From positions 67,501 to 131,500 of the forward strand of contig CANKZM010000004.1 of NCBI GenBank assembly GCA_947488305.1: 64,000 bases of DNA, given 5' to 3'. This document shows positions 1-64,000 of this stretch, one piece after another (position 1 is the first letter of the stretch; every line of letters begins with the position of its first letter). Made by a program: the position numbers and the translations under genes. Below the pieces are notes generated by a model. The model was not told the origin of the DNA. It did not search any database and saw only the letters and a program-made list of their open reading frames with translations. Source of the DNA: an uncultured Roseobacter sp. (lineage in GTDB: Bacteria > Pseudomonadota > Alphaproteobacteria > Rhodobacterales > Rhodobacteraceae).

Positions 1-106
1 ATCCCAGACCAGCCGCTGCGCCACCCATCAATTGCCGTCGGTTGAGAAAAATTGATTCCTCGGTGACATCCCGATCCTTCAGTGAATTCTTCCAGCGAAA
101 AGCCAT
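1..106 (-). CDS. msrP: MsrP (YedY) catalytic subunit, N-terminal fragment
   Basis: Partial gene; only the first 35 codons are in the window and the gene runs off the left edge. The translation starts MAFRWKNSLKD and contains LNRRQLMGGAAAGLG, a twin-arginine (TAT) export signal. The pattern of a short polar leader, then NRRQ, then a small-residue-rich stretch is that of the periplasmic molybdopterin protein-methionine-sulfoxide reductase MsrP, which repairs oxidised methionines in envelope proteins with electrons from MsrQ. The ATG is preceded by GGAG about eight bases upstream. The HAD phosphatase lies upstream on the same strand, 109 bases away. The family call rests on the signal region alone; the molybdopterin domain is outside the window. 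Confidence 0.7.
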   Translation of the reverse strand, partial: MAFRWKNSLKDRDVTEESIFLNRRQLMGGAAAGLG

Positions 107-215
107 TACGCGCTCCGGTTACCGTTTTGTTGCATTGCATGTAGAGGCCCGGGCCGCATGTTCCAAACCAATTTGGCTCACGTTTCAAACAGGTAACTGT
201 AATGTTGGCTCTGTT

Positions 216-866
216 TCAAAGCCCCAAGTGCGCCGGAAGATCACTCATACGCGCAAAAACCCTGTCGCAAATGGGCTCCAGCCGCGCGGCAGGTGTTTCG
301 GCAACAAACCCGTAACACAGCATTCCAGCCGCGACCCCAGCGCGCGCTCCGGCTGGGCTGTCTTCGATGACCACGCACCGTGCGGGCGGTATGCCCGCGT
401 CGCCTGCAGCCTTGAGGTACACATCTGGTGCGGGTTTGGGAGCCACGACATCTTCCCGTGAGTATACACGACCGTGGAAACGTTCGATCAACCCGGTTCT
501 GCCGAGCGTGACCTGCATCTTCTTATGCGGTCCGTTTGATCCGACTGCATATGCAATACCGGCTTCATCCAGAGCATCGAGAACCTGCCAAATCCCGTCA
601 ATCGCCTCGACCTGTGCGCCCAGCACTTCGAAGATCTCCTCGTAGATGTCATCGATCCAGCTGGCTGGCAGCTTCGCGCCCATCTGTCTTGCCGTGTCAG
701 CCAAGCCCATGATGGTGCCACCCAGAAACAGCGTGTTCAGTTGGTGACGAGAAACTTGCAATCCATGATGGGCTAGGTTCTCGCGCAACACGTCGGCGGT
801 CAGGGTTTCGCTATCGACCAGAACACCGTCGCAATCAAACAGGACCATATCGGGGGGCATATTCAT
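216..866 (-). CDS. HAD superfamily hydrolase, subfamily IA (phosphatase)
   Basis: 216-residue soluble cytoplasmic phosphatase of the beta-phosphoglucomutase/gph type. All four HAD motifs are visible: nucleophile D11 and acid/base D13 in DCDGV, S110 in motif II (VGSNG), K144 in motif III and the metal-binding E168-D169 pair in VIEDSPAG. The region between motif I and II is long enough for an alpha-helical C1 cap, so the substrate is probably a small phosphorylated metabolite such as a sugar phosphate. No dedicated operon partner is seen; the gene reads toward msrP. Other in-frame ATG codons at residues 3 and 7 could be the true start, since no strong Shine-Dalgarno precedes the first one. Confidence 0.85.
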   Translation of the reverse strand: MNMPPDMVLFDCDGVLVDSETLTADVLRENLAHHGLQVSRHQLNTLFLGGTIMGLADTARQMGAKLPASWIDDIYEEIFEVLGAQVEAIDGIWQVLDALDEAGIAYAVGSNGPHKKMQVTLGRTGLIERFHGRVYSREDVVAPKPAPDVYLKAAGDAGIPPARCVVIEDSPAGARAGVAAGMLCYGFVAETPAARLEPICDRVFARMSDLPAHLGL

Positions 867-1091
867 TCGGTCTTACTGCAAGTCATGGCCAGCGCCGTCA
901 ATGCTCAGCGGCCACCAAAACTGACATTATTGTGAGTTGAAATCAGGGAAACCTCCCGCTTAGCCCAACACCCATTTCTGTCAAACATAAAAACAGCGAA
1001 AACCGGGTGATCTGACAGGGCTTGGCCTGCGTTTCCCTAACAATGCCGACCAAGGCAGATCAGAAATGAATCATCAACCAAGGAGTTCCAA

Positions 1092-1586
1092 ATGCTTCGT
1101 AAGTCTCTTATCGCCCTCACTGCCGCTGCTGCTCTGGCAGGTACTGCCGTCTTCGCTGGCAGCTACGGTAACAAGAAAGACATAGTCGACACTGCCGTAG
1201 AAGCGGGCACCTTTGAAACGCTCGTCGCAGCCGTCAGTGCTGCTGAACTGGTCGACACGTTGAAGAGCGAAGGACCGTTCACCGTTTTCGCTCCGACAGA
1301 CGCAGCTTTCGCAGCCCTGCCCGAGGGAACCGTTGAAACGCTCCTGAAGCCGGAGAACAAAGACCAGTTGATCGCAGTACTGACCTATCACGTTGTGCCA
1401 GGTAAAGTGATGTCTACTGATCTGAGCGACGACATGGCGGCCAAAACTGTTCAAGGGTCAGACATTATGATCGATCTGGATGACGGCGTGAAAATCAACG
1501 AAGCGTCTGTCGTCACTGCCGACATCGAGACGTCCAACGGCGTGATCCACGTGATCGACGCTGTGATCCTGCCACCCCAAAGCTAA
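1092..1586 (+). CDS. Secreted fasciclin (FAS1) domain protein
   Basis: 164 residues: a signal peptide of about 22 residues ([10 protein letters not shown] start, cleavage likely after VFA) followed by a single FAS1 domain. The two conserved FAS1 segments are present, [14 protein letters not shown] and the terminal [13 protein letters not shown], with YHVVPG between them. Single-FAS1 exported proteins are thought to act in adhesion or extracellular matrix interactions, but no specific role can be assigned here. The start is well supported by AAGGAG seven bases upstream. It is a monocistronic unit closed by a strong terminator shared with the convergent clpB. Confidence 0.88.
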
Positions 1587-1605
1587 TAACGGCTTGGCAA
1601 AACGA

Positions 1606-1645
1606 TGGGCCCGGTGGTGCGCGCCACCGGGCCCATTTTATTTTT

Positions 1646-1647
<2 letters not shown>
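1606..1647 (+). terminator. Rho-independent terminator of the fasciclin gene
   Basis: A perfect 12-bp stem (TGGGCCCGGTGG at 1606-1617 paired with 1624-1635) with a 6-base loop is followed by a T-rich tract (TTTTATTTTTTT). The clpB stop codon on the other strand (1646-1648) sits inside the T tract, so the hairpin lies immediately beyond the end of clpB and may also help end that transcript. Confidence 0.9.
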
Positions 1648-4264
<2,617 letters not shown>

Positions 4265-4341
4265 CGCATTCTCCTTCTCTATAAGCGCCCATGTTTTGCT
4301 GCGCCCGACTTGGCGGCACGTCAGCTTTCGGGCCTTGGCTG

Positions 4342-4372
4342 TCATGTGGGCCTGCGCATCCACCGCTTCAAG
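4342..4372 (-). promoter_or_regulatory. Candidate RpoH (sigma-32) promoter of clpB
   Basis: On the minus strand CTTGAA (4372-4367) is followed after 16 bases by CCCACATGA (4350-4342), close to the sigma-32 pattern CTTGAA / CCCCATNT. The transcript would have a leader of about 70 bases before the clpB ATG. This fits the known heat-shock control of clpB. The match is by eye; the -10 departs from consensus at one C. Confidence 0.45.
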
Positions 4373-4559
4373 AGGCTGCTTGGGCTCACACCTACTGTTA
4401 CCATGACGCTGCTTCGAAAACGTTGACACAAGTCAGATAGACGGAGGGAAAGAGAAGCTGGCTTTCCCCGTTACCTGAACAAGCACAATCCTTAGATTAG
4501 GGTTCATGAGGGTGGGGGTAGCTATTATTTTTGTTGAAACGTGATCCTCTGGTAACGAG

Positions 4560-4760
4560 TTGGCATTGTTAGCCAAAAATACCAAGAAAAATGCCCGCGT
4601 GTACAAGCGTGGCCGACAGGGAGAAGCGCACCACGGCACGACTGTTCGTCGTGGATTTGCACTCTTTCCCCAGAATGCAAACGCCATTTTATGCCTTTGT
4701 GCGTTTACTCTCCCTGTCTCTGGCCCGGTCTCTGTGAAACTCGCAAAGACCGGGCTTTTT
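4560..4760 (+). ncRNA. Candidate structured non-coding RNA upstream of pyrF
   Basis: No protein gene fits this stretch, yet it ends in a strong plus-strand terminator and clpB lies on the other strand, so a short transcript must end here. Complementary segments are ordered as in a folded RNA. A dyad TTGGC/GCCAA lies at 4560-4576. A long-range stem pairs GGCC and GACAGGGAGA (4611-4624) with TCTCCCTGTC (4709-4718) and GGCC (4722-4725), with a 3-base bulge. Inside it are hairpins CACGAC/GTCGTG (4637-4653), TTTGCA/TGCAAA (4656-4681) and AAACGC/GCGTTT (4679-4706); the last two share bases and may be alternatives. I do not recognise it as SRP RNA, RNase P, tmRNA or a known riboswitch. The 5' end is not defined. 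Confidence 0.45.
4723..4760 (+). terminator. Orphan Rho-independent terminator
   Basis: Nine-bp stem GCCCGGTCT (4723-4731) / AGACCGGGC (4747-4755) followed by five T. It sits 76 bases upstream of pyrF in the same direction, with no protein gene before it, and therefore most likely ends the candidate RNA at 4560-4760. Its GGCC also pairs with 4611-4614 in the proposed long-range stem, so the two folds compete. Confidence 0.85.
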
Positions 4761-4835
4761 GCATCTTCGCTCTGAAGCTTCGTAGACAGTATGTGGTAAA
4801 CGTCATAAAGGGCTGCATCAAAAGGAGCATGACCC

Positions 4836-5552
4836 ATGGCAGATGACCGTCTTATCGTCGCATTGGACGTACCAAACGCGTTGGCGGGGCATGACCTTGC
4901 AGCCCGCCTTGGCGACACCGTTTCTTTTTACAAGATCGGCCTGGGTATGCTGACTGGCGGAGGCCTCGCACTTGCCAATGAACTTAAGCAAGAACATGGC
5001 AAACGCATCTTCTTGGACATGAAGCTCTTTGACATCAGTGCCACGATTGAAGCCGCCGTTCGCGGGCTGGCACAATTCGAGCTTGATTTCCTGACGGTTC
5101 ATGGCGATCCGCATGTGGTTCGTGCAGCCAAGGAAGGCGCCGCAAAATCAGATATGAAAATCCTCGCAGTCACGATTCTAACCTCTCTCGACCGGCGGGA
5201 TTTGGATGATTGTCTGATCCGCGAAGGCAGCATTTCTGACCTCGTTCAACAGAGGGCCGATCGGGCATTCAAAGCGGGTGCCGACGGTGTGATTGCATCA
5301 CCTCAGGAAGCAGCTTTAATCCGTGCCCTGCCATCTGCAACCGATCGGTTGATAGTGACCCCGGGCGTCAGGCCAGCGGGTTCTGAGCTTGGCGATCAGA
5401 AGCGCGTTGCGACCCCGGCCACTGCAATAGCCGACGGGGCTGACCATATTGTTGTAGGCCGTCCGGTCTGGACAGCCGAAAACCCCCGCGCTGCAGCAGA
5501 GGCGATTTTGCATGAGTTGCAAAGCCCTCAGGCGCTTAGCCCAAATCGCTGA
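4836..5552 (+). CDS. pyrF: Orotidine 5'-phosphate decarboxylase
   Basis: 238-residue cytoplasmic enzyme for the last step of UMP synthesis (OMP to UMP plus CO2). The catalytic LDMKLFDI segment is present with D61, K63 and D66; K33 in FYKIG is the remaining member of the charged tetrad. The phosphate-binding end is visible as VTPGVRP and IVVGRPV. Length is typical for the bacterial group I enzyme. The start is supported by AAGGAG eight bases upstream. It stands alone between two candidate RNA loci, without other pyr genes nearby. Confidence 0.96.
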   Translation: MADDRLIVALDVPNALAGHDLAARLGDTVSFYKIGLGMLTGGGLALANELKQEHGKRIFLDMKLFDISATIEAAVRGLAQFELDFLTVHGDPHVVRAAKEGAAKSDMKILAVTILTSLDRRDLDDCLIREGSISDLVQQRADRAFKAGADGVIASPQEAALIRALPSATDRLIVTPGVRPAGSELGDQKRVATPATAIADGADHIVVGRPVWTAENPRAAAEAILHELQSPQALSPNR

Positions 5553-5659
5553 TAACGCGTCGGAAATTGCAGTTTTCCACAACCTGAGGATGAACGTCGA
5601 ATCGGGAGATTCGCACGCTATAGACTGTGGCAGGGGAACAACAGACAACATTATGTAGA

Positions 5660-5789
5660 GATTAAAGTACAAAGGTGCTTTGGTGAATTCATCTCAGGGT
5701 GGTAAGTTGACGTTAGGTGATACTCCCCAACGAACCGTGTCTTCCTGAGGTTCGTTACCTCCCCCCGCTAGACGCAGCGGGGGGTTTTT
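5660..5789 (+). ncRNA. Possible small RNA or structured 3' region after pyrF
   Basis: The 344 bases between pyrF and dinB contain no credible gene. They hold three clean hairpins in series: CAAAG/CTTTG (5670-5682), AACGAACC/GGTTCGTT with a 12-base loop containing CTTCCT (5729-5756), and a terminator at 5761-5789. The terminator is more than 200 bases beyond the pyrF stop, farther than expected for a plain mRNA end. The element may be a separate sRNA, an sRNA processed from the pyrF 3' UTR, or only a long UTR. I see no convincing promoter. Confidence 0.3.
5761..5789 (+). terminator. Rho-independent terminator between pyrF and dinB
   Basis: Nine-bp stem CCCCCCGCT / AGCGGGGGG with a 6-base loop, followed by TTTTT. 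It closes the pyrF unit and/or the preceding hairpin-rich RNA and isolates dinB. Confidence 0.9.
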
Positions 5790-5896
5790 ACGAACAAGCC
5801 AAAATTTTTCGACCCTGAAGCCGCTTCCGCTTCGACCCGCATCGCGCGGTCCGAAGCATCTTGGACTACCGTCGACAACCCGCTAAACTCCTCGCC

Positions 5897-7150
5897 ATGC
5901 CAAGCCTTTGCCGCGACTGTTTTGCTCCGTTTTCAGAGGCCAAGCGTTGCCCTTCCTGCGGCAGCCCTCGGGTGGTATCGCACGAGGAACTGAATACTCT
6001 CTCCATTGCTCATATGGATTGCGATGCGTTTTACGCATCAGTTGAAAAACGAGACAATCCGAGCCTGCAAAACAAGCCTGTTATCATTGGCGGTGGACGC
6101 AGAGGCGTTGTCTCTACCGCTTGCTACGTGGCGCGAATACGCGGCGTAACGTCTGCGATGCCCATGTTCAAAGCGCTCAAGCTCTGCCCCGATGCCGTCA
6201 TCATCAAACCCCGAATGGAAGCTTATGTCGAAGCGTCTCGTGCCATTCGGCGCATGATGGAGCGCCTGACACCAGACATTGAGCCACTCTCGCTCGATGA
6301 AGCCTTTATGGACCTGTCCGGGACAGCGCGCCTGCACGGAGCGCCGCCGGCGGTGATGCTGGCACGCCTGGTCAAGCAGATGCAAAGCGAACTTGGGCTA
6401 TCGGGCTCGATCGGACTGTCCCACAACAAGTTTCTGGCCAAAGTCGCCTCGGACCTCGACAAGCCGCATGGCTTTTCGGTGATTGGCAAAGCCGAGACGG
6501 ATAGTTTCCTGAAAGACAAACCTGTTCGTTTGATTTGGGGTGTGGGTGCCGCTGCGCAGATGTCTTTGGACAAAGCCGGTATTCGCACGTTTTCGGATCT
6601 GTTGCGGTGGGAACGGACTGATCTTATTGCACGCTTCGGCTCCATGGGAGATCGCTTGTGGCATTTGGCACGCGGCGAAGACCGACGCCGGGTATCTGCC
6701 CATACGCCGATGAAGTCCATATCGAACGAAACTACCTTCTATGAAGACACGTCGGACCCGGACTTACTCGACGGCCATTTGTGGCGCATGGCCGAAAAAG
6801 TCGCGGACCGGGCCAAAGCGAAACACCTGGCGGGCCGGGTCGTCACGCTCAAACTAAAGCGATCAGACCATTCACTTTTGTCGCGGCGGATCAGCTTGCG
6901 CGATGGGACTCAATTGGCGGACACAATTTATCGAACAGCGAGCAGCCTTTTCCATCAGGTTGGCGATCAGGGGCCCTACCGCTTGCTGGGGTGCGGCTTA
7001 TCTGACCTCATCTCTGAAGATGTTGCCGACCTGTCCGCCGATCTTCTCGATCCCAAAGCAAAGCAGCGAACGGCGGCTGAACGCGCGACCGATGAAATTA
7101 GGGAGCGTTTTGGAACGGACGCTATTCTCAAGGGACGATCACTCCGATGA
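5897..7150 (+). CDS. dinB: DNA polymerase IV (Y-family), DinB type with N-terminal zinc ribbon
   Basis: 417-residue error-prone translesion polymerase. The palm motifs are intact: MDCDAFYASVE (D41, D43) and LSLDEAFMDL (D134, E135), followed by helix-hairpin-helix and little-finger regions. Before the polymerase domain is an extension with C5, C8, C18 and C21 (CRDC, then CPSC), a probable zinc ribbon absent from the E. coli enzyme. The start MPSLCRDC at 5897 is chosen over an upstream TTG because it places the cysteines at the N-terminus. Where a clamp-binding QLxLF-type motif would be expected the C-terminal part reads SADLLDP, a weak match. No LexA-box search could be run. Confidence 0.92.
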   Translation: MPSLCRDCFAPFSEAKRCPSCGSPRVVSHEELNTLSIAHMDCDAFYASVEKRDNPSLQNKPVIIGGGRRGVVSTACYVARIRGVTSAMPMFKALKLCPDAVIIKPRMEAYVEASRAIRRMMERLTPDIEPLSLDEAFMDLSGTARLHGAPPAVMLARLVKQMQSELGLSGSIGLSHNKFLAKVASDLDKPHGFSVIGKAETDSFLKDKPVRLIWGVGAAAQMSLDKAGIRTFSDLLRWERTDLIARFGSMGDRLWHLARGEDRRRVSAHTPMKSISNETTFYEDTSDPDLLDGHLWRMAEKVADRAKAKHLAGRVVTLKLKRSDHSLLSRRISLRDGTQLADTIYRTASSLFHQVGDQGPYRLLGCGLSDLISEDVADLSADLLDPKAKQRTAAERATDEIRERFGTDAILKGRSLR

Positions 7151-7218
7151 GCAACTAGGCCATTCTTGAAAGCCCCGGCGAAAAAAGAATTACATCGGAT
7201 CCAGTGCCAGGTAGATGC

Positions 7219-8079
7219 CTACTCTGCGGCGAGAGGCATACGTTCTTGTCCGATGAGCGATATCTCCGCCACAGCAGCGCGGACCGCACGGCGTACGGCA
7301 TCAAAATTGTGGTTTGGCTCAATACGACTTTCATCCATGTAGAGCGCTCTGTCGAGTTCGACCTGAACCGCGTGTTGGCCTCGCGACGGGCGCCCATAAG
7401 CTTGAGCAATATAGGCCCCCGCAAAAGGCGCGTTACGTGCAACCCGAAAGCCCTGATCCGCAAAGGCCGCTTCTACCCGGTCCACAACGCTGCCGGATGC
7501 AGCCGCCCCAAACCGATCGCCCAAAACGACATCAGGGCGGCGAGCTCCCGTGCGGGCGACGCTTTCAACCGCCTCATGCGGCATTGAATGGCAATCGATC
7601 AACACTGCTTGGCCGTGAAAACGGTGCGCCTCATCAAGAAGAGACTGCAGACGCCGGTGATAGGGATACCAGTATTGATCCAGACGATCCTGTGCTTCCA
7701 GCAAGCTGATCTTGCCACGGTAAATTGCACGCCCATTTGCAACAACCCGCGGAATCACACCAAGACCTGACGCGACACGAGGGTTGTGACCTTGCCGGCG
7801 CACCCCTTCAATGAGTGCTGGGTCGAGTTCTTCCGGGGAGCGATTCAAATCCACATAGGCGCGCGGCATCGCAGCTTTGATGAACCGCGCGCCGAAATCA
7901 TGCGCGCAATCAAACAATTGATCGACAAAAGCATCTTCTGATGATCGTATGAGACCGTCCGAAAGGGCGGTCCGACGCATCATATCCTCAGGATAAGTCG
8001 ACCCACTGTGGGGCGATGCAAACACCACACAGGATTTGTCATGATCCGGCAGACTGGTATGAAAAGCGCGATGCGTCAT
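7219..8079 (-). CDS. N-formylglutamate amidohydrolase family protein
   Basis: 286-residue cytoplasmic hydrolase. The family's N-terminal ASPHSGSTYP motif (about residues 21-30), the MPRAYVDLNR segment and the metal-site DCHSMP segment are present. Members release formate and glutamate from N-formylglutamate, the last step of one histidine-degradation route, although many act on other N-acyl compounds. No hut genes are nearby, so the histidine role is not supported by context. The gene is convergent with dinB and has its 5' end near the tRNA-Val promoter region. Confidence 0.85.
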   Translation of the reverse strand: MTHRAFHTSLPDHDKSCVVFASPHSGSTYPEDMMRRTALSDGLIRSSEDAFVDQLFDCAHDFGARFIKAAMPRAYVDLNRSPEELDPALIEGVRRQGHNPRVASGLGVIPRVVANGRAIYRGKISLLEAQDRLDQYWYPYHRRLQSLLDEAHRFHGQAVLIDCHSMPHEAVESVARTGARRPDVVLGDRFGAAASGSVVDRVEAAFADQGFRVARNAPFAGAYIAQAYGRPSRGQHAVQVELDRALYMDESRIEPNHNFDAVRRAVRAAVAEISLIGQERMPLAAE

Positions 8080-8131
8080 GGCTCAACCTTTGCATAAAGC
8101 GCAAGCCAGTTAAATCGAAAACCAAAAGCTC

Positions 8132-8160
8132 TTGATCCCTATGGCGACTCCTTTTATAGA
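8132..8160 (+). promoter_or_regulatory. Sigma-70-type promoter of the tRNA-Val/rpmJ unit
   Basis: TTGATC (8132-8137), a 17-base spacer and TATAGA (8155-8160). Transcription would begin near 8167, about 60 bases before the tRNA. The position directly upstream of a stable RNA gene supports it. A GC-rich dyad (GGCGCG/CGCGCC, near 8170-8187) lies in the leader. Confidence 0.6.
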
Positions 8161-8226
8161 CGCGGCTCAGGCGCGTGTTTTCGCGCCCCATTTTTATTTG
8201 GGGTTCGGGAATTAGCGTTACAAAGT

Positions 8227-8301
8227 GGGTGATTAGCTCAGCGGTAGAGCACTTCGTTGACATCGAAGGGGTCACTGGTTCGATCCCAGTATCGCCCACC
8301 A
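8227..8301 (+). tRNA. tRNA-Val (GAC)
   Basis: 75-base tRNA. The acceptor stem GGGTGAT pairs with ATCGCCC, the D arm is GCTC...GAGC, the anticodon stem CTTCG/CGAAG encloses loop TTGACAT with anticodon GAC, and the T arm contains GGTTCGATCCC. The 3' CCA is encoded (ACCA at 8298-8301). It probably shares a transcript with rpmJ 75 bases downstream. Confidence 0.97.
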
Positions 8302-8376
8302 TTTATTCATCGGCTCGCAAAATCGAGCTGCCCGTAACCCGGCGCTGGCCCGCGCCACGACATGAGGAGAACGACC

Positions 8377-8502
8377 ATGAAGGTTCGCAATTCGCTCCGC
8401 TCGCTCAAGAATCGGCACCGCGATTGCCGTGTTGTGCGTCGCAAAGGCCGCGTTTACGTGATCAACAAAACGCAGCGCCGGTTCAAAGCCCGTCAGGGCT
8501 GA
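8377..8502 (+). CDS. rpmJ: 50S ribosomal protein L36
   Basis: 41-residue ribosomal protein, starting [17 protein letters not shown] and ending RRFKARQG, the alphaproteobacterial form of L36. It is highly basic and fits the large subunit. GAGGAG precedes the ATG by eight bases. As in the shorter L36 variants not all zinc-ribbon cysteines are kept: only one Cys (C17) is visible. A terminator follows closely. Confidence 0.95.
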
Positions 8503-8524
8503 AGCACAGCTGAAACTATTGAAG

Positions 8525-8550
8525 AAGCCGCCTCAAAGGGCGGCTTTTTT
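8525..8550 (+). terminator. Rho-independent terminator after rpmJ
   Basis: Stem AAGCCGCC (8525-8532) / GGCGGCTT (8539-8546) with a 6-base loop, running into six T. It ends the tRNA-Val/rpmJ transcript just before the convergent secreted-protein gene. Confidence 0.9.
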
Positions 8551-8552
8551 CG

Positions 8553-9212
8553 TTAGCAGAGGCGCGCGCGTATATCGAAATACGGGTTTGAGAAATAGGG
8601 CGCGAACTCTGTTGGGATGACAGGTCGGTCTGCGTTAGCACGGCGGGACGGATCAAAAAACGATCCCGGATATCGCAGCAATACACCCGGTTCTGTCAAA
8701 CGCGCCCCAAATGCCCCTTCTTCTTCGTAAGGGGGCAAGGGCCTTGGAAAACCTATCAAACGGTGTCTTTGGCAGATGAAACGTGCCTCGACGACGGGCG
8801 CCCCTTCTTGGTCCCTGAGGTCGATCATATGCCCACTTTTGGTCGAATGATCCCGCACCTCAAACGTCAGCGGGCCGGGAACGTCGATCCAATGCGTGTC
8901 AGGCCCGAAAAGATCAGTCTCTCCTTGCCAATCCGTGCCTGACGCAACGCGCAAATTGTAGGTCCCCGGAGGCACCAATACCTTGAAAAACGATCCTCCG
9001 ACCGCGTAGGCAGCCAGCTTCGCCTCATCTGTGTCAACGGCATGTAAGCGCAGGTAATAGTCTGCGCCCGGGTTCGTTTTCACGATCAATGGAAACACTG
9101 CGGGCAAGCCTGTGTTTTGCCACAATAGCCCAACCTTTGGTGTGGTCTCGGATAATGCCCCGACTGCCGCCGCAAGCGTCATCGCCAAGATAAGACCGCA
9201 CCGCCTCCACAT
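8553..9212 (-). CDS. Putative exported protein of unknown function
   Basis: 219 residues with a probable signal peptide (MWRRCGLILAMTLAAAVGA). I do not recognise a family. The mature part contains VLVPPGTYNLRVASG, the type of beta-rich segment seen in periplasmic proteins, and a C-terminal region rich in proline and aromatic residues. The ATG overlaps the stop of the upstream channel gene by one base (TGATG), so it is almost certainly translated in coupling with the channel. A role in the envelope alongside the channel is an inference from that coupling only. Confidence 0.65.
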   Translation of the reverse strand: MWRRCGLILAMTLAAAVGALSETTPKVGLLWQNTGLPAVFPLIVKTNPGADYYLRLHAVDTDEAKLAAYAVGGSFFKVLVPPGTYNLRVASGTDWQGETDLFGPDTHWIDVPGPLTFEVRDHSTKSGHMIDLRDQEGAPVVEARFICQRHRLIGFPRPLPPYEEEGAFGARLTEPGVLLRYPGSFFDPSRRANADRPVIPTEFAPYFSNPYFDIRARLC

Positions 9213-10015
9213 CACATCATACCTTCCGTTCTGATGTGCAAGACCACACCGCAATGCTTGCAGTGAACCGCATCCAGATCGTGCTTGGTCAGTCCGCAAT
9301 CTCGACACACATGTGTGACCTTTGACGGCTGCACGATCGCGCGCGCCAATTGCACAAACAAGGCAACACCCACCACCATGATGAACACGGAGAAGAGCTT
9401 TCCGAAAGTTGTTGTCGGTGTAATGTCGCCATAGCCCGTCGTCGTGAGCGTTGTGACTGTGAAATAAAGCGCGTTTACGTATCCTTCCACCCCCGTTGTC
9501 TTGTCGACGAAGAGCGCAAAGACAACTGATGTCGTGAAGAAGACAAAAACAAACAGGTTCACCGCAGCGAGCAAGGCATCTTCGTGCCTTTGGAAAAAGG
9601 GGCTGGATTGCCTTAGGTCACGCATCAGGTGATAGGAATGGATAAGCCGCAAGCCTCGCAGAATACGCAGGAACGCCAGGTTTGCATGGATAAAGGGCGA
9701 AATGAGCAGTGAGGCGACCACCACCAGGTCTGCGATGGTGTAGATTTTCCTCAACATCACGCCGCGGTCTTCAGCAATCCAATACCTTGCCAGAAAATCC
9801 AACAGGATGATGAGCCCCAAAACAAATCCGATGGCTTCCATATTCGGGTCGGGAGAAAACGGAGCAATCGCGATGAACAGCAAGATCGTGATGGCGTCAA
9901 ACAGGATCAACCCAAACCGAAAGCGCCTGGAGCGCGGTTCCGCTCCGGTATAGAGCTCTGTCAAAGTGCATTTGAATGAACTGGCCATAGTTTGATCATG
10001 AAGGCGCAGCCACAT
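9212..10015 (-). CDS. Voltage-gated-type potassium channel with C-terminal zinc ribbon
   Basis: 267-residue inner-membrane protein with six transmembrane segments. Helices S1-S3 lie at about residues 35-110. An S4-like segment at 114-135 carries arginines R117, R120 and R123. The pore has selectivity filter TTTGYGD (191-197), the K+ signature, before S6. The cytoplasmic tail then has C237, C240, C252 and C255 (CRDC, CKHC), a probable zinc ribbon. The frame is open far upstream, overlapping yghU; MWLRL at 10015 is the most plausible start because S1 follows about 35 residues later, but no strong ribosome site is visible and 9988 is an alternative. Translationally coupled to the downstream exported protein. 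Confidence 0.82.
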   Translation of the reverse strand: MWLRLHDQTMASSFKCTLTELYTGAEPRSRRFRFGLILFDAITILLFIAIAPFSPDPNMEAIGFVLGLIILLDFLARYWIAEDRGVMLRKIYTIADLVVVASLLISPFIHANLAFLRILRGLRLIHSYHLMRDLRQSSPFFQRHEDALLAAVNLFVFVFFTTSVVFALFVDKTTGVEGYVNALYFTVTTLTTTGYGDITPTTTFGKLFSVFIMVVGVALFVQLARAIVQPSKVTHVCRDCGLTKHDLDAVHCKHCGVVLHIRTEGMM

Positions 10016-10140
10016 GCGTTTGGCAAGCCTGTTCCAATCAGATGGTCCTGTGATCTTTACGTCAATCGTCCGTGGCTCTTGCGATCTGAAGCGTAAGGGA
10101 TAGGTATCAGACCTGAAATCCAACAATGCAGAGGCCCAGG

Positions 10141-11016
10141 ATGACCACTGAAACTGAGTACACCCCGCCAAAAGTCTGGACATGGGATGCTGAAAATGGC
10201 GGCAAGTTCGCAAGCATAAATCGGCCAATTGCAGGTCCGACCCATGACAAAGAGTTACCGGTCGGCAAGCACCCGTTGCAGCTCTATTCATTGGCAACTC
10301 CAAATGGTGTGAAAGTCACCGTGATGTTGGAAGAGCTTTTGGCGCTTGGGATCAGCGAAGCGGAGTATGATGCTTGGCTCGTCAAGATTGGAGATGGGGA
10401 TCAGTTCGGCTCGGGGTTTGTCGATGTAAACCCAAACTCCAAGATACCAGCGCTGATGGATCGGTCTGGCAGCACGCCACAAAGGGTTTTCGAGTCTGGC
10501 GCAATTCTGCTGTATCTGGCGGAGAAATTCGGTCACTTTATCCCGCACGACGCCGGTGCGCGCGCGGAGACTCTATCCTGGCTCTTCTGGCAAATGGGGT
10601 CAGCCCCCTATCTGGGGGGTGGGTTTGGTCATTTCTACGCCTACGCACCGGCGAAGTTCGAATACCCGATCAATCGGTTCACGATGGAAACGAAGCGGCA
10701 GCTTGATGTGCTAGACCGCGAACTGGCCACCAAAAAATTCATTGCAGGAGACGACTATACCATCGCGGACATCGCCATCTGGCCATGGTATGGGCAACTC
10801 GTTTTGGGCCGGCTTTACGAAGCGGCGGAGTTTCTCGATGTGGAAAGCTACAAAAACGTCATGCACTGGGCGCAAAAAATTGATGCGCGCCCCGCAGTTC
10901 AACGCGGACGAATGGTCAATCGCATGTCCGGTGAACCCGAAATGCAATTGCACGAACGTCATGATGCCACAGACTTTGATACGAAAACCCAGGACAAGTT
11001 GGCCCCGACAACATAA
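10141..11016 (+). CDS. yghU: YghU-like glutathione S-transferase / disulfide-bond oxidoreductase
   Basis: 291-residue soluble enzyme. It has the YghU/YfcG-type N-terminal extension, then a thioredoxin-like domain beginning LQLYSLATPNGVKVTVMLEE, where the TPNG turn binds glutathione and replaces a catalytic Tyr or Cys, with ESGAILLYLAEK as the gamma-glutamyl site. A C-terminal helical domain contains DYTIADIAIWPWYG. E. coli YghU reduces disulfides such as 2-hydroxyethyl disulfide with GSH. The ATG at 10141 is preferred over one at 10126 because AGAGG precedes it. Divergent from the channel gene. Confidence 0.9.
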   Translation: MTTETEYTPPKVWTWDAENGGKFASINRPIAGPTHDKELPVGKHPLQLYSLATPNGVKVTVMLEELLALGISEAEYDAWLVKIGDGDQFGSGFVDVNPNSKIPALMDRSGSTPQRVFESGAILLYLAEKFGHFIPHDAGARAETLSWLFWQMGSAPYLGGGFGHFYAYAPAKFEYPINRFTMETKRQLDVLDRELATKKFIAGDDYTIADIAIWPWYGQLVLGRLYEAAEFLDVESYKNVMHWAQKIDARPAVQRGRMVNRMSGEPEMQLHERHDATDFDTKTQDKLAPTT

Positions 11017-11063
11017 GGATCACGCTGAGCATCCAGCGGCTTATGGCCGAGGGACGCCCGCGC

Positions 11064-12284
11064 TCAATCGTAGGTGCGCTGGTCCTCGATCACGAGCCCA
11101 TCTTTGGGCAGGCTGCCGGGCGGCACCAGTTCTACCCTCGCCTTGAGTTTCAATTTATCCACCACGGTCCCGGAATAGACGGACGGATCGCCGCAAGGTG
11201 TTTCAACCTGGACTGTCATGACATCCTGCTCTTGAGCGCGGCTTACGATAACGCGTGCTTTGACCACCTCATCGTGGTGCGCCACAAAAGACGCTACCTG
11301 CTCGGGTCGAACGAACATGCCCTTGATCTTGGTTGTTTGATCCGCACGCCCCAACCAGCCCTTGATCCGCTTGTTTGTACGCCCACAAGGGCTTTGGCCT
11401 GACATAAAAGCGCTCATGTCACCGGTTGCAAACCTGATCAACGGGTAATCCGGGTTCAGGGAGGTCACAATCACTTCGCCGACTTCCCCTTCTGGCACGG
11501 CATCTCCCGTGCCGGGCGTCACGATTTCAACGATGACCTCTTCATCCAGTATCAGGCCTTCCAGCGCAGAAGACTCATAAGCGATATTCCCAAGGTCTGC
11601 GGTCGCATAGCATTGCTGGCAGGCGATCCCCCTGTCTGCATAGGCGCTGCGGAGGGAGGGGAACAGAGCACCGCCGCCTACCGCCGCTTTTGTGATCGAC
11701 AAGCTGATGTCCATCTCATCCGCTTTTTCCAGAATGATCTTCAAGTAGTCAGGGGTCCCGGCATATGCGGTCGTTCCGACGTCCCTTGCCGCGATTACCT
11801 GGAGCTCAGTCTGCCCGGTGCCAGCTGGCAATACTGTTGCCCCCACTGCGCGAGCACCACTTTCAAAAATCGCGCCAGCAGGTGTCAGATGATATGCAAA
11901 ACAGTTCTGTACGATGTCATCCGCGCCGATCCCGACCGCATGCAGAAACCGACCCATCCGGAACCAATCGTTTTCAACATTGAACGGTTCATATATCGGA
12001 CCCGGCGATTGAAAAACATGGCTGAACCCAGTCGCTATTTTTGCCGTAAAACCGCCAAAAGGCAGGTCGCTAGCCTGTGCGTTTCCCAAATCTGATTTCC
12101 GCAAAACCGGTAGTTCTGCGAGGCTCGTTTCATCAATGATTTCGGCAGCATCAAAGGAATCGAGCCTACCTCCGTAGCCGGGCAAGGTCTGGCCTCTGGC
12201 AATTTGTTCGGGCAAAGCACGTGCGATATCGGCCGCGCGCTTGTCTGCGCTGCGGGTTTCTAGATCATCAAAATACTGTGCCAT
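11064..12284 (-). CDS. PaaK-like AMP-binding protein with altered P-loop
   Basis: 406 residues, similar over its length to phenylacetate-CoA ligases: the late motif GWLGRADQTTKIKGMFVRPE corresponds to the hinge and C-terminal lid of PaaK, and YPLIRFATGD to the conserved adenylate-forming core. The ATP-phosphate loop normally reading SSGTTGKP is here VFQSPGPIYEPF, so the usual Ser/Thr/Gly loop is missing. It may therefore be a divergent ligase or a non-adenylating relative. It is the last gene of the leftward Liv-type transporter operon, 139 bases after livF, suggesting that it handles the imported acid. A hairpin abuts its start codon. Confidence 0.75.
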   Translation of the reverse strand: MAQYFDDLETRSADKRAADIARALPEQIARGQTLPGYGGRLDSFDAAEIIDETSLAELPVLRKSDLGNAQASDLPFGGFTAKIATGFSHVFQSPGPIYEPFNVENDWFRMGRFLHAVGIGADDIVQNCFAYHLTPAGAIFESGARAVGATVLPAGTGQTELQVIAARDVGTTAYAGTPDYLKIILEKADEMDISLSITKAAVGGGALFPSLRSAYADRGIACQQCYATADLGNIAYESSALEGLILDEEVIVEIVTPGTGDAVPEGEVGEVIVTSLNPDYPLIRFATGDMSAFMSGQSPCGRTNKRIKGWLGRADQTTKIKGMFVRPEQVASFVAHHDEVVKARVIVSRAQEQDVMTVQVETPCGDPSVYSGTVVDKLKLKARVELVPPGSLPKDGLVIEDQRTYD

Positions 12285-12315
12285 CCCTAATCAACCAGTT
12301 CACGTTGGTTTAGGG
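12285..12315 (-). promoter_or_regulatory. Hairpin directly abutting the start codon of the PaaK-like gene
   Basis: Inverted repeat CCCTAA (12310-12315 read on the minus strand) / TTAGGG (12285-12290) with an inner ACC/GGT pair. The 3' arm ends at the base before the ATG and contains the only purine-rich AGGG available as ribosome site. Folding would hide the site. Whether this is an RNA switch, a protein-bound dyad or chance cannot be told from sequence. Confidence 0.35.
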
Positions 12316-12423
12316 TACACAAATCGGGAGTTCCGAAGGCTATTGCCCTGCTGCCTGCACACAAAGAAAAGGATCTATCAGGTCTCGAAAAAATAATTCT
12401 GGTCATTTAATTTCTCCAATCAA

Positions 12424-13260
12424 TCACGACAGCCACCGCTTGCGGCGGCGATAGCTGCGGACATCGCGAAACGACTTGCGGCCCTGTTCGGACATGCCAA
12501 GGTAAAATTCCTTCACGTCCGGATTTTCGCGGAGCTCAGCAGCAGGCCCGTCCATAACAACACGCCCGGACTCCAAAATATACCCGTAATGCGCGAACCT
12601 GAGCGCTACGTTGGTATTTTGTTCCGCCAGAAGGAAGGTTACCCCTTCATTCTCGTTTACGGATTTTACAATTTCAAAAATTTGTTCAACCAATTGCGGG
12701 GCCAACCCCATGGATGGCTCATCCAACAGAATGGTCTCCGGCTTGGACATCAAGGCGCGCCCGATAGCCGTCATTTGCTGTTCTCCGCCGGATGTATAGC
12801 CAGCCTGAGACTTGCGCCGCTCTTTCAGCCTTGGAAAATAATTATAGACTAGTTCGAGGTCACGCTGGATGGCGGCATTTCCGTCGCGCCGGGTATAGGC
12901 ACCGGTGAGCAGGTTTTCCTCAACCGTCAGGTGTTCGAAACAGTGCCGCCCTTCCATGACCTGTACGACGCCCGACTTGACGATGTCCGCAGGGTCCTGA
13001 TGCTGAATTACCTTGTCACGGTATTTGATCGAACCCTTGGTCACTTCACCACGTTCCGAGGCCAAAAGCCCGGAGATCGCCTTGAGTGTCGTTGTCTTGC
13101 CTGCGCCGTTGCCGCCCAGTAGGGCCGTTATGCCGCCCTTTGGTACGTTGAGGCTCGCCCCTTTCAACACAAGGATCACGTGATTGTAGATCACCTCGAT
13201 GTTGTTGACTTCCAAAACGGTGTCGGTAGTGGCTTCAACTGTGGCCGGCTTGTCGAGCAT
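12424..13260 (-). CDS. livF: Branched-chain-amino-acid-type ABC transporter ATPase (LivF)
   Basis: 278-residue cytoplasmic ATPase of an HAAT-family importer. Walker A is GGNGAGKTT (49-57), the Q-loop region precedes GAYTRRDG, the ABC signature reads TSGGE (156-160, usually LSGGE) and Walker B is ILLDEP (177-182). The C-terminus is longer than typical LivF, ending in a basic YRRRKRWLS tail. An ATG at 13260 with AAGG nine bases upstream is preferred over a GTG three codons earlier. Works with LivG, LivH, LivM and the binding protein of the same operon. Confidence 0.9.
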   Translation of the reverse strand: MLDKPATVEATTDTVLEVNNIEVIYNHVILVLKGASLNVPKGGITALLGGNGAGKTTTLKAISGLLASERGEVTKGSIKYRDKVIQHQDPADIVKSGVVQVMEGRHCFEHLTVEENLLTGAYTRRDGNAAIQRDLELVYNYFPRLKERRKSQAGYTSGGEQQMTAIGRALMSKPETILLDEPSMGLAPQLVEQIFEIVKSVNENEGVTFLLAEQNTNVALRFAHYGYILESGRVVMDGPAAELRENPDVKEFYLGMSEQGRKSFRDVRSYRRRKRWLS

Positions 13261-13285
13261 GGGCGGCACCCTTCAAATCTATGGA

Positions 13286-13311
13286 TCCCGGCGACCCGAA
13301 AGCCGCCGGGA
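13286..13311 (-). other. Intercistronic hairpin between binding protein gene and livF
   Basis: Perfect 8-bp inverted repeat TCCCGGCG (13286-13293) / CGCCGGGA (13304-13311) with a 10-base loop in the gap after the binding-protein gene. There is no T run, so it is more likely an mRNA-stabilising or processing structure that raises binding-protein expression over the downstream ATPase than a terminator. Confidence 0.55.
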
Positions 13312-13319
13312 GAAACGTC

Positions 13320-14603
13320 TCAGTTACAGCGCTCTTCGATGTTGTTTTCGGCCGCATAAGCAGCGCTGTCTTCCGCGATCAGCGGATCGATCACAGATTT
13401 ATCGGATTCGATGAAATCGGTGATCAGCGTCCACGTCTTGTCCGAAGCGTTCCACTGCTGCACCGCACCTTTGCCGGAACCGCCGTGGTTTTCGCAGGTA
13501 ACCTTGAACGCCGGAGCGAAATTGGCAAAACCAAGCTCTGTCATACGCTCATCGGACATATCCAACGCTTCCATGCCATCGCGCATCATGCCGGGCGTGA
13601 TATCGCCAACCCCGTGGATTTCCTGTGCGATACGCGCCGCTTCTGCCGCAAGCATCGCCGCATACAGCGCACGGTTGTACAGCACAGTACCCATCTGGTC
13701 GCCGTTGCCCGCCGCAAGGCCCTTGTCATAAACATGGCTTTTCAGGTCCTCGTAAACGCCGTAGTCCCTTCCAGGTGCTGACAGCGCGAGTGCCTTGTAG
13801 CCGTTGGCCTTGTCGCCGACAGGCTCCACATCATTTTCCGATCCGGACCACCAGACACCAATGAAGTTTTCCATCGGGAAGCGAATGTTGGCAGCTTCCT
13901 GAATGGCGACTTGGTTCATCACGCCCCAGCCCCACATCAGGACATAGTCAGGCCGCTGCTGTCGGATCGAAAGCCATTGAGACTTCTGCTCTTGACCGGG
14001 GTGGTCAACGGCCAGAAGACTCAGCTCGAAACCGTGTTTCTTGGAAAGCTCTTCCAGCGTACGGATAGGCTCCTTGCCGTATGCGGAGTTATGATAGACC
14101 AGCGCGATTTTCTTACCGGTAATGTCCCCTCCGGACACATCAATGATGTGCTTGATCGCAATCGAGGCCGCATCCCAGTAACTACCGGGGTAATTGAATA
14201 CATGGCTGAACACCTTACCGTTCTTGGCGGAGGTCCGGCCATAGCCCATCGAGTGGATTGGGATGTCATCCGCCGTCGCTTTGGGGATCAGCTGATATGT
14301 GATGCCCGTGGAATAGGGTTGATAGACCAACGACCCTTCGCCCTTGGTGCTCTCATAGCACTCGACACCCTTTTCGGTATTGTACCCGGTCTCACAGGAC
14401 ACAACGCGGGTCTCGACGCCACCAATGCCGCCATCTCGCTCGTTGAGCATCGTGAAATAGTCCTGATAGCCATCCGCCAGTGGAATCCCGTTCGCCGCGT
14501 AAGGGCCGGTTCTGTAGTCAAGCGACGGAAACACAAGGTCCGCCATAACCGGGCTTGCCGCCATCAGGGCCGCTGTGGCCCAGGTTGCCAGTTTCATCTT
14601 CAT
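13320..14603 (-). CDS. ABC transporter periplasmic binding protein (HAAT family)
   Basis: 427 residues with a 21-residue signal peptide (cleavage after PVMA). The mature protein is a type I periplasmic fold like LivJ-type receptors, with GGVETRVVSCETGYN and KKIALVYHNSAYGKEP segments. GAGGT lies before the ATG. It is flanked by livM and livF. The company of two acyl-CoA-ligase-like genes suggests that the ligand is a carboxylic acid, perhaps aromatic or aliphatic, rather than a branched-chain amino acid; this is inference. Two cysteines in the mature part (about residues 69 and 81) could form a disulfide. Confidence 0.9.
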   Translation of the reverse strand: MKMKLATWATAALMAASPVMADLVFPSLDYRTGPYAANGIPLADGYQDYFTMLNERDGGIGGVETRVVSCETGYNTEKGVECYESTKGEGSLVYQPYSTGITYQLIPKATADDIPIHSMGYGRTSAKNGKVFSHVFNYPGSYWDAASIAIKHIIDVSGGDITGKKIALVYHNSAYGKEPIRTLEELSKKHGFELSLLAVDHPGQEQKSQWLSIRQQRPDYVLMWGWGVMNQVAIQEAANIRFPMENFIGVWWSGSENDVEPVGDKANGYKALALSAPGRDYGVYEDLKSHVYDKGLAAGNGDQMGTVLYNRALYAAMLAAEAARIAQEIHGVGDITPGMMRDGMEALDMSDERMTELGFANFAPAFKVTCENHGGSGKGAVQQWNASDKTWTLITDFIESDKSVIDPLIAEDSAAYAAENNIEERCN

Positions 14604-14692
14604 CGGTGTACCTCCCTTGGTTTTTCTCCGATGTGCCGGTCACCCGGCATCTGTTGAGCGGGTAGATCCCGCCTTCATACCGCAACCTGACC

Positions 14693-15769
14693 CTAATGCG
14701 GGAAAGGCCACAACCGTAATTTTTCTTTTGCAACGCGCCATAGCTGTGCCAGCCCATGAGGTTCCGCGATCAGGAAGACCACGATCAGCCCACCCACAAT
14801 CACAAGGTTCAAATGCGCCACGATATCCGTGGGCCACCCAAGCATATCCGCCCCGATGACCTTCAGCACGACCGGCAGCAGCACCAGAAACGCCGCCCCA
14901 GCAAAACAACCGAAGATCGACCCGAGCCCCCCAATGATGATCATGAAGAGCACAAGGAATGACTTGGTGATGCCAAAAACCTCACCGACCTCGACCGCCC
15001 CCAGATAGACCGCAAAGAACAGTGCACCTGAGATGCCCACAAAGAAGGAGCTGACTGCAAAAGCTGTCAGCTTCGCTTTCAGGGGGTTCACCCCGATGAT
15101 TTCTGCTGCGATGTCCATATCCCGGATCGCCATCCACTGCCGCCCCATCGCGCCCCGCGTCAGGTTCCGTGCCAACACCGCGCTCAGAATGGTGAAAAAC
15201 AGACAAAAGAGATAGGTGGCCCAGGCTTCGGTATTAGGGCCAGTGATCAGAATGCCGAAGGTATCCCGCTCAGGCGCGTTGATTTGGCCAGAAGCGGAGT
15301 AGTTATAGAACCAAGACACCTTGTTGAACATCCAGACCAGAAAGAACTGCGCGGCCAGAGTGGCCACCGCGAGGTAGAACCCCTTGATCCGCAAAGACGG
15401 CAGCCCGAAAAGCACGCCCACCGCCGCCGTGATCCCGCCCGCAAGCAGCACATGGATGAACATGCTGACCTCCGGAAAAGCCGTCATCAGCTTGTAACAG
15501 GCATAAGCCCCCACGGCCATGAAAGCCCCGGTCCCAAGGCTCACCTGCCCGCAATAGCCCACCAGAATGTTCAACCCGATGGCCGCGATCGAATAGATCA
15601 GGAAAGGCATGAAGATCGAATTCACCCAATAGTCATTAATCATGAAAGGGATTACGAAAATCGCGATGAAGAGCACAACGTAGTAGCGATACCGGTCAAA
15701 TTTGATCGGGAATGTCTGGCTGTCTTCGGGATAGGTGGTGCTGAAATCACCGGCTTCACGGTAGAGCAT
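14693..15769 (-). CDS. livM: ABC transporter permease (LivM)
   Basis: 358-residue inner-membrane permease. About ten hydrophobic segments are visible, with the family segments LNILVGYCGQVSLGTGAFMA and FYLAVATLAAQFF, and the EAA-like loop MAIRDMDIAAEIIGVNPLKA that contacts the ATPase. It has an N-terminal cytoplasmic stretch of about 28 residues. The ATG overlaps the stop of the upstream 97-residue gene by one base (TAATG), so the two are translationally coupled. Confidence 0.92.
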   Translation of the reverse strand: MLYREAGDFSTTYPEDSQTFPIKFDRYRYYVVLFIAIFVIPFMINDYWVNSIFMPFLIYSIAAIGLNILVGYCGQVSLGTGAFMAVGAYACYKLMTAFPEVSMFIHVLLAGGITAAVGVLFGLPSLRIKGFYLAVATLAAQFFLVWMFNKVSWFYNYSASGQINAPERDTFGILITGPNTEAWATYLFCLFFTILSAVLARNLTRGAMGRQWMAIRDMDIAAEIIGVNPLKAKLTAFAVSSFFVGISGALFFAVYLGAVEVGEVFGITKSFLVLFMIIIGGLGSIFGCFAGAAFLVLLPVVLKVIGADMLGWPTDIVAHLNLVIVGGLIVVFLIAEPHGLAQLWRVAKEKLRLWPFPH

Positions 15770-16062
15770 TAACGTCCCCTTCCTCTATCGCTTAACTCAG
15801 AAGAAGTACTTTGCAATGCTAGTACTTCTAGGCGCAAGTCGGACAACTCTTGTTCAGCTTGAGACAAGTCGCCCATAAGGTTGTTCACTTGAACAACGAG
15901 ACCTGAGATTTGCTCTTTTAGCTTTTCGATTTCAAAACTCAATGCGACGCCCGTCACAATCAAAACCGCAACAAACAAAGCGCGGTCGGAAAGGGCATCT
16001 ACCCATCCCCCGGCAAGAAGCGAAAACGCTCCGATCAAAAGTATTATCACACTGTTCTTCAC
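15769..16062 (-). CDS. Small membrane-anchored coiled-coil protein, unknown
   Basis: 97 residues starting at a GTG. Two hydrophobic segments (about residues 4-20 and 27-43) are followed by a heptad-like region, EKLKEQISGLVVQVNNLMGD and on through LSQAEQELSDLRLEV, which is a probable coiled coil. No family recognised. It lies inside the liv operon and its stop overlaps the livM start, so it is cotranslated with the permease. It may be an accessory subunit or simply a passenger. The ribosome site (AGAAGAG) is weak. Confidence 0.5.
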   Translation of the reverse strand: MKNSVIILLIGAFSLLAGGWVDALSDRALFVAVLIVTGVALSFEIEKLKEQISGLVVQVNNLMGDLSQAEQELSDLRLEVLALQSTSSELSDRGRGR

Positions 16063-16182
16063 GTTCTCTTCTCGCAGATCTTCACAGCAACACCATTAAC
16101 CAAACAACCAGAAACCACGGCATTTCCCAAATTTGCCCCAATTGCTCTGGCACTTCTGTTCGCGTGGGAAGGAGTGGGTCTG

Positions 16183-16515
16183 ATGACGGCAATGCTGAAC
16201 GAATTGCGCGCCCTCGATGCGCGGTACAAACAAGGGGAACTCTCCGCGATCGAATACGCGGCGGAGCGGGCAGCACTTTTGTACGAAGTGGAAGAGGCGC
16301 AGACCGACTTCGTCGAACCCGCTCCCAGACCGGTGCGCGCCAAGACAGGCTCAACGGCCTTTGGCTTCAGCATCGTGATCTGCCTTTTGGTCATGGGGCT
16401 TTGTCTCAGCCTAACGTTGCTCTTTCTGCCAAACATCAACCTCGCTCTTACTCTTGGTGTGACGATCCTCGCGGCACTCTGCGTGGCGCTGTTGCAGGAA
16501 AAGGAAGAAGAATAG
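16183..16515 (+). CDS. Small membrane protein on the strand opposite the liv operon
   Basis: 110 residues. A polar, acidic N-terminal half (MTAMLNELRALDARYKQGEL, similar in style to short SHOCT-like helical motifs) is followed by two transmembrane segments (about residues 60-105) and a charged EKEEE end. The ATG at 16183 has AAGGAG eight bases upstream, which strongly supports translation. It is transcribed against the surrounding liv operon, and its stop codon directly abuts the livH stop (no bases between them). Function unknown. Confidence 0.6.
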   Translation: MTAMLNELRALDARYKQGELSAIEYAAERAALLYEVEEAQTDFVEPAPRPVRAKTGSTAFGFSIVICLLVMGLCLSLTLLFLPNINLALTLGVTILAALCVALLQEKEEE

Positions 16516-17505
16516 CTAGACGCGCTCAATGATTTTCTCCCCAAACAGGCCCTGCGGTCGGAACAGCAAGAAGATCAACGCCAGCATATAGGCAAACCAG
16601 TTTTCCGTCGCTCCGCCCAGATAGGGCTGCCCGATCAGGAACTCGAAAAGTTTCTCGCCCACCCCGATGATAAGCCCGCCCACGATGGCACCGGGGATCG
16701 AGGTGAATCCTCCTAGCATGAGTACCGGCAGCGCCTTCAGCGCAATGAGGCTCAAAGAGAACTGAACGCCAGATTTCGCCCCCCACATGATGCCCGCGAC
16801 AAGCGCCACAAACCCTGCCAGCGACCAGACCAAAATCCAGATGAAGTTGAGCGAAACCCCCACAGAAAGGGCTGCCTGATGGTCGTCCGCCACCGCGCGC
16901 ATCGCCCGACCCTGCTTGGTGTATTGCGCAAAGAGCACCAGTACCAGCACAAGCACCGCCGCAACCACCGACGCCACGATGTCCAGATTGTCGATGAAGA
17001 ACCCATAGCCAAAGGCTTCGAACGTCACGCGGTCGATGGTCTCATTAATGCCTTGTGGCAGCCCGACCTCCAGCGTTTTGATGTCGGAGCCCCACATCAA
17101 ATCGCCTACTCCTTCAAGGAAATAGGCAAGCCCGATGGTGGCCATGAAAAGGATAATCGGCTCCTGTCCCACGAGGTACCGGAAGATGAACCGCTGCACG
17201 AGGTAGCTGAACAGGATCATGACTCCCACGGTCAGAATGATCGCCGCCAGCGCGGGCACGGTCCAGCCAAAGTAATGAATCTCCGTGCCGAAGATCGCGT
17301 TGATGAGATGCGCAAAGGGCACCAGCCCGTTCATGATCCCGTAGAGCGTCATCGCAGCAAAAAGCGCCATGACCCCTTGGGCGAAGTTGAAAATTCCGCT
17401 GGCCTTGTAGATCAGTACGAACCCCAGCGCCACAAGCGCATAAAGCACCCCGGCCATCAGGCCGTTGAGGAAGACTTCGGTGGCGAAAAGGAGTTGCTCA
17501 GGCAT
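16516..17505 (-). CDS. livH: ABC transporter permease (LivH)
   Basis: 329-residue inner-membrane permease with the LivH N-terminal pattern LNGLMAGVLYALVALGFVLI followed by YKASGIFNFAQGVM, and the cytoplasmic loop RAMRAVADDHQAALSVGVSL that docks on the ATPase. Length is a little above the usual 290-300 because of an insertion after the third helix (INAIFGTEIHYFGW). It pairs with LivM. It is separated from livM by two small unrelated genes, which is unusual, as livH and livM are normally adjacent. Confidence 0.93.
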   Translation of the reverse strand: MPEQLLFATEVFLNGLMAGVLYALVALGFVLIYKASGIFNFAQGVMALFAAMTLYGIMNGLVPFAHLINAIFGTEIHYFGWTVPALAAIILTVGVMILFSYLVQRFIFRYLVGQEPIILFMATIGLAYFLEGVGDLMWGSDIKTLEVGLPQGINETIDRVTFEAFGYGFFIDNLDIVASVVAAVLVLVLVLFAQYTKQGRAMRAVADDHQAALSVGVSLNFIWILVWSLAGFVALVAGIMWGAKSGVQFSLSLIALKALPVLMLGGFTSIPGAIVGGLIIGVGEKLFEFLIGQPYLGGATENWFAYMLALIFLLFRPQGLFGEKIIERV

Positions 17506-17517
17506 AGGGATCCTCTA

Positions 17518-18159
17518 TCAGTTCAACGGCAAGCTTGTGCCGAGTGGCGGCCAGCGATACGAGGAAATCTTCATTGAGCCATGCTTTCTCTCGCCGATCA
17601 GGCTGATATCAACGGTGATTGGAAAATTCCGATTACCGGCCACGGTAAAACTATAACCGCCAATCCAAGCCTCTGGGACACTCTTTATCCGGTCTGGGCC
17701 ATATTCAAGAATTTCGAAAGACGTGTCGTTTGCGTTCAGCAATTCTCTGAGTCTTTTCGGTGAAACTTGGAAGGCTTCAACTCGAACCCGTTTCCAAACG
17801 ACCATGCAAGCATCAAACTCATTATTTACATAAAGAAGTTCTACAACAGGACCAAATTGATGTTGATACGTAGAGTAACTTAACTCGGTCACACCGCTCG
17901 GGAGAGGTTCTTCATTAAATGAACCTCTGAATTCCAACCCTGACACATCAGCATTGCCCGTCTCCAGCATTGGCAAGGCACAGTGGGTTTGAAAAGTCGA
18001 AATCATTGGGCCGAGAACTTCACCTAGCTCGAAATGCACGGGCGAGACATCGTGAGCATCTGCGCTACCACCCCCAAATGGGGAAATAAGCGCGATCACC
18101 GCAATCTGACCGAGTACCGACGCAATACCGACGTTTAACCGAAGCCCAAAATCAGTCAT
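17518..18159 (-). CDS. Putative exported protein of unknown function within liv operon
   Basis: 213 residues with an N-terminal hydrophobic segment (VGIASVLGQIAVIALISPF), either a signal peptide or anchor, then a mixed soluble domain with cysteines at CALPML and ACMVVW. No family recognised. The ATG lies inside the end of livG (8-base overlap) and livH begins 12 bases after its stop, so it is part of the same transcript. Its location between the ATPase and permease genes suggests a periplasmic accessory role, but nothing in the sequence proves it. Confidence 0.55.
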   Translation of the reverse strand: MTDFGLRLNVGIASVLGQIAVIALISPFGGGSADAHDVSPVHFELGEVLGPMISTFQTHCALPMLETGNADVSGLEFRGSFNEEPLPSGVTELSYSTYQHQFGPVVELLYVNNEFDACMVVWKRVRVEAFQVSPKRLRELLNANDTSFEILEYGPDRIKSVPEAWIGGYSFTVAGNRNFPITVDISLIGERKHGSMKISSYRWPPLGTSLPLN

Positions 18160-18970
18160 GGCTGACCCCCAGATAGGCGTCGATTACGCTCTGATTGTTG
18201 CGCACCTCATCCGGCGTGCCGTCTCCGATCTTTTTGCCATAGTCCATCACAACCACACGGTCGGAGAGGTCCATGACCACGCCCATATCGTGTTCAATCA
18301 AAGCGATCGTGGTGCCGAATTCATCGTTCACGTCCAAAACAAAGCGGCTCATGTCCTCTTTTTCCTCGACGTTCATGCCCGCCATCGGCTCGTCCAGAAG
18401 CAACAGCGAGGGCTCCGCCACCAGCGCCCGCGCCAGTTCGACACGCTTTTTCAAACCATATGGCAGCCGCGCCACGGGTGTCTTGCGGATCGCCTGAATC
18501 TCAAGGAAATCGATGATCTTTTCAGCGATTTCCCGGTTTTCGGTTTCTTCCGCTTCAGCCTTTCCGCGCCAGATCGCCTGCCCCAGCATACCCGTCTTCA
18601 TATGGGTCAGACGCCCGGTCATGACGTTGTCGAGCACCGACATCCCCTCAAAGAGCGCGATGTTCTGGAACGTCCGCGCGATTCCTTGACGTGCGACTTG
18701 GTAGGGCTTCATCGGCGGGCGAGGGCTGCCCTGATACCAGACCTCGCCTTCCTGCGGGATATAAAAGCCGGAAATTACGTTCAGCATCGAGGATTTGCCC
18801 GCCCCATTCGGCCCGATGATCGCGCGGATCTCGCCTTCGCGGATATCGAAGGAGATATCCTTGATCGCCTCGACCCCTCCGAACCGCAGCGTGATGTTCT
18901 TCATCTCCATCAGAACGCCACCGATCTTGCGGCCATCCTCGGTGATGTATCCTTCTGTCTGGTCAAGCAT
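18152..18970 (-). CDS. livG: Branched-chain-amino-acid-type ABC transporter ATPase (LivG)
   Basis: 272-residue ATPase, partner of LivF. Walker A is GPNGAGKSS (53-61), the signature is LPYGLKKRVE (169-178, the LivG-type form of LSYG), Walker B is LLLDEP (190-195) and the switch His lies in ALIEHDMGVVM. The C-terminal LivG extension (TPDEVRNNQSVIDAYLG) is present. GAGGA lies five bases before the ATG. It begins 84 bases after the acyl-CoA synthetase gene. Confidence 0.95.
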   Translation of the reverse strand: MLDQTEGYITEDGRKIGGVLMEMKNITLRFGGVEAIKDISFDIREGEIRAIIGPNGAGKSSMLNVISGFYIPQEGEVWYQGSPRPPMKPYQVARQGIARTFQNIALFEGMSVLDNVMTGRLTHMKTGMLGQAIWRGKAEAEETENREIAEKIIDFLEIQAIRKTPVARLPYGLKKRVELARALVAEPSLLLLDEPMAGMNVEEKEDMSRFVLDVNDEFGTTIALIEHDMGVVMDLSDRVVVMDYGKKIGDGTPDEVRNNQSVIDAYLGVSHD

Positions 18971-19054
18971 TCGAGTTCCTCGCTACGACAAATCGGTACG
19001 CCGGGAGAATACGGGATGGTGGGCGGGGCGAAGGCGCAGCCGAGCGTCGTCCCA

Positions 19055-21073
19055 TCATTCGGCGGCCATCTTGCCACGCGCCTGCAATGTCTTTGCTGCA
19101 CGTACTTCCAGTGTCGCAGAAATGGATCCCTTGCGCCCATCTTCGTAAGTGACCTCGGTGGTCGTGTCGACCGTTGGTGAATCGCCGTAGAGCGCTGCAA
19201 TGATATCGTCGTATTTCTCTTCAATGATGCGCCGGCGGACTTTGCGGGTGCGGGTCAATTCCCCATCATCTGCGTCCAACTCCTTGTGCAAGACAACAAA
19301 ACGATGCACCTGGCATCCGGACAACATCTCATCCTCAGCAATCGATGCATTTACCTCTTCAACATGGGACTGGATGGTGTCCATGACCTGAGGGTGCCGC
19401 GCCAACTCCTGATAAGAGGCATACCCAATGTTGTTCCGCTCCGCCCAATTCCCCACGGCTGTAAGGTCAATATTGATAAAGGCGGTACATTCATCCTTAC
19501 CATTCCCAAAGACCACCGCTTCGAGAATATTTGGAAAGAACTTCAGCTTGTTCTCCACGTATTTCGGCGCAAAGAGCGAACCGTCCGCCATCTGACCCAC
19601 ATCCTTGGCCCGGTCGATGATGCGAAGGTGACCTGTATCCTCTTCGATAAAGCCCGCATCACCGGTTGCGACCCAGCCCTCGGCATCTTTGGTGTCTGCG
19701 GTGCTCTCTGGGTTTTTATAATATTCAACAAAAACACCGGGGCTACGATAGAAAACTTCCCCGTTCTTTTCAATTTTCAACTCTACGCCGGGACAGCTCA
19801 CTCCAACGGTATCGGAGCGCACCTCGCCGTCTGGCTGCGCGGTGATGAAGACCGTCGCCTCAGTTTGACCATAGAGCTGTTTCAGGTTGATCCCCAGCGA
19901 CCGGTAAAAATCGAAGATTTCAGGCCCGATTGCTTCACCTGCGGTATATCCGACGCGGATGCGCGAAAACCCCAAAGTGTTCTTGAGCGGGCCGTAAATC
20001 ATCAACTCGCCGATGTTGTATTTGAACCGATCCCACTGACTTACAGGATTGCCGTCCAGAATGTCGGGGCCGACTTTTCGGGCATGGGCCATGAAGACAT
20101 CGAACAGCCACTTCTTGAAGCGCCCTGCATCTTCCATTCGGATCATTACATTGGTCAGCTGTGTCTCAAACACACGTGGCGGAGCAAAGTAATAGGTCGG
20201 GCCAATTTCACGCAGATCCGTATGCATCGTATCGGCGCTTTCCGGGCAGTTGGTGCAAAACCCGGTCCACAAAGCCTGCCCAACGGAAAAAATGAAATCC
20301 CCGACCCAGGCCATTGGCAAATACGCAAGGATGGAGTCCGTCTGCCTGAGATCATCAAATTCCGACGACGAGCGCGATGTCTCTATGACATTGCGATTGC
20401 TCAGCACGACGCCCTTGGGCCTGCCTGTCGTGCCGGACGTGTAGAGCATGACGCAGGTGCTGTCATAGTGCAGCTTTTCCTGCCTTGCGGTAATCACAGG
20501 CAACAGCTCGTCGCGTTTTGCCCGGCCCGCGTCCTGAACATGGGAGTATTGATGCAAGCGGCTGTGGTCGTATTTCCGCAACCCGCGCGGATCAAGGTAG
20601 AGCATCTGCTCGAAATCCGGCAGTTGATCTTTGATTTCAATGACCTTGTCGACCTGCTCCTGATCTCCCGCAATCACAAATTTCGCGCCACAATGGCCCA
20701 AGACGTAGGCCATCTCTTCTGCGACGGCGTCCTGGTAAAGGGGGACCGGTATAGCACCGACCATCTGCGCCGATATCATGGACCAGTATAAACGGGGCCG
20801 GTTGCGCCCGATGATCGCGACAAAATCGCCTTCCTGCACGCCCAGATCCGCAAGGCCCAAGGCAAGCGCTTCCACTTCTTCCAGTGTCTCAGCCCAGGTC
20901 CAGGACTGCCAAATGCCATATTCCTTTTCGCGATATGCAGGCGCGTCGGCAAATATGACCGCGTTGCGATGTAAAAGCGCCGGAACGGACTGAGGTCCTT
21001 CGGCACGCTCTACATGAGTGCTCAAATTTTTGTCCTCCCAGACAATGCCATTTTCGCGGCAGATCGCGGCCAT
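19055..21073 (-). CDS. Long-chain-type acyl-CoA synthetase (AMP-forming)
   Basis: 672-residue adenylate-forming ligase that activates a carboxylic acid as its CoA thioester. The P-loop YTSGTTGRPKG (211-221), the YGQTEA motif and the GWVATGDAGF/RAKD hinge motifs are all intact. The overall size and the 'ExDxxELTRTRKVRR' type C-terminal region match the FACS/long-chain group. First gene of the Liv-type transporter operon, so it probably activates the imported acid. An ATG at 21073 is preferred to a TTG eight codons upstream; neither has a strong ribosome site. Confidence 0.9.
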   Translation of the reverse strand: MAAICRENGIVWEDKNLSTHVERAEGPQSVPALLHRNAVIFADAPAYREKEYGIWQSWTWAETLEEVEALALGLADLGVQEGDFVAIIGRNRPRLYWSMISAQMVGAIPVPLYQDAVAEEMAYVLGHCGAKFVIAGDQEQVDKVIEIKDQLPDFEQMLYLDPRGLRKYDHSRLHQYSHVQDAGRAKRDELLPVITARQEKLHYDSTCVMLYTSGTTGRPKGVVLSNRNVIETSRSSSEFDDLRQTDSILAYLPMAWVGDFIFSVGQALWTGFCTNCPESADTMHTDLREIGPTYYFAPPRVFETQLTNVMIRMEDAGRFKKWLFDVFMAHARKVGPDILDGNPVSQWDRFKYNIGELMIYGPLKNTLGFSRIRVGYTAGEAIGPEIFDFYRSLGINLKQLYGQTEATVFITAQPDGEVRSDTVGVSCPGVELKIEKNGEVFYRSPGVFVEYYKNPESTADTKDAEGWVATGDAGFIEEDTGHLRIIDRAKDVGQMADGSLFAPKYVENKLKFFPNILEAVVFGNGKDECTAFINIDLTAVGNWAERNNIGYASYQELARHPQVMDTIQSHVEEVNASIAEDEMLSGCQVHRFVVLHKELDADDGELTRTRKVRRRIIEEKYDDIIAALYGDSPTVDTTTEVTYEDGRKGSISATLEVRAAKTLQARGKMAAE

Positions 21074-21137
21074 TCCGGACCGTCTTTCCCATAACAAAGT
21101 CAGTTTTCACACCAAGGTCAACTTATTAGTGCAAGCA

Positions 21138-22352
21138 TCATCCCACTGGGCTTGAGCCTACCGGGTGAACTCCGGCTGCACGAGCAAGAACCTGCAATCC
21201 CGCTACCAGATCCGCTTCGGACGTATCTTCCTCGAAAGCGTGGCTGATTCCGTTGATTGAGGGAACAAATACCATTCCAACGGGCATCAGGCGGGCGACA
21301 TTTGTCGCATCATGTAAGGCCCCGGACGGCATCTTACGCCAGTGTCCGGGAACAACGGCTTCGGCGGCCTCCACCAATGACGCCTGAAGCTTCGGGTCCA
21401 TTTCCACGGGCTCCAGACCGAGCAACGGGCCAAAGGACAACTCCATTGCGTTCTTTTCAGCAATCTCTGCCGCTGTTTCACGAATGATCTTCTCCATCCG
21501 GTTCAGCCGATCAGCGTCACCATCACGCCATTGCATCGAAAAACTTGCTTGTCCGGGAACAATCGAGGACGCGTTCGGATGCAGGTTGATATGTCCGATG
21601 GTCCATACGGTGGTCGGCGTGACGACATTTCGCAACCGATCATTCAAAAGCGTATTGAAAGCCGAAACCGCCTGAAAGGCATCGCGACGCAAATGCATCG
21701 GCGTTGTACCTGCGTGGTTTTGTTCGCCTTTGAACGTGACCTTCACGTCGCGGATGCCGACTATCTCCGTGACCACACCAATGCGTTCATTTTTGGTATC
21801 CAGAGTTGGACCCTGCTCAATGTGCATTTCCAGAAAACCACTGAAGTGCGAGGGGTCGACGGTGCCTGTGACCATCTCTGCGATCGCGTTCCGCGCGTCA
21901 CGCAATGGAATCCCCTGATGATCAGTCAACGCATCCGCCGCGGATTGAGTGAGGTTGCCGGACCACACAGCAGAGCCTGTTGTGACGCCAAAACGTCCCT
22001 CTTCATCCTGAAAAGAGACAACGGATATCGGCGGACCACCAGCGGCGCGGCTGGCGCGCGCAATTTCGAGGGCTGCAACAACGCCCAGTGCGCCATCGAG
22101 CCATCCCCCTTCCGGCTGACTGTCACTGTGCGAACCCAGCAGAAGCGATGGGCCCTCGGAAAGCCCGAACAAGTTGCCCATCGGGTCCACTTCAACACGC
22201 AGGCCCGCGTCAGCCATCTGGTTGGCCAACCAGCGGCGAGCAGCAATATCGGCTTCGGAGTACGCGGGACGCACCACGCCGTTGCCAATACCGCTCGCTC
22301 CAAACTGGCGCAAGCTATGAAGATCAGAAATAAAACGATCAGGATTTAGCAT
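21138..22352 (-). CDS. M20-family Zn-dependent amidohydrolase (N-carbamoyl-amino-acid hydrolase type)
   Basis: 404-residue amidase/hydantoinase-carbamoylase family enzyme. Metal-binding motifs are present: [19 protein letters not shown] (first His and bridging Asp), [10 protein letters not shown] (Glu pair), EMHIEQGP and a C-terminal GISHAFEE. The family hydrolyses N-carbamoyl amino acids, allantoate or ureidoglycolate; substrate cannot be fixed here. The ATG at 22352 has AGGTGG five bases upstream and is chosen over two upstream in-frame candidates. It lies just upstream of the acyl-CoA synthetase gene, on the same strand, with a 64-base gap. Confidence 0.88.
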
Positions 22353-22426
22353 CGGTCCACCTATCAGCGCCATGCCGACATAATCTGTCAGTAGCGTCAC
22401 CAATAAGACTGTAGGAGGGATTCCCA

Positions 22427-22609
22427 ATGATCAAATATTATTATCCGGACGGTTCACACTGCTATCGCGCTTTGCACACGACCCATGCGGTTTTCTACAA
22501 CCCGGACGGCAAACTCATCGCCCGTGCCGAAAGGCCTGACCGCAATGGGGTGTACGAGTTCGAAATCACTGGCTTCGAACTCGTAGAAGCGGGGGTGCGC
22601 TGCACTTAG
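22427..22609 (+). CDS. Small hypothetical protein
   Basis: 60 residues, starting [17 protein letters not shown], rich in Tyr and charged residues, with no membrane segment. Not recognised. Translation is strongly indicated by TAGGAGGG nine bases before the ATG. The gene is divergent from the M20 hydrolase and convergent with the formate dehydrogenase gene, 14 bases from its stop. The repeated YNPDG/YYPDG units suggest a small beta-rich fold. Confidence 0.55.
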
Positions 22610-22623
22610 CGCGAAAGAGGCCC

Positions 22624-25389
22624 CTATTCGGCCGCCACCTGCTCTTCGTCTTTCTCTACCCTCACGGCGGAGAACTTGAACTCCGGGATTTTACCATAGG
22701 GGTCCACTGCGGGGTTCGTCAGGATATTTGCTGCCGCCTCCACATAGGCAAACGGCAGGAACACCATGTCGGGTGACACCGCACGATCCTCACGGGCCAT
22801 GATGCGAATGCTGCCCCGTTTGGTCGAGAGGCGAACATGTTCGCCCGGTGCCACCCCAAGTTTGCGCAGCGTCGAGGGATGCAAGGAGCAATTCGCCTCC
22901 GGTTCGAGCCTGTCGAGCACTGCTGATCGGCGCGTCATGGACCCGGTGTGCCAATGCTCAAGCTGACGGCCCGTTGTCAGTATCATCGGGAAATCCGCGT
23001 CCGGTACATCATCCGGCGGGATGACACTGGCTGGCGTAAAGCGCGCCCGCCCGTCGGGCCGTGGGAACCCATCGCCAAACACAATTGCCTGACCCGGATC
23101 TTCAGGGCTTAGCGACGGATAAGTTACGGCATTTTGCGCTTCTAGACGGTCCCATGTGATGTTCGTCAAGCTGCGCATGTTTTCCTTCATCTCCGCAAAG
23201 ACATCCGCTGGGCTTTCATAAGCCCAGCCCAGGCCCAACCGCTTGGCAAGCTCTACCTCGATCCACCAATCCTCGCGCGCCTCACCGGGCGGCGGCACGG
23301 CGGGGCGGCCCATCTGCACCTGACGGTTGGTGTTGGTCACCGTACCGGTCTTCTCGGCAAAGGCAGAGGCTGGCAGGATCACATCCGCATAGTTGGCGGT
23401 CTCCGTCAGGAAGATGTCCTGCACCACGAGGTGATCGAGCTTGGCCAAAGCGTCCCGTGCATGCTCAACATCCGGGTCAGACATAGCGGGGTTCTCGCCC
23501 AGCACATACATGCCCTTGATCTTGCCGTCATGCACCGCATCCATGATCTCCGTCACCGTCAGGCCACGCTCGTTCGAGAAGTCGGCAGACCCCCAGACCT
23601 TGGTGAAAGCCGATCGCACGCCGTCGTCGGTCACCGGCTGATAATCCGGCAGGAACATCGGGATCAGGCCCGCGTCAGACGCGCCCTGCACATTGTTTTG
23701 CCCCCGCAAGGGATGCAGGCCCGTGCCCGGGCGACCCACCTGTCCTGTCATCAGCGCCAGAGAGATCAGGCAGCGCGAATTGTCCGTGCCGTGGATGTGC
23801 TGGCTGATCCCCATCCCCCAGAAGATCATCGCGGCCTTGGCCCCGGCAAAGGTGCGGGCCACGTCGCGCAACATCTCTGCCTCGATCCCGCAGATACCTG
23901 CCATCTTTTCGGGGCTGAAGTCGGCCAGATGTGCTTTCTCCGCGTCCCAGTTTTCGGTGTAGGCTTCGATGTATTGCTGGTCGTAAAGCTGCTCTTCCAC
24001 GATCACATGCATGATCGCATTCAGCATCGATACATCCGCGCCCGGCCGGAACTGCAGCATGTGGCTGGCAAAGCGTTTCAGCGCCTGGCCCCGCGGGTCC
24101 ATCACGATGAGCTTGCCACCGCGCTTGGTGAACTGTTTGAAAAACGTGGCCGCGACCGGATGGTTCTCAATCGGGTTAGCGCCGATCACGATCGCCACAT
24201 CCGCGTTCTCAATCTCGTTGAAGGTCGCCGTGACAGCGCCGGAGCCGACATTCTCCATCAGCGCTGCGACAGAAGAGGCATGGCACAGCCGCGTGCAGTG
24301 ATCCACGTTGTTATGACCAAATCCCTGCCTGATCAACTTTTGGAACAGATACGCTTCTTCGTTAGTGCACTTGGCTGATCCGAACCCGGCAATCTCGCGA
24401 CCTCGGCCTTTCATGCCTGCTGCCGCGAAATCCAGCGCTTCGTCCCACGTGGCCTCGCGGAAATGGGTTTGCCAGTTGCCCGGGTCCACGTTCAGCCCCT
24501 TGGCGGGCGCATCCTCGCGCCGGATCAGCGGTTTGGTCAGGCGGTGAGGGTGGTGGATATAGTCGAACCCGAAGCGCCCCTTGACGCAGAGCCGCCCTTC
24601 GTTGGCAGGCCCGTTGATGCCTTCGACATATTTGATCTTGTCGCCCTTTACCTTAAGCGAGACTTGGCAGCCGACGCCACAGAAGGGGCAGATGCTATCG
24701 ACTTCCTTGTCGAAGTCCGCGCTGTCACCAACCTGATCGTCGTCAACCACCGTGCTGGGCATCAGCGCCCCTGTCGGGCAGGCCTGAACGCATTCGCCAC
24801 ATGCTACGCAGGTGCTGGCGCCCATCGGGTCGGCGAAGTCAAATGTGGGGTACGCATCGTGGCCGCGCCCGGCCATGCCGATGACATCGTTGACCTGCAC
24901 TTCGCGGCAGGCGCGCACGCAAAGCCCACACTGGATGCAAGCATCCAGATTGACGGACATCGCTACGTGGCTGTCATCAAGCAAGGGAATACGGCCCTCC
25001 TCGAGCTTTGGAAACCGGCTTTCTTCCACGCCGTTCATCGCGGCCATGGCCCACAGGTGGCTGGATTTGTCCCGCGCCACGTCCTTTTTCGGTTGGTCCG
25101 CGACCAACATTTCAACCACCAATTTGCGCGCGGACTCCGCGCGGGCAGAATTGGTGGTGACAACCATGCCTTCGCTGGGTTCACGAATACAGGACGCCGC
25201 CAGCGTACGCTCTCCGTCAATCTCCACCATGCAGGCGCGACAGTTGCCATCCGGGCGATAACCCGGTGCAGGCTTGTGGCACAAATGCGGGATCACAAGT
25301 CCGCGGCCATGGGCGACTTCCCAGATCGTCATGCCCCGCTCTGCCTGAACCTCGCTGCCGTCCAGGGTAAATGTGATTGTCTCGCTCAT
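22624..25389 (-). CDS. Formate dehydrogenase alpha subunit, FdsA-like (Cys-type)
   Basis: 921-residue molybdopterin oxidoreductase, oxidising formate to CO2. An N-terminal [2Fe-2S] domain has C37, C50, C53 and C67. Two ferredoxin-type [4Fe-4S] sites follow (CIQCGLC at 151-157; CVACGEC at 194-200). The catalytic domain begins with CPFCGVGC (234-241), and CTRLCH (365-370) supplies Mo ligand C369 next to H370: cysteine, not selenocysteine. Such subunits normally pair with FdsB/FdsG NADH-dehydrogenase-like proteins and need FdhD; none is in the window. The start is supported by GGGAG upstream. Confidence 0.92.
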   Translation of the reverse strand: MSETITFTLDGSEVQAERGMTIWEVAHGRGLVIPHLCHKPAPGYRPDGNCRACMVEIDGERTLAASCIREPSEGMVVTTNSARAESARKLVVEMLVADQPKKDVARDKSSHLWAMAAMNGVEESRFPKLEEGRIPLLDDSHVAMSVNLDACIQCGLCVRACREVQVNDVIGMAGRGHDAYPTFDFADPMGASTCVACGECVQACPTGALMPSTVVDDDQVGDSADFDKEVDSICPFCGVGCQVSLKVKGDKIKYVEGINGPANEGRLCVKGRFGFDYIHHPHRLTKPLIRREDAPAKGLNVDPGNWQTHFREATWDEALDFAAAGMKGRGREIAGFGSAKCTNEEAYLFQKLIRQGFGHNNVDHCTRLCHASSVAALMENVGSGAVTATFNEIENADVAIVIGANPIENHPVAATFFKQFTKRGGKLIVMDPRGQALKRFASHMLQFRPGADVSMLNAIMHVIVEEQLYDQQYIEAYTENWDAEKAHLADFSPEKMAGICGIEAEMLRDVARTFAGAKAAMIFWGMGISQHIHGTDNSRCLISLALMTGQVGRPGTGLHPLRGQNNVQGASDAGLIPMFLPDYQPVTDDGVRSAFTKVWGSADFSNERGLTVTEIMDAVHDGKIKGMYVLGENPAMSDPDVEHARDALAKLDHLVVQDIFLTETANYADVILPASAFAEKTGTVTNTNRQVQMGRPAVPPPGEAREDWWIEVELAKRLGLGWAYESPADVFAEMKENMRSLTNITWDRLEAQNAVTYPSLSPEDPGQAIVFGDGFPRPDGRARFTPASVIPPDDVPDADFPMILTTGRQLEHWHTGSMTRRSAVLDRLEPEANCSLHPSTLRKLGVAPGEHVRLSTKRGSIRIMAREDRAVSPDMVFLPFAYVEAAANILTNPAVDPYGKIPEFKFSAVRVEKDEEQVAAE

Positions 25390-25602
25390 TGCGATGCGCT
25401 CCCAACAATTTCATGGGACTATAGAAAGAATTCCACCAAACGCGGAGTCCCAATCCCGACACAAGCCGCAGGATTTGCGCCACCGGTGTTTCCGATCCGC
25501 GCGGATTGTTTCGCTTCGCCCAAGACGATACTCCGGTTGCTCCGGCCCTTTCAACCGGCCCAACTTCCGAATACTAAGGCGAAAACGGAATATCACCCGC
25601 AT

Positions 25603-26256
25603 ATGTCGCACATCACCCTCATTCGTCATGGTCAGGCAAATTCGCACGCCAAAGACGAAGCCAGCTACGATCAGCTAAGTGCCTTGGGTCGCCAGCAATC
25701 CGCATGGTTGGGCGCGTATCTGAACGTTCAGCAACAACACCATGTACGGCTCTATTCAGGCACGTTACGACGCCATGTTGAAACCACGGCGGCGATGAAC
25801 ACCGGGCTGGACCCGATTGTGGATCCGCGGTTGAACGAACTTGAATACATGACGCTTGCCCACGCTCTTGAAGCTGAGCAAGGCATTCCGTTTCCCACCG
25901 ACCAAGCCGCATTCACGACCCATCTGCCGCGCCTGTTTGAGGCCTGGCAACGCGATGAGATCAATGGCGCACCCGAAAGCTTTGCTGCATTCGAAGCGCG
26001 CATCGCAGAGGTTCTGAATGAAATCGCGCAAGGTGAAGGCCCCGCACTGGTGGTAACATCCGGCGGGCTGATTTCTTGCGCAATGCGTCAGGTGCTGCGC
26101 CTTGACATCGAAGGAATGGCACAAATGGCGCTGGCCATTTACAATACGTCTCAACACCGACTTTTCCCAATCGGAGGACGGTTGTCCCCGACTATGTTCA
26201 ACGCAATTCCGCACCTGGAAAACCCAGATCGGCATTACGCACAAACGCACGTTTGA
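25603..26256 (+). CDS. Histidine phosphatase family protein
   Basis: 217-residue cytoplasmic enzyme of the phosphoglycerate-mutase-like superfamily. The catalytic RHG motif is at residues 8-10 (LIRHGQANSH), the second arginine in LYSGTLRRHVET and the second catalytic His region in VVTSGGLI. Here the usual SHGG is TSGG, so the second histidine is replaced by Ser/Gly, which may lower phosphatase activity or change its substrate. The frame is open far upstream, antisense to the formate dehydrogenase gene, but MSHITLIRHG is the clear domain start. First of a rightward group with a GST and saccharopine dehydrogenase. Confidence 0.85.
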   Translation: MSHITLIRHGQANSHAKDEASYDQLSALGRQQSAWLGAYLNVQQQHHVRLYSGTLRRHVETTAAMNTGLDPIVDPRLNELEYMTLAHALEAEQGIPFPTDQAAFTTHLPRLFEAWQRDEINGAPESFAAFEARIAEVLNEIAQGEGPALVVTSGGLISCAMRQVLRLDIEGMAQMALAIYNTSQHRLFPIGGRLSPTMFNAIPHLENPDRHYAQTHV

Positions 26257-26268
26257 AAGGACCCAACC

Positions 26269-26886
26269 ATGCGCCTTTACTTTGCACCCGGCACAATTTC
26301 CGTTGCCGTCGCCATCGCCCTGAAGGAAGCAGGTCTTACGACCGAACTCGTCCGCCTGAGCTTTCAGGAAGGCGATCAGATGAAACCGGACTACCTCGCC
26401 ATCAACCCGAAAGGACGGGTCCCGACATTGGAGGTCAGCGGGGAATATCTGACCGAAACAGGAGCTTTACTTGACTACGTGGCGGCGCTCGCGCCGGGCG
26501 CGGGGCTGGTTCCTGATGCACCGCTGGATGCCGCGCATATGCGCGGCGTGATGTATTATCTCGCCTCCACCATGCATGTGAACCACGCGCATAAAATGCG
26601 GGGCCACCGCTGGGCGGACAGCGCCGAAAGCCATGCGGACATGAAGGCGAAAGTACCTGAAACAATGCGGGCTAGCGCAGCCTATGTTGAAGCGCACTGC
26701 CTGCGCGGTGACTATGTTATGGGCGATCAGTTCTCGATCGCCGATCCTTATCTGTTCATTTGCTGTAACTGGCTGGAAGGTGACGGTGTCGATATTTCTG
26801 AATTCCCTGCAATTTCGGCTTTTTTGACCCGTATGCGCGCACGGCCATCTGTTCAGGCCGTAATTGCTGAGGGGTTGATGGTCTGA
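26269..26886 (+). CDS. Glutathione S-transferase
   Basis: 205 residues: thioredoxin-like domain starting MRLYFAPGTISVAVAIALKE, with GRVPTLEV (cis-Pro) and YLTETGALLDYVA (glutathione gamma-glutamyl site), then a helical domain with DQFSIADPYLF, the N-capping box. This is the Beta/Nu-like bacterial type; the position of Cys10 in Beta GSTs is occupied by a Ser-containing TIS segment. AAGGA precedes the ATG. The stop overlaps the saccharopine dehydrogenase ATG (TGATG), so the two proteins are made together. Confidence 0.9.
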   Translation: MRLYFAPGTISVAVAIALKEAGLTTELVRLSFQEGDQMKPDYLAINPKGRVPTLEVSGEYLTETGALLDYVAALAPGAGLVPDAPLDAAHMRGVMYYLASTMHVNHAHKMRGHRWADSAESHADMKAKVPETMRASAAYVEAHCLRGDYVMGDQFSIADPYLFICCNWLEGDGVDISEFPAISAFLTRMRARPSVQAVIAEGLMV

Positions 26887-27938
26887 TGCCGCACGTATGG
26901 GTTCGCGCTGAACAACGAGACAACGAGACACGCACCGGCCTCACCCCCTCGGGCGCACGACAGTTGATGGACGCGGGCTTTGACGTCAGTGTGGAACACA
27001 GCCCCACACGTGTGATCGCGGATGCCGACTATTCAGACGTCGGATGCCAGATGGTGCCGGCGCACAGTTGGCCGGAAGCACCCCGCGACGCCATCATATT
27101 CGGGCTCAAGGAGCTCCCAGAAGACAACACCCCACTCATGCACCGACACATCATGTTTGGGCATGCGTTCAAAGGTCAACCTGCCGGGCTGCGCCTGCTG
27201 GCGCGCTTCAAGGAAGGCGGCGGCACTTTGCTCGACCTTGAGTACCTTGTGGACGAGAGCGGACGCCGCGTTGCCGCCTTTGGGTATTGGGCCGGTTACG
27301 CGGGCGCTGCGGTCGCGCTCATATGTTGGGCGGCGCAAGAAAGGGGCGAGCCCGCTGGACCTGTCAGCGCTTTTGACAGCTCGACACATCTGCTGAACAC
27401 GTTGCAGGCGGAACTGGTCGCAATTGGCACGCACCGGCCAAATGCCCTAATCATCGGAGCCTTGGGCCGCGTCGGGAAGGGTGCGGGTGATCTTTGCACC
27501 GCCATGGGTGTCCCCTGTACGCGTTGGGACATGGCCGAAACGGCCTCGGGCGGTCCATTCCCGGAAGTGTTGGCACATGAGCTCTTTTTCAACTGCATTC
27601 TGGCTCGCCCCGGCACGCCCGTCTTTGTGCCAACTGACGCTCTGACACAACCGCGACGCCTGAGTGTGATCGGCGATATCGCCTGTGACCCAGATAGCGA
27701 CTTTTCACCGATCAAAGTCTATGACCGCACGACCACATGGGACGCCCCGGCCCTTCGGGTACATGACGACCCAGTGTTGGACGTGACCGCAATCGACAAT
27801 CTTCCGTCGATGCTGCCCTTGGAAAGCAGCGAGGATTTTGCCGAGCAGCTGCTGCCGACGCTGTTGAGCCTCAAAGAGGACGGGCCTGTTTGGCGGCGTG
27901 CCGCCGACATCTACGCTGTCCACCGGGATCGTCTTTGA
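26886..27938 (+). CDS. Saccharopine dehydrogenase (NAD+, L-lysine-forming), Lys1-type
   Basis: 350-residue soluble dehydrogenase of the AlaDH/PNT-saccharopine family. The N-terminal domain has the family pattern VWVRAEQRDNETRTGLTP (the ERR-type substrate loop), then HIMFGHAFKGQ and a Rossmann core with LIIGALGRVGKGAGDL, followed by a C-terminal DNLPSMLPLESSEDF segment typical of Lys1. The enzyme interconverts saccharopine with lysine plus 2-oxoglutarate. In bacteria the biological direction is unclear; without other lysine-catabolic genes nearby, degradation is only a guess. Coupled to the GST and convergent with the SDR gene. Confidence 0.88.
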   Translation: MPHVWVRAEQRDNETRTGLTPSGARQLMDAGFDVSVEHSPTRVIADADYSDVGCQMVPAHSWPEAPRDAIIFGLKELPEDNTPLMHRHIMFGHAFKGQPAGLRLLARFKEGGGTLLDLEYLVDESGRRVAAFGYWAGYAGAAVALICWAAQERGEPAGPVSAFDSSTHLLNTLQAELVAIGTHRPNALIIGALGRVGKGAGDLCTAMGVPCTRWDMAETASGGPFPEVLAHELFFNCILARPGTPVFVPTDALTQPRRLSVIGDIACDPDSDFSPIKVYDRTTTWDAPALRVHDDPVLDVTAIDNLPSMLPLESSEDFAEQLLPTLLSLKEDGPVWRRAADIYAVHRDRL

Positions 27939-27942
27939 ACGA

Positions 27943-28674
27943 TCAGGAAAAAATGCGGAAGTAGAGCCAATCGGGCAGGAACTGAGAACCTCGAAAGACC
28001 CACGAAAAGAGCATCGGAAAGCTCTTTTTGAACCGATTGGTGTTCATGTGCTGGAACATGTGCTCTGCCGCTTCTTCCGGTGTCATCAGAAAGGGCATCT
28101 TGAAGTCATTTTTGTCGGTGAGCTGGGTCTTGATAAAACCCGGATTGGCCACCTGTACATCGACGCCGGTCCCCCGCAAGTCGGCATACATGCATTCCGC
28201 AAGTGACATCGTACCGGCCTTCGACGCAGTATATCCGATGGAGCCCGGCAACCCCCGAAAACCGGACAGGCTGCCGGTGATCACGATATGGCCGGCGTCG
28301 CGTGTGACAAACTGCGGCACCACGCGTCCCATGACCCGCATCATTCCGGTAAAGTTGATATCCGCCATGGCATTGGCTTCTTCGGCATCCCAGTCCTGAG
28401 CGCTGAAAGGCCAATAAACACCCGCAAGGTAGACGACACCATCAATCCGCCCGATTGCGTCGGTCGCTGCAACAACACTGGCGTCATCGGACACGTCCAC
28501 TGTTTGCACGCTGCCTTCGCCTGGGAGTGCGGCAACCAGGGCGCGCAGCTTGTCCTCTGATCGGGCAGAGACGATCACATGTGCACCCGCCGCACTCATC
28601 CTGTGCGCTAGTGCCGCGCCCAGCCCGTCGCTGGCTCCGACGAGCCAATATCTCTTGCCTTTCCACTGCCGCAT
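27943..28674 (-). CDS. Short-chain dehydrogenase/reductase
   Basis: 243-residue NAD(P)-dependent oxidoreductase. The cofactor loop is GASDGLGAALA, the active site has the ITGSLSG Ser and the YTASKAG Tyr-x3-Lys. Last gene of a five-gene operon (FAD oxidoreductase, DUF1365, MFS, DUF3833, SDR), with its ATG overlapping the DUF3833 stop by one base. In Rhodobacter this kind of gene set sits beside rpoE-chrR and belongs to the singlet-oxygen response, so it may act on modified fatty acids or other lipids; the substrate is not known. Confidence 0.88.
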   Translation of the reverse strand: MRQWKGKRYWLVGASDGLGAALAHRMSAAGAHVIVSARSEDKLRALVAALPGEGSVQTVDVSDDASVVAATDAIGRIDGVVYLAGVYWPFSAQDWDAEEANAMADINFTGMMRVMGRVVPQFVTRDAGHIVITGSLSGFRGLPGSIGYTASKAGTMSLAECMYADLRGTGVDVQVANPGFIKTQLTDKNDFKMPFLMTPEEAAEHMFQHMNTNRFKKSFPMLFSWVFRGSQFLPDWLYFRIFS

Positions 28675-29234
28675 CAGGCTTCCTTGGGGCGCATCGTGGC
28701 TACGAGTTCCGCGACCTTGATCCCAAACTTGCGAAACTGAGACCGGTTCATGATCGTACCGTTAGGTGTCAGATACATCCAGTCCACCGTGTTCAGCACA
28801 TGCCCGCCTGACGCTTCAGGCAGACGAATATTGTACCGAAGCAAAACCGAGGAGCCGGATTGACGTCCAGCGCCCGCACCAACAACGTCGGGTGCTTCTG
28901 CCTTGATCTGCCCATCGTTGCCCAACGTGAGATACCAGACCCGATCCTGCACGGTGCCGTCATCGTACACGAAGTGCTCTTTCATCACGCCCTTGTTGCC
29001 CTCCCAACTCGCATCGAAATCAGCCACAAAACGACTGCTGACGCGTCCAAGAGGACCATAGATCACTCCCTCGCAAAGGATCGGTCCGTTGAGATGTTCC
29101 CGCATGTCAAACGTTGGATTGTCGTCTTCATAGTCTTGCGGCTTCTGGGCACTGAATCCCCAAAGCGTTTGTCGCATCCAAACCAACCCAAAGGCCAACA
29201 AGGCGCCGATGAAGACGTAAAGCCATTCATCCAT
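28674..29234 (-). CDS. DUF3833 family lipid-associated protein
   Basis: 186 residues with one N-terminal transmembrane segment (YVFIGALLAFGLVWM), then a soluble domain with HLNGPILCEGVIYGPLGRV and the WYLTLGNDGQIKAEAPDVVG segment characteristic of DUF3833. Probably anchored in the inner membrane, facing the periplasm. Function of the family is not established; it recurs next to DUF1365 and FAD-oxidoreductase genes in the RpoE-ChrR neighbourhood. Three bases separate it from the MFS gene. Confidence 0.82.
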   Translation of the reverse strand: MDEWLYVFIGALLAFGLVWMRQTLWGFSAQKPQDYEDDNPTFDMREHLNGPILCEGVIYGPLGRVSSRFVADFDASWEGNKGVMKEHFVYDDGTVQDRVWYLTLGNDGQIKAEAPDVVGAGAGRQSGSSVLLRYNIRLPEASGGHVLNTVDWMYLTPNGTIMNRSQFRKFGIKVAELVATMRPKEA

Positions 29235-29237
29235 CTG

Positions 29238-30467
29238 TTATGCCTCCTCCAGATCAGTCATCGCGAGCAATGCGATGGCTATCAGTTTCAACGTACACGG
29301 CACTGCTGCATAAAGCAGTGTGAGTAATTCAAGTGCTTCTTGCGGGTTCTCGGAAGACCCGCTTTGAAACCCCGCCCCCTCCAGAAGCGGCAACAGCGTC
29401 ACAGCCGCGAATGCCAGCGTCAGTTTCGACACAAACGACCAAAGTCCAAATCCCTCAGATGCCGAGGGCGAAATACGTGCCATCCGCGACGCGAAAATCG
29501 CAGGTAACAGCGTAAGGTCAGCTCCCAATGTGGCGCCAGACGCGACGCAGATAACAGCAAACAAAGCCCAATCTCCCGGGCCGAGCGTTAAGGTAAGGCC
29601 AAAAGCCACAATGGCCAGCACCATCGCAATCAACAATACTTTCCGAGGACCATATCGTTCGGCCAACATACCCCAGAATGGGGCGGCAAGCGCGGCGGAC
29701 AGGAAGAAAATCAAAAGCAGCGGACCTTCGAACCCTGGCGCCTGCAACCTGCTCTCCACGAAAAACAAGAACAGCGTTGAGCTGACCGCGACAGGTGCCG
29801 CATTGACCATCGCGATCAACAACAATCGCCGAGCCAGCGGGTCGCCCAGCACCGCAGCAAAACCGGTGGAGGGAGCAAGGCCAGACGTGGCCCATTCTGG
29901 CCGCATCGCCAGAACCGCTGCCAGAGCCAGCACAACAAAGCCGAGGGCAAACCCAGCAAATGGCGCGTCCATCAGGGCACCCAGCGCAACGGGGGCGACA
30001 GATGCAAGGCAGACCCCGGCCAGCGCACCGCTTTCGCGCCAACGGGCCAGCCGAAGGTGACCCTGTCCGGACATGTGACCGGCCTTTACAACACCTTGGG
30101 CGTAAAAATTGATTGTCAGAAAGCTAAACGCCGAGAACACAAGTGTCAGCGACAACGCGAACCAAACCAGCGGCGGTAGCACGGGCGGGATCGCAAAGAG
30201 TGCAACCATCGCAGCCGCCATAACCGTCGCACCAATCGCAACGGCGAGCCCGCGATAGTCACGCATGCGCTCTGCCAATCTGCCCAGCAAAGGATCCTGC
30301 ACCACGTCCAACAACCGTAACCCGAACAGCACCGCTCCTAAAGCCGCCAAAGATACGCCAAACTCATCCACGTAGAACTTGGGCGCATGGATATAGATCG
30401 GCAACCCAGCGGCCGCCAGCAAAGCCGCAAAGAGCGAATAGGATGGTAGTCTTTCCGCGCCCTGCAC
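29238..30467 (-). CDS. MFS transporter, GPH (sugar:cation symporter)-like
   Basis: 409-residue inner-membrane protein with about twelve transmembrane helices. The loop LLDVVQDPLLGRLAERM between helices 2 and 3 matches the GPH/melibiose group motif D-P-x-x-G. A GTG start overlaps the DUF1365 stop TAG by one base. Although GPH members carry sugars, the operon context with DUF1365 and an FAD oxidoreductase suggests a lipid-related or stress role; the cargo is unknown. Confidence 0.85.
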   Translation of the reverse strand: MQGAERLPSYSLFAALLAAAGLPIYIHAPKFYVDEFGVSLAALGAVLFGLRLLDVVQDPLLGRLAERMRDYRGLAVAIGATVMAAAMVALFAIPPVLPPLVWFALSLTLVFSAFSFLTINFYAQGVVKAGHMSGQGHLRLARWRESGALAGVCLASVAPVALGALMDAPFAGFALGFVVLALAAVLAMRPEWATSGLAPSTGFAAVLGDPLARRLLLIAMVNAAPVAVSSTLFLFFVESRLQAPGFEGPLLLIFFLSAALAAPFWGMLAERYGPRKVLLIAMVLAIVAFGLTLTLGPGDWALFAVICVASGATLGADLTLLPAIFASRMARISPSASEGFGLWSFVSKLTLAFAAVTLLPLLEGAGFQSGSSENPQEALELLTLLYAAVPCTLKLIAIALLAMTDLEEA

Positions 30468-31225
30468 TATCTGGATACCTCTTCAGCGGGCGGTTTGGGA
30501 CGCGTGCGATAGACAGCGCCTTTCAGCCAAAGCTTGAACGCCTGCCAATGGATCAGCGCGAGAACACGTCTGGCGCCGAAAGGACGCCTGATAACGGCCC
30601 GCAGGATAGACCCGTTGGTCAGCGGCTTACGATGCCCCGTCAGAGTTGCGATCAAACCGCCATCCGAACGGCTGTAATCAATCCAGATGCCAATGCGTTT
30701 GTCGGTGATGTCGAACCGGAACGCATATCCGCCTTCGACCGGTTGGAAGGGCGAAACATGAAAGATCTTGGTCGCATGAAGCGTATCGGCGGCCTCGATC
30801 GACCGGTGATCCGGGTGCGCGCAGAGATAGCTGTGCCGGTCTCCAAAGGTATTTGACACTTCGGCGATGACTGTGATCAGCGCGCCATCGTCGCAGCGGC
30901 AAAGCCAGAAGCTGACCGGATTAAAAACATGTCCCAAGACCCGCGGCTGCGCCAAAAGTTCGATCTGCGCGACATCACGTATCTGGTGATGTTCCAAAAC
31001 ATCCCGCACCCATGCCGCACCTTTGCCTTTACCGGGTGCCCCGCCATGATCCCGGTCGCGAAGTCCCGTAAGACCCCGACCGTTTCGCGAGAATAGTCCT
31101 GGCGTACGCAAATCCGCTTCCGCGTCGAGCAACACATAGTCGACCGAATAGCGGAAGCCATTCGTGATGGCACCCTTCCGACCATGGTAGGTTAAGCCCG
31201 CGATATGATCGACCGTGGCACTCAC
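30467..31225 (-). CDS. DUF1365 family protein
   Basis: 252 residues, soluble. Family signatures include LTYHGRKGAITNGFRYSVDY at the N-terminus, HVFNPVSFWLC, and FHVSPFQPVEGGYAF. DUF1365 proteins are cotranscribed with FAD-dependent amine-oxidase-like proteins and often with cyclopropane-fatty-acid-synthase-like methylases, and are implicated in formation of modified fatty acids. The methylase is absent from this operon. A GTG start overlaps the upstream stop by four bases. Confidence 0.88.
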   Translation of the reverse strand: MSATVDHIAGLTYHGRKGAITNGFRYSVDYVLLDAEADLRTPGLFSRNGRGLTGLRDRDHGGAPGKGKGAAWVRDVLEHHQIRDVAQIELLAQPRVLGHVFNPVSFWLCRCDDGALITVIAEVSNTFGDRHSYLCAHPDHRSIEAADTLHATKIFHVSPFQPVEGGYAFRFDITDKRIGIWIDYSRSDGGLIATLTGHRKPLTNGSILRAVIRRPFGARRVLALIHWQAFKLWLKGAVYRTRPKPPAEEVSR

Positions 31226-32550
31226 GCCGCTGAGACCTCCAGCTGCTCCTGCGCCCGCAGCGCGCGTACAACGTCAACCGCGCTGGACAGGCCGTCTTCG
31301 TGGAAGCCGTTTTTCATCCATGCCCCACAGAACCAGGTCGATTGCGCGCCGTTGAACGCTGCGATGTCCTTTTGCGCAGCCAGCGCCGCAAGATCATAAA
31401 CCGGATGCCGGAGCGTGACCTGATCATAAATCAGGTCTTCGCGTATCGGTCGTTTCGTGTTCAAGGTTACAAAATGCGGATCATCCTTTGGGATGGGCTG
31501 CAAGGAATTCATCCAATACGTCAGATCTATTTTGTCAGAACGCGCCGCCTTGTTTTCTGAGTAGATCCAGCTCGCCCAGGTCTTGCGATTTCTTGGCATG
31601 ATACTTTCGTCAGCATGCAAAACGATGTCATTCGGCTGGTACGCAATGGCACCCAAAGCCCTGCTTTCCTGTGCCGTGGGATCGCTCAACATGCGGAGGC
31701 TATCATCAGAGTGGGTCGCAAGAATGACATGGTCAAACATCTCTTCCTCACTGCCCCACGGCCGCACAAAGACCTTGCCACCTGCACGACGTACCGATTG
31801 CACCGCGGCGCCTAGTCGAATTTCGACACCCATTTCATTCAGCGCGTTTTCCAAACGTTGGACGTACTGAACAGATCCGCCATCAACGGTATACCACTGG
31901 TGCTGACCCGTCGTATTGAGCAGCGCGTGGTTTTCAAAAAACCGGATCATCGCATAAGCAGGGAAATCCATGATCTTTTCGGTTGGTGTAGACCAAATGG
32001 CCCCGGACAATGGCAGAAGGTAATAATCGCGGAACCAGTCGCCTGTGCCAAGGATCGACAAGAACTCTCGCAGAGTCAGGCTCTCATCCTGCGCGACCCG
32101 GACCGCACGTTTGTTAAATCGGAATATGTCACGAACCATTCCCAGAAAGGCAGGCGAGACCGCATTGCGACGTTGTGCAAACAGAGCATCCAGCGAGGTC
32201 AGCGCATATTCGAGCTCTCCACCATTGATCGAGGCACCAAAGCTCATGTTCGATTTGACGACCGGAACCCCAAGCTGGTCAAAAAGAGCAGCCATGTAGG
32301 GGTAGTTTGCGTAATTGAAGACGATGAATCCAGTATCTACCGGTTGATCGCCATTCTTCCCCGCCATCTTGGTTCTTGCATGGCCACCCAACCTCGGTTC
32401 GGCTTCAAAAATGGTCACCTTGTGCGATTTGCCCAACATGTGAGCTGCTCCAAGACCGGAAATACCGCCACCAATAATCGCTACTTTAGGGGGTCGCTCT
32501 TGTAGTGGGTAGGCTGGCAAGTCACCCAAGGTTAACGCTTCAAACGGCAT
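31222..32550 (-). CDS. FAD-dependent oxidoreductase (amine-oxidase-like, RpoE-regulon type)
   Basis: 442 residues. The N-terminal dinucleotide fold VAIIGGGISGLGAAHMLG binds FAD and is followed by FEAEPRLGGHARTK, the GG doublet; the family continues through VDTGFIVFNYANYP. It is the first gene of the five-gene operon and divergent from rpoE. Related proteins in Rhodobacter are part of the singlet-oxygen-stress cluster and are linked to fatty-acid desaturation or modification; that role is inferred. I found no TGATCC-type promoter on its own side of the shared intergenic region. Confidence 0.88.
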   Translation of the reverse strand: MPFEALTLGDLPAYPLQERPPKVAIIGGGISGLGAAHMLGKSHKVTIFEAEPRLGGHARTKMAGKNGDQPVDTGFIVFNYANYPYMAALFDQLGVPVVKSNMSFGASINGGELEYALTSLDALFAQRRNAVSPAFLGMVRDIFRFNKRAVRVAQDESLTLREFLSILGTGDWFRDYYLLPLSGAIWSTPTEKIMDFPAYAMIRFFENHALLNTTGQHQWYTVDGGSVQYVQRLENALNEMGVEIRLGAAVQSVRRAGGKVFVRPWGSEEEMFDHVILATHSDDSLRMLSDPTAQESRALGAIAYQPNDIVLHADESIMPRNRKTWASWIYSENKAARSDKIDLTYWMNSLQPIPKDDPHFVTLNTKRPIREDLIYDQVTLRHPVYDLAALAAQKDIAAFNGAQSTWFCGAWMKNGFHEDGLSSAVDVVRALRAQEQLEVSAA

Positions 32551-32637
32551 TCTAGTCTTTCCAAAACAGGCTTTAATGATGCGATGTATACGTTTTTTGA
32601 CTTAGATTGGATGCTCGGAAAAAAAACTAAATATTTA

Positions 32638-32667
32638 TGATCCAATTATGCACCGTTGGCGTAACTT
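32638..32667 (+). promoter_or_regulatory. RpoE (ECF11)-dependent autoregulated promoter
   Basis: TGATCC (32638-32643), an 18-base spacer and TAACTT (32662-32667). The -35 equals the RpoE -35 known from Rhodobacter sphaeroides, and its place just upstream of rpoE fits positive autoregulation. Transcription would start near 32673, which rules out in-frame start codons at or before that point for rpoE. Confidence 0.75.
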
Positions 32668-32776
32668 GTTTATGTGTGCAAATCTAAACTTCGACCATCA
32701 AGTGGAAACTATGGCGCGGCATCGTGGGGTGATGCCGTCGAGATTTGCGGTTAGCAGTATATCGGGACAATCAGGC

Positions 32777-33328
32777 GTGGCAGCAGACGATGGATCAAAG
32801 CGGATGTTGTGGGTATCACACATGATCCGTATCCGAGACGAAAAAGATCGCGCAGCCTTTGCCGAATTGTTCGACCATTTCGCGCCACGGGTGAAGGGTT
32901 TCTTGATGAAATCCGGCGCTGATGCGACGCTCGCAGAAGAATGCACGCAGGATGTGATGGCAGCGCTTTGGCAGAAATCACATCAGTTCGATCCGACGCG
33001 CGCGTCGGTCGCGACGTGGATTTTTACCATCGCACGCAACAGGAAAATCGATTTGCTTCGTCGGCAAAGACGCCCGGAGCCAGAAGATTTGCCATGGGGC
33101 CCGGAAGCCGAGCCAGACCAGGCAGACATCGTAAGTCTACAACAAGAAACTGAAATACTGGGAACCGCGCTCAAATCGCTGCCCAGCGCTCAACGGGAGC
33201 TCATAGACAAGGCGTATTTCGGGGATTTGACACATAGCGAAATCGCCGCCCAAACCGGTCTGCCGCTCGGCACGATCAAGTCAAGGATACGATTGGCGTT
33301 GGAGAGACTACGCCACACAATGAAGTGA
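32777..33328 (+). CDS. rpoE: ECF sigma factor RpoE (ECF11, singlet-oxygen response)
   Basis: 183 residues. Region 2 contains FAELFDHFAPRVKGFLM and FDPTRASVATWIFTIARN; region 4 contains GDLTHSEIAAQTGLPLGTIK, the -35-reading helix-turn-helix. The conserved EDLPWGPEAEPDQAD linker matches Rhodobacter RpoE. It directs the transcriptional response to singlet oxygen when released from ChrR. The frame is open from 32648, but that ATG lies inside the promoter; the GTG at 32777 gives the usual length, though the ribosome site is weak and ATGs at 32711 and 32732 remain possible. Coupled to chrR by a one-base overlap. Confidence 0.93.
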   Translation: MAADDGSKRMLWVSHMIRIRDEKDRAAFAELFDHFAPRVKGFLMKSGADATLAEECTQDVMAALWQKSHQFDPTRASVATWIFTIARNRKIDLLRRQRRPEPEDLPWGPEAEPDQADIVSLQQETEILGTALKSLPSAQRELIDKAYFGDLTHSEIAAQTGLPLGTIKSRIRLALERLRHTMK

Positions 33329-33990
33329 TGAAGAAAATGAGTGACAAAATTAACCACCATCTCAACGACGCCGTATTGATGGCCTACTCCGCTGGAACCC
33401 TTCCAGAAGCGTTCAATTTGATCGTCGCCGCACACCTGTCCCTTTGCGATAGCTGCCGCGCTCAGGCGGAGAGTTTCGACGCTTTGGGCGGTGAGTTGTT
33501 GAGCCAACAACCAGATGTGACGCTGTCGGGGAATTGCCTGAGCAGCACGATGGACCTGATCAAAGGCAGCGATATCGTTGTTCCGGAGGCTGTGAGCGAC
33601 ACGAAATCCGGTGTGCTTCCAAAGCCAATTCGGGATTACGTCGGTGGCGACTTGGAATCCGTGAAGTGGAAGCCAATCGGTATGGGCGTCCGCCAAGCCA
33701 TCCTTCCGACAACAAAAGAAGCCTCCGCGCGGCTGTTGTTTATTCCCGCTGGCACGGCGATGCCGGATCATGGTCATCAGGGCACAGAGATGACGCTGGT
33801 TTTGCAGGGCGCGTTTCAGGATGAGGATGGGTATTTTGCGCGGGGCGATGTGGAGATTGCCGATAGCGATCTGCACCATACCCCGGTCGCGGATATCCAC
33901 GAAGACTGTATCTGCCTTGCCGTCGCGGATGCCCCGCTCCAGTTTGACCGGCTCATTCCAAAAATCGCACAGCGGTTTCTTCGGATCTGA
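33328..33990 (+). CDS. chrR: ChrR anti-sigma factor
   Basis: 220 residues; binds RpoE and releases it on singlet-oxygen stress. The zinc anti-sigma domain has H11, H36, C40 and C43, the exact spacing of H6, H31, C35 and C38 in R. sphaeroides ChrR. The C-terminal cupin-like domain keeps its metal ligands: MPDHGHQGTEMTL (His, His, Glu) and a later His in DLHHTPVAD. The ATG at 33328 overlaps the rpoE stop (TGATG). All metal ligands are intact, so the switch is probably functional. Confidence 0.95.
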   Translation: MKKMSDKINHHLNDAVLMAYSAGTLPEAFNLIVAAHLSLCDSCRAQAESFDALGGELLSQQPDVTLSGNCLSSTMDLIKGSDIVVPEAVSDTKSGVLPKPIRDYVGGDLESVKWKPIGMGVRQAILPTTKEASARLLFIPAGTAMPDHGHQGTEMTLVLQGAFQDEDGYFARGDVEIADSDLHHTPVADIHEDCICLAVADAPLQFDRLIPKIAQRFLRI

Positions 33991-33995
33991 GGTGC

Positions 33996-35090
33996 TCAGA
34001 CGCTGATCTCGTAGGGGGCAAGCCGGTTCCAGTCGAAAGTGACACCGGTTCCCGGAACGTCCGGTGCTACGATGCGACCCTGTTCGACGACTAGGGGCCG
34101 CGTCGTGTAGCGATCGATCGGAAAACTATGGACCTCGACCCATCCCGCATGTGGTTGCGCAGACACCAAGCTTACGTGCAGTTCCTGCATCCCGTGTGAA
34201 CAGACTTCGATCCCGCTGTCGCGCGTGAGGTCTGAAACCTGCAACCATCCGGTGATGCCGCCGCAGTTTGACGCATCCGGCTGAATGAAACCCAAATCCG
34301 ATAGGGAAACCGCCATTTCGAATTCGTGGACGGTATGTAGGTTTTCGCCCTGGGCAACAGACATGCCAGTCCGGCGCGTGATCTCGGCGTAACCGGCATA
34401 GTCGTCCGGAATAATCGGTTCTTCAAACCAAAGGATACTCTGGTCTTTCACTGCATTGGCCAAGGTGACGGCCTGCTCCACAGTCAGGGAATAGTTGGCA
34501 TCGATCATGAAGGTCGCATCAGGGCCAATCTGGTTGCGCACGGCCCTGATACGCGAAATGTCATCCGCCATATCCGGTTGGCCAATCTTGATCTTGACCG
34601 CGTTCAACCCGGCATCGAGATAGCCTCGAACATGGTCCAACAATTTAGGCAGCGGGAACGCCAGGTCGATACCACCGCCATACGCCCGACAGGTCTTTCC
34701 AACCGCCCCCGCCATCTGCCACAGCGGCTGACCACTCGTCTTGCCTCGTATGTCCCAAAGGGCGATGTCCACCGCAGATATTGCGAAGCTCAGAATGCCG
34801 CCCCGCCCGACATAGTGCATGTGCCATTGCATGGCCTCGTTGAGCGCTTCGACCTCAGTCGCATCCTGTCCGATCAGGAAAGGGGTCAGATCATGGATGA
34901 TCATTGCTGCGGTCGCGTGCCCGCCCCGACCTCCGTTGTAGGTATACCCCGTGCCGCTGCGCCCGTCTTCAAGCGTCACGGTGGCGGTGATCAGATGAAA
35001 ATGGCTGTGACTTCCATGCTTTGCATCAACCAGAACCTCATCCAACGGCACCGCAAAGAGCCGTGTCTCTATCGCTGCGATGCGCGCCAT
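33996..35090 (-). CDS. Enolase-superfamily (MR/MLE) sugar-acid dehydratase
   Basis: 364 residues. Catalytic features: K166-I-K168, metal ligands D197, E223 and E249, and the H299/D272 dyad with [10 protein letters not shown] KxK base plus His-Asp dyad is the arrangement of galactarate/talarate-type acid-sugar dehydratases in the mandelate racemase subgroup. Last gene of the leftward sugar-acid operon. The frame is open upstream, but ATG 35090 lies one base beyond the stop of the upstream dehydrogenase gene. Substrate not determined: the neighbours point to a 6-deoxy or related aldonate. Confidence 0.85.
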
Positions 35091-35091
35091 G

Positions 35092-36021
35092 TCACATATC
35101 CGCGCATTCCGGCACCGGGCTGATGACCGTGCCATCGTCGAGATGCCGCAGGATGTTATCAACTGTCAAAGCGCCCATGGCCGCGCGTGTCTCAACTGTG
35201 GCGCTGCCGACATGGGGGAGCAATACGACATTGGACAGCTGTCGCAGACGCTCGGGCACTTTTGGCTCGGCCTCAAACACGTCCAGACCTGCCCACCCCA
35301 CGCGGCCCTCTTCGAGCGCCGAAATGAGCGCCGCCTCATCCACAACCGACCCACGACTTACATTGATTAACGTGCCCTGCGGTCCAAGCGCCTCGATCAC
35401 CTCGCGATTGACAATCTTGTTGGTCGCGGGGCCGCCGGGCGTGATGCAAATCAGACAATCAACATCACGCGCCATCTCCGGAAGACTGGCGTAATAGGTG
35501 TATGGCACATCCTTTGCACTGCGCGAATGGTAGACAATCGTAGTACCAAAGGGGGCAAGTTTGTCGGCAATCGCCTGACCAATCCGCCCCAGCCCCAAAA
35601 TACCCACTTTCTGATTGTCGACCGAACGGGTCAGCGGCGCATTCCCCTGCTCTTCCCAGTTTCCGGACCGCACCCACGCGTCGTCGCGCAAAAGCTCCCG
35701 GTAACAGGCCATCATCAGCATCACGGCTGTGGTCGCAACCTCAGCATTCAGCACATTGGGGGTATGGGTCACCATGATCCCCCGCGCCTTCGCCGCTTGC
35801 ACGTCAATCGCATCATAGCCAACGCCATAGCAGCTGATCATCTTGAGATTAGGCAACCCGGCCATCACATCAGGCGGGATGCCATCGTGCCCGTTTGTGG
35901 CCACATGTGTGATCTTATCCGCCGGATAGTTGCCCTCGCTCACCTGATGGATGGTGAAGGCGGCCTCGAGCCTGTCCCGCATGACATCGGTGATACCACC
36001 AATCTGCAAGAGATCAGCCAT
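35092..36021 (-). CDS. D-2-hydroxyacid dehydrogenase (glyoxylate/hydroxypyruvate reductase type)
   Basis: 309 residues. NAD(P)-binding [28 protein letters not shown] with the catalytic Arg, DVFEAEP with Glu, and LLPHVGSAT with the catalytic His. Position in the operon, directly after an FAH-type hydrolase (stop and start adjacent), suggests reduction of a 2-oxo acid product such as pyruvate, glycolaldehyde-derived glyoxylate or hydroxypyruvate. The exact substrate cannot be read from sequence. Confidence 0.9.
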
Positions 36022-36870
36022 TCAGGCGTCCTCGGTCACGGTCTGGCGCTGCTTGCCCAGACCTTCGATCCAAAGCTCCATCACGTCGCCCGATTTCAGA
36101 TACACCGGCTCAGGTTTCATGCCCATCCCGACGCCGGGCGGGGTACCGGTTGAAATCACGTCCCCGGGGTGCAGCGTCATGAGACCCGACAAGTGTTCAA
36201 TGATTTCTGCAACAGCAAAGATCATCGTTGCGGTGTTCCCGGTCTGCATACGTTTGCCGTTCACATCACACCACATATCCAGCTTTTGCACGTCCTCAAT
36301 CTCGTCGCGCGTGACCAGCCATGGCCCGGTCGGACCAAAGGTGTCGCAGGATTTCCCCTTCGTCCATTGTCCGGTCAGTTGCGTCTGAAAATGCCGCTCG
36401 CTGACATCGTTGATCACGCAATAGCCCGCTACATGGTCCAGAGCGTCTTCCTTGGAGACATATTTGGCCTCCTTGCCGATCACGACACCCAGCTCAACTT
36501 CCCAATCCGTATGGGTCGAGCCACGGGGCATCGATACCGGGTCATTCGGGCCAACCACAGCAGAGTTCGCCTTGAAGAACAGGATGGGATGGTCAGGAAT
36601 TGCGGCGCCCGTTTCGGCGGCATGGTCGGAATAGTTCAGACCAATGCACATGAACTTGCCGATGTTTCCGACACACGGACCAAAACGCGGATTGCCTTCG
36701 ACCACTGGCAGCGTCGCGGGTTCAAGCCCGCGAAGCGTTGCGAGGCTGGCATCCGAGAGCGTCTCGCCCGAAATATCCGCCACATGTGCGGACAGATCGC
36801 GCAGAGTCCCGTCACCATCCACAAGACCAGGCTTTTCCGACCCGGCGGCCCCATATCTTACTAGTTTCAT
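36022..36870 (-). CDS. Fumarylacetoacetate hydrolase family, 2,4-diketo-3-deoxy-sugar-acid hydrolase-like
   Basis: 282 residues. The FAH fold is shown by FMCIGLNYSDHAAETG, the metal-binding Glu region HTDWEVELGVVIG, and GPWLVTRDEI, with LMTLHPGDVISTGTPPGVG near the end. Members in sugar clusters cleave 2,4-diketo-3-deoxy-L-fuconate or -rhamnonate to pyruvate plus a hydroxyacid. With an SDR and an IlvD-type dehydratase in the same operon, that role fits. It is translationally close-coupled to the next gene (no gap). Confidence 0.88.
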   Translation of the reverse strand: MKLVRYGAAGSEKPGLVDGDGTLRDLSAHVADISGETLSDASLATLRGLEPATLPVVEGNPRFGPCVGNIGKFMCIGLNYSDHAAETGAAIPDHPILFFKANSAVVGPNDPVSMPRGSTHTDWEVELGVVIGKEAKYVSKEDALDHVAGYCVINDVSERHFQTQLTGQWTKGKSCDTFGPTGPWLVTRDEIEDVQKLDMWCDVNGKRMQTGNTATMIFAVAEIIEHLSGLMTLHPGDVISTGTPPGVGMGMKPEPVYLKSGDVMELWIEGLGKQRQTVTEDA

Positions 36871-36882
36871 TGTCTTATCCTT

Positions 36883-38694
36883 CTAGTGGTTGTCGCGCGG
36901 CATAAACCGGCGCGAAATGTCCTGATATTTGTCTGCATCTTCAAGGATCATGCCCTGATCGAACCGACCGACTTTTTCCCGGAAATACTGCTGCCAGGGT
37001 GACTGGCTTTCTGGCGCGTCATAGCCGCCGGCCGCCTCGAAGGCACGGGCGCGCTCTGCCAGTTCATCCAGTGGCACCAGCATGTCGGCGGTGCATTTGT
37101 TCAGATCGATGCGGACCTTGTCGCCGGTCCTGAGCAAGGCAAGCCCACCGCCTGCGGCGGCTTCAGGTGAGGCATTCAGGATCGACGGGCTACCGGATGT
37201 GCCGGATTGGCGCCCGTCGCCCACACATGGCAACGCCTCGACCCCTTTTTTCAACAGGTAAGAGGGCGGGCGCATGTTCACGACCTCGGCCCCGCCGGGA
37301 TACCCCTTAGGCCCCGCACCGCGCATGAAGAGGACGCAATCCTCATCAATGTTTTCTGCCGGATCATCAATGCGATGATGGAAGTCCTCAGGCCCGTCAA
37401 AAACAATCGCACGTCCCTCAAAGGCATTCAGGTCATCCGGGTTCGATAGGTACTTCGCCCGGAAATTTTCGCTGATCACGCTGGTCTTCATGATCGCGCT
37501 CTCAAAGAGGTTCCCTGTCAGATTGATGAAACCGGCCTGAGCTTTCAAAGGATCGGACACGGGTTTGATGACATTGCTGTCGGCACTTCGTGTCTCGCCA
37601 CAATTTTCTGCCATGGTGAGGCCGTTCGCCGTCACCGCGTCAGGATGTGGGAGCAAATCGGCGGCGATCAATTCACCAATCACGGCAGGAACGCCGCCCG
37701 CATGGCTGTAATCCTCGCCCAGGTATTCACCGGCTGGCTGCAAATTGACCAACAGTGGCACATCATGACCCAGCTTTTGCCAGTCATCATTGTCCAGTGG
37801 CACGCCCAGATGTCGGGCGATCCCGTTGAGGTGAATGGGCGCATTGGTTGAGCCTCCAATGGCTGAGTTGATGACAATTGCATTCTCGAATGCTTCACGT
37901 GTCATGATCTGAGATGGGCGCAAGTCTTCCCACACCATGTCGACGATACGGCGACCTGTCTCATAGCTGATCTGCCCACGCTCACGATAAGGGGCAGGAA
38001 TTGCGGCTGACCCGGGCAGTTGCATCCCCAAGGCTTCTGCGAGCGAATTCATCGTGGTGGCCGTGCCCATTGTATTGCAATAGCCGACCGATGGCGCTGA
38101 AGACGCAACAAGTTCCATGAAACCATCGTCATCAATCTCGCCTGCGGCCAGCATTTCGCGGGCCTTCCAGACGATTGTGCCGCTGCCGGTCCGCTCGCCA
38201 CGTAACCAGCCGTTCAGCATCGGGCCAACAGAAAGTGCGATGGCTGGTATATTCACAGTGGCCGCCGCCATCAAAAGCGCGGGTGTAGTCTTGTCGCAGC
38301 CGATATTCAGAACCACACCGTCCAGCGGATATCCAAAGAGCGTCTCAACAAGACTAAGATAGGCGAGGTTGCGATCCAGCATTGCTGTAGGGCGTTTTCC
38401 GGTCTCTTGAATCGGATGTACGGGTACCTCAATACATGTGCCACCCGCTGCGATGATCCCGTCGCGCACCCGCTTGGTGAGTTCAAGATGGTGCCGGTTG
38501 CAGGGCGACAAGTCGCTGCCCGTTTGCGCGATCCCGATAATGGGCTTGCCGGATTGCAGTTCGGCCCGCGTCAACCCATAGTTCAAGTACCGCTCGAGAT
38601 AGAGCGCGGTCATCTCCGGGTTGTCCGGGTTCATAAACCATTTGCGGGAACGCAAATCTTCGATGCCAATTTTTTTGTTATCAGAGTGTGTCAC
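36883..38694 (-). CDS. IlvD/Edd-family sugar-acid dehydratase
   Basis: 603 residues, iron-sulfur dehydratase. The cluster cysteines are visible at C65 (SPCNRHH), C133 (IGCDKTTP) and C206 ([10 protein letters not shown]), with the [10 protein letters not shown] and [20 protein letters not shown] motifs. The long form and the last motif match pentonate/hexonate dehydratases (arabonate, xylonate, fuconate) rather than IlvD. Its product would be a 2-keto-3-deoxy acid, which the downstream SDR could oxidise. Its ATG overlaps the SDR stop by four bases. Confidence 0.9.
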
Positions 38695-39452
38695 TGTCCT
38701 GACCAGCCTCCATCAATGATGTGGGGGTGCCCTGTGGTGAAGGCACTTTCGTCGCTGGCAAGATACACCACCAGCGCCGCAATCTCTTCTGCGGTTGCCA
38801 CACGTCCCATGGGTTGGCGTGAGACGAATTGTTTCAGCGCTTCTTCCTTGCTGCCGAGTTCTTTGCCAAGCGCATCCACACGATCATGCCAACTGGGGCT
38901 TTCGACGGTGCCTGGGCAGATGGCGTTGCAGCGGACGCCCTGTCCAACATAGTCCAGTGCTACAGACTTCGTAAGACCAATCACAGCGGCCTTCGTCGTG
39001 CCGTAGATGAACCTGTTGGGGGCCCCAATGATCGAAGAACAGGCCGATGACATGTTGATAATTGAACCGCCACTGCGTTCGAGCATGCCGGGCAAAGCAG
39101 CCTGTATTGTGCGCAGCATGGACCGCACATTCAGGTCGAAAGCAAAGTCCCAATCTTCTGCTGTCGTGTCCATGACCGTACCATGATGGACGAAGCCCGC
39201 GCAATTGAACAAAACGTCAGGCTGGGCCTTCTCAACCCCCTCTGAAACACTCTCATCGCTGAGAGCGTCAATTTCGAAAATTTCGATATTTTCGTGATTC
39301 GCGCCCCGAATCGATGACAACGCATCCAGGTTTATGTCGGTCGCGAAGACCTTTGCCCCCTCTGCAGCCATGGCCAGCGCGCTGGCACGTCCAATCCCTT
39401 GGCCCGCCGCAGTAACAAGCGCACGTTTTCCCTTAAGTCTTTGACCAGACAT
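38691..39452 (-). CDS. SDR, probable 2-keto-3-deoxy-L-fuconate dehydrogenase-like
   Basis: 253 residues. Cofactor loop [12 protein letters not shown], then ATDIN (acidic residue favouring NAD), active site NMSSACSS and [10 protein letters not shown]. The sequence resembles the BDH2/KDF-dehydrogenase branch of SDRs, which oxidises C4 of 2-keto-3-deoxy acids before FAH-type cleavage. First gene of the operon. The ATG at 39452 has GGGGAG six bases upstream and is preferred over an open 30-codon extension. Confidence 0.88.
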
Positions 39453-39750
39453 GTATTTCTCCCCTTGGTTCATCCTTGTACCACATCCGAAAATGCGGCG
39501 AACCACGATACTGCCGTACAAAAATTTTGCTGGCTTCATCAAAAAACCACCGGACGGGCTGGTCCAATGGCTACTTTCCGTTAGCGTAGGCCAGCGTGAC
39601 AGATTTGGCCACCGCTTAGAACAGCTTACTTCGGAAAGAGAGATCCAGAATGTTCAAAACGCCACTCGCAGAACATGTCTTTCGAGGTTGTCCGCGCAGA
39701 AATCGAGAGAGCGTTTACGCTGAACGCGCCTGCCAACAAGGAGCCCTGAG
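39453..39750. other. Divergent intergenic region between the two sugar-acid operons
   Basis: 298 bases separating the leftward SDR operon from the rightward denD. No gene is supported. A 24-codon open frame beginning MSFEVVRAEI ends four bases before the denD ATG region but has no ribosome site and may be a remnant or chance. AAGGAG for denD lies at its right end. No clear promoter or operator is visible to me. Confidence 0.5.
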
Positions 39751-40722
39751 ATGACCCGGATACTGATTATTGGCGGCGGCGGCATGGTTGGCCAGAAGCT
39801 GGCCTACAGGCTCGCAGCGGACGGGCTTGCGGCACAGGACAAACTCGATGTCGCTCTCTTCGATATGGGCTTTCCGGACAACAGCGCGCCCGGACGGCAG
39901 ATCACAGGAAATGTTGCATCCGAGGACACTGCCAAATCTCTTGCAGCCGAACGCTTTGACATCATTTTCCATCTCGCCGCTATCGTTTCTGGTGAAGCGG
40001 AAACGGATTTCGATAAGGGCTGGGCAATCAATATGATGTCCATGTGGCACCTGCTGGAAGCCTTGCGGGCAGAGCACCTCGCCTCTGAAGGGCGTTATGT
40101 GCCCCGAATAGTATTCACATCCTCCATCGCAGTATTTGGCGGACCCTATCCAGACAAGATCACTGATACCTTCCTGAGCGCCCCACAAACGAGCTATGGC
40201 GCACAAAAGGCAACCTGTGAGCTGATGCTGACCGATTTCAGCCGAAAGGGGTTTGTCGATGGTCTTTCTCTTCGGCTACCAACCATTTGCGTCCGCCCCG
40301 GCAAAGCAAACCTCGCGGCTTCCTCATTCTTTTCAGGCATTATCCGTGAGCCGTTGAACGGGCAAGAGGCTGTGCTCCCGGTGCCCGATACGGTTCGACA
40401 TTGGCATGCTTCCCCCAAATCCGCCGCGGGCTTCCTGACACATGCGGCCACCTTGGACACAGAACTTTTGGAGGGACGTCGCGCTTTGAACCTTCCGGGA
40501 CTAAGTTGCACGGTCGCCGAACAGATCGAAGCGCTCCGCAGTATTGCTGGCCAAAATGTCGTTGATCGGATTGTGTCCCGCCCCGACCCGGCGATCATGA
40601 AGATCGTCAGCGGCTGGCCAAGGGATTTTCAACCCGACCGCGCCATCGCGCTGGGTTTCAAAGCCGAAACCAGTTTCGAGCAGATCATTCAGACCTACAT
40701 TGCGGATGATTTGGACGCCTGA
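39751..40722 (+). CDS. denD: D-erythronate dehydrogenase-like NAD-dependent epimerase/dehydratase
   Basis: 323 residues, extended-SDR fold. Rossmann loop IIGGGGMVGQKLA, active-site TSSIAVFG, and catalytic YGAQKA (Tyr-x3-Lys). The size and SLRLPTICVRPGKAN segment match DenD, which oxidises D-erythronate at C2. The DenD partners OtnK and OtnC are not in the window, so it may act on another acid sugar of the neighbouring cluster. AAGGAG lies seven bases before the ATG. Its last 28 bases overlap the end of the convergent GntR gene. Confidence 0.85.
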   Translation: MTRILIIGGGGMVGQKLAYRLAADGLAAQDKLDVALFDMGFPDNSAPGRQITGNVASEDTAKSLAAERFDIIFHLAAIVSGEAETDFDKGWAINMMSMWHLLEALRAEHLASEGRYVPRIVFTSSIAVFGGPYPDKITDTFLSAPQTSYGAQKATCELMLTDFSRKGFVDGLSLRLPTICVRPGKANLAASSFFSGIIREPLNGQEAVLPVPDTVRHWHASPKSAAGFLTHAATLDTELLEGRRALNLPGLSCTVAEQIEALRSIAGQNVVDRIVSRPDPAIMKIVSGWPRDFQPDRAIALGFKAETSFEQIIQTYIADDLDA

Positions 40723-41372
40723 GGATCCTGAGTCCTGTTCATCGGATCAAGGTGTCGGGCCAGATGATCGTGGATTTTTTGACGCGTCAGGGCCTCGTCA
40801 CCATCCAGTGCGGCGACCAGAATTGAATGGTGGTGCTGGATATTCTTGGAGATGAAATCAAAGCTCCGGTCCGCGACCATCAGCTGCTGCCGGAACCGTT
40901 GGTAGATTTGCAGATGCATGGCTTTCAGCGTTTCAGATTCGCATGCGGCGATCAACGTCTGGTGGAATTCCAACTCCGCCTGAAACCACAATCCAACCAT
41001 GGGCGACGGATCTTCAGTTGAATGAATTCGCTTTTCGATGTGGCTCAGTTGGTGATGCGCGGCGGTTAAACGCGCTTCCCAGGCAACGCCCCCATGGCGT
41101 ATGGAAAGCACTGTTCCTTCGGCCTCGATCAGAATGCGCAGATGCGCAAGCTCTGCCAGGAGAGTCGCGGACATCGCAGGCACACGAAACCCGCGCTGCT
41201 CCTGAAAGTCCACGAGCCCCTCCGAGGCTAGTCGAAAAAGTACTTCTCGCACCGTACTTGCGGAGCACCCGTAATACTGCTTGAGTTGCTCGGCACGCAG
41301 TTTTTCACCGTGGTCAAAACCATTGGAGATCAGCCGGTGCTGCAAATCCGCATGGATATCAGTGTCGAACAT
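40695..41372 (-). CDS. GntR-family (FadR/FCD subfamily) transcriptional regulator
   Basis: 225 residues. N-terminal winged helix with EKLRAEQLKQYYGCSASTVR and VREVLFRLASEGLVDF, then an all-helical FCD ligand-binding domain with the metal-site pattern EFHQTLIAAC ... HHHSILVAAL ... HLARHL. Divergent from the TRAP operon (187 bases between starts), so it is the likely local regulator, probably a repressor released by a sugar acid. A dyad in that gap is a candidate operator. Confidence 0.9.
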   Translation of the reverse strand: MFDTDIHADLQHRLISNGFDHGEKLRAEQLKQYYGCSASTVREVLFRLASEGLVDFQEQRGFRVPAMSATLLAELAHLRILIEAEGTVLSIRHGGVAWEARLTAAHHQLSHIEKRIHSTEDPSPMVGLWFQAELEFHQTLIAACESETLKAMHLQIYQRFRQQLMVADRSFDFISKNIQHHHSILVAALDGDEALTRQKIHDHLARHLDPMNRTQDPQASKSSAM

Positions 41373-41407
41373 CGCGCCCCCCGCTTTCCACTTAGACTAG
41401 CATCGGA

Positions 41408-41444
41408 TTCTCGATAATCTACATAAATCTCGAAATTATCAGAA
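41408..41444. promoter_or_regulatory. Candidate GntR operator (imperfect inverted repeat)
   Basis: TTCTCGATAAT (41408-41418) and ATTATCAGAA (41435-41444) are inverted repeats that differ by one missing base, with 16 bases between the arms. The element is 36 bases upstream of the GntR start and about 115 before dctP. A 16-base gap is wide for a FadR-type dimer, so two half sites or another protein are possible. Confidence 0.35.
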
Positions 41445-41559
41445 AATCCAAAATTAATGTTGCGAGAAGTGCCCGCCCCGCATAACGTTTCGGCAGCGTA
41501 TCTAAAGGACGCAGACTCGCGTCTGACAAAAACCACGCTTCAACGTCTGGGAGGACACT

Positions 41560-42582
41560 ATGAAACTACTGAAGAAAGCGGCCAGCGTCGCCGCAGTTGC
41601 CGCATTGGCGGCAAGTACAGCGCTGACAGCCTCAGCTGAAACAACAACGCTGCGCATCCAAACGCACTTCTCGCCGGAGACACTGTCAGGCCAATTGGCC
41701 GCGAAATACATCGAAGACATAACCGCGATGTCAAATGGCGAAATTCAGGTGGAGATGTTTTACAGCTCCTCTGTTGTGAAATCGGTCGAGACATTTGACG
41801 CGGCAGCCACTGGTATTCTGGACTGCGACATGACAGGTGGCGCTTACCAGACCGGTAAGAACCCCGCATTCCAGTTCACAGGCGACCTGATGGGCGGCTA
41901 CACCAACCCTTACCAGCAGATGGCATGGTTGCTGCACGCAGACGGGCGCACAGCCCTGAATGAACTTTACAACTCCTATGACATGGAATTCATCGGATGG
42001 TGGATCCCGGGACCGGAATCGCTGTCCTCGACAAAGCCGATCCGGAACGTGGAAGACTTCAAAGACTGGAAATTCCGTTCCCCTCCCGGCCTCGCGACAA
42101 AGGTTTTCTCGAACCTCGGTGCGTCGCCAATCGTGATGGACTTCAACGAGATCTTCACCGCACTTGAAACCGGCATCATCGACGGTGCGGACGCGGCGAA
42201 CCTGACCAACAATATCGGTCTGGGTCTTTATGACATCGCGGAGCACACCAACTACCCGGGCTTCCACTCGATGCCTGCTGACCACCTGGCCTGCCGCAAG
42301 GACGTCTGGGACGCGATGCCGGCACACCACAAGAAGATCATGGAAGTCGCCATGGACAGCCTCGCGCTGCACAATGCGACCCTGAACGAAGTAAAGAACG
42401 CCCAGAACGCGGTTATGCTGCGTGAAAAAGGTGTGAACCTTTACGAATGGTCGCCTGAAGAGCTCGCAAAATTCCGCGAAGCTGTGAAAAAAGGCTGGGA
42501 AGAGTTCGCGACAACACCCGAAGCCAAGGCGCTTCTGCAAAGCCACGTCAGCTTCCTGACCGACATTGGCGCAATGCGGTAA
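41560..42582 (+). CDS. TRAP transporter solute-binding protein (DctP/TakP type)
   Basis: 340 residues with a signal peptide of about 27 residues (cleavage near ASA). The DctP fold is shown by LRIQTHFSPETLSGQLAAKY, then WKFRSPPGLATKVF containing the arginine that binds the substrate carboxylate, followed by EIFTALETGIIDGAD. It delivers an organic acid to the DctQM permease. The style resembles alpha-keto-acid/sugar-acid receptors such as TakP. GGGAGGA precedes the ATG. A hairpin terminator directly follows, which would keep this protein in excess over the permease. Confidence 0.93.
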   Translation: MKLLKKAASVAAVAALAASTALTASAETTTLRIQTHFSPETLSGQLAAKYIEDITAMSNGEIQVEMFYSSSVVKSVETFDAAATGILDCDMTGGAYQTGKNPAFQFTGDLMGGYTNPYQQMAWLLHADGRTALNELYNSYDMEFIGWWIPGPESLSSTKPIRNVEDFKDWKFRSPPGLATKVFSNLGASPIVMDFNEIFTALETGIIDGADAANLTNNIGLGLYDIAEHTNYPGFHSMPADHLACRKDVWDAMPAHHKKIMEVAMDSLALHNATLNEVKNAQNAVMLREKGVNLYEWSPEELAKFREAVKKGWEEFATTPEAKALLQSHVSFLTDIGAMR

Positions 42583-42613
42583 GCAAAGCGTCATAGCTGA
42601 ACTGAAAATGGTG

Positions 42614-42642
42614 GCAGGGCCGGAAATGGCCCTGCTTCTTTT
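42614..42642 (+). terminator. Attenuating terminator after the TRAP binding-protein gene
   Basis: Eight-bp stem GCAGGGCC (42614-42621) / GGCCCTGC (42628-42635) with a 6-base loop, followed by TTCTTTT. It lies within the operon 31 bases after the dctP stop and 17 bases before the next ATG. It likely causes partial termination, so the binding protein is made in larger amounts. Confidence 0.7.
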
Positions 42643-42659
42643 CCCTCAAGGCTCCGGTC

Positions 42660-43829
42660 ATGAAAATCACCCGCATCACCAGCCATGTGCTGCAATATGA
42701 AATGCCCGAGCAACTGGGGTATTCTCAGCAGTATTACAACATGCGCACGGCTCATCTGGTCGAGGTGGAGACGGACGAAGGTGTCACGGGCTGGGGGGAG
42801 TGTTTCGGGCCTGGAAACATCGCTCTTGCCAACAAAGGCATCGTGGAAAAGGTCATTCATCCGATGGTGCTGGGCATGGACCCGATGGACCGCGATGTTA
42901 TCTGGCATAAGGTTTACAACCTGATGCGCGACCATGGACAGAAAGGCATGCCGATGCAGTCCCTTTCAGGTGTCGACATCGCGCTTTGGGACATTGCAGG
43001 CAAGGTAACCGGCCAACCCCTGCACAAGTTGATTGGTGGCGCGCATCGCACATCGGTGCACTGCTATGGATACGGTATGATGCTCCGGGATGAACCTGTT
43101 GAGCAACTTGCTGCCCGTTTCACCGATGAGGCCGCGGCCATCAAGGAAATGGGCTTCAAGGCGACCAAGATGAAAACCGGCTTCGGACCTAAACCGGACG
43201 TCGCTCTTTGTACTGCGGTGCGCAAGGGCGTCGGCGACGGGTTTGATTTCATGGTCGATGCCAACCATGCCTATACCACATCTGATGCCTTTTACGTCGG
43301 CCGCGCGCTGGAAGAACTTGGCGCCTATTGGTTCGAAGAGCCAATCGCGCCCGAAGATCTTGACGGATATGCCGAGTTGCGGCGGGGTTTGAGCATTAAC
43401 ATTTCAGGGGGCGAGGCAGAATTCGGCCGCTGGGGATGGCGGGCTATTTTGGAAAATCGCGGGCTGGATATTGCCCAACCCGAGGTCTGCGCCTTGGGCG
43501 GGGTCAGTGAGTATTTGCGCGTCCTGGCGCTGTGCCACGCGCATTTCACCCCGGTTGTGAATCACGTCTGGGGGTCTGCCATCGCAGTGGCCACAAACCT
43601 GCAACTGCTGGCCGCCATGCCGCCGATGCCCGGCGGGCTGCACCCGTGGGAGCCGATGCTCGAATTCGACACCACCGACAACAAATTTCGCGACGACCTG
43701 TTGACCGACCCGCTGAATATTCAGGAGCAGGTCCGATCCAACGACGGGCGCGTCGCCATTCCCGATGGCCCCGGACTAGGGGTCGAACCAGACAGAGATT
43801 TCATCGCCCACTACGCCGTGGCTGCGTGA
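42660..43829 (+). CDS. Enolase-superfamily (MR/MLE) acid-sugar dehydratase
   Basis: 389 residues. K170-M-K172 base motif, metal ligands D200, E226 and E252, and H302 in VVNHVWGSA. It belongs to the mandelate racemase subgroup, whose members dehydrate aldonates or aldarates to 2-keto-3-deoxy acids. It differs clearly from the copy at 33996-35090 (NHVWGS in place of CSHGMQ), so the two act on different substrates. Inserted between dctP and dctQM, it probably acts first on the imported compound. Confidence 0.88.
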   Translation: MKITRITSHVLQYEMPEQLGYSQQYYNMRTAHLVEVETDEGVTGWGECFGPGNIALANKGIVEKVIHPMVLGMDPMDRDVIWHKVYNLMRDHGQKGMPMQSLSGVDIALWDIAGKVTGQPLHKLIGGAHRTSVHCYGYGMMLRDEPVEQLAARFTDEAAAIKEMGFKATKMKTGFGPKPDVALCTAVRKGVGDGFDFMVDANHAYTTSDAFYVGRALEELGAYWFEEPIAPEDLDGYAELRRGLSINISGGEAEFGRWGWRAILENRGLDIAQPEVCALGGVSEYLRVLALCHAHFTPVVNHVWGSAIAVATNLQLLAAMPPMPGGLHPWEPMLEFDTTDNKFRDDLLTDPLNIQEQVRSNDGRVAIPDGPGLGVEPDRDFIAHYAVAA

Positions 43830-43855
43830 CGAACGCCAGACAAAGGAGCACGACG

Positions 43856-44695
43856 ATGCAAAGAACCTCAGGCAGCCTGATCGAATGGCTGGTCCCGCTC
43901 GCCTTCATTTTATGTGCAGGGTGGGTTATCTGGCACATCCCTGCCTACCTATTGACGTGGTTTCCGCATGAAAACGAATCCATGCTAGGGCAGGTCACGG
44001 CGATTTTCGACCGCAACGATGTAACCCCGAACCTCACGCCCCTTTTTGGCAAGATTGATTTGGTGGACCTGGTGTCACTGCTGGCGATCCCGGTCCTTTT
44101 TGTAATCGGTTGCAAGACGGTGCGGCGCGCCAATATGGAATTCGAAGGCTGGCGGGCCGTGGACCGTGCCGCGGTTTTCGTCGGCCGCGTGACCATGATG
44201 ATGATCATCCTGATGACCGGTGTCATGCTTTACGAGGTTTTCCTGCGCTACGTGTTGGAGCGCCCGACACTATGGGCCAATGAGTTGTCGCTCTGGATGG
44301 CCGGGTTCATCTTTTTGATGGCGGGCCTCTATGCCATGCAGCAACGCAGCCATATTCGGATCTTCCTGCTTTACGACGTGGTGCCACGTTGGCTTCAACG
44401 CACGTTCGACTGCATCTCGACGCTGCTTATAGTGCTGTTTGCGTTCTTCCTCGTCTATGGCAGCTACAAACAAGTCTTTGAGAACAAACTCTACAAATGG
44501 GAAACTTTTGGCACGGCCTTTGACCCGCCCATTCCCGCGACGCTGCAACCGATGATCCTGATCGTGATCACACTGGTGGCGATGCAAGCGGTGCTGAACC
44601 TGATCTCCGATTGGAACGCCGAGCCGGAAATTCATGACGACACACCGGATGAAGACGAAATCGAAGCCCTGAAACGTGCGGTAGGACAAGACTGA
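43856..44695 (+). CDS. TRAP transporter small permease (DctQ), long form
   Basis: 279 residues, against about 160-200 for common DctQ proteins. The conserved DctQ core starts near residue 100 (VGRVTMMMIILMTGVMLYEV, then YVLERPTLWANELSLW). The N-terminal 95 residues add two further membrane segments (about 10-35 and 70-88), giving roughly six in all, and the C-terminus is an acidic tail. AAAGGAG lies before the ATG at 43856; the frame is open much further upstream but overlaps the dehydratase gene. Overlaps dctM by one base. Confidence 0.88.
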   Translation: MQRTSGSLIEWLVPLAFILCAGWVIWHIPAYLLTWFPHENESMLGQVTAIFDRNDVTPNLTPLFGKIDLVDLVSLLAIPVLFVIGCKTVRRANMEFEGWRAVDRAAVFVGRVTMMMIILMTGVMLYEVFLRYVLERPTLWANELSLWMAGFIFLMAGLYAMQQRSHIRIFLLYDVVPRWLQRTFDCISTLLIVLFAFFLVYGSYKQVFENKLYKWETFGTAFDPPIPATLQPMILIVITLVAMQAVLNLISDWNAEPEIHDDTPDEDEIEALKRAVGQD

Positions 44696-46317
44696 TGGAT
44701 ATTGGAACAATCTCACTGGTCCTGATGCTGGCCCTGATCTTGTTGCTGGCCATCGGCATGCCGCTTGGGCTGGCCTCCGCATCACTGGCGGTCCTTGTGC
44801 TGGTTATGAAGTTTGAGCCCGCACTTTTGTCGAACCCCATGACCTTCGGCGATGGCATCCTGACAGGGAGGCCGGGGACAGGACCCCTCTATATCCTGGC
44901 GCAAAAGATATACGGACTCTTAACGGACTACGTGCTCATATCGATACCGCTGTTCATTTTCATGGCGGCGCTGCTGGAACGCTCCGGCGTCGCCAAGGAC
45001 ATGTATTCCTCGCTCAACGTCTGGCTGTCCGGCACACGGGGCGGCATTGCCATCGTGACGTCCATCATGGCGGTAATCATGGCGGCGATGTCCGGCATCA
45101 TCGGGGGTGAGGTTGTTCTCCTGGGTCTGATTGCACTGCCACAAATGCTCAGGCTGGGGTACAACCAGAACCTCGCCATCGGGGTGATTTGCGCCTCGGG
45201 TAGTCTGGGCACCATGATCCCGCCCTCAATCGTGCTGATTATCTATGGCCTGATTACTGAAACCTCGATCAAGGCGCTTTTCACGGCGTCGTTCTTGCCG
45301 GGTTTCATGTTGGCAACCTTCATCATCATCTACATCATCGTCCGCACCAAATTGCATCCCGAGGACGCACCGTTGCCGGACCCGGTTCCGGGTGAGCCGC
45401 AGGGCCGCGAAAAGGGAAAGCTCTTCGGGGCATTCATGGCTGTCGTAGTGGCGGGTTTCTCTGTTGCCCTCTTCCTGCGCGCAGCCTTCTTCGAATTCTC
45501 GGGCTCCAACGCCGCGAACGAGGGAGAGCCCGCCTTTTGGGGGACTGCGGATTATCTGCCCTGGTTCGGCGGCATCTTCCTCGTGATGATGGCGTTGATA
45601 TTCTTTGTCTTCGGGCGGGAACGCACAAAGACAGGCTGGAACATGGGCAAAGGCCTTGTTGCCCCGATCGTGGTCATCGGCGTTGTCATGGGCTCGATCT
45701 ATGGCGGTATCACAGGGATCACCGAAGCCGCCGGAATGGGCGCCTTTGCAGTTCTGGTCATCGCCATCCTACGCGGTGAGGCCTCCTGGGATTTGGTCTG
45801 GGACAGCCTGATGCGCACTCTGAAATCCACAGGGACGATCATCTGGGTGACCATCGGTGCTGCGGCCCTGGCCGGTGCTTACACCATCGCGGGTGGGCCG
45901 ACTTATGTTGCGGATTTCATCGTGGGGACGGACCTTCCAACCATGGGTATTATCCTGGCGATGATGTTGATCCTGCTCTTCATGGGGGCCTTCATGGATT
46001 GGGTTGGGATCGTGCTTTTGATCATCCCCGTCTTCCTGCCCATCGTCATGCGCCTGCCCATCGAGGAAATCGGCTTTATCGGGCAGCTTGAACCCCAACA
46101 TATCGCGATCTGGTTTGGCGTGGTATTCTGTATGAACATGCAGGTCAGCTTCCTGTCGCCACCGTTTGGCCCCGCTGCGTTCTATTTGAAGTCAGTTGCA
46201 CCGCCACACATCAGTCTGACCGATATCTTCAAGGGCTTCCTGCCCTTTATTGGTATCCAGCTTTGTGCCCTGACTGTCCTGCTGGTCTGGCCGAACATCG
46301 TCACACTTCTGCTCTAG
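44695..46317 (+). CDS. TRAP transporter large permease (DctM), long form
   Basis: 540 residues, about 100 more than usual. The DctM core is clear: SIPLFIFMAALLERSGVAKD, GEVVLLGLIALPQMLRLGYN and the GSLGTMIPPSIVLIIYG motif, with LLIIPVFLPIV late in the protein. The extra length is an insertion at about residues 223-312 with two additional membrane segments and a charged linker. Matches the equally enlarged DctQ, as in TakQM-type systems. Imports the acid captured by DctP using the sodium gradient. Confidence 0.92.
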   Translation: MDIGTISLVLMLALILLLAIGMPLGLASASLAVLVLVMKFEPALLSNPMTFGDGILTGRPGTGPLYILAQKIYGLLTDYVLISIPLFIFMAALLERSGVAKDMYSSLNVWLSGTRGGIAIVTSIMAVIMAAMSGIIGGEVVLLGLIALPQMLRLGYNQNLAIGVICASGSLGTMIPPSIVLIIYGLITETSIKALFTASFLPGFMLATFIIIYIIVRTKLHPEDAPLPDPVPGEPQGREKGKLFGAFMAVVVAGFSVALFLRAAFFEFSGSNAANEGEPAFWGTADYLPWFGGIFLVMMALIFFVFGRERTKTGWNMGKGLVAPIVVIGVVMGSIYGGITGITEAAGMGAFAVLVIAILRGEASWDLVWDSLMRTLKSTGTIIWVTIGAAALAGAYTIAGGPTYVADFIVGTDLPTMGIILAMMLILLFMGAFMDWVGIVLLIIPVFLPIVMRLPIEEIGFIGQLEPQHIAIWFGVVFCMNMQVSFLSPPFGPAAFYLKSVAPPHISLTDIFKGFLPFIGIQLCALTVLLVWPNIVTLLL

Positions 46318-46329
46318 GGAAATGTTGAA

Positions 46330-47280
46330 ATGCTGACACCTGAACAAGTCCAAACCTTCGAGCGCGATGGCTACCTCGTGGTGCCAGATGTTGTGCCAGC
46401 GGAAGTGTTGGCGCGGGTCAAAGCCGAATACAGCTGCTTGATGGATCAGCTTTATGAACGCTGGTACGCCGAGGGCCGGGTTATCGTTGATCCTGCGGGG
46501 CTCGATTTCTGGGGAAAGCTACTTGAAGCCTACAAGGCGAAATGTGACTGGTTCCAACCGATGGACATCAGCCTGCCCGGGGATGAGATTGCGCCCGATA
46601 CGCCGTTTCATTTCGGCCCTGCTGTCTTCGACCTTTTGACGGAACCTCGGCTTCTGGATGTGGCGGAAAGCCTGCTCGGGCCGGAACTGACTTCCAATCC
46701 CATCCAGCACGTGCGCCTGAAACCACCTGCGACCAAACTCCAATCTGATGAAACTCGGGCGCATATTACTGCAACGGACTGGCATCAGGATCGTGCCGTG
46801 GCACTGGAAGAGGCAGACAACACCCGTATGGTAACGGTTTGGATTGCTGTTACAGATGCAACCGTTGAAAACGGGTGTCTGCAGGTTCAGGCAAAGGAGC
46901 ATGAGCAGGAAATGCTGCCCCATTGTCCCAAGACCCAAACCGGTATTGCGGATGGCTTCGTAGACGAAGCGAAAGCGATCCCCCTGCCCGTGAAAGCAGG
47001 TGGAGTCGTCCTGTTCCATCCGCTCACGCCGCATGCGTCGTTGACCAACCAGACCGATGCGTTCCGGTGGTCTTTCGATATCCGTTACAACGTTACTGGC
47101 GAACCCACAGGCCGCAGTCATTTTCCAGACTTTGTGGCCCGCTCCCGCGCTAATCCGGAAACCGAATTGCACGATTGGCGTGTCTGGAAATCCAAGTGGG
47201 AGGACGCACGCGCGCAGTTGGCGCAAAGAGCCCATATTCCCATTCATCGCTGGACATCTGACGCGCCTTTCTGCGCTTAA
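46330..47280 (+). CDS. Phytanoyl-CoA dioxygenase (PhyH) family Fe(II)/2-oxoglutarate oxygenase
   Basis: 316 residues, soluble. The 2-His-1-carboxylate triad is intact: WHQD (His and Asp) in ITATDWHQDRA, and the distal His in LTPHASLTNQTD, with the 2-oxoglutarate-binding Arg in FRWSFDIRY. It couples 2-oxoglutarate decarboxylation to hydroxylation of an unknown substrate. Position between a TRAP permease and a UxaA-type dehydratase suggests that the substrate is a sugar acid or its derivative, not a lipid. A second, only distantly similar copy lies at 49795-50682. Confidence 0.87.
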   Translation: MLTPEQVQTFERDGYLVVPDVVPAEVLARVKAEYSCLMDQLYERWYAEGRVIVDPAGLDFWGKLLEAYKAKCDWFQPMDISLPGDEIAPDTPFHFGPAVFDLLTEPRLLDVAESLLGPELTSNPIQHVRLKPPATKLQSDETRAHITATDWHQDRAVALEEADNTRMVTVWIAVTDATVENGCLQVQAKEHEQEMLPHCPKTQTGIADGFVDEAKAIPLPVKAGGVVLFHPLTPHASLTNQTDAFRWSFDIRYNVTGEPTGRSHFPDFVARSRANPETELHDWRVWKSKWEDARAQLAQRAHIPIHRWTSDAPFCA

Positions 47281-47289
47281 GGAGAGATC

Positions 47290-48798
47290 ATGGACACCGT
47301 TCGCCTCGACCCTGCTGATAACGTCGTGACTGCAACCCGGGCTCTCGAAGTCGGTGCGCCAGTGGAAACTACGCAAACCCGTGCGCTGATCCCCTCCGGT
47401 CACAAGATCGCAACGCAGGATATCGCAACCGGTGCACCGATCCGGAAGTATGCGCAAATCATTGGCTATGCGGCTCAGGACATCACCGCCGGTGATCATG
47501 TACATACTCAGAACGTAGAATTTCGAAACACCGACGCCGAGTACGAATTCTCGACAGACCTGCGTGCTGTCACCCCAGTCGCAGAGGCAGACCGCGATCA
47601 CTTCATGGGGTACCGACGCGCGAATGGAAGCGTTGGAACGCGTAATTACATTGCCATTGTTACGTCGGTGAACTGCTCGGCAACCGCCGCTCGCATGATC
47701 GCAAGTCACTTCACACCGGAGATCATGGCAGACTACCCAAATGTCGACGGAGTAGTGGCCTTCGTGCATGGCACTGGCTGCGGCATGGCGGGAGATGGTG
47801 ACGGGTTTGAGGCATTGCAAAGAGTCATGTGGGGCTATGCCCGCCATCCCAATCACGCTGGCGTTCTTATGGTCGGTCTTGGCTGCGAGATGAACCAGAT
47901 CGACTGGCTGCTGGATGCCTATGGTCTCAAACAGGGACCAACTTTTCAGGTCATGAACATCCAGTCAGTCGCAGGCCTGCGCCGCACGGTGGAAAAAGGC
48001 ATCGAGAAGATCCGCGCGATGTTGCCGATCGCAAATGAAGCGCAGCGCGAACCCTGCCCTGCGTCCGAGCTTAAAGTGGCCCTTCAATGCGGCGGATCGG
48101 ATGCCTGGTCTGGGATCACGGCAAATCCGGCTTTGGGCTACGCCTGTGATCTGCTCGCGGCCCAAGGTGGCACTGGCGTCCTTGCGGAAACGCCTGAAAT
48201 TTACGGTGCCGAGCATCTGCTGACGCGGCGCGCGATAGATCGCACAACAGGGGACCGGCTGATCGGATTGATCCGCTGGTGGGAGGATTATACCGCCCGC
48301 AACAAAGGGTCGATGGATAACAACCCTTCTCCGGGTAACAAGGCGGGCGGGCTGACGACCATCCTTGAGAAATCTCTGGGTGCTGCGGCCAAAGGGGGCA
48401 CCTCCCCCCTGAACGGCGTCTACAAATATGCAGAACCTGTCACGGCGCGGGGGTTCACCTTCATGGACAGCCCAGGGTATGATCCGGCCTCTGTCACCGG
48501 GCAGATCGCGGGCGGCTGCAATCTGGTCTGCTTCACGACAGGACGCGGATCTGCTTTTGGGTCCAAACCAAGCCCGACAATCAAGGTCGCCACCAATTCC
48601 GCCATGGCGCAGCGCATGTCAGAAGATATGGACGTGGACGCCGGAACCATCCTGACAGAAGGCACAAGCGTCGAAGAGAAGGGCCGCGAAATCTACCAGC
48701 TTTTCCTGCGCGTTGCTTCGGGCGAAGCCAGTAAGTCCGAAGCGCAGGGATTGGGGGATTACGAATTCGTCCCCTGGCAAATCGGGGCGGTGATGTGA
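47290..48798 (+). CDS. UxaA-family altronate/galactarate dehydratase-like hydro-lyase
   Basis: 502 residues with both parts of the family in one chain. An N-terminal SAF domain (residues 1-80) is followed by the catalytic domain with MGYRRANGSVGTRNYIAIV, GTGCGM, VGLGCEMNQ, LQCGGSDAWSG and GGCNLVCFTTGRGSAFGSKP, which include the conserved cysteines for iron. Altronate dehydratase converts D-altronate to 2-keto-3-deoxygluconate, which would feed the KDG kinase of this operon. GGAGA precedes the ATG. The stop overlaps the next start by four bases. Confidence 0.9.
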   Translation: MDTVRLDPADNVVTATRALEVGAPVETTQTRALIPSGHKIATQDIATGAPIRKYAQIIGYAAQDITAGDHVHTQNVEFRNTDAEYEFSTDLRAVTPVAEADRDHFMGYRRANGSVGTRNYIAIVTSVNCSATAARMIASHFTPEIMADYPNVDGVVAFVHGTGCGMAGDGDGFEALQRVMWGYARHPNHAGVLMVGLGCEMNQIDWLLDAYGLKQGPTFQVMNIQSVAGLRRTVEKGIEKIRAMLPIANEAQREPCPASELKVALQCGGSDAWSGITANPALGYACDLLAAQGGTGVLAETPEIYGAEHLLTRRAIDRTTGDRLIGLIRWWEDYTARNKGSMDNNPSPGNKAGGLTTILEKSLGAAAKGGTSPLNGVYKYAEPVTARGFTFMDSPGYDPASVTGQIAGGCNLVCFTTGRGSAFGSKPSPTIKVATNSAMAQRMSEDMDVDAGTILTEGTSVEEKGREIYQLFLRVASGEASKSEAQGLGDYEFVPWQIGAVM

Positions 48799-49817
48799 AA
48801 CAGATACTGGTCGTTGGCGGCGGGCTGATCGGGGCGCGGCATATGGATGCCGTTGCCGCGCATCCTTCCTGCGCACTTGCCGGCCTCGTGGACCCTAATC
48901 CGGACGTCAAGACGCCGGAAGGTGCCCGGCGTTACGCAGACATGTCAGAGGTTACCTGCCCTGTTGATGGTGTCATTCTCGCGACGCCGACGCATCTGCA
49001 TGCCGCGCAAGGCGAATTTGCCGCCCATAGAGGCTGGCATCTGTTGATCGAGAAACCGGTCGCAAGTGATCTGGCTGGCGCGCAGGCGTTGCGGCACGTG
49101 GTCGCCAAAACGGGTGTCGGGTCCCTGGTCGGGCATCACCGCCGCTACCACGCGAAGGTGCAGCACCTAAAGGATCTGCTTGCGAACGGCAGGATTGGCA
49201 TGCCCATAGGCGTCAGCTTGATCTGGGCCATGCGCAAGCCCGATAGTTATTTTGAGGGAAACTGGCGCACTGCTGGCGGCAGCCCGGTGATGATCAACCT
49301 TGTGCATGATATCGACCTGTTGCGTTTTGTGATCGGAGATATTGCCGCATGCACTGCATTGCGCGGCGCGAGCCAGCGTGGATCCGAACGTATCGAATCC
49401 GGTGCCGTTGCGCTCGCCTTCGAAAACGGCGCGACAGGCACCATCAGTTTTGCGGATACCACGCCCTCTCCCTGGGGATTCGAAGCAGCGACTGCCGAGA
49501 ATCCGAACATTGGCGCCACAGGTCAGGATATGATGTGGATCATGGGAACCCGCGGCGCGGTAAGTTTCCCGTCGATGACCCTTTGGGTAGGGACCGACTG
49601 GGCGTCGCCCGCCAAACGCCAGCCCTTGGTGACCAAGGAAAATGTCAAAGCGCCGCTGGAGGCTCAGCTTGATCACTTTCTCGACGTTATGGAGGGCTCC
49701 GCGCCCTTGATTGACGTCGCTGATGCGACCCGAACGCTCGAGGTCGCCTTGCAGATCGAAGCCCAGCTTGCGACCCAAACGACAGGAGAAGCTTATGCCC
49801 GAAGTGCTCTCGCCTGA
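48795..49817 (+). CDS. Gfo/Idh/MocA oxidoreductase (1 of 4)
   Basis: 340 residues, GTG start. NAD(P)-binding VVGGGLIGARHMDA, the catalytic-lysine EKPV motif at about residue 90 and a C-terminal alpha/beta domain with VHDIDLLRFVIGD. The family oxidises sugars, cyclitols or sugar acids at one hydroxyl. It overlaps the UxaA-like gene by 4 bases and the second dioxygenase gene by 23 bases. It keeps a normal glycine motif and EKP. Confidence 0.88.
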   Translation: MKQILVVGGGLIGARHMDAVAAHPSCALAGLVDPNPDVKTPEGARRYADMSEVTCPVDGVILATPTHLHAAQGEFAAHRGWHLLIEKPVASDLAGAQALRHVVAKTGVGSLVGHHRRYHAKVQHLKDLLANGRIGMPIGVSLIWAMRKPDSYFEGNWRTAGGSPVMINLVHDIDLLRFVIGDIAACTALRGASQRGSERIESGAVALAFENGATGTISFADTTPSPWGFEAATAENPNIGATGQDMMWIMGTRGAVSFPSMTLWVGTDWASPAKRQPLVTKENVKAPLEAQLDHFLDVMEGSAPLIDVADATRTLEVALQIEAQLATQTTGEAYARSALA

Positions 49818-50682
49818 TCAGATTGAAAGCTACGACGCAAACGGCTACCTCGTTCTTGAAAACCAGATCCCCCCCGAATGGATCAGCAAAATTCGCAGCG
49901 AGATCGCGCGTTTCGAAGCTGAGGCTGCTGGTATGACAGTGTCTAATGACCGGTTGGACCTTGAAGACACGCATACGCCAGAGAACCCACGCCTGCGGCG
50001 CATCAAACTGCCCCATACGATCTCGGACGTGGTGAAGGATCTGATGCATTCAGATCATGTACTTGCCCCCGCCCGCGACTTGGTCGGCCCGAATCTGCGG
50101 CTGCACACGACCAAGCTGAATATGAAATCTGCTGGGTACGGCGCTGCTGTCGAATGGCATCAGGACTATGCATTCTACCCGCACACAAATGATGACATCC
50201 TCGCCATCGGCGTTCTGATCGACGACATGGCATCAGAGAACGGGCCGCTCATGGTCTACCCGGGCAGCCACAAGGGGCCGGTTTTTGACCACCACGTAGA
50301 TGGCGTCTTTGCTGGCGCAATGTTGCCGGCGGAAAACGGGCTGGATCCCAAAGACGCAGTGGAGCTGACAGGTCCTGCGGGGTCGATCAGTATTCATCAC
50401 GGGCGGATCGTTCATGGCTCCGCACTTAACACTTCGGACCGGGCGCGGCGCATCCTGTTTTACGAGATGATGGCGGCGGATGCATTCCCAATCATGGGGT
50501 CAATGACCCGGTGGGACGGGATTGAAGACTACGACACGCGGATGCTTTGCGGTGAAAGCACTAAGAACCCCCGCCTGAAGGATATTCCGGTGCGCATTCC
50601 GCAACCACAACCGGATGTCCCGATCTCGATCTACGAAATTCAGAAGGGCATGAAGAAACGTGCCTTTGATACCATCAAATAG
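49795..50682 (+). CDS. PhyH-family Fe(II)/2-oxoglutarate oxygenase, second copy
   Basis: 295 residues. The metal site is complete: EWHQDYAFYPH (His, Asp) and HHGRIVHGSALNTSD (distal His), then RARRILFYEM with the 2-oxoglutarate Arg. The N-terminal DQIESYDANGYLVLENQIPP is typical of PhyH. ATG 49795 has AGGAGA just upstream and lies 23 bases inside the previous gene. As with the other copy, the context implies oxidation of a sugar-acid derivative; O-demethylation or removal of an ether group is one possibility. Confidence 0.87.
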   Translation: MPEVLSPDQIESYDANGYLVLENQIPPEWISKIRSEIARFEAEAAGMTVSNDRLDLEDTHTPENPRLRRIKLPHTISDVVKDLMHSDHVLAPARDLVGPNLRLHTTKLNMKSAGYGAAVEWHQDYAFYPHTNDDILAIGVLIDDMASENGPLMVYPGSHKGPVFDHHVDGVFAGAMLPAENGLDPKDAVELTGPAGSISIHHGRIVHGSALNTSDRARRILFYEMMAADAFPIMGSMTRWDGIEDYDTRMLCGESTKNPRLKDIPVRIPQPQPDVPISIYEIQKGMKKRAFDTIK

Positions 50683-50691
50683 GAGAACCCC

Positions 50692-51579
50692 ATGTCTAAA
50701 CCCGCAATTGGATTCATTGGTCTTGGCCTCATGGGGGGCGCCATGGTCGGTCGTCTTCAGGACCAAGGCTACGATCTGACGGTTCTCGGCAACCGCGACC
50801 GCACCTACCTCGACCAAGCGTTGGCGCGCGGTGCAAGCGAGGCCTCAACCGGTCGGGAAGTGGCCGCCGCCTCTGACATCGTGATGTTGTGCATGGGCAC
50901 ATCGGATCATGTGGAAAGCCGGATGCGCGGTGCGGATGGTGTCCTGGCGGGATTGAAACCCGGCGCGACGGTGATCGACTTCGGCACCTCACTTCCCGGT
51001 TCCACGCGCACATTGGGCGAGGAAACGCAGGCAGCAGGTGGCACCTATTTGGATGCGCCACTGGGACGGACGCCGAGCCACGCAAAGGACGGGCTGCTGA
51101 ACATCATGTGTTCCGGTGACAAGGCCGCCTTCGACAAGGTCGAACCTGTTCTGCAGGATTTGGGAGAGAACGTCTTTCACCTTGGCGCGCTGGGGTCGGG
51201 GCATACAATCAAGCTCATCAATAATTTCTTCGGGATGACCGTCGCCAACGCGATGGCAGAGGCTTTTGCCATGGCGGATGTGGCTGGCGTTGACCGTCAG
51301 CAGATGTACGACGTGATGGCAGCGGGTCCCCTGCATTCCGGCATGATGGATTTCGTGAAAGGGTACGGTGTCGATGAAGACCCCAACCAGCTGGCTTTCG
51401 CAATCAAGAACGCTGCCAAAGATGTCGGCTACTATGCTCGAATGGCGGATGAAGCAGGGGTAGACAGTATCATGTCGAAATGCGCCCTCGCAGCCCTCAC
51501 CGAAGCCCGCGACACCGGGCGCGGGGATGACATGGTCAGCCAGATGGTAGATTTCTACGCGGCAAAGTTCGGCAAGTAG
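50692..51579 (+). CDS. 3-Hydroxyisobutyrate-dehydrogenase-family oxidoreductase, atypical substrate loop
   Basis: 295 residues. N-terminal Rossmann FIGLGLMGGAM (residues 8-18), helical C-terminal domain and catalytic K174 in IKLINNFFGM. The substrate-binding loop that reads DAPVSGG in most relatives (HIBADH, GarR, LtnD) is DAPLGRTPSHA (121-131). It probably oxidises or reduces a beta-hydroxy acid derived from the sugar acid, but the loop change argues against the known substrates. Nine-base gap from the dioxygenase gene, with AGGAG before the ATG. Confidence 0.88.
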   Translation: MSKPAIGFIGLGLMGGAMVGRLQDQGYDLTVLGNRDRTYLDQALARGASEASTGREVAAASDIVMLCMGTSDHVESRMRGADGVLAGLKPGATVIDFGTSLPGSTRTLGEETQAAGGTYLDAPLGRTPSHAKDGLLNIMCSGDKAAFDKVEPVLQDLGENVFHLGALGSGHTIKLINNFFGMTVANAMAEAFAMADVAGVDRQQMYDVMAAGPLHSGMMDFVKGYGVDEDPNQLAFAIKNAAKDVGYYARMADEAGVDSIMSKCALAALTEARDTGRGDDMVSQMVDFYAAKFGK

Positions 51580-51580
51580 C

Positions 51581-52462
51581 GTGGCCGTCGCCGCACAGGC
51601 CATTGAGGACAGACCACAGCTTGGCATCCTGATGATGCTGGCGGCGTGGTTTCTGTTCGCGGTGGTTGACGTGTCAGCCAAATGGTTGGTGCTCGCCGGG
51701 CTACCGGCGATCCAGCTGGCCTTTATGCGGTATGCGGGGCATTTCGTCATTTCAGTCGGTATGATCGCAAAGGACGGATTTGATCTGCGCCGGTTTGAGA
51801 CCGACCACAAGTGGCAGGTTATGACGCGAGCATTGCTATTGATTTCAGCGACATGCCTGAATTTCTATGCCCTGAACTTCCTGCCGCTGACCGTCGTTTC
51901 TGCAATCATGTTCTCCAGCCCGATCATCGTCTGCCTTCTATCCATCACGCTGTTGAAAGAGCGTATCGGCCCTTGGCGATGGGGCGCGATCCTGTTGGGA
52001 TTTGCAGGTGTCTTGATCGTCATCCGACCGTTTGGGGAGGCCTTTCATTGGGCCATGATCCTGCCACTCTACAACGCTACGGCGCTGGCGCTTTATTCTC
52101 TGATGACCCGGCGTCTTGCGGGCATCGTTGCGGTTGAGACACAGCAGTTCTACCTGGGCGCTTTGGGAACGTTTTTATTGTTGCCCTTTGCGCTCTGGAG
52201 TTGGGTGCCTCCGGCTAACCTACAAGATCTGGTCCTGCTTGTAGGTCTTGGCGTCGGTGGTTGGGCAGGTCATCAGCTTTTGACGAATGCGCATAGGTTC
52301 GCCCCGGCACATACTCTCATGCCCTACACCTATTCGTTCATGATCTACATCGCCGCGTTCAGCTGGTTGATCTTCGGCCATGTCCCAGACTTTTGGGTCG
52401 TTTTTGGCGCGATCACAATCGTGGCCTCGGGGCTCATTATTTGGAAAAGGGAGCAACGTTGA
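51581..52462 (+). CDS. EamA-family (DMT) permease
   Basis: 293 residues, GTG start, ten transmembrane helices in two EamA repeats (about residues 15-140 and 155-290). The first repeat contains LAAWFLFAVVDVSAKWLVLA; the second ends with FGAITIVASGLIIWKR. DMT permeases usually export metabolites. In this operon it may remove a toxic intermediate or side product. The start lies one base after the previous stop with no good ribosome site, so coupling is likely. Its stop overlaps the kinase start (TGATG). Confidence 0.85.
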   Translation: MAVAAQAIEDRPQLGILMMLAAWFLFAVVDVSAKWLVLAGLPAIQLAFMRYAGHFVISVGMIAKDGFDLRRFETDHKWQVMTRALLLISATCLNFYALNFLPLTVVSAIMFSSPIIVCLLSITLLKERIGPWRWGAILLGFAGVLIVIRPFGEAFHWAMILPLYNATALALYSLMTRRLAGIVAVETQQFYLGALGTFLLLPFALWSWVPPANLQDLVLLVGLGVGGWAGHQLLTNAHRFAPAHTLMPYTYSFMIYIAAFSWLIFGHVPDFWVVFGAITIVASGLIIWKREQR

Positions 52463-53343
52463 TGACACGGATTGCATGCGTCGGAGAAGCAATGATAGAG
52501 CTGTCCCTCAACGGCAAAACGGCTCAAGTTGGCGTTGCCGGGGATACCCTGAACACCGCAATCTATCTCAAACGATCAAAGCCTGAACTGGATGTTCAAT
52601 ATGTAACACGGCTGGGCGACGATCCGTTCTCCGATCAGATTGAAAGCTTCATCGCGGAACAGGATATCGGAACGGAGGCGATTTCCAGAGCAGAGAACAA
52701 ATCACCAGGGTTGTACGCCATCACGACCACGGACGACGGCGAGAGATCATTCACCTACTGGCGCAGCGCCGCAGCCGCGCGTGACTTATTCGCGACGCCA
52801 GACGGAATTGATTGTAGCGTCCTGAAGGATTTTGATCTCGTCTACATATCTGGAATTTCAGTCGCCATCCTGCCACCCGAAGCCCGGAGCGCATTGTTGG
52901 ATTGGCTGGATAAAACACCCGTCGCGCTGGCCTATGACAGCAATTATCGGCCGCGGCTGTGGGAAGACCAGCGCACAGCGCAGCAGGTAACACGCGCCTT
53001 CTGGGAGCGTGCTGACATCTGTCTGCCTTCGATAGACGACGAAATGGAACTCTTTGACGAAACCGCCGCACAGGTCGTTGATCGTTTTCTGAAGTCCGGT
53101 CGTCGGGGAGGGTTAAAACGCGGCTCTGAGGGTCCGGTGTCGCTGGGCTCAAAGGTAGAGCAAGCCTATGACCCCGCACCTGTTGTCGTCGATACAACGG
53201 CTGCCGGAGACAGCTTTAACGGTGCATATCTGGGTGCTATCGTTTCGGGAGCGTCACAGTCAGAAGCGTTGATCGCTGGACACAACTGTGCTGCCAATGT
53301 CGTACAGCACCGGGGCGCGATCATTCCCCGAGAACGTGCATGA
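52462..53343 (+). CDS. kdgK: 2-Keto-3-deoxygluconate kinase (PfkB family)
   Basis: 293 residues. Begins IACVGEAMIELSLNG, with GVAGDTLNTAIYLKR as the sugar-binding Gly motif, YDSNYRPRLWED typical of KDG kinases, and the catalytic signature DTTAAGDSFNGAY near the C-terminus (Asp base). It phosphorylates 2-keto-3-deoxygluconate to KDPG, linking this cluster to the Entner-Doudoroff aldolase, which is not in the window. AAGGGAG precedes the ATG at 52462. Confidence 0.9.
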   Translation: MTRIACVGEAMIELSLNGKTAQVGVAGDTLNTAIYLKRSKPELDVQYVTRLGDDPFSDQIESFIAEQDIGTEAISRAENKSPGLYAITTTDDGERSFTYWRSAAAARDLFATPDGIDCSVLKDFDLVYISGISVAILPPEARSALLDWLDKTPVALAYDSNYRPRLWEDQRTAQQVTRAFWERADICLPSIDDEMELFDETAAQVVDRFLKSGRRGGLKRGSEGPVSLGSKVEQAYDPAPVVVDTTAAGDSFNGAYLGAIVSGASQSEALIAGHNCAANVVQHRGAIIPRERA

Positions 53344-54377
53344 AGAAGGTCGCGCTCATCGGTTTGGGCATGGTAGCTGAAACCCACCTTGCCGCTCTGC
53401 GAGATGCCCCTGATGTGTCCTTGCACGGCGTGTTGGGCAGAGATCCCGAAAAAACACGTAGCTTCGCGCTGGCAGCGTCTGAGCACATCGGGCATCCCGT
53501 AATTTCATATAGCGATCTGCCACAGTTAGCCTCCGATACAGTGATTGATTTCGTCATTCTGGCGACGCCGCCAGACGCCAGACTGTCGTACGTCAAAGCT
53601 CTCGCAAATGCTGGAAAACCCATCTTGATGGAAAAGCCCATCGAACGGACGCTTGGGGCAGCAAAAGAAATCGTCGACATCTATGAGCAGGCCGCCATTC
53701 CATTCGGCATCGTCTTTCAACATCGCGCGCGTGCTGCGTCCATGACGTTGAAAGAAAAACTGGACAGCGGCGAACTCGGTCAGATCGTAAGTGTAGAAGT
53801 GCGTGTGCCATGGTGGCGTGATCAGAGTTACTATGACGCGCCAGGCCGCGGAACCCGCCTGCGTGACGGCGGCGGTGTGATGATAACTCAAGCTATTCAC
53901 ACGCTTGATAATCTGCTTTGGCTTCTTGGTCCGATGAGCCGTATTCAGGCCGTCATGCACAAAACAATACTTCACCGTATGGAAGCAGAAGACTGGGCCG
54001 GTGCGATATTTGAAACGGCCTCTGGCTGCATGGGCACGCTGCACGCGACCACTGCCGCCTTCCCCGGACGGAGCGAGACCATCACGCTACACGGGACACA
54101 AGCGACCGCTCATTTGGACGCGGGCACGCTGACCCTTACCTACCGCGATGGCAATATCGAGACCATCGGTGAAGCCACCGATACCGGTGGTGGCGCAGAT
54201 CCAATGGCCTTTACACATGCGTGGCATCAGAGCGTGATCGAGGATTTTGCCACGAGTCTCGATAACAAAAGACAACCGCTCGCACCGGGGCGCGAAGCTT
54301 TGTGGTCCCATGCCGTTATTGATGCAATGGAACGTTCAAGCAACAAAGGAAGTTGGACAGAGGTGGCATCGGTATGA
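53340..54377 (+). CDS. Gfo/Idh/MocA oxidoreductase (2 of 4)
   Basis: 345 residues. VALIGLGMVAETHLAAL is the NAD-binding loop, PILMEKPIERT contains the catalytic Lys, and RDGGGVMITQAIHTLDNLLW carries the C-terminal active-site His. Standard family layout. Overlaps the kinase stop by four bases (ATGA). It starts a run of three consecutive family members, each overlapping the next by four bases, which suggests sequential or alternative oxidations of one substrate family. Confidence 0.88.
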   Translation: MKKVALIGLGMVAETHLAALRDAPDVSLHGVLGRDPEKTRSFALAASEHIGHPVISYSDLPQLASDTVIDFVILATPPDARLSYVKALANAGKPILMEKPIERTLGAAKEIVDIYEQAAIPFGIVFQHRARAASMTLKEKLDSGELGQIVSVEVRVPWWRDQSYYDAPGRGTRLRDGGGVMITQAIHTLDNLLWLLGPMSRIQAVMHKTILHRMEAEDWAGAIFETASGCMGTLHATTAAFPGRSETITLHGTQATAHLDAGTLTLTYRDGNIETIGEATDTGGGADPMAFTHAWHQSVIEDFATSLDNKRQPLAPGREALWSHAVIDAMERSSNKGSWTEVASV

Positions 54378-55381
54378 CCCTGAGTTTCGTTGTTCTGGGC
54401 CTTGATCACAGGCACATCTATGGAATGACCGCAAACATGCTCGCAACGGGGGCAAAGTGCGTCGGGTATTGGACCGACGGCACGCCCAATACACTGCAAG
54501 GATTTCAAAAACGCTTTCCAGACGTTCCGAGGATAACCCATCTAGAGGAGGCTCTGAGTATCGGAGCCGATCTTGCCCTGATTGCCGCAGTGCCCGCCGA
54601 TCGAGCCGAACTCTCGTTAAAATCCATACGTCACGGTATGGATGTGATGGTGGATAAGCCCGGGTGCACGACAATCTCGCAACTGGATGAGATCAAACAA
54701 GCGGTGAGCGAAACAGGCCGCATTTGGTCGATAAACTTTTCTGAACGTTTTGAAGTGCCTTCTGTGACCATGGCTTCCGAGCTGGTGGCAGCGGGCGAAA
54801 TCGGACGCGTCGTACACACGGCGGGGCTTGGACCCCATCGGCTGAACAAAGCGATGCGGCCTGACTGGTTTTTCGACAAGGATCGTTATGGCGGCATTTT
54901 GATCGACATCGCATCTCATCAGATCGACCAGTTCTTGCATTTCACCGGCTCAACGGATGCGGAGATCACCAACGCATTTGTTGCGAATTATGCAAACCCC
55001 GAACACCCTGGTCTTGAAGACTTCGGAGAGATTTCCCTGCGAAGCGATCAGGGAACCGGCACCATACGCGTTGACTGGTATACCCCGGATGCCCTCCCTA
55101 GCTGGGGAGACGGTCGGCTGAATTTGCTTGGAACTGAGGGCTATATCGAATTGCGAAAATATGTCGATGTCGGCGGGACCGGCGGGACGGACCACCTCAT
55201 CATCGTGAACGGCAAACGATGTGAGAAGATCGATAGCTCCGACGCCGGACTACCTTACTTTGGTCGGCTGTCCAGTGACATACGCAATCGTACGGAAACA
55301 GCAATGACACAAGCGCATTGCTTCAAGGTCATGGAGCTGGCACTCCAAGCGCAACAGATTGCCGACGAGGCCAATGCATGA
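54374..55381 (+). CDS. Gfo/Idh/MocA-like protein with degenerate NAD motif (3 of 4)
   Basis: 335 residues. The overall fold is recognisable (GGILIDIASHQIDQFLHF in the C-terminal domain), but the dinucleotide loop is VVLGLDHRHIYGM (residues 6-18) rather than GxGxxG, and the catalytic motif is DKPG (94-97) rather than EKP. It may bind cofactor differently or have lost dehydrogenase activity, as in some lyase-like members. ATG 54374 overlaps the previous stop (ATGA). Confidence 0.8.
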   Translation: MTLSFVVLGLDHRHIYGMTANMLATGAKCVGYWTDGTPNTLQGFQKRFPDVPRITHLEEALSIGADLALIAAVPADRAELSLKSIRHGMDVMVDKPGCTTISQLDEIKQAVSETGRIWSINFSERFEVPSVTMASELVAAGEIGRVVHTAGLGPHRLNKAMRPDWFFDKDRYGGILIDIASHQIDQFLHFTGSTDAEITNAFVANYANPEHPGLEDFGEISLRSDQGTGTIRVDWYTPDALPSWGDGRLNLLGTEGYIELRKYVDVGGTGGTDHLIIVNGKRCEKIDSSDAGLPYFGRLSSDIRNRTETAMTQAHCFKVMELALQAQQIADEANA

Positions 55382-56430
55382 TCAGCGTTGCAATTCTAGG
55401 AGCGGGGATCGGCGCTCAACATTTTGAGTGCTATCGGTATTTAGCAAATCAATTCAATGTTGTAAGGGTGATCGATCAAGATGTTGGAAAAGCGCGCGCG
55501 CTGACCAAGGGAACGTCAAGCACGCCCGGAACTCAGATCAAAGACGCTTTGGACGACCCATCGATTGACCTGATCGATGTTTGTCTGCCACCACACTTAC
55601 ATGCCTCGGTAACGCTAGATGCGCTTTCGAAATCAAAACATGTGATCTGCGAGAAACCCTTGACCACTTCCCTAAAGGACATTGCAGCGATCAAATCGGC
55701 AGCGAAACGCTACAACCGGCGTGTATTTCCAGTTTTTCAATACCGTTGGGGGCCGGGCCTCGCGAAATTGCGACATGTGATACGTTCTGGATTTGCAGGT
55801 CAGCCGATCATTGCTGCTGCCGAGACACATTGGAACCGTGGCGCGGACTACTACGCCGTCCCCTGGCGCGGAACCTGGGACGGGGAGCAAGGGGGCGCCG
55901 TGCTCGGGCACGCGATTCATAGCCACGATTTGCTGTCTCAGGTCATGGGCCCTGTGGCATCTGTCTCGGCCTTCACGACGACCCGCGTGAACAACATCGA
56001 GACAGAGGATTGCGCAGCCATCAACCTGGAATTTGCAAACGGTGCGCTTGGAACGAGCAGCATAACGCTCGGATCCGCGACCGACGAGACGAGGCTCCGG
56101 TACGTGTTCGAACATCTCACCGCGACATCGGACACAAACCCCTATTGTCCGGGGCTTGGTGACTGGACATTCACAGCGCGGAATCCTTCGCGCCAAAAGG
56201 AGCTGGAGATGATCTTGGCGCAAGCCCCTTCCGAGAGACCTGGATTCGAAGGGTTTTTGGCGGCGGTCACAGATGACCTGACCTCCAACAATGCTCTGGC
56301 TGTGACCCTGGAAGATGGCGCTGCTTCGGTTGAACTGGTCACCGCGATTTATCACGCAGCACGAACGGGTCGACGGGTTGATCTGCCTCTGGCGGAAAAC
56401 CACCCGCTATTTGAAGGATGGAAGGTATGA
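55378..56430 (+). CDS. Gfo/Idh/MocA oxidoreductase (4 of 4)
   Basis: 350 residues. VAILGAGIGAQHFECYR as NAD-binding loop, HVICEKPLTTS with the catalytic Lys, and a C-terminal domain with GGAVLGHAIHSHDLLSQVMG. The DYYAVPWRGTWDGEQ segment before this His motif is typical of sugar dehydrogenase-like members. ATG 55378 overlaps the previous stop by four bases. Its own stop overlaps the uxuA start in the same way. Confidence 0.87.
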   Translation: MISVAILGAGIGAQHFECYRYLANQFNVVRVIDQDVGKARALTKGTSSTPGTQIKDALDDPSIDLIDVCLPPHLHASVTLDALSKSKHVICEKPLTTSLKDIAAIKSAAKRYNRRVFPVFQYRWGPGLAKLRHVIRSGFAGQPIIAAAETHWNRGADYYAVPWRGTWDGEQGGAVLGHAIHSHDLLSQVMGPVASVSAFTTTRVNNIETEDCAAINLEFANGALGTSSITLGSATDETRLRYVFEHLTATSDTNPYCPGLGDWTFTARNPSRQKELEMILAQAPSERPGFEGFLAAVTDDLTSNNALAVTLEDGAASVELVTAIYHAARTGRRVDLPLAENHPLFEGWKV

Positions 56431-57614
56431 AGCAATGTTGGCGTTGGTTTGGGCCCTCAGATACCGTGGCCCTCGATGACCTCAAGCAGGTTGGCGTTCA
56501 AGGTATTGTTACGGCCCTGCATCACATCTCACCCGGTGTCGTTTGGACCGAAAGGGAAATACGTATACGTATGGAGACGCTGTCTGAAGCTGGATACCAA
56601 TGGGATGTGGTTGAAAGCTTGCCGGTCTCAGAGGCCATTAAAACGCAAACTGCGGAGATGAAAGATCATATCGGCGCCTACCAGCAGAGCATGCGAAACC
56701 TGGCTGGGCTTGGCATCAAAACGATCTGCTATAATTTTATGCCAATCCTTGATTGGACCCGCACCAAACTCCGGGCTCGCCAACCACATGGCGGCACCGC
56801 GATGTTGTTTGATCTGATTGACTTCGCCATTTTCGATATCCATTTGTTACGGCGCAAATCAGCATTGGACGACTACTCTGCAGATCAAAAGGACATCGCG
56901 AAGGCTCGTTTTCAACAAATGTCTGACGCCGAGAAAACGACGCTGACAAACAATATTGTCGCGGGACTGCCGGGTGCAAATGACAATTGGAACCTCGAAG
57001 ATGTGCGCGCGCAGTTAGAAAGTTATAGCGAGATCGACGCCGACAGGTTGCGGCAAAACCTGATAGATTTCTTAGCCGAGATATGCCCTCTGGCAGAGCA
57101 ACTTGGTGTGCGCTTATGCTGCCATCCCGACGATCCTCCATTTTCATTGCTTGGGTTGCCCCGAGTGATGTCCTCTACAGGGGATTACGCGCGGGTGCTG
57201 CAATCAGTCGATACGCCAGCGAATGGAGCAACTCTTTGCACGGGGTCTCTTGGCGTATGCCCATCTTTTGATCCGGTGGACTTTATCGAACGTCTAGGCC
57301 CGCGGATCCATTTTGCACACCTCAGAAACACCCAGCGCCTCCCGAGCGACGATAAAAAACGGCCGGATTTCTTTGAAGCGGCACATCTTGAAGGCGACAC
57401 GGACATGGTTGCGACCATCAACGCTCTCGTCGCGGAAGAACGGCGGCGGCGTGAAGAGGGGCGGTCAGATTGGCAGATTCCGATGCGACCTGATCACGGG
57501 CAGGAATTGCTTTCCGATCTTTCGGCGCAGAGCATGCCGGGTTATCCGCTGATTGGGCGTCTGAGAGGCCTCGCGGAGTTGCGAGGCATAATGGCCGCGG
57601 CTGAAGCCCGCTAA
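56427..57614 (+). CDS. uxuA: Mannonate dehydratase
   Basis: 395 residues, TIM-barrel metalloenzyme that converts D-mannonate to 2-keto-3-deoxygluconate, the substrate of the KDG kinase four genes upstream. Typical segments are MKQCWRWFGPSDTVAL at the start, ICYNFMPILDWTRT, LCCHPDDPPFSLLGLPRVMS, LCTGSLG and IHFAHLRN, which carry the metal-binding Cys and His residues; MRPDHGQ lies near the end. Last gene of the island. Its TAA overlaps the antiparallel rmuC TAG by three bases. Confidence 0.93.
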   Translation: MKQCWRWFGPSDTVALDDLKQVGVQGIVTALHHISPGVVWTEREIRIRMETLSEAGYQWDVVESLPVSEAIKTQTAEMKDHIGAYQQSMRNLAGLGIKTICYNFMPILDWTRTKLRARQPHGGTAMLFDLIDFAIFDIHLLRRKSALDDYSADQKDIAKARFQQMSDAEKTTLTNNIVAGLPGANDNWNLEDVRAQLESYSEIDADRLRQNLIDFLAEICPLAEQLGVRLCCHPDDPPFSLLGLPRVMSSTGDYARVLQSVDTPANGATLCTGSLGVCPSFDPVDFIERLGPRIHFAHLRNTQRLPSDDKKRPDFFEAAHLEGDTDMVATINALVAEERRRREEGRSDWQIPMRPDHGQELLSDLSAQSMPGYPLIGRLRGLAELRGIMAAAEAR

Positions 57615-58852
57615 CCAGAGCCTTCCGTTCGGGTCAGCGGCAGCACTTTTACGTCGGGTGTGTCCAGCTCTTCAAAATCAAAGTTATCCAGACGCGTTGC
57701 CCGTTTTCCGGCCCGCTCCGCCGCGGTGCTGATTTCATGCACATCTTTCTGAGCCTGCCGGAAATGCGTATCCAGTTTCCCGACACGTTCCACGACCAGT
57801 TCCACGTCACGGTGAAGTTGTTTGAGCGTTTTGCGGATGGCGCCGGCTTGCTCCCGCATACGCGCGTCTTTCAAAATAGCCCGCATCGTATTGAGCGTTG
57901 CCATGCAGGTAGTAGGCGAGACGATCCAGACGCGGGCATCAAAACCCTTGCGGACGATGTCGGGAAAATTAGCATGCAACTCGGCATAGACAGCCTCTGA
58001 CGGCAGGAACATCAAAGCGCCATCGGCAGTTTCACCTTCGATAATATATTTCTCTGAAATATCAGCGATATGTTTGGTTACCGCCGTTTTCATTTTGGCA
58101 ACCGCATCCTTCAATTCCCAATCCGTTTCTGCTGCGCGCAACGCTTCGTAGGCTTCAAGCGGGAACTTACTGTCAATGACAATTGGTCCGGGCGGATTTG
58201 GTAGATGGATCAGGCAATCTGCACGCTTGCCATTGCTGAGCGTGTGTTGCCAGGCATAACTGTCCGATGGTAGCGCCTTTGAGACAATATCACGTAGCTG
58301 TATCTCGCCAAATGCCCCTCTGGTTTGCTTGTTACTGAGAATGTCCTGCAAAGAAAGCACATCACCCGAGAGCTTGGTGATGTTGTCTTGCGCCTTGTCG
58401 ATTGCGGCTAGCCTTTCCTGCAATTGCGTCAGCGAGGTCGTTGTTTGCTTGCTCGAGCCGTGCAGCGACTCTTTCATGCGTTCTTGCATATCCGTCAGCG
58501 CACGCTGAGACCGCATTGCATTGTCCGCAAGCCGATCCTGCATGTTTTGTTGCACATCCGCCAAACGCGCTTCGACCGTTTGAATGACCTGAGTCTGCGC
58601 GTTGGCTTGCGTGTCGGACACGGTCTGCAACCCGCCACGTAGTTGTTCTTGCCCTGCGCTCAGGTGTTGCACGTGTTGGCCAAGCGCACCGATTTGATGT
58701 GCAAGCGGTTCCGTCATCCGCGCACTGCGCCCTGCGGCGCGTACTGCCATGATCAGAAGGATCAGGATCAACACCAAAACACCAACACCGCCAGCAATGG
58801 CCTGCGTAACAGGATCGCTCAGGTCGATCTGGTATCCGGCAACGCTAATCAT
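57611..58852 (-). CDS. rmuC: DNA recombination protein RmuC
   Basis: 413 residues. An N-terminal membrane helix (IAGGVGVLVLILILLIMAV), a long coiled coil (about residues 40-170, with Ala/Gln/Glu heptads), then the RmuC nuclease-like domain with KTRGAFGEIQLRDIV, IVIDSKFPLEAYEAL and LMFLPSEAVYAELHANFPDI. It limits inversions at short inverted repeats. Its ATG overlaps the mutL stop by four bases, a pairing with mismatch repair that makes functional sense. Confidence 0.95.
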   Translation of the reverse strand: MISVAGYQIDLSDPVTQAIAGGVGVLVLILILLIMAVRAAGRSARMTEPLAHQIGALGQHVQHLSAGQEQLRGGLQTVSDTQANAQTQVIQTVEARLADVQQNMQDRLADNAMRSQRALTDMQERMKESLHGSSKQTTTSLTQLQERLAAIDKAQDNITKLSGDVLSLQDILSNKQTRGAFGEIQLRDIVSKALPSDSYAWQHTLSNGKRADCLIHLPNPPGPIVIDSKFPLEAYEALRAAETDWELKDAVAKMKTAVTKHIADISEKYIIEGETADGALMFLPSEAVYAELHANFPDIVRKGFDARVWIVSPTTCMATLNTMRAILKDARMREQAGAIRKTLKQLHRDVELVVERVGKLDTHFRQAQKDVHEISTAAERAGKRATRLDNFDFEELDTPDVKVLPLTRTEGSG

Positions 58853-60684
58853 GTGCGCCCAAACAACCGTTCGATATCTGCCAGTTTGAGCTCAACATAG
58901 GTGGGCCGCCCATGGTTGCACTGTCCCGAATGTGGCGTGTTTTCCATCTCGCGCAGCAAGGCATTCATCTCTTCCGCGCGCATCCACCGACCCGAGCGGA
59001 TCGACCCATGGCAAGCCATACGGCTTAGTATGGCCTCAACACGCGCCTGAACGATATTCGAGCTGCCCGCGTCCGCCAGTTCATCCAGAATATCAAGCAC
59101 CATCGCGCGCGCGTCCACAGTACCCAGAACTGCGGGCGTTTCACGCACGGCGATTGCAGTGCCTCCAAAGGGTTCAATAACCAGCCCGAAAGACGCCAGA
59201 TCAGACGACACGTCCAACAAACGGGCGCAATCATCTGACGAAAGCTCCACGATCTCGGGGATCAGAAGCGCCTGAGCAGAAACTCCTTTTTCGGCCATCT
59301 GGTTTTTCAACTTCTCGTAAACCAGTCTTTCGTGCGCCGCATGTTGGTCAACAATCACCATGCCGGTTGCTGTCTGCGCGATGATGTAGTTCTCGTGCAC
59401 CTGTCCGCGGGCCGTTCCCAACGGATAGTCTGCTGTTTCCTCATGCTGCGACTGCTGAGGGGGCGTTTCATCTGCGACACGTCCCCAGGGTGCGGAGGCC
59501 TCTGCGAATGCAGGTGTTTGTTGGATCGACGACAAAGAAGGCGTTCTGGGCCGGTCCATCTGGTAAACCCGTGCACCCTGCGGTTCCGGCGTCATCGCGC
59601 CAAGCGTCGCAGTCGAAACTGTTGTCGACGCACGATGCCCGGCCTCCGCCAAGGCGTGCCGCAATGCCGAGACAATGAGGCCTCGAGCCACTCCCGGGTC
59701 GCGGAACCGTACTTCGGATTTTGCCGGATGTACGTTCACATCCACAAGGTTGGGATCACACTCAAGAAACAAGGCCGCAGCCGGATGCCGGTCGCGGCTC
59801 AGAAAGTCGAAATAGGCGGCCCGCAGGGCACCAACCAATAGCTTATCCCTGACCGGACGCCCGTTGACGAACAGGTATTGCGCAACAGCGGATCCACGGG
59901 AATAGGTCGGAAGGGCGGCAAAGCCTGTCAAATGCAACCCGTCGCGGGTCGCATCAATCGGAATGGCATTGTCAATAAACTCAGCCCCAAGTACGCGCGC
60001 CAGTCGCCCGCGTAATGCGCCAAATAGATCTCCCTGTTCGGCATCCGCCCGAAAAACGTCTCGCCCCTTACCTTCGCCTGATACATCTCTCAACAGAAGG
60101 GTCACAAACGGCTCAGCCATGGCCAACCGTTTCACGACATCTGCTATCGCCTGAGCTTCCGCCCGGTCGGTTCGGAGAAATTTCAATCGTGCGGGTGTGG
60201 CATAGAACAGATCGCGTAGTGTGACTGTGGTGCCAACGTTGCAAGCTGTCGGTTTCGGCTCTGACAGGCGGCCGCCAGAAACAGAGATTTCTACTCCTGC
60301 CGCGCCCAAAACGCGCGATACGATCGACAGCCGGCCAACGGCCCCCAATGAGGGCAAGGCCTCGCCTCTGAACCCGAATGTGTTGATGTTCAGCAGATCT
60401 GATCCGTCGATCTTGGAGGTCGCGTGTCGCGTTAGCGCCAGAGGTAAATCGGCTGATGTCATTCCACAGCCATCGTCCTGAACCCGGATCAAGGTCTTGC
60501 CGCCGTCGGCGTATTCTATCGTGATACGACGCGCGCCTGCATCTACCGCGTTCTCGACAAGTTCTTTCACGGCGGAGGCCGGTCGTTCGACAACTTCCCC
60601 TGCCGCAATGCGGTTGATCGCAGCTTCGTCAAGTTGCCGAATTACAGGGCGATTTTCGCCTATGTTGGGGTTAGCGTTTGCCAT
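58849..60684 (-). CDS. mutL: DNA mismatch repair protein MutL
   Basis: 611 residues. N-terminal GHKL ATPase motifs: ELVENAVDAGA, VQDDGCGM, TFGFRGEALPSLGAVG. After a proline/glutamine-rich linker, the C-terminal domain has IVDQHAAHERLVYEKL, the DQHA-x2-E-x4-E endonuclease motif, so this MutL should nick DNA as in organisms lacking MutH. The frame is open far upstream; MANANPNIGENRPVIRQLDE at 60684 fits the family start. It lies 95 bases after the metal-transporter operon on the same strand. Confidence 0.95.
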   Translation of the reverse strand: MANANPNIGENRPVIRQLDEAAINRIAAGEVVERPASAVKELVENAVDAGARRITIEYADGGKTLIRVQDDGCGMTSADLPLALTRHATSKIDGSDLLNINTFGFRGEALPSLGAVGRLSIVSRVLGAAGVEISVSGGRLSEPKPTACNVGTTVTLRDLFYATPARLKFLRTDRAEAQAIADVVKRLAMAEPFVTLLLRDVSGEGKGRDVFRADAEQGDLFGALRGRLARVLGAEFIDNAIPIDATRDGLHLTGFAALPTYSRGSAVAQYLFVNGRPVRDKLLVGALRAAYFDFLSRDRHPAAALFLECDPNLVDVNVHPAKSEVRFRDPGVARGLIVSALRHALAEAGHRASTTVSTATLGAMTPEPQGARVYQMDRPRTPSLSSIQQTPAFAEASAPWGRVADETPPQQSQHEETADYPLGTARGQVHENYIIAQTATGMVIVDQHAAHERLVYEKLKNQMAEKGVSAQALLIPEIVELSSDDCARLLDVSSDLASFGLVIEPFGGTAIAVRETPAVLGTVDARAMVLDILDELADAGSSNIVQARVEAILSRMACHGSIRSGRWMRAEEMNALLREMENTPHSGQCNHGRPTYVELKLADIERLFGRT

Positions 60685-60779
60685 GCAACAAAACCTAGCA
60701 TGACTAGAGGCGATTCTGAAACCGAATTTCCGGGAAGTTTTGTCAAAGGCCGTTATCCCAACAGCACCTTGGAAAACGC

Positions 60780-61712
60780 TCAGATCTGAGCTTCCGCAGT
60801 ACCCCCGCGCGTACGGTGTGGGCCAAAAAAGGCCGTGAGCGCCAAGAGCACGCCAGAAGTCGTCGCGATCATGCCTGCAGCTGATACAGAGGAGGCGAAC
60901 CCGAACCAAAGCGGCCCGTATCCTGCCAGCACGTAGCCAAGAACGGCGGATAAGGTTGCGAACACCACGGACCACGCCACTTGTCGCTCTAACTGGTTTG
61001 TCATCAGTCGCGCCGCCGCTGGTGGGCATATGAACATTGCAATGACGATGATGCTGCCCACAGCGTCAAAGGCCGCGACGGCTGCAACAGCGGACAAGAT
61101 GACAAGTGCTAACCCCAAAGGTCGAGTGCGCATCCCGATGGTCTGGGCGAATCCCTCGTCAAAGGTTGCTATTTTCAGGGGCCGCCAAAAGACCACGACG
61201 AATGCGACGATCGCCACGAGAGTAATAGCCATCCGCGGCAGCTCCACTGGCAAGCCGGCCAAGGCAACGGGATCGACCAGAGACGACCAGCCGGACGCAT
61301 CAAGCCAGATCAGGCTTTCGAGGTTTCCAAACAATGCATGTTCCACATCCAGGTGAACCGACGACGTGTCGGATTGCTCCAGCAGTAGGACGCCGCCCGC
61401 AAACATGGCGGTAAACACAACACCCATGGCTGCACCCGGTTCGATCCGGCCCAGACGACGCACAAGTTCGATGGCGGCAACCGCAATAATTGCAGCCCCA
61501 GCAGCCCCCAATAGCATCGGCCAGGTTGTGATTGCGCCCGTCACCAAGAACGCGACGACGATCCCCGGCAGGACAACATGGCTGATCGCATCACCGATGA
61601 GTGCTTGTTTGCGCAACAGCAAAAAATTGCCCGGCAGCGCGCAGGCAACAGCGACCAGAATGCCGATCAGCATTGGTGTCAGTGATAGAGGAACAAATTC
61701 GGCACCGCTCAC
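60780..61712 (-). CDS. Metal ABC transporter permease (SitD/MntB type)
   Basis: 310 residues, inner membrane, eight to nine helices. ABC-3 family features are FLLLRKQALIGDAISHVVLP, the ATPase-docking loop, and AIELVRRLGRIEPGAAMGVV. A glycine- and proline-containing pore segment lies at IVIAMFICPPAAARLM. It begins inside the end of the other permease gene (4-base overlap). It forms a heterodimeric channel for Mn2+, Fe2+ or Zn2+. Confidence 0.9.
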   Translation of the reverse strand: MSGAEFVPLSLTPMLIGILVAVACALPGNFLLLRKQALIGDAISHVVLPGIVVAFLVTGAITTWPMLLGAAGAAIIAVAAIELVRRLGRIEPGAAMGVVFTAMFAGGVLLLEQSDTSSVHLDVEHALFGNLESLIWLDASGWSSLVDPVALAGLPVELPRMAITLVAIVAFVVVFWRPLKIATFDEGFAQTIGMRTRPLGLALVILSAVAAVAAFDAVGSIIVIAMFICPPAAARLMTNQLERQVAWSVVFATLSAVLGYVLAGYGPLWFGFASSVSAAGMIATTSGVLLALTAFFGPHRTRGGTAEAQI

Positions 61713-62914
61713 GGGGCCACCCCTTGCGGTGCAGGAATGCGACTGTCGATCTCGGCAATCTGATCCTGTGTAAGAACCCGCTCAATTGGCGTCAGACCGT
61801 CATAGTGGGCAGCCGCCGCCTCAAAGGAGGGGTCACGACGGATCAATTGCCAGCGGGTTTCGTCCAGCAAAGCGCGGCTGGCGCGACCACGTCCGGCCTG
61901 TGTCGGCACGCCGTCTCGACGTGTCCAGCCTGCTCGGCGCAATAGTCGCAAAGTCAGCTTTTCATAGATCGGCTGGCCTTGTGCCAGTGCGAGTAGCCCT
62001 TGCCGCATGTGTACGCGCCGCTGGAACCGACGATGGCCAAGGTAAGCCGCCAGCACGCCACGTCCTGGCGCCAGCAGCAGCGACACCAAAAAAAGCGTAA
62101 ATCCGACAAGAACGATGATCGGTCCGGTCGGCATATCCGGCACGACCGCTGAGAGACAAGCGCCGACATAGGCCGCGACGCCGCCAACCAAACCAGAGAT
62201 GATCACAACGTGATCCGTTCGTTCCGTCCAAAAACGCGCGGTCACTGGCGGAATGATAAGCAATGCAACAATCAGGATAAGCCCGACGATTTTCATGCCC
62301 ACGACTGTCACGGCAAGCACCAGACCCATCATGGCGAGATCGGTTCTGGGCACGTTTTGGCCGGTCGCTGCCGCGAACTCCGGATCGAAGGACGCCAGAG
62401 TCAACGGACGTCGTAACAGCAGCACCAGCGCCAGCGTCAACGCCGCGGAAAGCGCGATAGTGACAGCGTCAGCGCGCAACATCCCCGCGGTCGATCCCAA
62501 CAGGAACCCTTCAAGCCCCGCCTGCCGACCTGCGGTCATGGATTGCACCACGGTCAAAAGCACGATCCCAAACCCAAAGAACACCGACAGAACCGCACCA
62601 ATCGCTGCATCTTCTGCCAGACGTGTTCGGGTACTGAGCCAATGCACCACCAGCAGGCCCAGCCCTGCGGAAAGTGCTGCACCCAGTAACAGCCCGATCA
62701 GGTTACGCCCATCCCCGCCGAAAGCCACCATCACCATGAATGCAATACCAACACCGGGTAGGGTTGCATGCGAGATCGCATCGCTGACCAAGGCCCGCTT
62801 GCGCAGAAACAAAAAGGTGCCGCCGACCCCCGCTGCCATTCCAAGTAGCGTGGCACCAACCGTCACAAGGGTTGCGTTGTACCCAAGCTGCAATGACAGA
62901 GCCTCGAGAAACAT
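61709..62914 (-). CDS. Metal ABC transporter permease (SitC/TroC type) with C-terminal winged-helix-like tail
   Basis: 401 residues, against about 285 for most relatives. The first 290 are an ABC-3 permease (TFLFLRKRALVSDAISHATL; SMTAGRQAGLEGFLLGSTAG). The last 100 residues are soluble, arginine-rich and resemble the DtxR-like helical tail fused to some TroC/MntB permeases: LRLLRRAGWTRRDGVPTQAG, then ALLDETRWQLIRR, ending with VLTQDQIAEIDSRIPAP. The tail may sense metal or regulate transport; this is inference from similarity by eye. Confidence 0.87.
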   Translation of the reverse strand: MFLEALSLQLGYNATLVTVGATLLGMAAGVGGTFLFLRKRALVSDAISHATLPGVGIAFMVMVAFGGDGRNLIGLLLGAALSAGLGLLVVHWLSTRTRLAEDAAIGAVLSVFFGFGIVLLTVVQSMTAGRQAGLEGFLLGSTAGMLRADAVTIALSAALTLALVLLLRRPLTLASFDPEFAAATGQNVPRTDLAMMGLVLAVTVVGMKIVGLILIVALLIIPPVTARFWTERTDHVVIISGLVGGVAAYVGACLSAVVPDMPTGPIIVLVGFTLFLVSLLLAPGRGVLAAYLGHRRFQRRVHMRQGLLALAQGQPIYEKLTLRLLRRAGWTRRDGVPTQAGRGRASRALLDETRWQLIRRDPSFEAAAAHYDGLTPIERVLTQDQIAEIDSRIPAPQGVAP

Positions 62915-62916
62915 TG

Positions 62917-63723
62917 TTATCCCAGCGTGGCGTGTAGCTGGTCTGTCTGTGCCGTTGCGAGGCGACCGCCATAAGCGGCTTGCAGGTTGTCCGTTGTGAA
63001 GACGTCCCGAACCGGACCTTCCGCAACCTTGCGCGTGTTTATCAGGAAGACGTGGTCGAAATATTCGGTCACCGTCGTCAGGTCATGATGGACAGCCACA
63101 ACGGTCTTACCTTCATCCCGCAATTCTTTCAGGACCGAAATGATTGCTTTTTCCGTAGCGGCGTCAACACCTGCAAAAGGTTCGTCCAGCAGGTAAAGAT
63201 CTGCGTCTTGCGCAAGCGCGCGCGCCAGAAATACACGTTGTTGCTGGCCGCCGGAAAGCTGGCCGATCTGGCGCGCTTCAAAATCCTCCATGCCGACACG
63301 ACGGAGACAATCGGCGGCCCTGTCCCGATGGCACTGGCGCACACGCCCCAGCAGGCCAAGTTGCGGGTACATGCCCATCAGAACAACATCGACCACACGC
63401 GTCGGAAAGTCCCAGTCAACACTCGCGCGCTGCGGGACATAAGCGATCCGGTCACGCATTCTGGAAATAGGTTTACCGAAGACCTCAGTCGTCCCGGCTA
63501 GTGGTTTCAGAATGCCCAGGGCCGCCTTGAGTAGTGTCGATTTTCCAGCGCCATTCGGTCCAATAATGGCCGTCATGGAGCCGGCAGCTACGCACATGTC
63601 GACGGAGAAAACAGCGGGTTTCTGCCCATAAGACACGGTCATGCCCCGCACTTGCAAAGGTGACTGTGCAGCCGAGCTGCGGTCTTCGGAGGCGCCATCC
63701 TTTGCGGCCAGAACCAGTGTCAT
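62917..63723 (-). CDS. Metal ABC transporter ATPase (SitB/MntA type)
   Basis: 268 residues. Walker A GPNGAGKST, Q-loop YVPQRASVDWDFPTRVVDVV (the WDFP segment is typical of the Mn/Zn/Fe chelate group), signature LSGGQQQR, Walker B LYLLDEP and switch His VAVHHD. The C-terminus carries a short tail specific to this group. Five bases after the binding-protein stop; two bases before the permease start. Confidence 0.93.
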   Translation of the reverse strand: MTLVLAAKDGASEDRSSAAQSPLQVRGMTVSYGQKPAVFSVDMCVAAGSMTAIIGPNGAGKSTLLKAALGILKPLAGTTEVFGKPISRMRDRIAYVPQRASVDWDFPTRVVDVVLMGMYPQLGLLGRVRQCHRDRAADCLRRVGMEDFEARQIGQLSGGQQQRVFLARALAQDADLYLLDEPFAGVDAATEKAIISVLKELRDEGKTVVAVHHDLTTVTEYFDHVFLINTRKVAEGPVRDVFTTDNLQAAYGGRLATAQTDQLHATLG

Positions 63724-63728
63724 AAGCG

Positions 63729-64000
63729 TCAGGCACCCATTCCAAGTTTTCCAAGACGACCGCCGGCAGGCAATTCCGCCCCCAATGCCCGAGCAATGGT
63801 CGTGACGTTGTGATCGATCATTCCCAGATAAGTACCTTCGTAGGTTCCTTCAGGCCCCATGGCGTCACTGAAAAGCGCCCCACCGATCATCACATCATGG
63901 CCTTTTGAAGCTGCTCCTTCGATCAAGGCGCGCATATTGCGATCAGAGACAGAAGTCTCAACAAAGACGGCGCGAATGTCACGCGCGACAAGCATTTCCA
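63729..64000 (-). CDS. Metal ABC transporter substrate-binding protein, C-terminal fragment (SitA/PsaA type)
   Basis: Partial gene; only the last 89-90 codons are present and the rest lies beyond the right edge. The segment VFVETSVSDRNMRALIEGAA, then GGALFSDAMGPEGTYEGTYL and MIDHNVTTIARALG is typical of cluster A-I metal receptors. The conserved Asp in LFSDAMG is a metal ligand in PsaA-like proteins. The close match to the Mn/Fe branch, not ZnuA with its His-rich loop, favours manganese or iron as cargo. First gene of the transporter operon. Confidence 0.9.
   Translation of the reverse strand, partial: EMLVARDIRAVFVETSVSDRNMRALIEGAASKGHDVMIGGALFSDAMGPEGTYEGTYLGMIDHNVTTIARALGAELPAGGRLGKLGMGA

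Follow-up and report, generated by a model that had tools for sequence, protein, structure and literature searches.

The window analysed here, a 64,000-nucleotide stretch of DNA from an uncultured Roseobacter sp., carries a sugar-acid island that is a composite of neighbouring catabolic modules. Re-examination confirmed the open frames and families given by the first-pass annotation for the run from dctP to uxuA, and its reading of this run as a sugar-acid operon is upheld. Its gene list was corrected at two places: a D-erythronate dehydrogenase-like gene begins at 39751 (360 bits against NF043036, cut-off 325), and a divergent FCD-type GntR gene occupies 40695-41372 on the minus strand. We define module A as DctPQM, PhyH1, UxaA, GfoA, PhyH2, HIBADH, and EamA, module B as GfoBCD and UxuA, and module C as the minus-strand genes at 33996-39542, upstream:

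33996..35162, minus strand: MR/MLE-family dehydratase, talarate/galactarate dehydratase-like, module C (NF047820, 231 bits, cut-off 500)
35092..36021, minus strand: 2-hydroxyacid dehydrogenase, glyoxylate/hydroxypyruvate reductase-like, module C
36022..36870, minus strand: FAH-family hydrolase, close to 2,4-didehydro-3-deoxy-L-rhamnonate hydrolase, module C (NF053535, 440 bits, cut-off 500)
36883..38694, minus strand: IlvD/Edd-family sugar-acid dehydratase, module C (best matches 7m3k and 5oyn)
38691..39542, minus strand: SDR dehydrogenase, candidate 2-keto-3-deoxy acid 4-dehydrogenase, module C
39751..40722, plus strand: DenD, D-erythronate dehydrogenase-like (above curated cut-off)
40695..41372, minus strand: GntR/FCD regulator, divergent from the TRAP operon
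41560..42582, plus strand: DctP, TRAP substrate-binding protein
42660..43829, plus strand: MR/MLE enzyme, galactarolactone / 3,6-anhydrogalactonate cycloisomerase branch (five AtGCI catalytic residues kept)
43856..44695, plus strand: DctQ, TRAP small permease
44695..46317, plus strand: DctM, TRAP large permease
46330..47280, plus strand: PhyH1, Fe(II)/2OG oxygenase (conserved H152, D154, H235, R246)
47290..48798, plus strand: UxaA/GarD-family dehydratase, candidate L-fuconate-type acid dehydratase
48795..49817, plus strand: GfoA, Gfo/Idh/MocA oxidoreductase, module A
49795..50682, plus strand: PhyH2, second Fe(II)/2OG oxygenase
50692..51579, plus strand: HIBADH-family dehydrogenase, beta-hydroxyacid type
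51581..52462, plus strand: EamA/DMT permease
52462..53343, plus strand: KdgK-like PfkB kinase
53340..54377, plus strand: GfoB, Gfo/Idh/MocA, module B
54374..55381, plus strand: GfoC, Gfo/Idh/MocA, module B
55378..56430, plus strand: GfoD, Gfo/Idh/MocA, module B
56418 (or 56427)..57614, plus strand: UxuA, D-mannonate dehydratase, module B (above curated cut-off)

The 1-4 base stop/start overlaps earlier ascribed to the run from dctP (41560) to uxuA (57614) are present at 7 of its 14 junctions and absent from the rest, counts that depend on gene starts picked by eye among candidate starts. GfoA and PhyH2 overlap by 23 bases, and 1-77 bases separate the genes at the six remaining junctions. Placing the UxuA start at 56418 instead of 56427 leaves 6 of the 14 junctions overlapping by 1-4 bases and makes GfoD and UxuA overlap by 13. 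The true start of the SDR is probably downstream of the one listed, because family matches begin about 34 residues in.

Module A is conserved. Across 80 GTDB loci, the immediate 5' neighbour of PhyH1 is DctM at 65 and its immediate 3' neighbour is UxaA at 69, and the order DctM-PhyH1-UxaA recurs in many named organisms, which we judge to be more than chance. Lack of conservation had been named beforehand as refutation; the GTDB loci instead retain the neighbourhood of PhyH, TRAP, UxaA, and Gfo/Idh genes. The earlier remark that no described pathway has this gene set also stands, in that none appeared among the papers listed by our literature searches.

Both PhyH proteins retain the Fe/2OG residues that define PhyH-family Fe(II)/2OG oxygenases: those listed for PhyH1 are conserved in at least 97% of 107 sequences, and H121, D123, H206, and R217 of PhyH2 in at least 97% of 35 sequences, the two sets overlapping in part. 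We take these residues to be the HxD...H metal triad and the 2OG arginine. Relatives of PhyH1 are encoded in 527 stretches of the GTDB scan (E <= 1e-3) from which the 80 loci were drawn. Among 149 sampled genomes of the window's family, its own genome counted, DctM occurs in 40 and PhyH1 in 25, 24 of which also carry DctM. With 16 of the 40 TRAP genomes having no PhyH1, the oxygenase is an accessory gene, optional beside the transporter; of 18 TRAP loci without an adjacent PhyH1, 11 retain UxaA and 11 retain HIBADH. On a DctP tree the PhyH1 label needs 11 changes, of which well-supported branches force at least 6; shuffled labels needed 13.4 on average, and 61 of 500 shuffles needed as few. 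With its label so scattered, PhyH1 is gained or lost independently of the transporter.

What, then, does the dehydratase beside PhyH1 act on? UxaA is 38% identical to GarD and 37% to E. coli UxaA, and the sole NCBIfam model that it matched, that for galactarate dehydratase, gave 380 bits against a cut-off of 731. Its tree has a weak root, because the branch to E. coli is very long, and places beside it a sister clade (SH-aLRT 100) in which five of eight loci hold L-fucose/L-rhamnose-type genes, all labelled from scores under the curated cut-offs (lactonase 223/400, FAH 420/500, FucU 137.4/141), with none found in the other three. SDR and FAH proteins akin to the window's accompany UxaA in four of these eight loci (48-57% identity for the SDR, 60-67% for the FAH), and the other four gave no match at 1e-40. 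Within the UxaA group to which the window belongs, locus L194, which lacks the TRAP genes, likewise has SDR (55%), FAH (53%), and a piece of IlvD (67%). The window's own genome has one UxaA at E <= 1e-150. Fucose-like upper genes lie on its contig C8 (AKR 55%, lactonase 52%, FucU 44% and 57%), where the lactonase-like gene reaches 222.9 bits of a 400-bit cut-off; the 54 kb read around this cluster gave no UxaA or FAH match and an SDR of only 28%.

Taken together, the distances of UxaA, its fucose-type sister clade, and a C8 cluster without UxaA argue that the main route probably starts from an L-fuconate-type acid and reaches pyruvate by way of a 2,4-diketo-3-deoxy acid, not KDG, and UxaA is probably not an altronate dehydratase, judging from sequence. 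Module C would supply the later steps. The window FAH aligns with NF053535 over nearly its full length, at a score under the cut-off. Of 55 long UxaA-bearing PhyH1 loci, 47 have the SDR and 30 have FAH within the fetched stretch, and 20 of 30 in the family sets have SDR and/or FAH. Orthologues of the MR/MLE gene at 33996 adjoin the same TRAP genes in three minimal loci (L042, L158, and L161). A search for an operator common to modules A and C gave no clear one.

In the non-phosphorylative L-fucose / L-rhamnose pathway, a dehydratase, an SDR, and an FAH-family 2,4-diketo-3-deoxy acid hydrolase break down the sugar acid. The island region resembles it in having candidates for all three, and differs in its TRAP importer, two Fe/2OG oxygenases, Gfo/Idh enzyme, and extra dehydratases, and in that the sugar-to-acid steps are not in the island.

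Here, we propose, with a probability of roughly 0.4, that a TRAP-fed module A with optional oxygenases and UxaA works with the SDR/FAH route of module C, beside a separate module B. The proposal builds on gene content, conserved order, the optional PhyH1, the separable GfoBC(D)-UxuA block, and the kinship of UxaA, SDR, and FAH with fucose-type loci; every substrate and reaction in it is predicted, as is an unmasking rather than another role for the oxygenases. DctPQM would import a sugar acid (an aldonate or derivative), possibly carrying a modification, and PhyH1 and PhyH2 would be optional oxidative enzymes that turn modified forms into a common acid. UxaA would dehydrate this acid, which is most likely L-fuconate-like (L-galacto / D-arabino configuration). 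The resulting 2-keto-3-deoxy acid may be oxidised by the SDR to the 2,4-diketo-3-deoxy acid, from which the FAH hydrolase may release pyruvate together with a hydroxy acid that the 2-hydroxyacid and HIBADH-type dehydrogenases could process. Other isomers, lactones, or anhydro acids may be served by IlvD and the two MR/MLE enzymes as alternative dehydratases or cycloisomerases. Module B, perhaps with KdgK, would form a downstream glucuronate/mannonate block.

The MR/MLE enzyme at 42660 belongs to the galactarolactone / 3,6-anhydrogalactonate cycloisomerase branch and is a candidate for such an activity. It aligns nearly full length with both kinds of cycloisomerase and keeps all five catalytic residues (K166, D194, E220, E246, and H296 in AtGCI numbering; PMC5698469). 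Identity to AtGCI is about 40% (120/303 positions over the first three alignment blocks), and no anhydrogalactose/uronate dehydrogenase was noticed alongside.

The earlier view of the island was of a single pathway: altronate or mannonate is freed by the oxygenases and Gfo/Idh proteins, and UxaA and UxuA deliver KDG to KdgK. We now consider this unlikely. The bacterial hexuronate isomerase pathway comprises UxaC, UxaB/UxuB, UxaA, UxuA, and KdgK, as outlined in PMC6353982, and the island shares with it a firmly named D-mannonate dehydratase (UxuA, 476 bits, cut-off 199.55) and, in the same tight run, a kinase best named KdgK, at 271 bits short of the curated cut-off of 400. KdgK is moreover present in 28 of 62 long PhyH1 loci, there with module genes (GarR-like 26/28, DenD 25/28) and also with UxaC and GfoB (21/28 each). 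Against this, the window has no UxaC: PF02614 has a single match in the genome, on contig C1, beside a gene that looks UxuB-like, judged from its N-terminus. KDG production from altronate by UxaA is unsupported, given that this protein is equally distant from GarD and from E. coli UxaA and has fucose-type kin, and six loci (L029, L031, L032, L034, L037, and L038) have PhyH1, UxaA, and FAH with no KdgK match in the fetched stretch. GfoC, found in 35 of the 149 family genomes, lies within about 20 kb of DctM in only 8; in 13 other GfoC loci read, UxuA is alongside in 9, and the GfoB-GfoC(-GfoD)-UxuA block, away from TRAP genes, is accompanied by UxaC and UxuB in 5. A single operon for a single substrate thus loses its support, this block being separable. 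KdgK, beside GfoC in only one of those 13 loci, does not separate cleanly between modules A and B and perhaps belongs to B.

A second alternative, which we regard as improbable, is that the island handles C4 or branched acids (erythronate, threonate, or apionate-like), the oxygenases and UxaA yielding a tetronate that DenD and Otn enzymes complete. The C4 acid-sugar pathway consists of LtnD/DenD, OtnI, OtnK, and OtnC. The window has its DenD, and a complete ltnD-otnK-otnC-otnI set is present in the genome; however, that set lies outside the island, among whose genes no Otn gene was found. In one relative PhyH1-UxaA ends an ltnD-otnK-otnC-otnI run (L045), and in another the same TRAP stands beside OiaK-like and OiaX-like proteins (L157), but these score far under cut-off (408/700 and 390/700 bits). 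OtnK is near the module in only 1/24, 0/80, and 1/18 loci of three locus sets, compared with DenD in 37 of the 80 GTDB PhyH1 loci.

It is similarly doubtful that the oxygenases, in place of O-dealkylation, hydroxylate deoxy positions (e.g. C6 of L-fuconate or a 3-deoxy acid) and so link deoxy to full sugar acids. Solved-structure entries scoring against PhyH2 include leucine hydroxylase and ectoine hydroxylase, and general inspection of the neighbours brought out no conspicuous formaldehyde-handling gene among the partners, with three Zn-ADH proteins among the neighbour families. Yet sequence kinship is too remote to decide (best E for PhyH1 7e-10), and we observed no neighbourhood gene requiring a hydroxylated product. 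As for the unmasking first suggested for the oxygenases, the accessory pattern on a core pathway is what unmasking predicts, and the role, as a putative one, fits the data. Sulfoquinovose dioxygenase is a 2OG oxygenase that opens a sugar-derived, sulfonate substrate, and the oxygenases of the island, in their predicted role, would resemble it in acting on a sugar-derived substrate; we know of no link between that system and TRAP, UxaA, or FAH.

A cyclic or amino substrate (a cyclitol, quinate-like compound, or N-alkyl sugar acid) is highly improbable, since the AroE-like (13/80) and DAO-type (8/80) genes that suggest it in relatives, each family named from one representative, occur neither in the island nor in most of the 80 loci, and the core dehydratases belong to sugar-acid families. 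In those relatives, the AroE-like dehydrogenase and DAO-type flavoprotein may be further optional oxidative enzymes.

To our knowledge, methylated and otherwise modified sugars and their acids make up a large, poorly understood share of marine dissolved carbon, and the enzymes known to open them inside the cell are few. A conserved importer with swappable oxygenases supplies named genes with which such opening could be tested. An origin of the substrate in algal polysaccharide, as first proposed, finds no support in the neighbourhood, where the 25 commonest of 155 Pfam families in 120 unlabelled neighbour genes include no CAZyme family. Most speculatively, and with low probability, the island may represent a marine Rhodobacteraceae route for O-methylated or ether-modified deoxy-sugar acids such as O-methyl-L-fuconates, with TRAP import, two swappable O-dealkylating oxygenases, a UxaA-family L-fuconate dehydratase, and SDR/FAH; if true, this route would be widespread and previously undescribed. 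There may also be a mis-annotation to correct, in that the UxaA-family group nearest the galactarate dehydratase model may be L-fuconate-type dehydratases.

Here, we propose that the sugar-acid island contains a real and conserved module for sugar acids that seems not to have been described before, joined to a uronate block that can be separated from it. In the reading that we prefer, at a probability of about 0.4, a modified sugar acid is imported, trimmed by optional oxygenases and passed along an L-fuconate-type route via a diketo acid to pyruvate. The single pathway of the first-pass annotation, in which altronate and mannonate lead to 2-keto-3-deoxygluconate (KDG), we consider unlikely. 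Two points slightly lower our weight for the preferred reading and slightly raise that for the single pathway: KdgK is not cleanly separable, and relatives of both the SDR and the FAH hydrolase accompany UxaA in only 4 of the 8 loci of its sister clade. The features concerned are as follows.

41560-57614, plus strand: the rightward dctP-uxuA run
46330-47280, plus strand: PhyH1, an Fe(II)/2OG oxygenase
47290-48798, plus strand: UxaA, a UxaA/GarD-family dehydratase
49795-50682, plus strand: PhyH2, a second Fe(II)/2OG oxygenase
preceding dctP, divergent: a GntR/FCD regulator
preceding the dctP-uxuA run: a D-erythronate dehydrogenase-like gene (DenD)
preceding dctP, minus strand: a run of MR/MLE enzyme, 2-hydroxyacid dehydrogenase, FAH hydrolase, IlvD dehydratase and SDR

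Open frames and family matches bear out the gene list first drawn up for the island, and 1-4 base overlaps occur at 7 of the 14 dctP-to-uxuA junctions (with start codons picked by eye from the candidates). DenD and UxuA are the only scanned island enzymes firmly named by curated cut-offs; KdgK, UxaA, FAH and both MR/MLE enzymes score under the cut-offs of their best models. The MR/MLE enzyme at 42660 aligns over nearly its full length with the galactarolactone cycloisomerase of Agrobacterium tumefaciens (314 bits) and with the 3,6-anhydro-D-galactonate cycloisomerase of Zobellia (275 bits). Since it keeps all five of the catalytic residues named for the A. tumefaciens enzyme (PMC5698469), it may open a lactone or anhydro ring. 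Related TRAP receptors gave no ligand clue for DctP, the best sequence relative, 4pe3, being listed under an uninformative name. Unrelated to the island is a metal-type ABC transporter at 60780-63723 on the minus strand, downstream of mutL and rmuC; Pfam identifies one ABC-3 permease in it, while another permease and an ATPase were recognised by eye.

The core of the module is conserved. Among GTDB genome contigs, 527 stretches encode a PhyH1 relative (E <= 1e-3), and in the best 80 of these, which by record title are for the most part from Rhodobacteraceae with a few from Rhizobiales, a tblastn-based locus scan placed DctM directly 5' of PhyH1 in 65 and UxaA directly 3' in 69. PhyH1 was also found, as a single copy in each, in 25 of 149 genomes sampled from the family (the window's own genome among them), and in 24 such loci DctM lies directly 5' in 20 and UxaA directly 3' in 18; the two sets overlap in part, some genomes belonging to both collections. 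Outside the family PhyH1 is rare, with 2 genomes of other families among 337 sampled from the class (E <= 1e-40) and none among 349 sampled from the phylum (E <= 1e-30). Near the module, 120 of the 177 unlabelled neighbour genes were assigned to Pfam families, and the 25 commonest of the 155 families include no CAZyme. Text searches of the open literature, with most subscription papers outside their scope, listed no paper that describes such a combination of genes. Two papers on marine genomes (PMC5395668 and PMC7367891) reportedly name both phytanoyl-CoA dioxygenase and TRAP transporters.

How closely are the oxygenases tied to the transporter? DctM of the window-type TRAP importer occurs in 40 of the 149 family genomes, comprising 24 of the 25 PhyH1 genomes and 16 that do not have PhyH1. 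Eighteen TRAP loci without an adjoining PhyH1 were read, from these 16 genomes and from G101 and G146 (one each, PhyH1 lying elsewhere). The surroundings of the TRAP genes are often the same, with PhyH1 absent between DctM and UxaA, and the loci hold UxaA (11/18), HIBADH (11/18), EamA (10/18) and FAH (6/18). In a phylogeny of 40 DctP sequences, the presence of PhyH1 in the same locus changes 11 times vs a mean of 13.4 in shuffled labels (61 of the 500 shuffles gave no more changes than this), and at least 6 changes are forced by well-supported branches. An obligate coupling of oxygenase and transporter is ruled out by these genomes, loci and tree. PhyH2 is found in 18 of the 149 genomes (E <= 1e-80), and an AroE-like gene and a DAO-type gene in 13 and 8, respectively, of the best 80 of the 527 PhyH1 stretches (each family named on one representative). 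Together, PhyH1, PhyH2, AroE-like and DAO-type genes are distributed in the manner of accessory enzymes that supplement a shared core. The oxygenases could possibly perform an O-dealkylation, hydroxylate a deoxy carbon or act on another modification; a mycosporine-like or cyclitol substrate, for which the AroE-like and DAO genes and weak MysH matches speak, is a minor alternative.

The window genome has four more PhyH genes (L138-L141, on contigs C13, C11, C3 and C14), of which that on C13 adjoins genes that look like urate/allantoin metabolism and that on C14 a Gfo/Idh protein and importer-like genes (most names from N-termini). A PhyH1 homologue (41%) on Pantoea dispersa plasmid NZ_CP106661.1 (151863-156190, L142) was set aside as a clue to function, no sugar-acid genes lying beside it; it adjoins a second PhyH, a B12-binding radical SAM protein and a TylF/MycF-type O-methyltransferase, a neighbourhood that looks like natural-product biosynthesis.

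The first-pass annotation had a modified acid unmasked and then converging on KDG through UxaA. The unmasking is compatible with the accessory-enzyme pattern, but the convergence is probably wrong: UxaA is 37% identical to Escherichia coli UxaA vs 38% to E. coli GarD, and has relatives in fucose-type loci, an equal distance and a kinship that set the role of altronate dehydratase lower. UxaA matches (E <= 1e-150; one in the window genome) occur in 76 of the 149 genomes and form two groups, 39 rows at 69-100% and the remainder at 48-62%. Twelve loci without an adjoining window-type TRAP importer were read, 8 of the 48-62% group and 4 of the 69-100% group. The former cluster in the UxaA tree (SH-aLRT 100, with a very distant E. 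coli outgroup), and 5 of the 8 hold L-fucose/L-rhamnose-type genes: a lactonase-like amidohydrolase (L188, by N-terminus only, L189, L190 and L199), FucU (L189 and L199), rhaM (L198) and also aldo/keto reductases. In family scans L199 scored 223 bits for the lactonase (cut-off 400), 137.4 for FucU (141) and 420 for FAH (500). Relatives of the window's SDR (48-57%) and FAH (60-67%) are found no more than about 5 kb from UxaA in L189, L197, L198 and L199; L188 and L190 gave no SDR or FAH match at 1e-40, and L191 and L192 have neither these two nor L-fucose/L-rhamnose-type genes. In the 69-100% group, L194 has SDR, FAH and an IlvD piece (as tblastn matches only), which are absent from L193, L195 and L196.

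Fucose-like upper genes are found on contig C8 of the window genome, namely an aldo/keto reductase (55%), a lactonase (52%) and FucU (44% and 57%). The order around this lactonase (kinase, peptidase-like, BtpA-like, aldo/keto reductase, lactonase, named from N-termini) is that of L190, where UxaA follows the run. In the 54 kb of C8 read, UxaA and FAH had no match and SDR matched only at 28%. By kinship and context, it fits that the island would supply the lower half of a fucose-like pathway whose upper genes sit on C8.

The proposal of one operon for one substrate does not agree with the distribution of GfoC. It is present in 35 of the 149 genomes, but in only 8 (G000, G001, G020, G031, G045, G063, G134 and G140) does it share a contig with DctM at a distance of no more than about 20 kb. 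Thirteen other GfoC loci hold GfoB (12/13), UxuA (9/13), UxaC with UxuB (5/13) and KdgK (1/13), many of them with genes that by appearance resemble a sugar ABC importer; the sole UxaC of the window genome is on contig C1, beside genes that from their N-termini look UxuB-like and importer-like. Hence GfoBCD-UxuA looks like a separate glucuronate-type block that has been joined to the TRAP module in some lineages. KdgK does not fall cleanly within it. In 62 long PhyH1 loci, KdgK occurs with UxaC (21/28, Fisher p 8e-8) and GfoB (21/28, p 2e-8) and as strongly with GarR-like (26/28, p 5e-10) and DenD (25/28, p 2e-6), p-values that overstate independence because the loci are related; its association with UxaA fell short of the 1e-5 listing limit. 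The GarR-like and DenD associations and the single KdgK among the 13 GfoC loci do not bear out a clean placement in the block, and KdgK may instead be a mark of a particular sub-type of the locus as a whole.

As regards the routes downstream, DenD speaks for C4 acids; a complete ltnD-otnK-otnC-otnI set is also present in the window genome. In L045 (contig C1 of G101, 9543-15578) these four genes form a single run with PhyH1 and UxaA, the oxygenase-dehydratase pair standing at its end. In L157 (contig C1 of G045, 7993-12383) a window-type TRAP importer is followed by a PGDH_C-type oxidoreductase, an OiaK-like kinase (408 of 700 bits) and an OiaX-like RuBisCO-like protein (390 of 700), both distant relatives, the locus being a diverged version of the D-apionate pathway equipped with a TRAP importer. 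Between them, L045 and L157 show that neither the transporter nor the oxygenase-dehydratase pair is confined to a single downstream route. A split transketolase pair lies near the TRAP module in L072 (299-4474), L031, L081, L091, L093, L101, L102, L108, L120, L163 and L168, and is joined by a DRL (DXR-like) oxidoreductase in L072, L093, L108 and L168.

Finally, the regions upstream of DctP (40 loci) and SDR (34 loci) were searched for an operator common to the TRAP module and the minus-strand run, and none stood out clearly. An AT-rich palindrome, AAATT-N6-AATTT, precedes DctP in 16 of the 40 regions (shuffled maximum 2, the loci being related) and is a candidate GntR operator. Upstream of SDR the commonest palindrome is found in 4 of 34 loci (shuffled maximum 2), and the 9-mer GTTAGCGTA or the overlapping ACGCTAACG is common to the DctP and SDR upstream regions in 4 of 33 loci.
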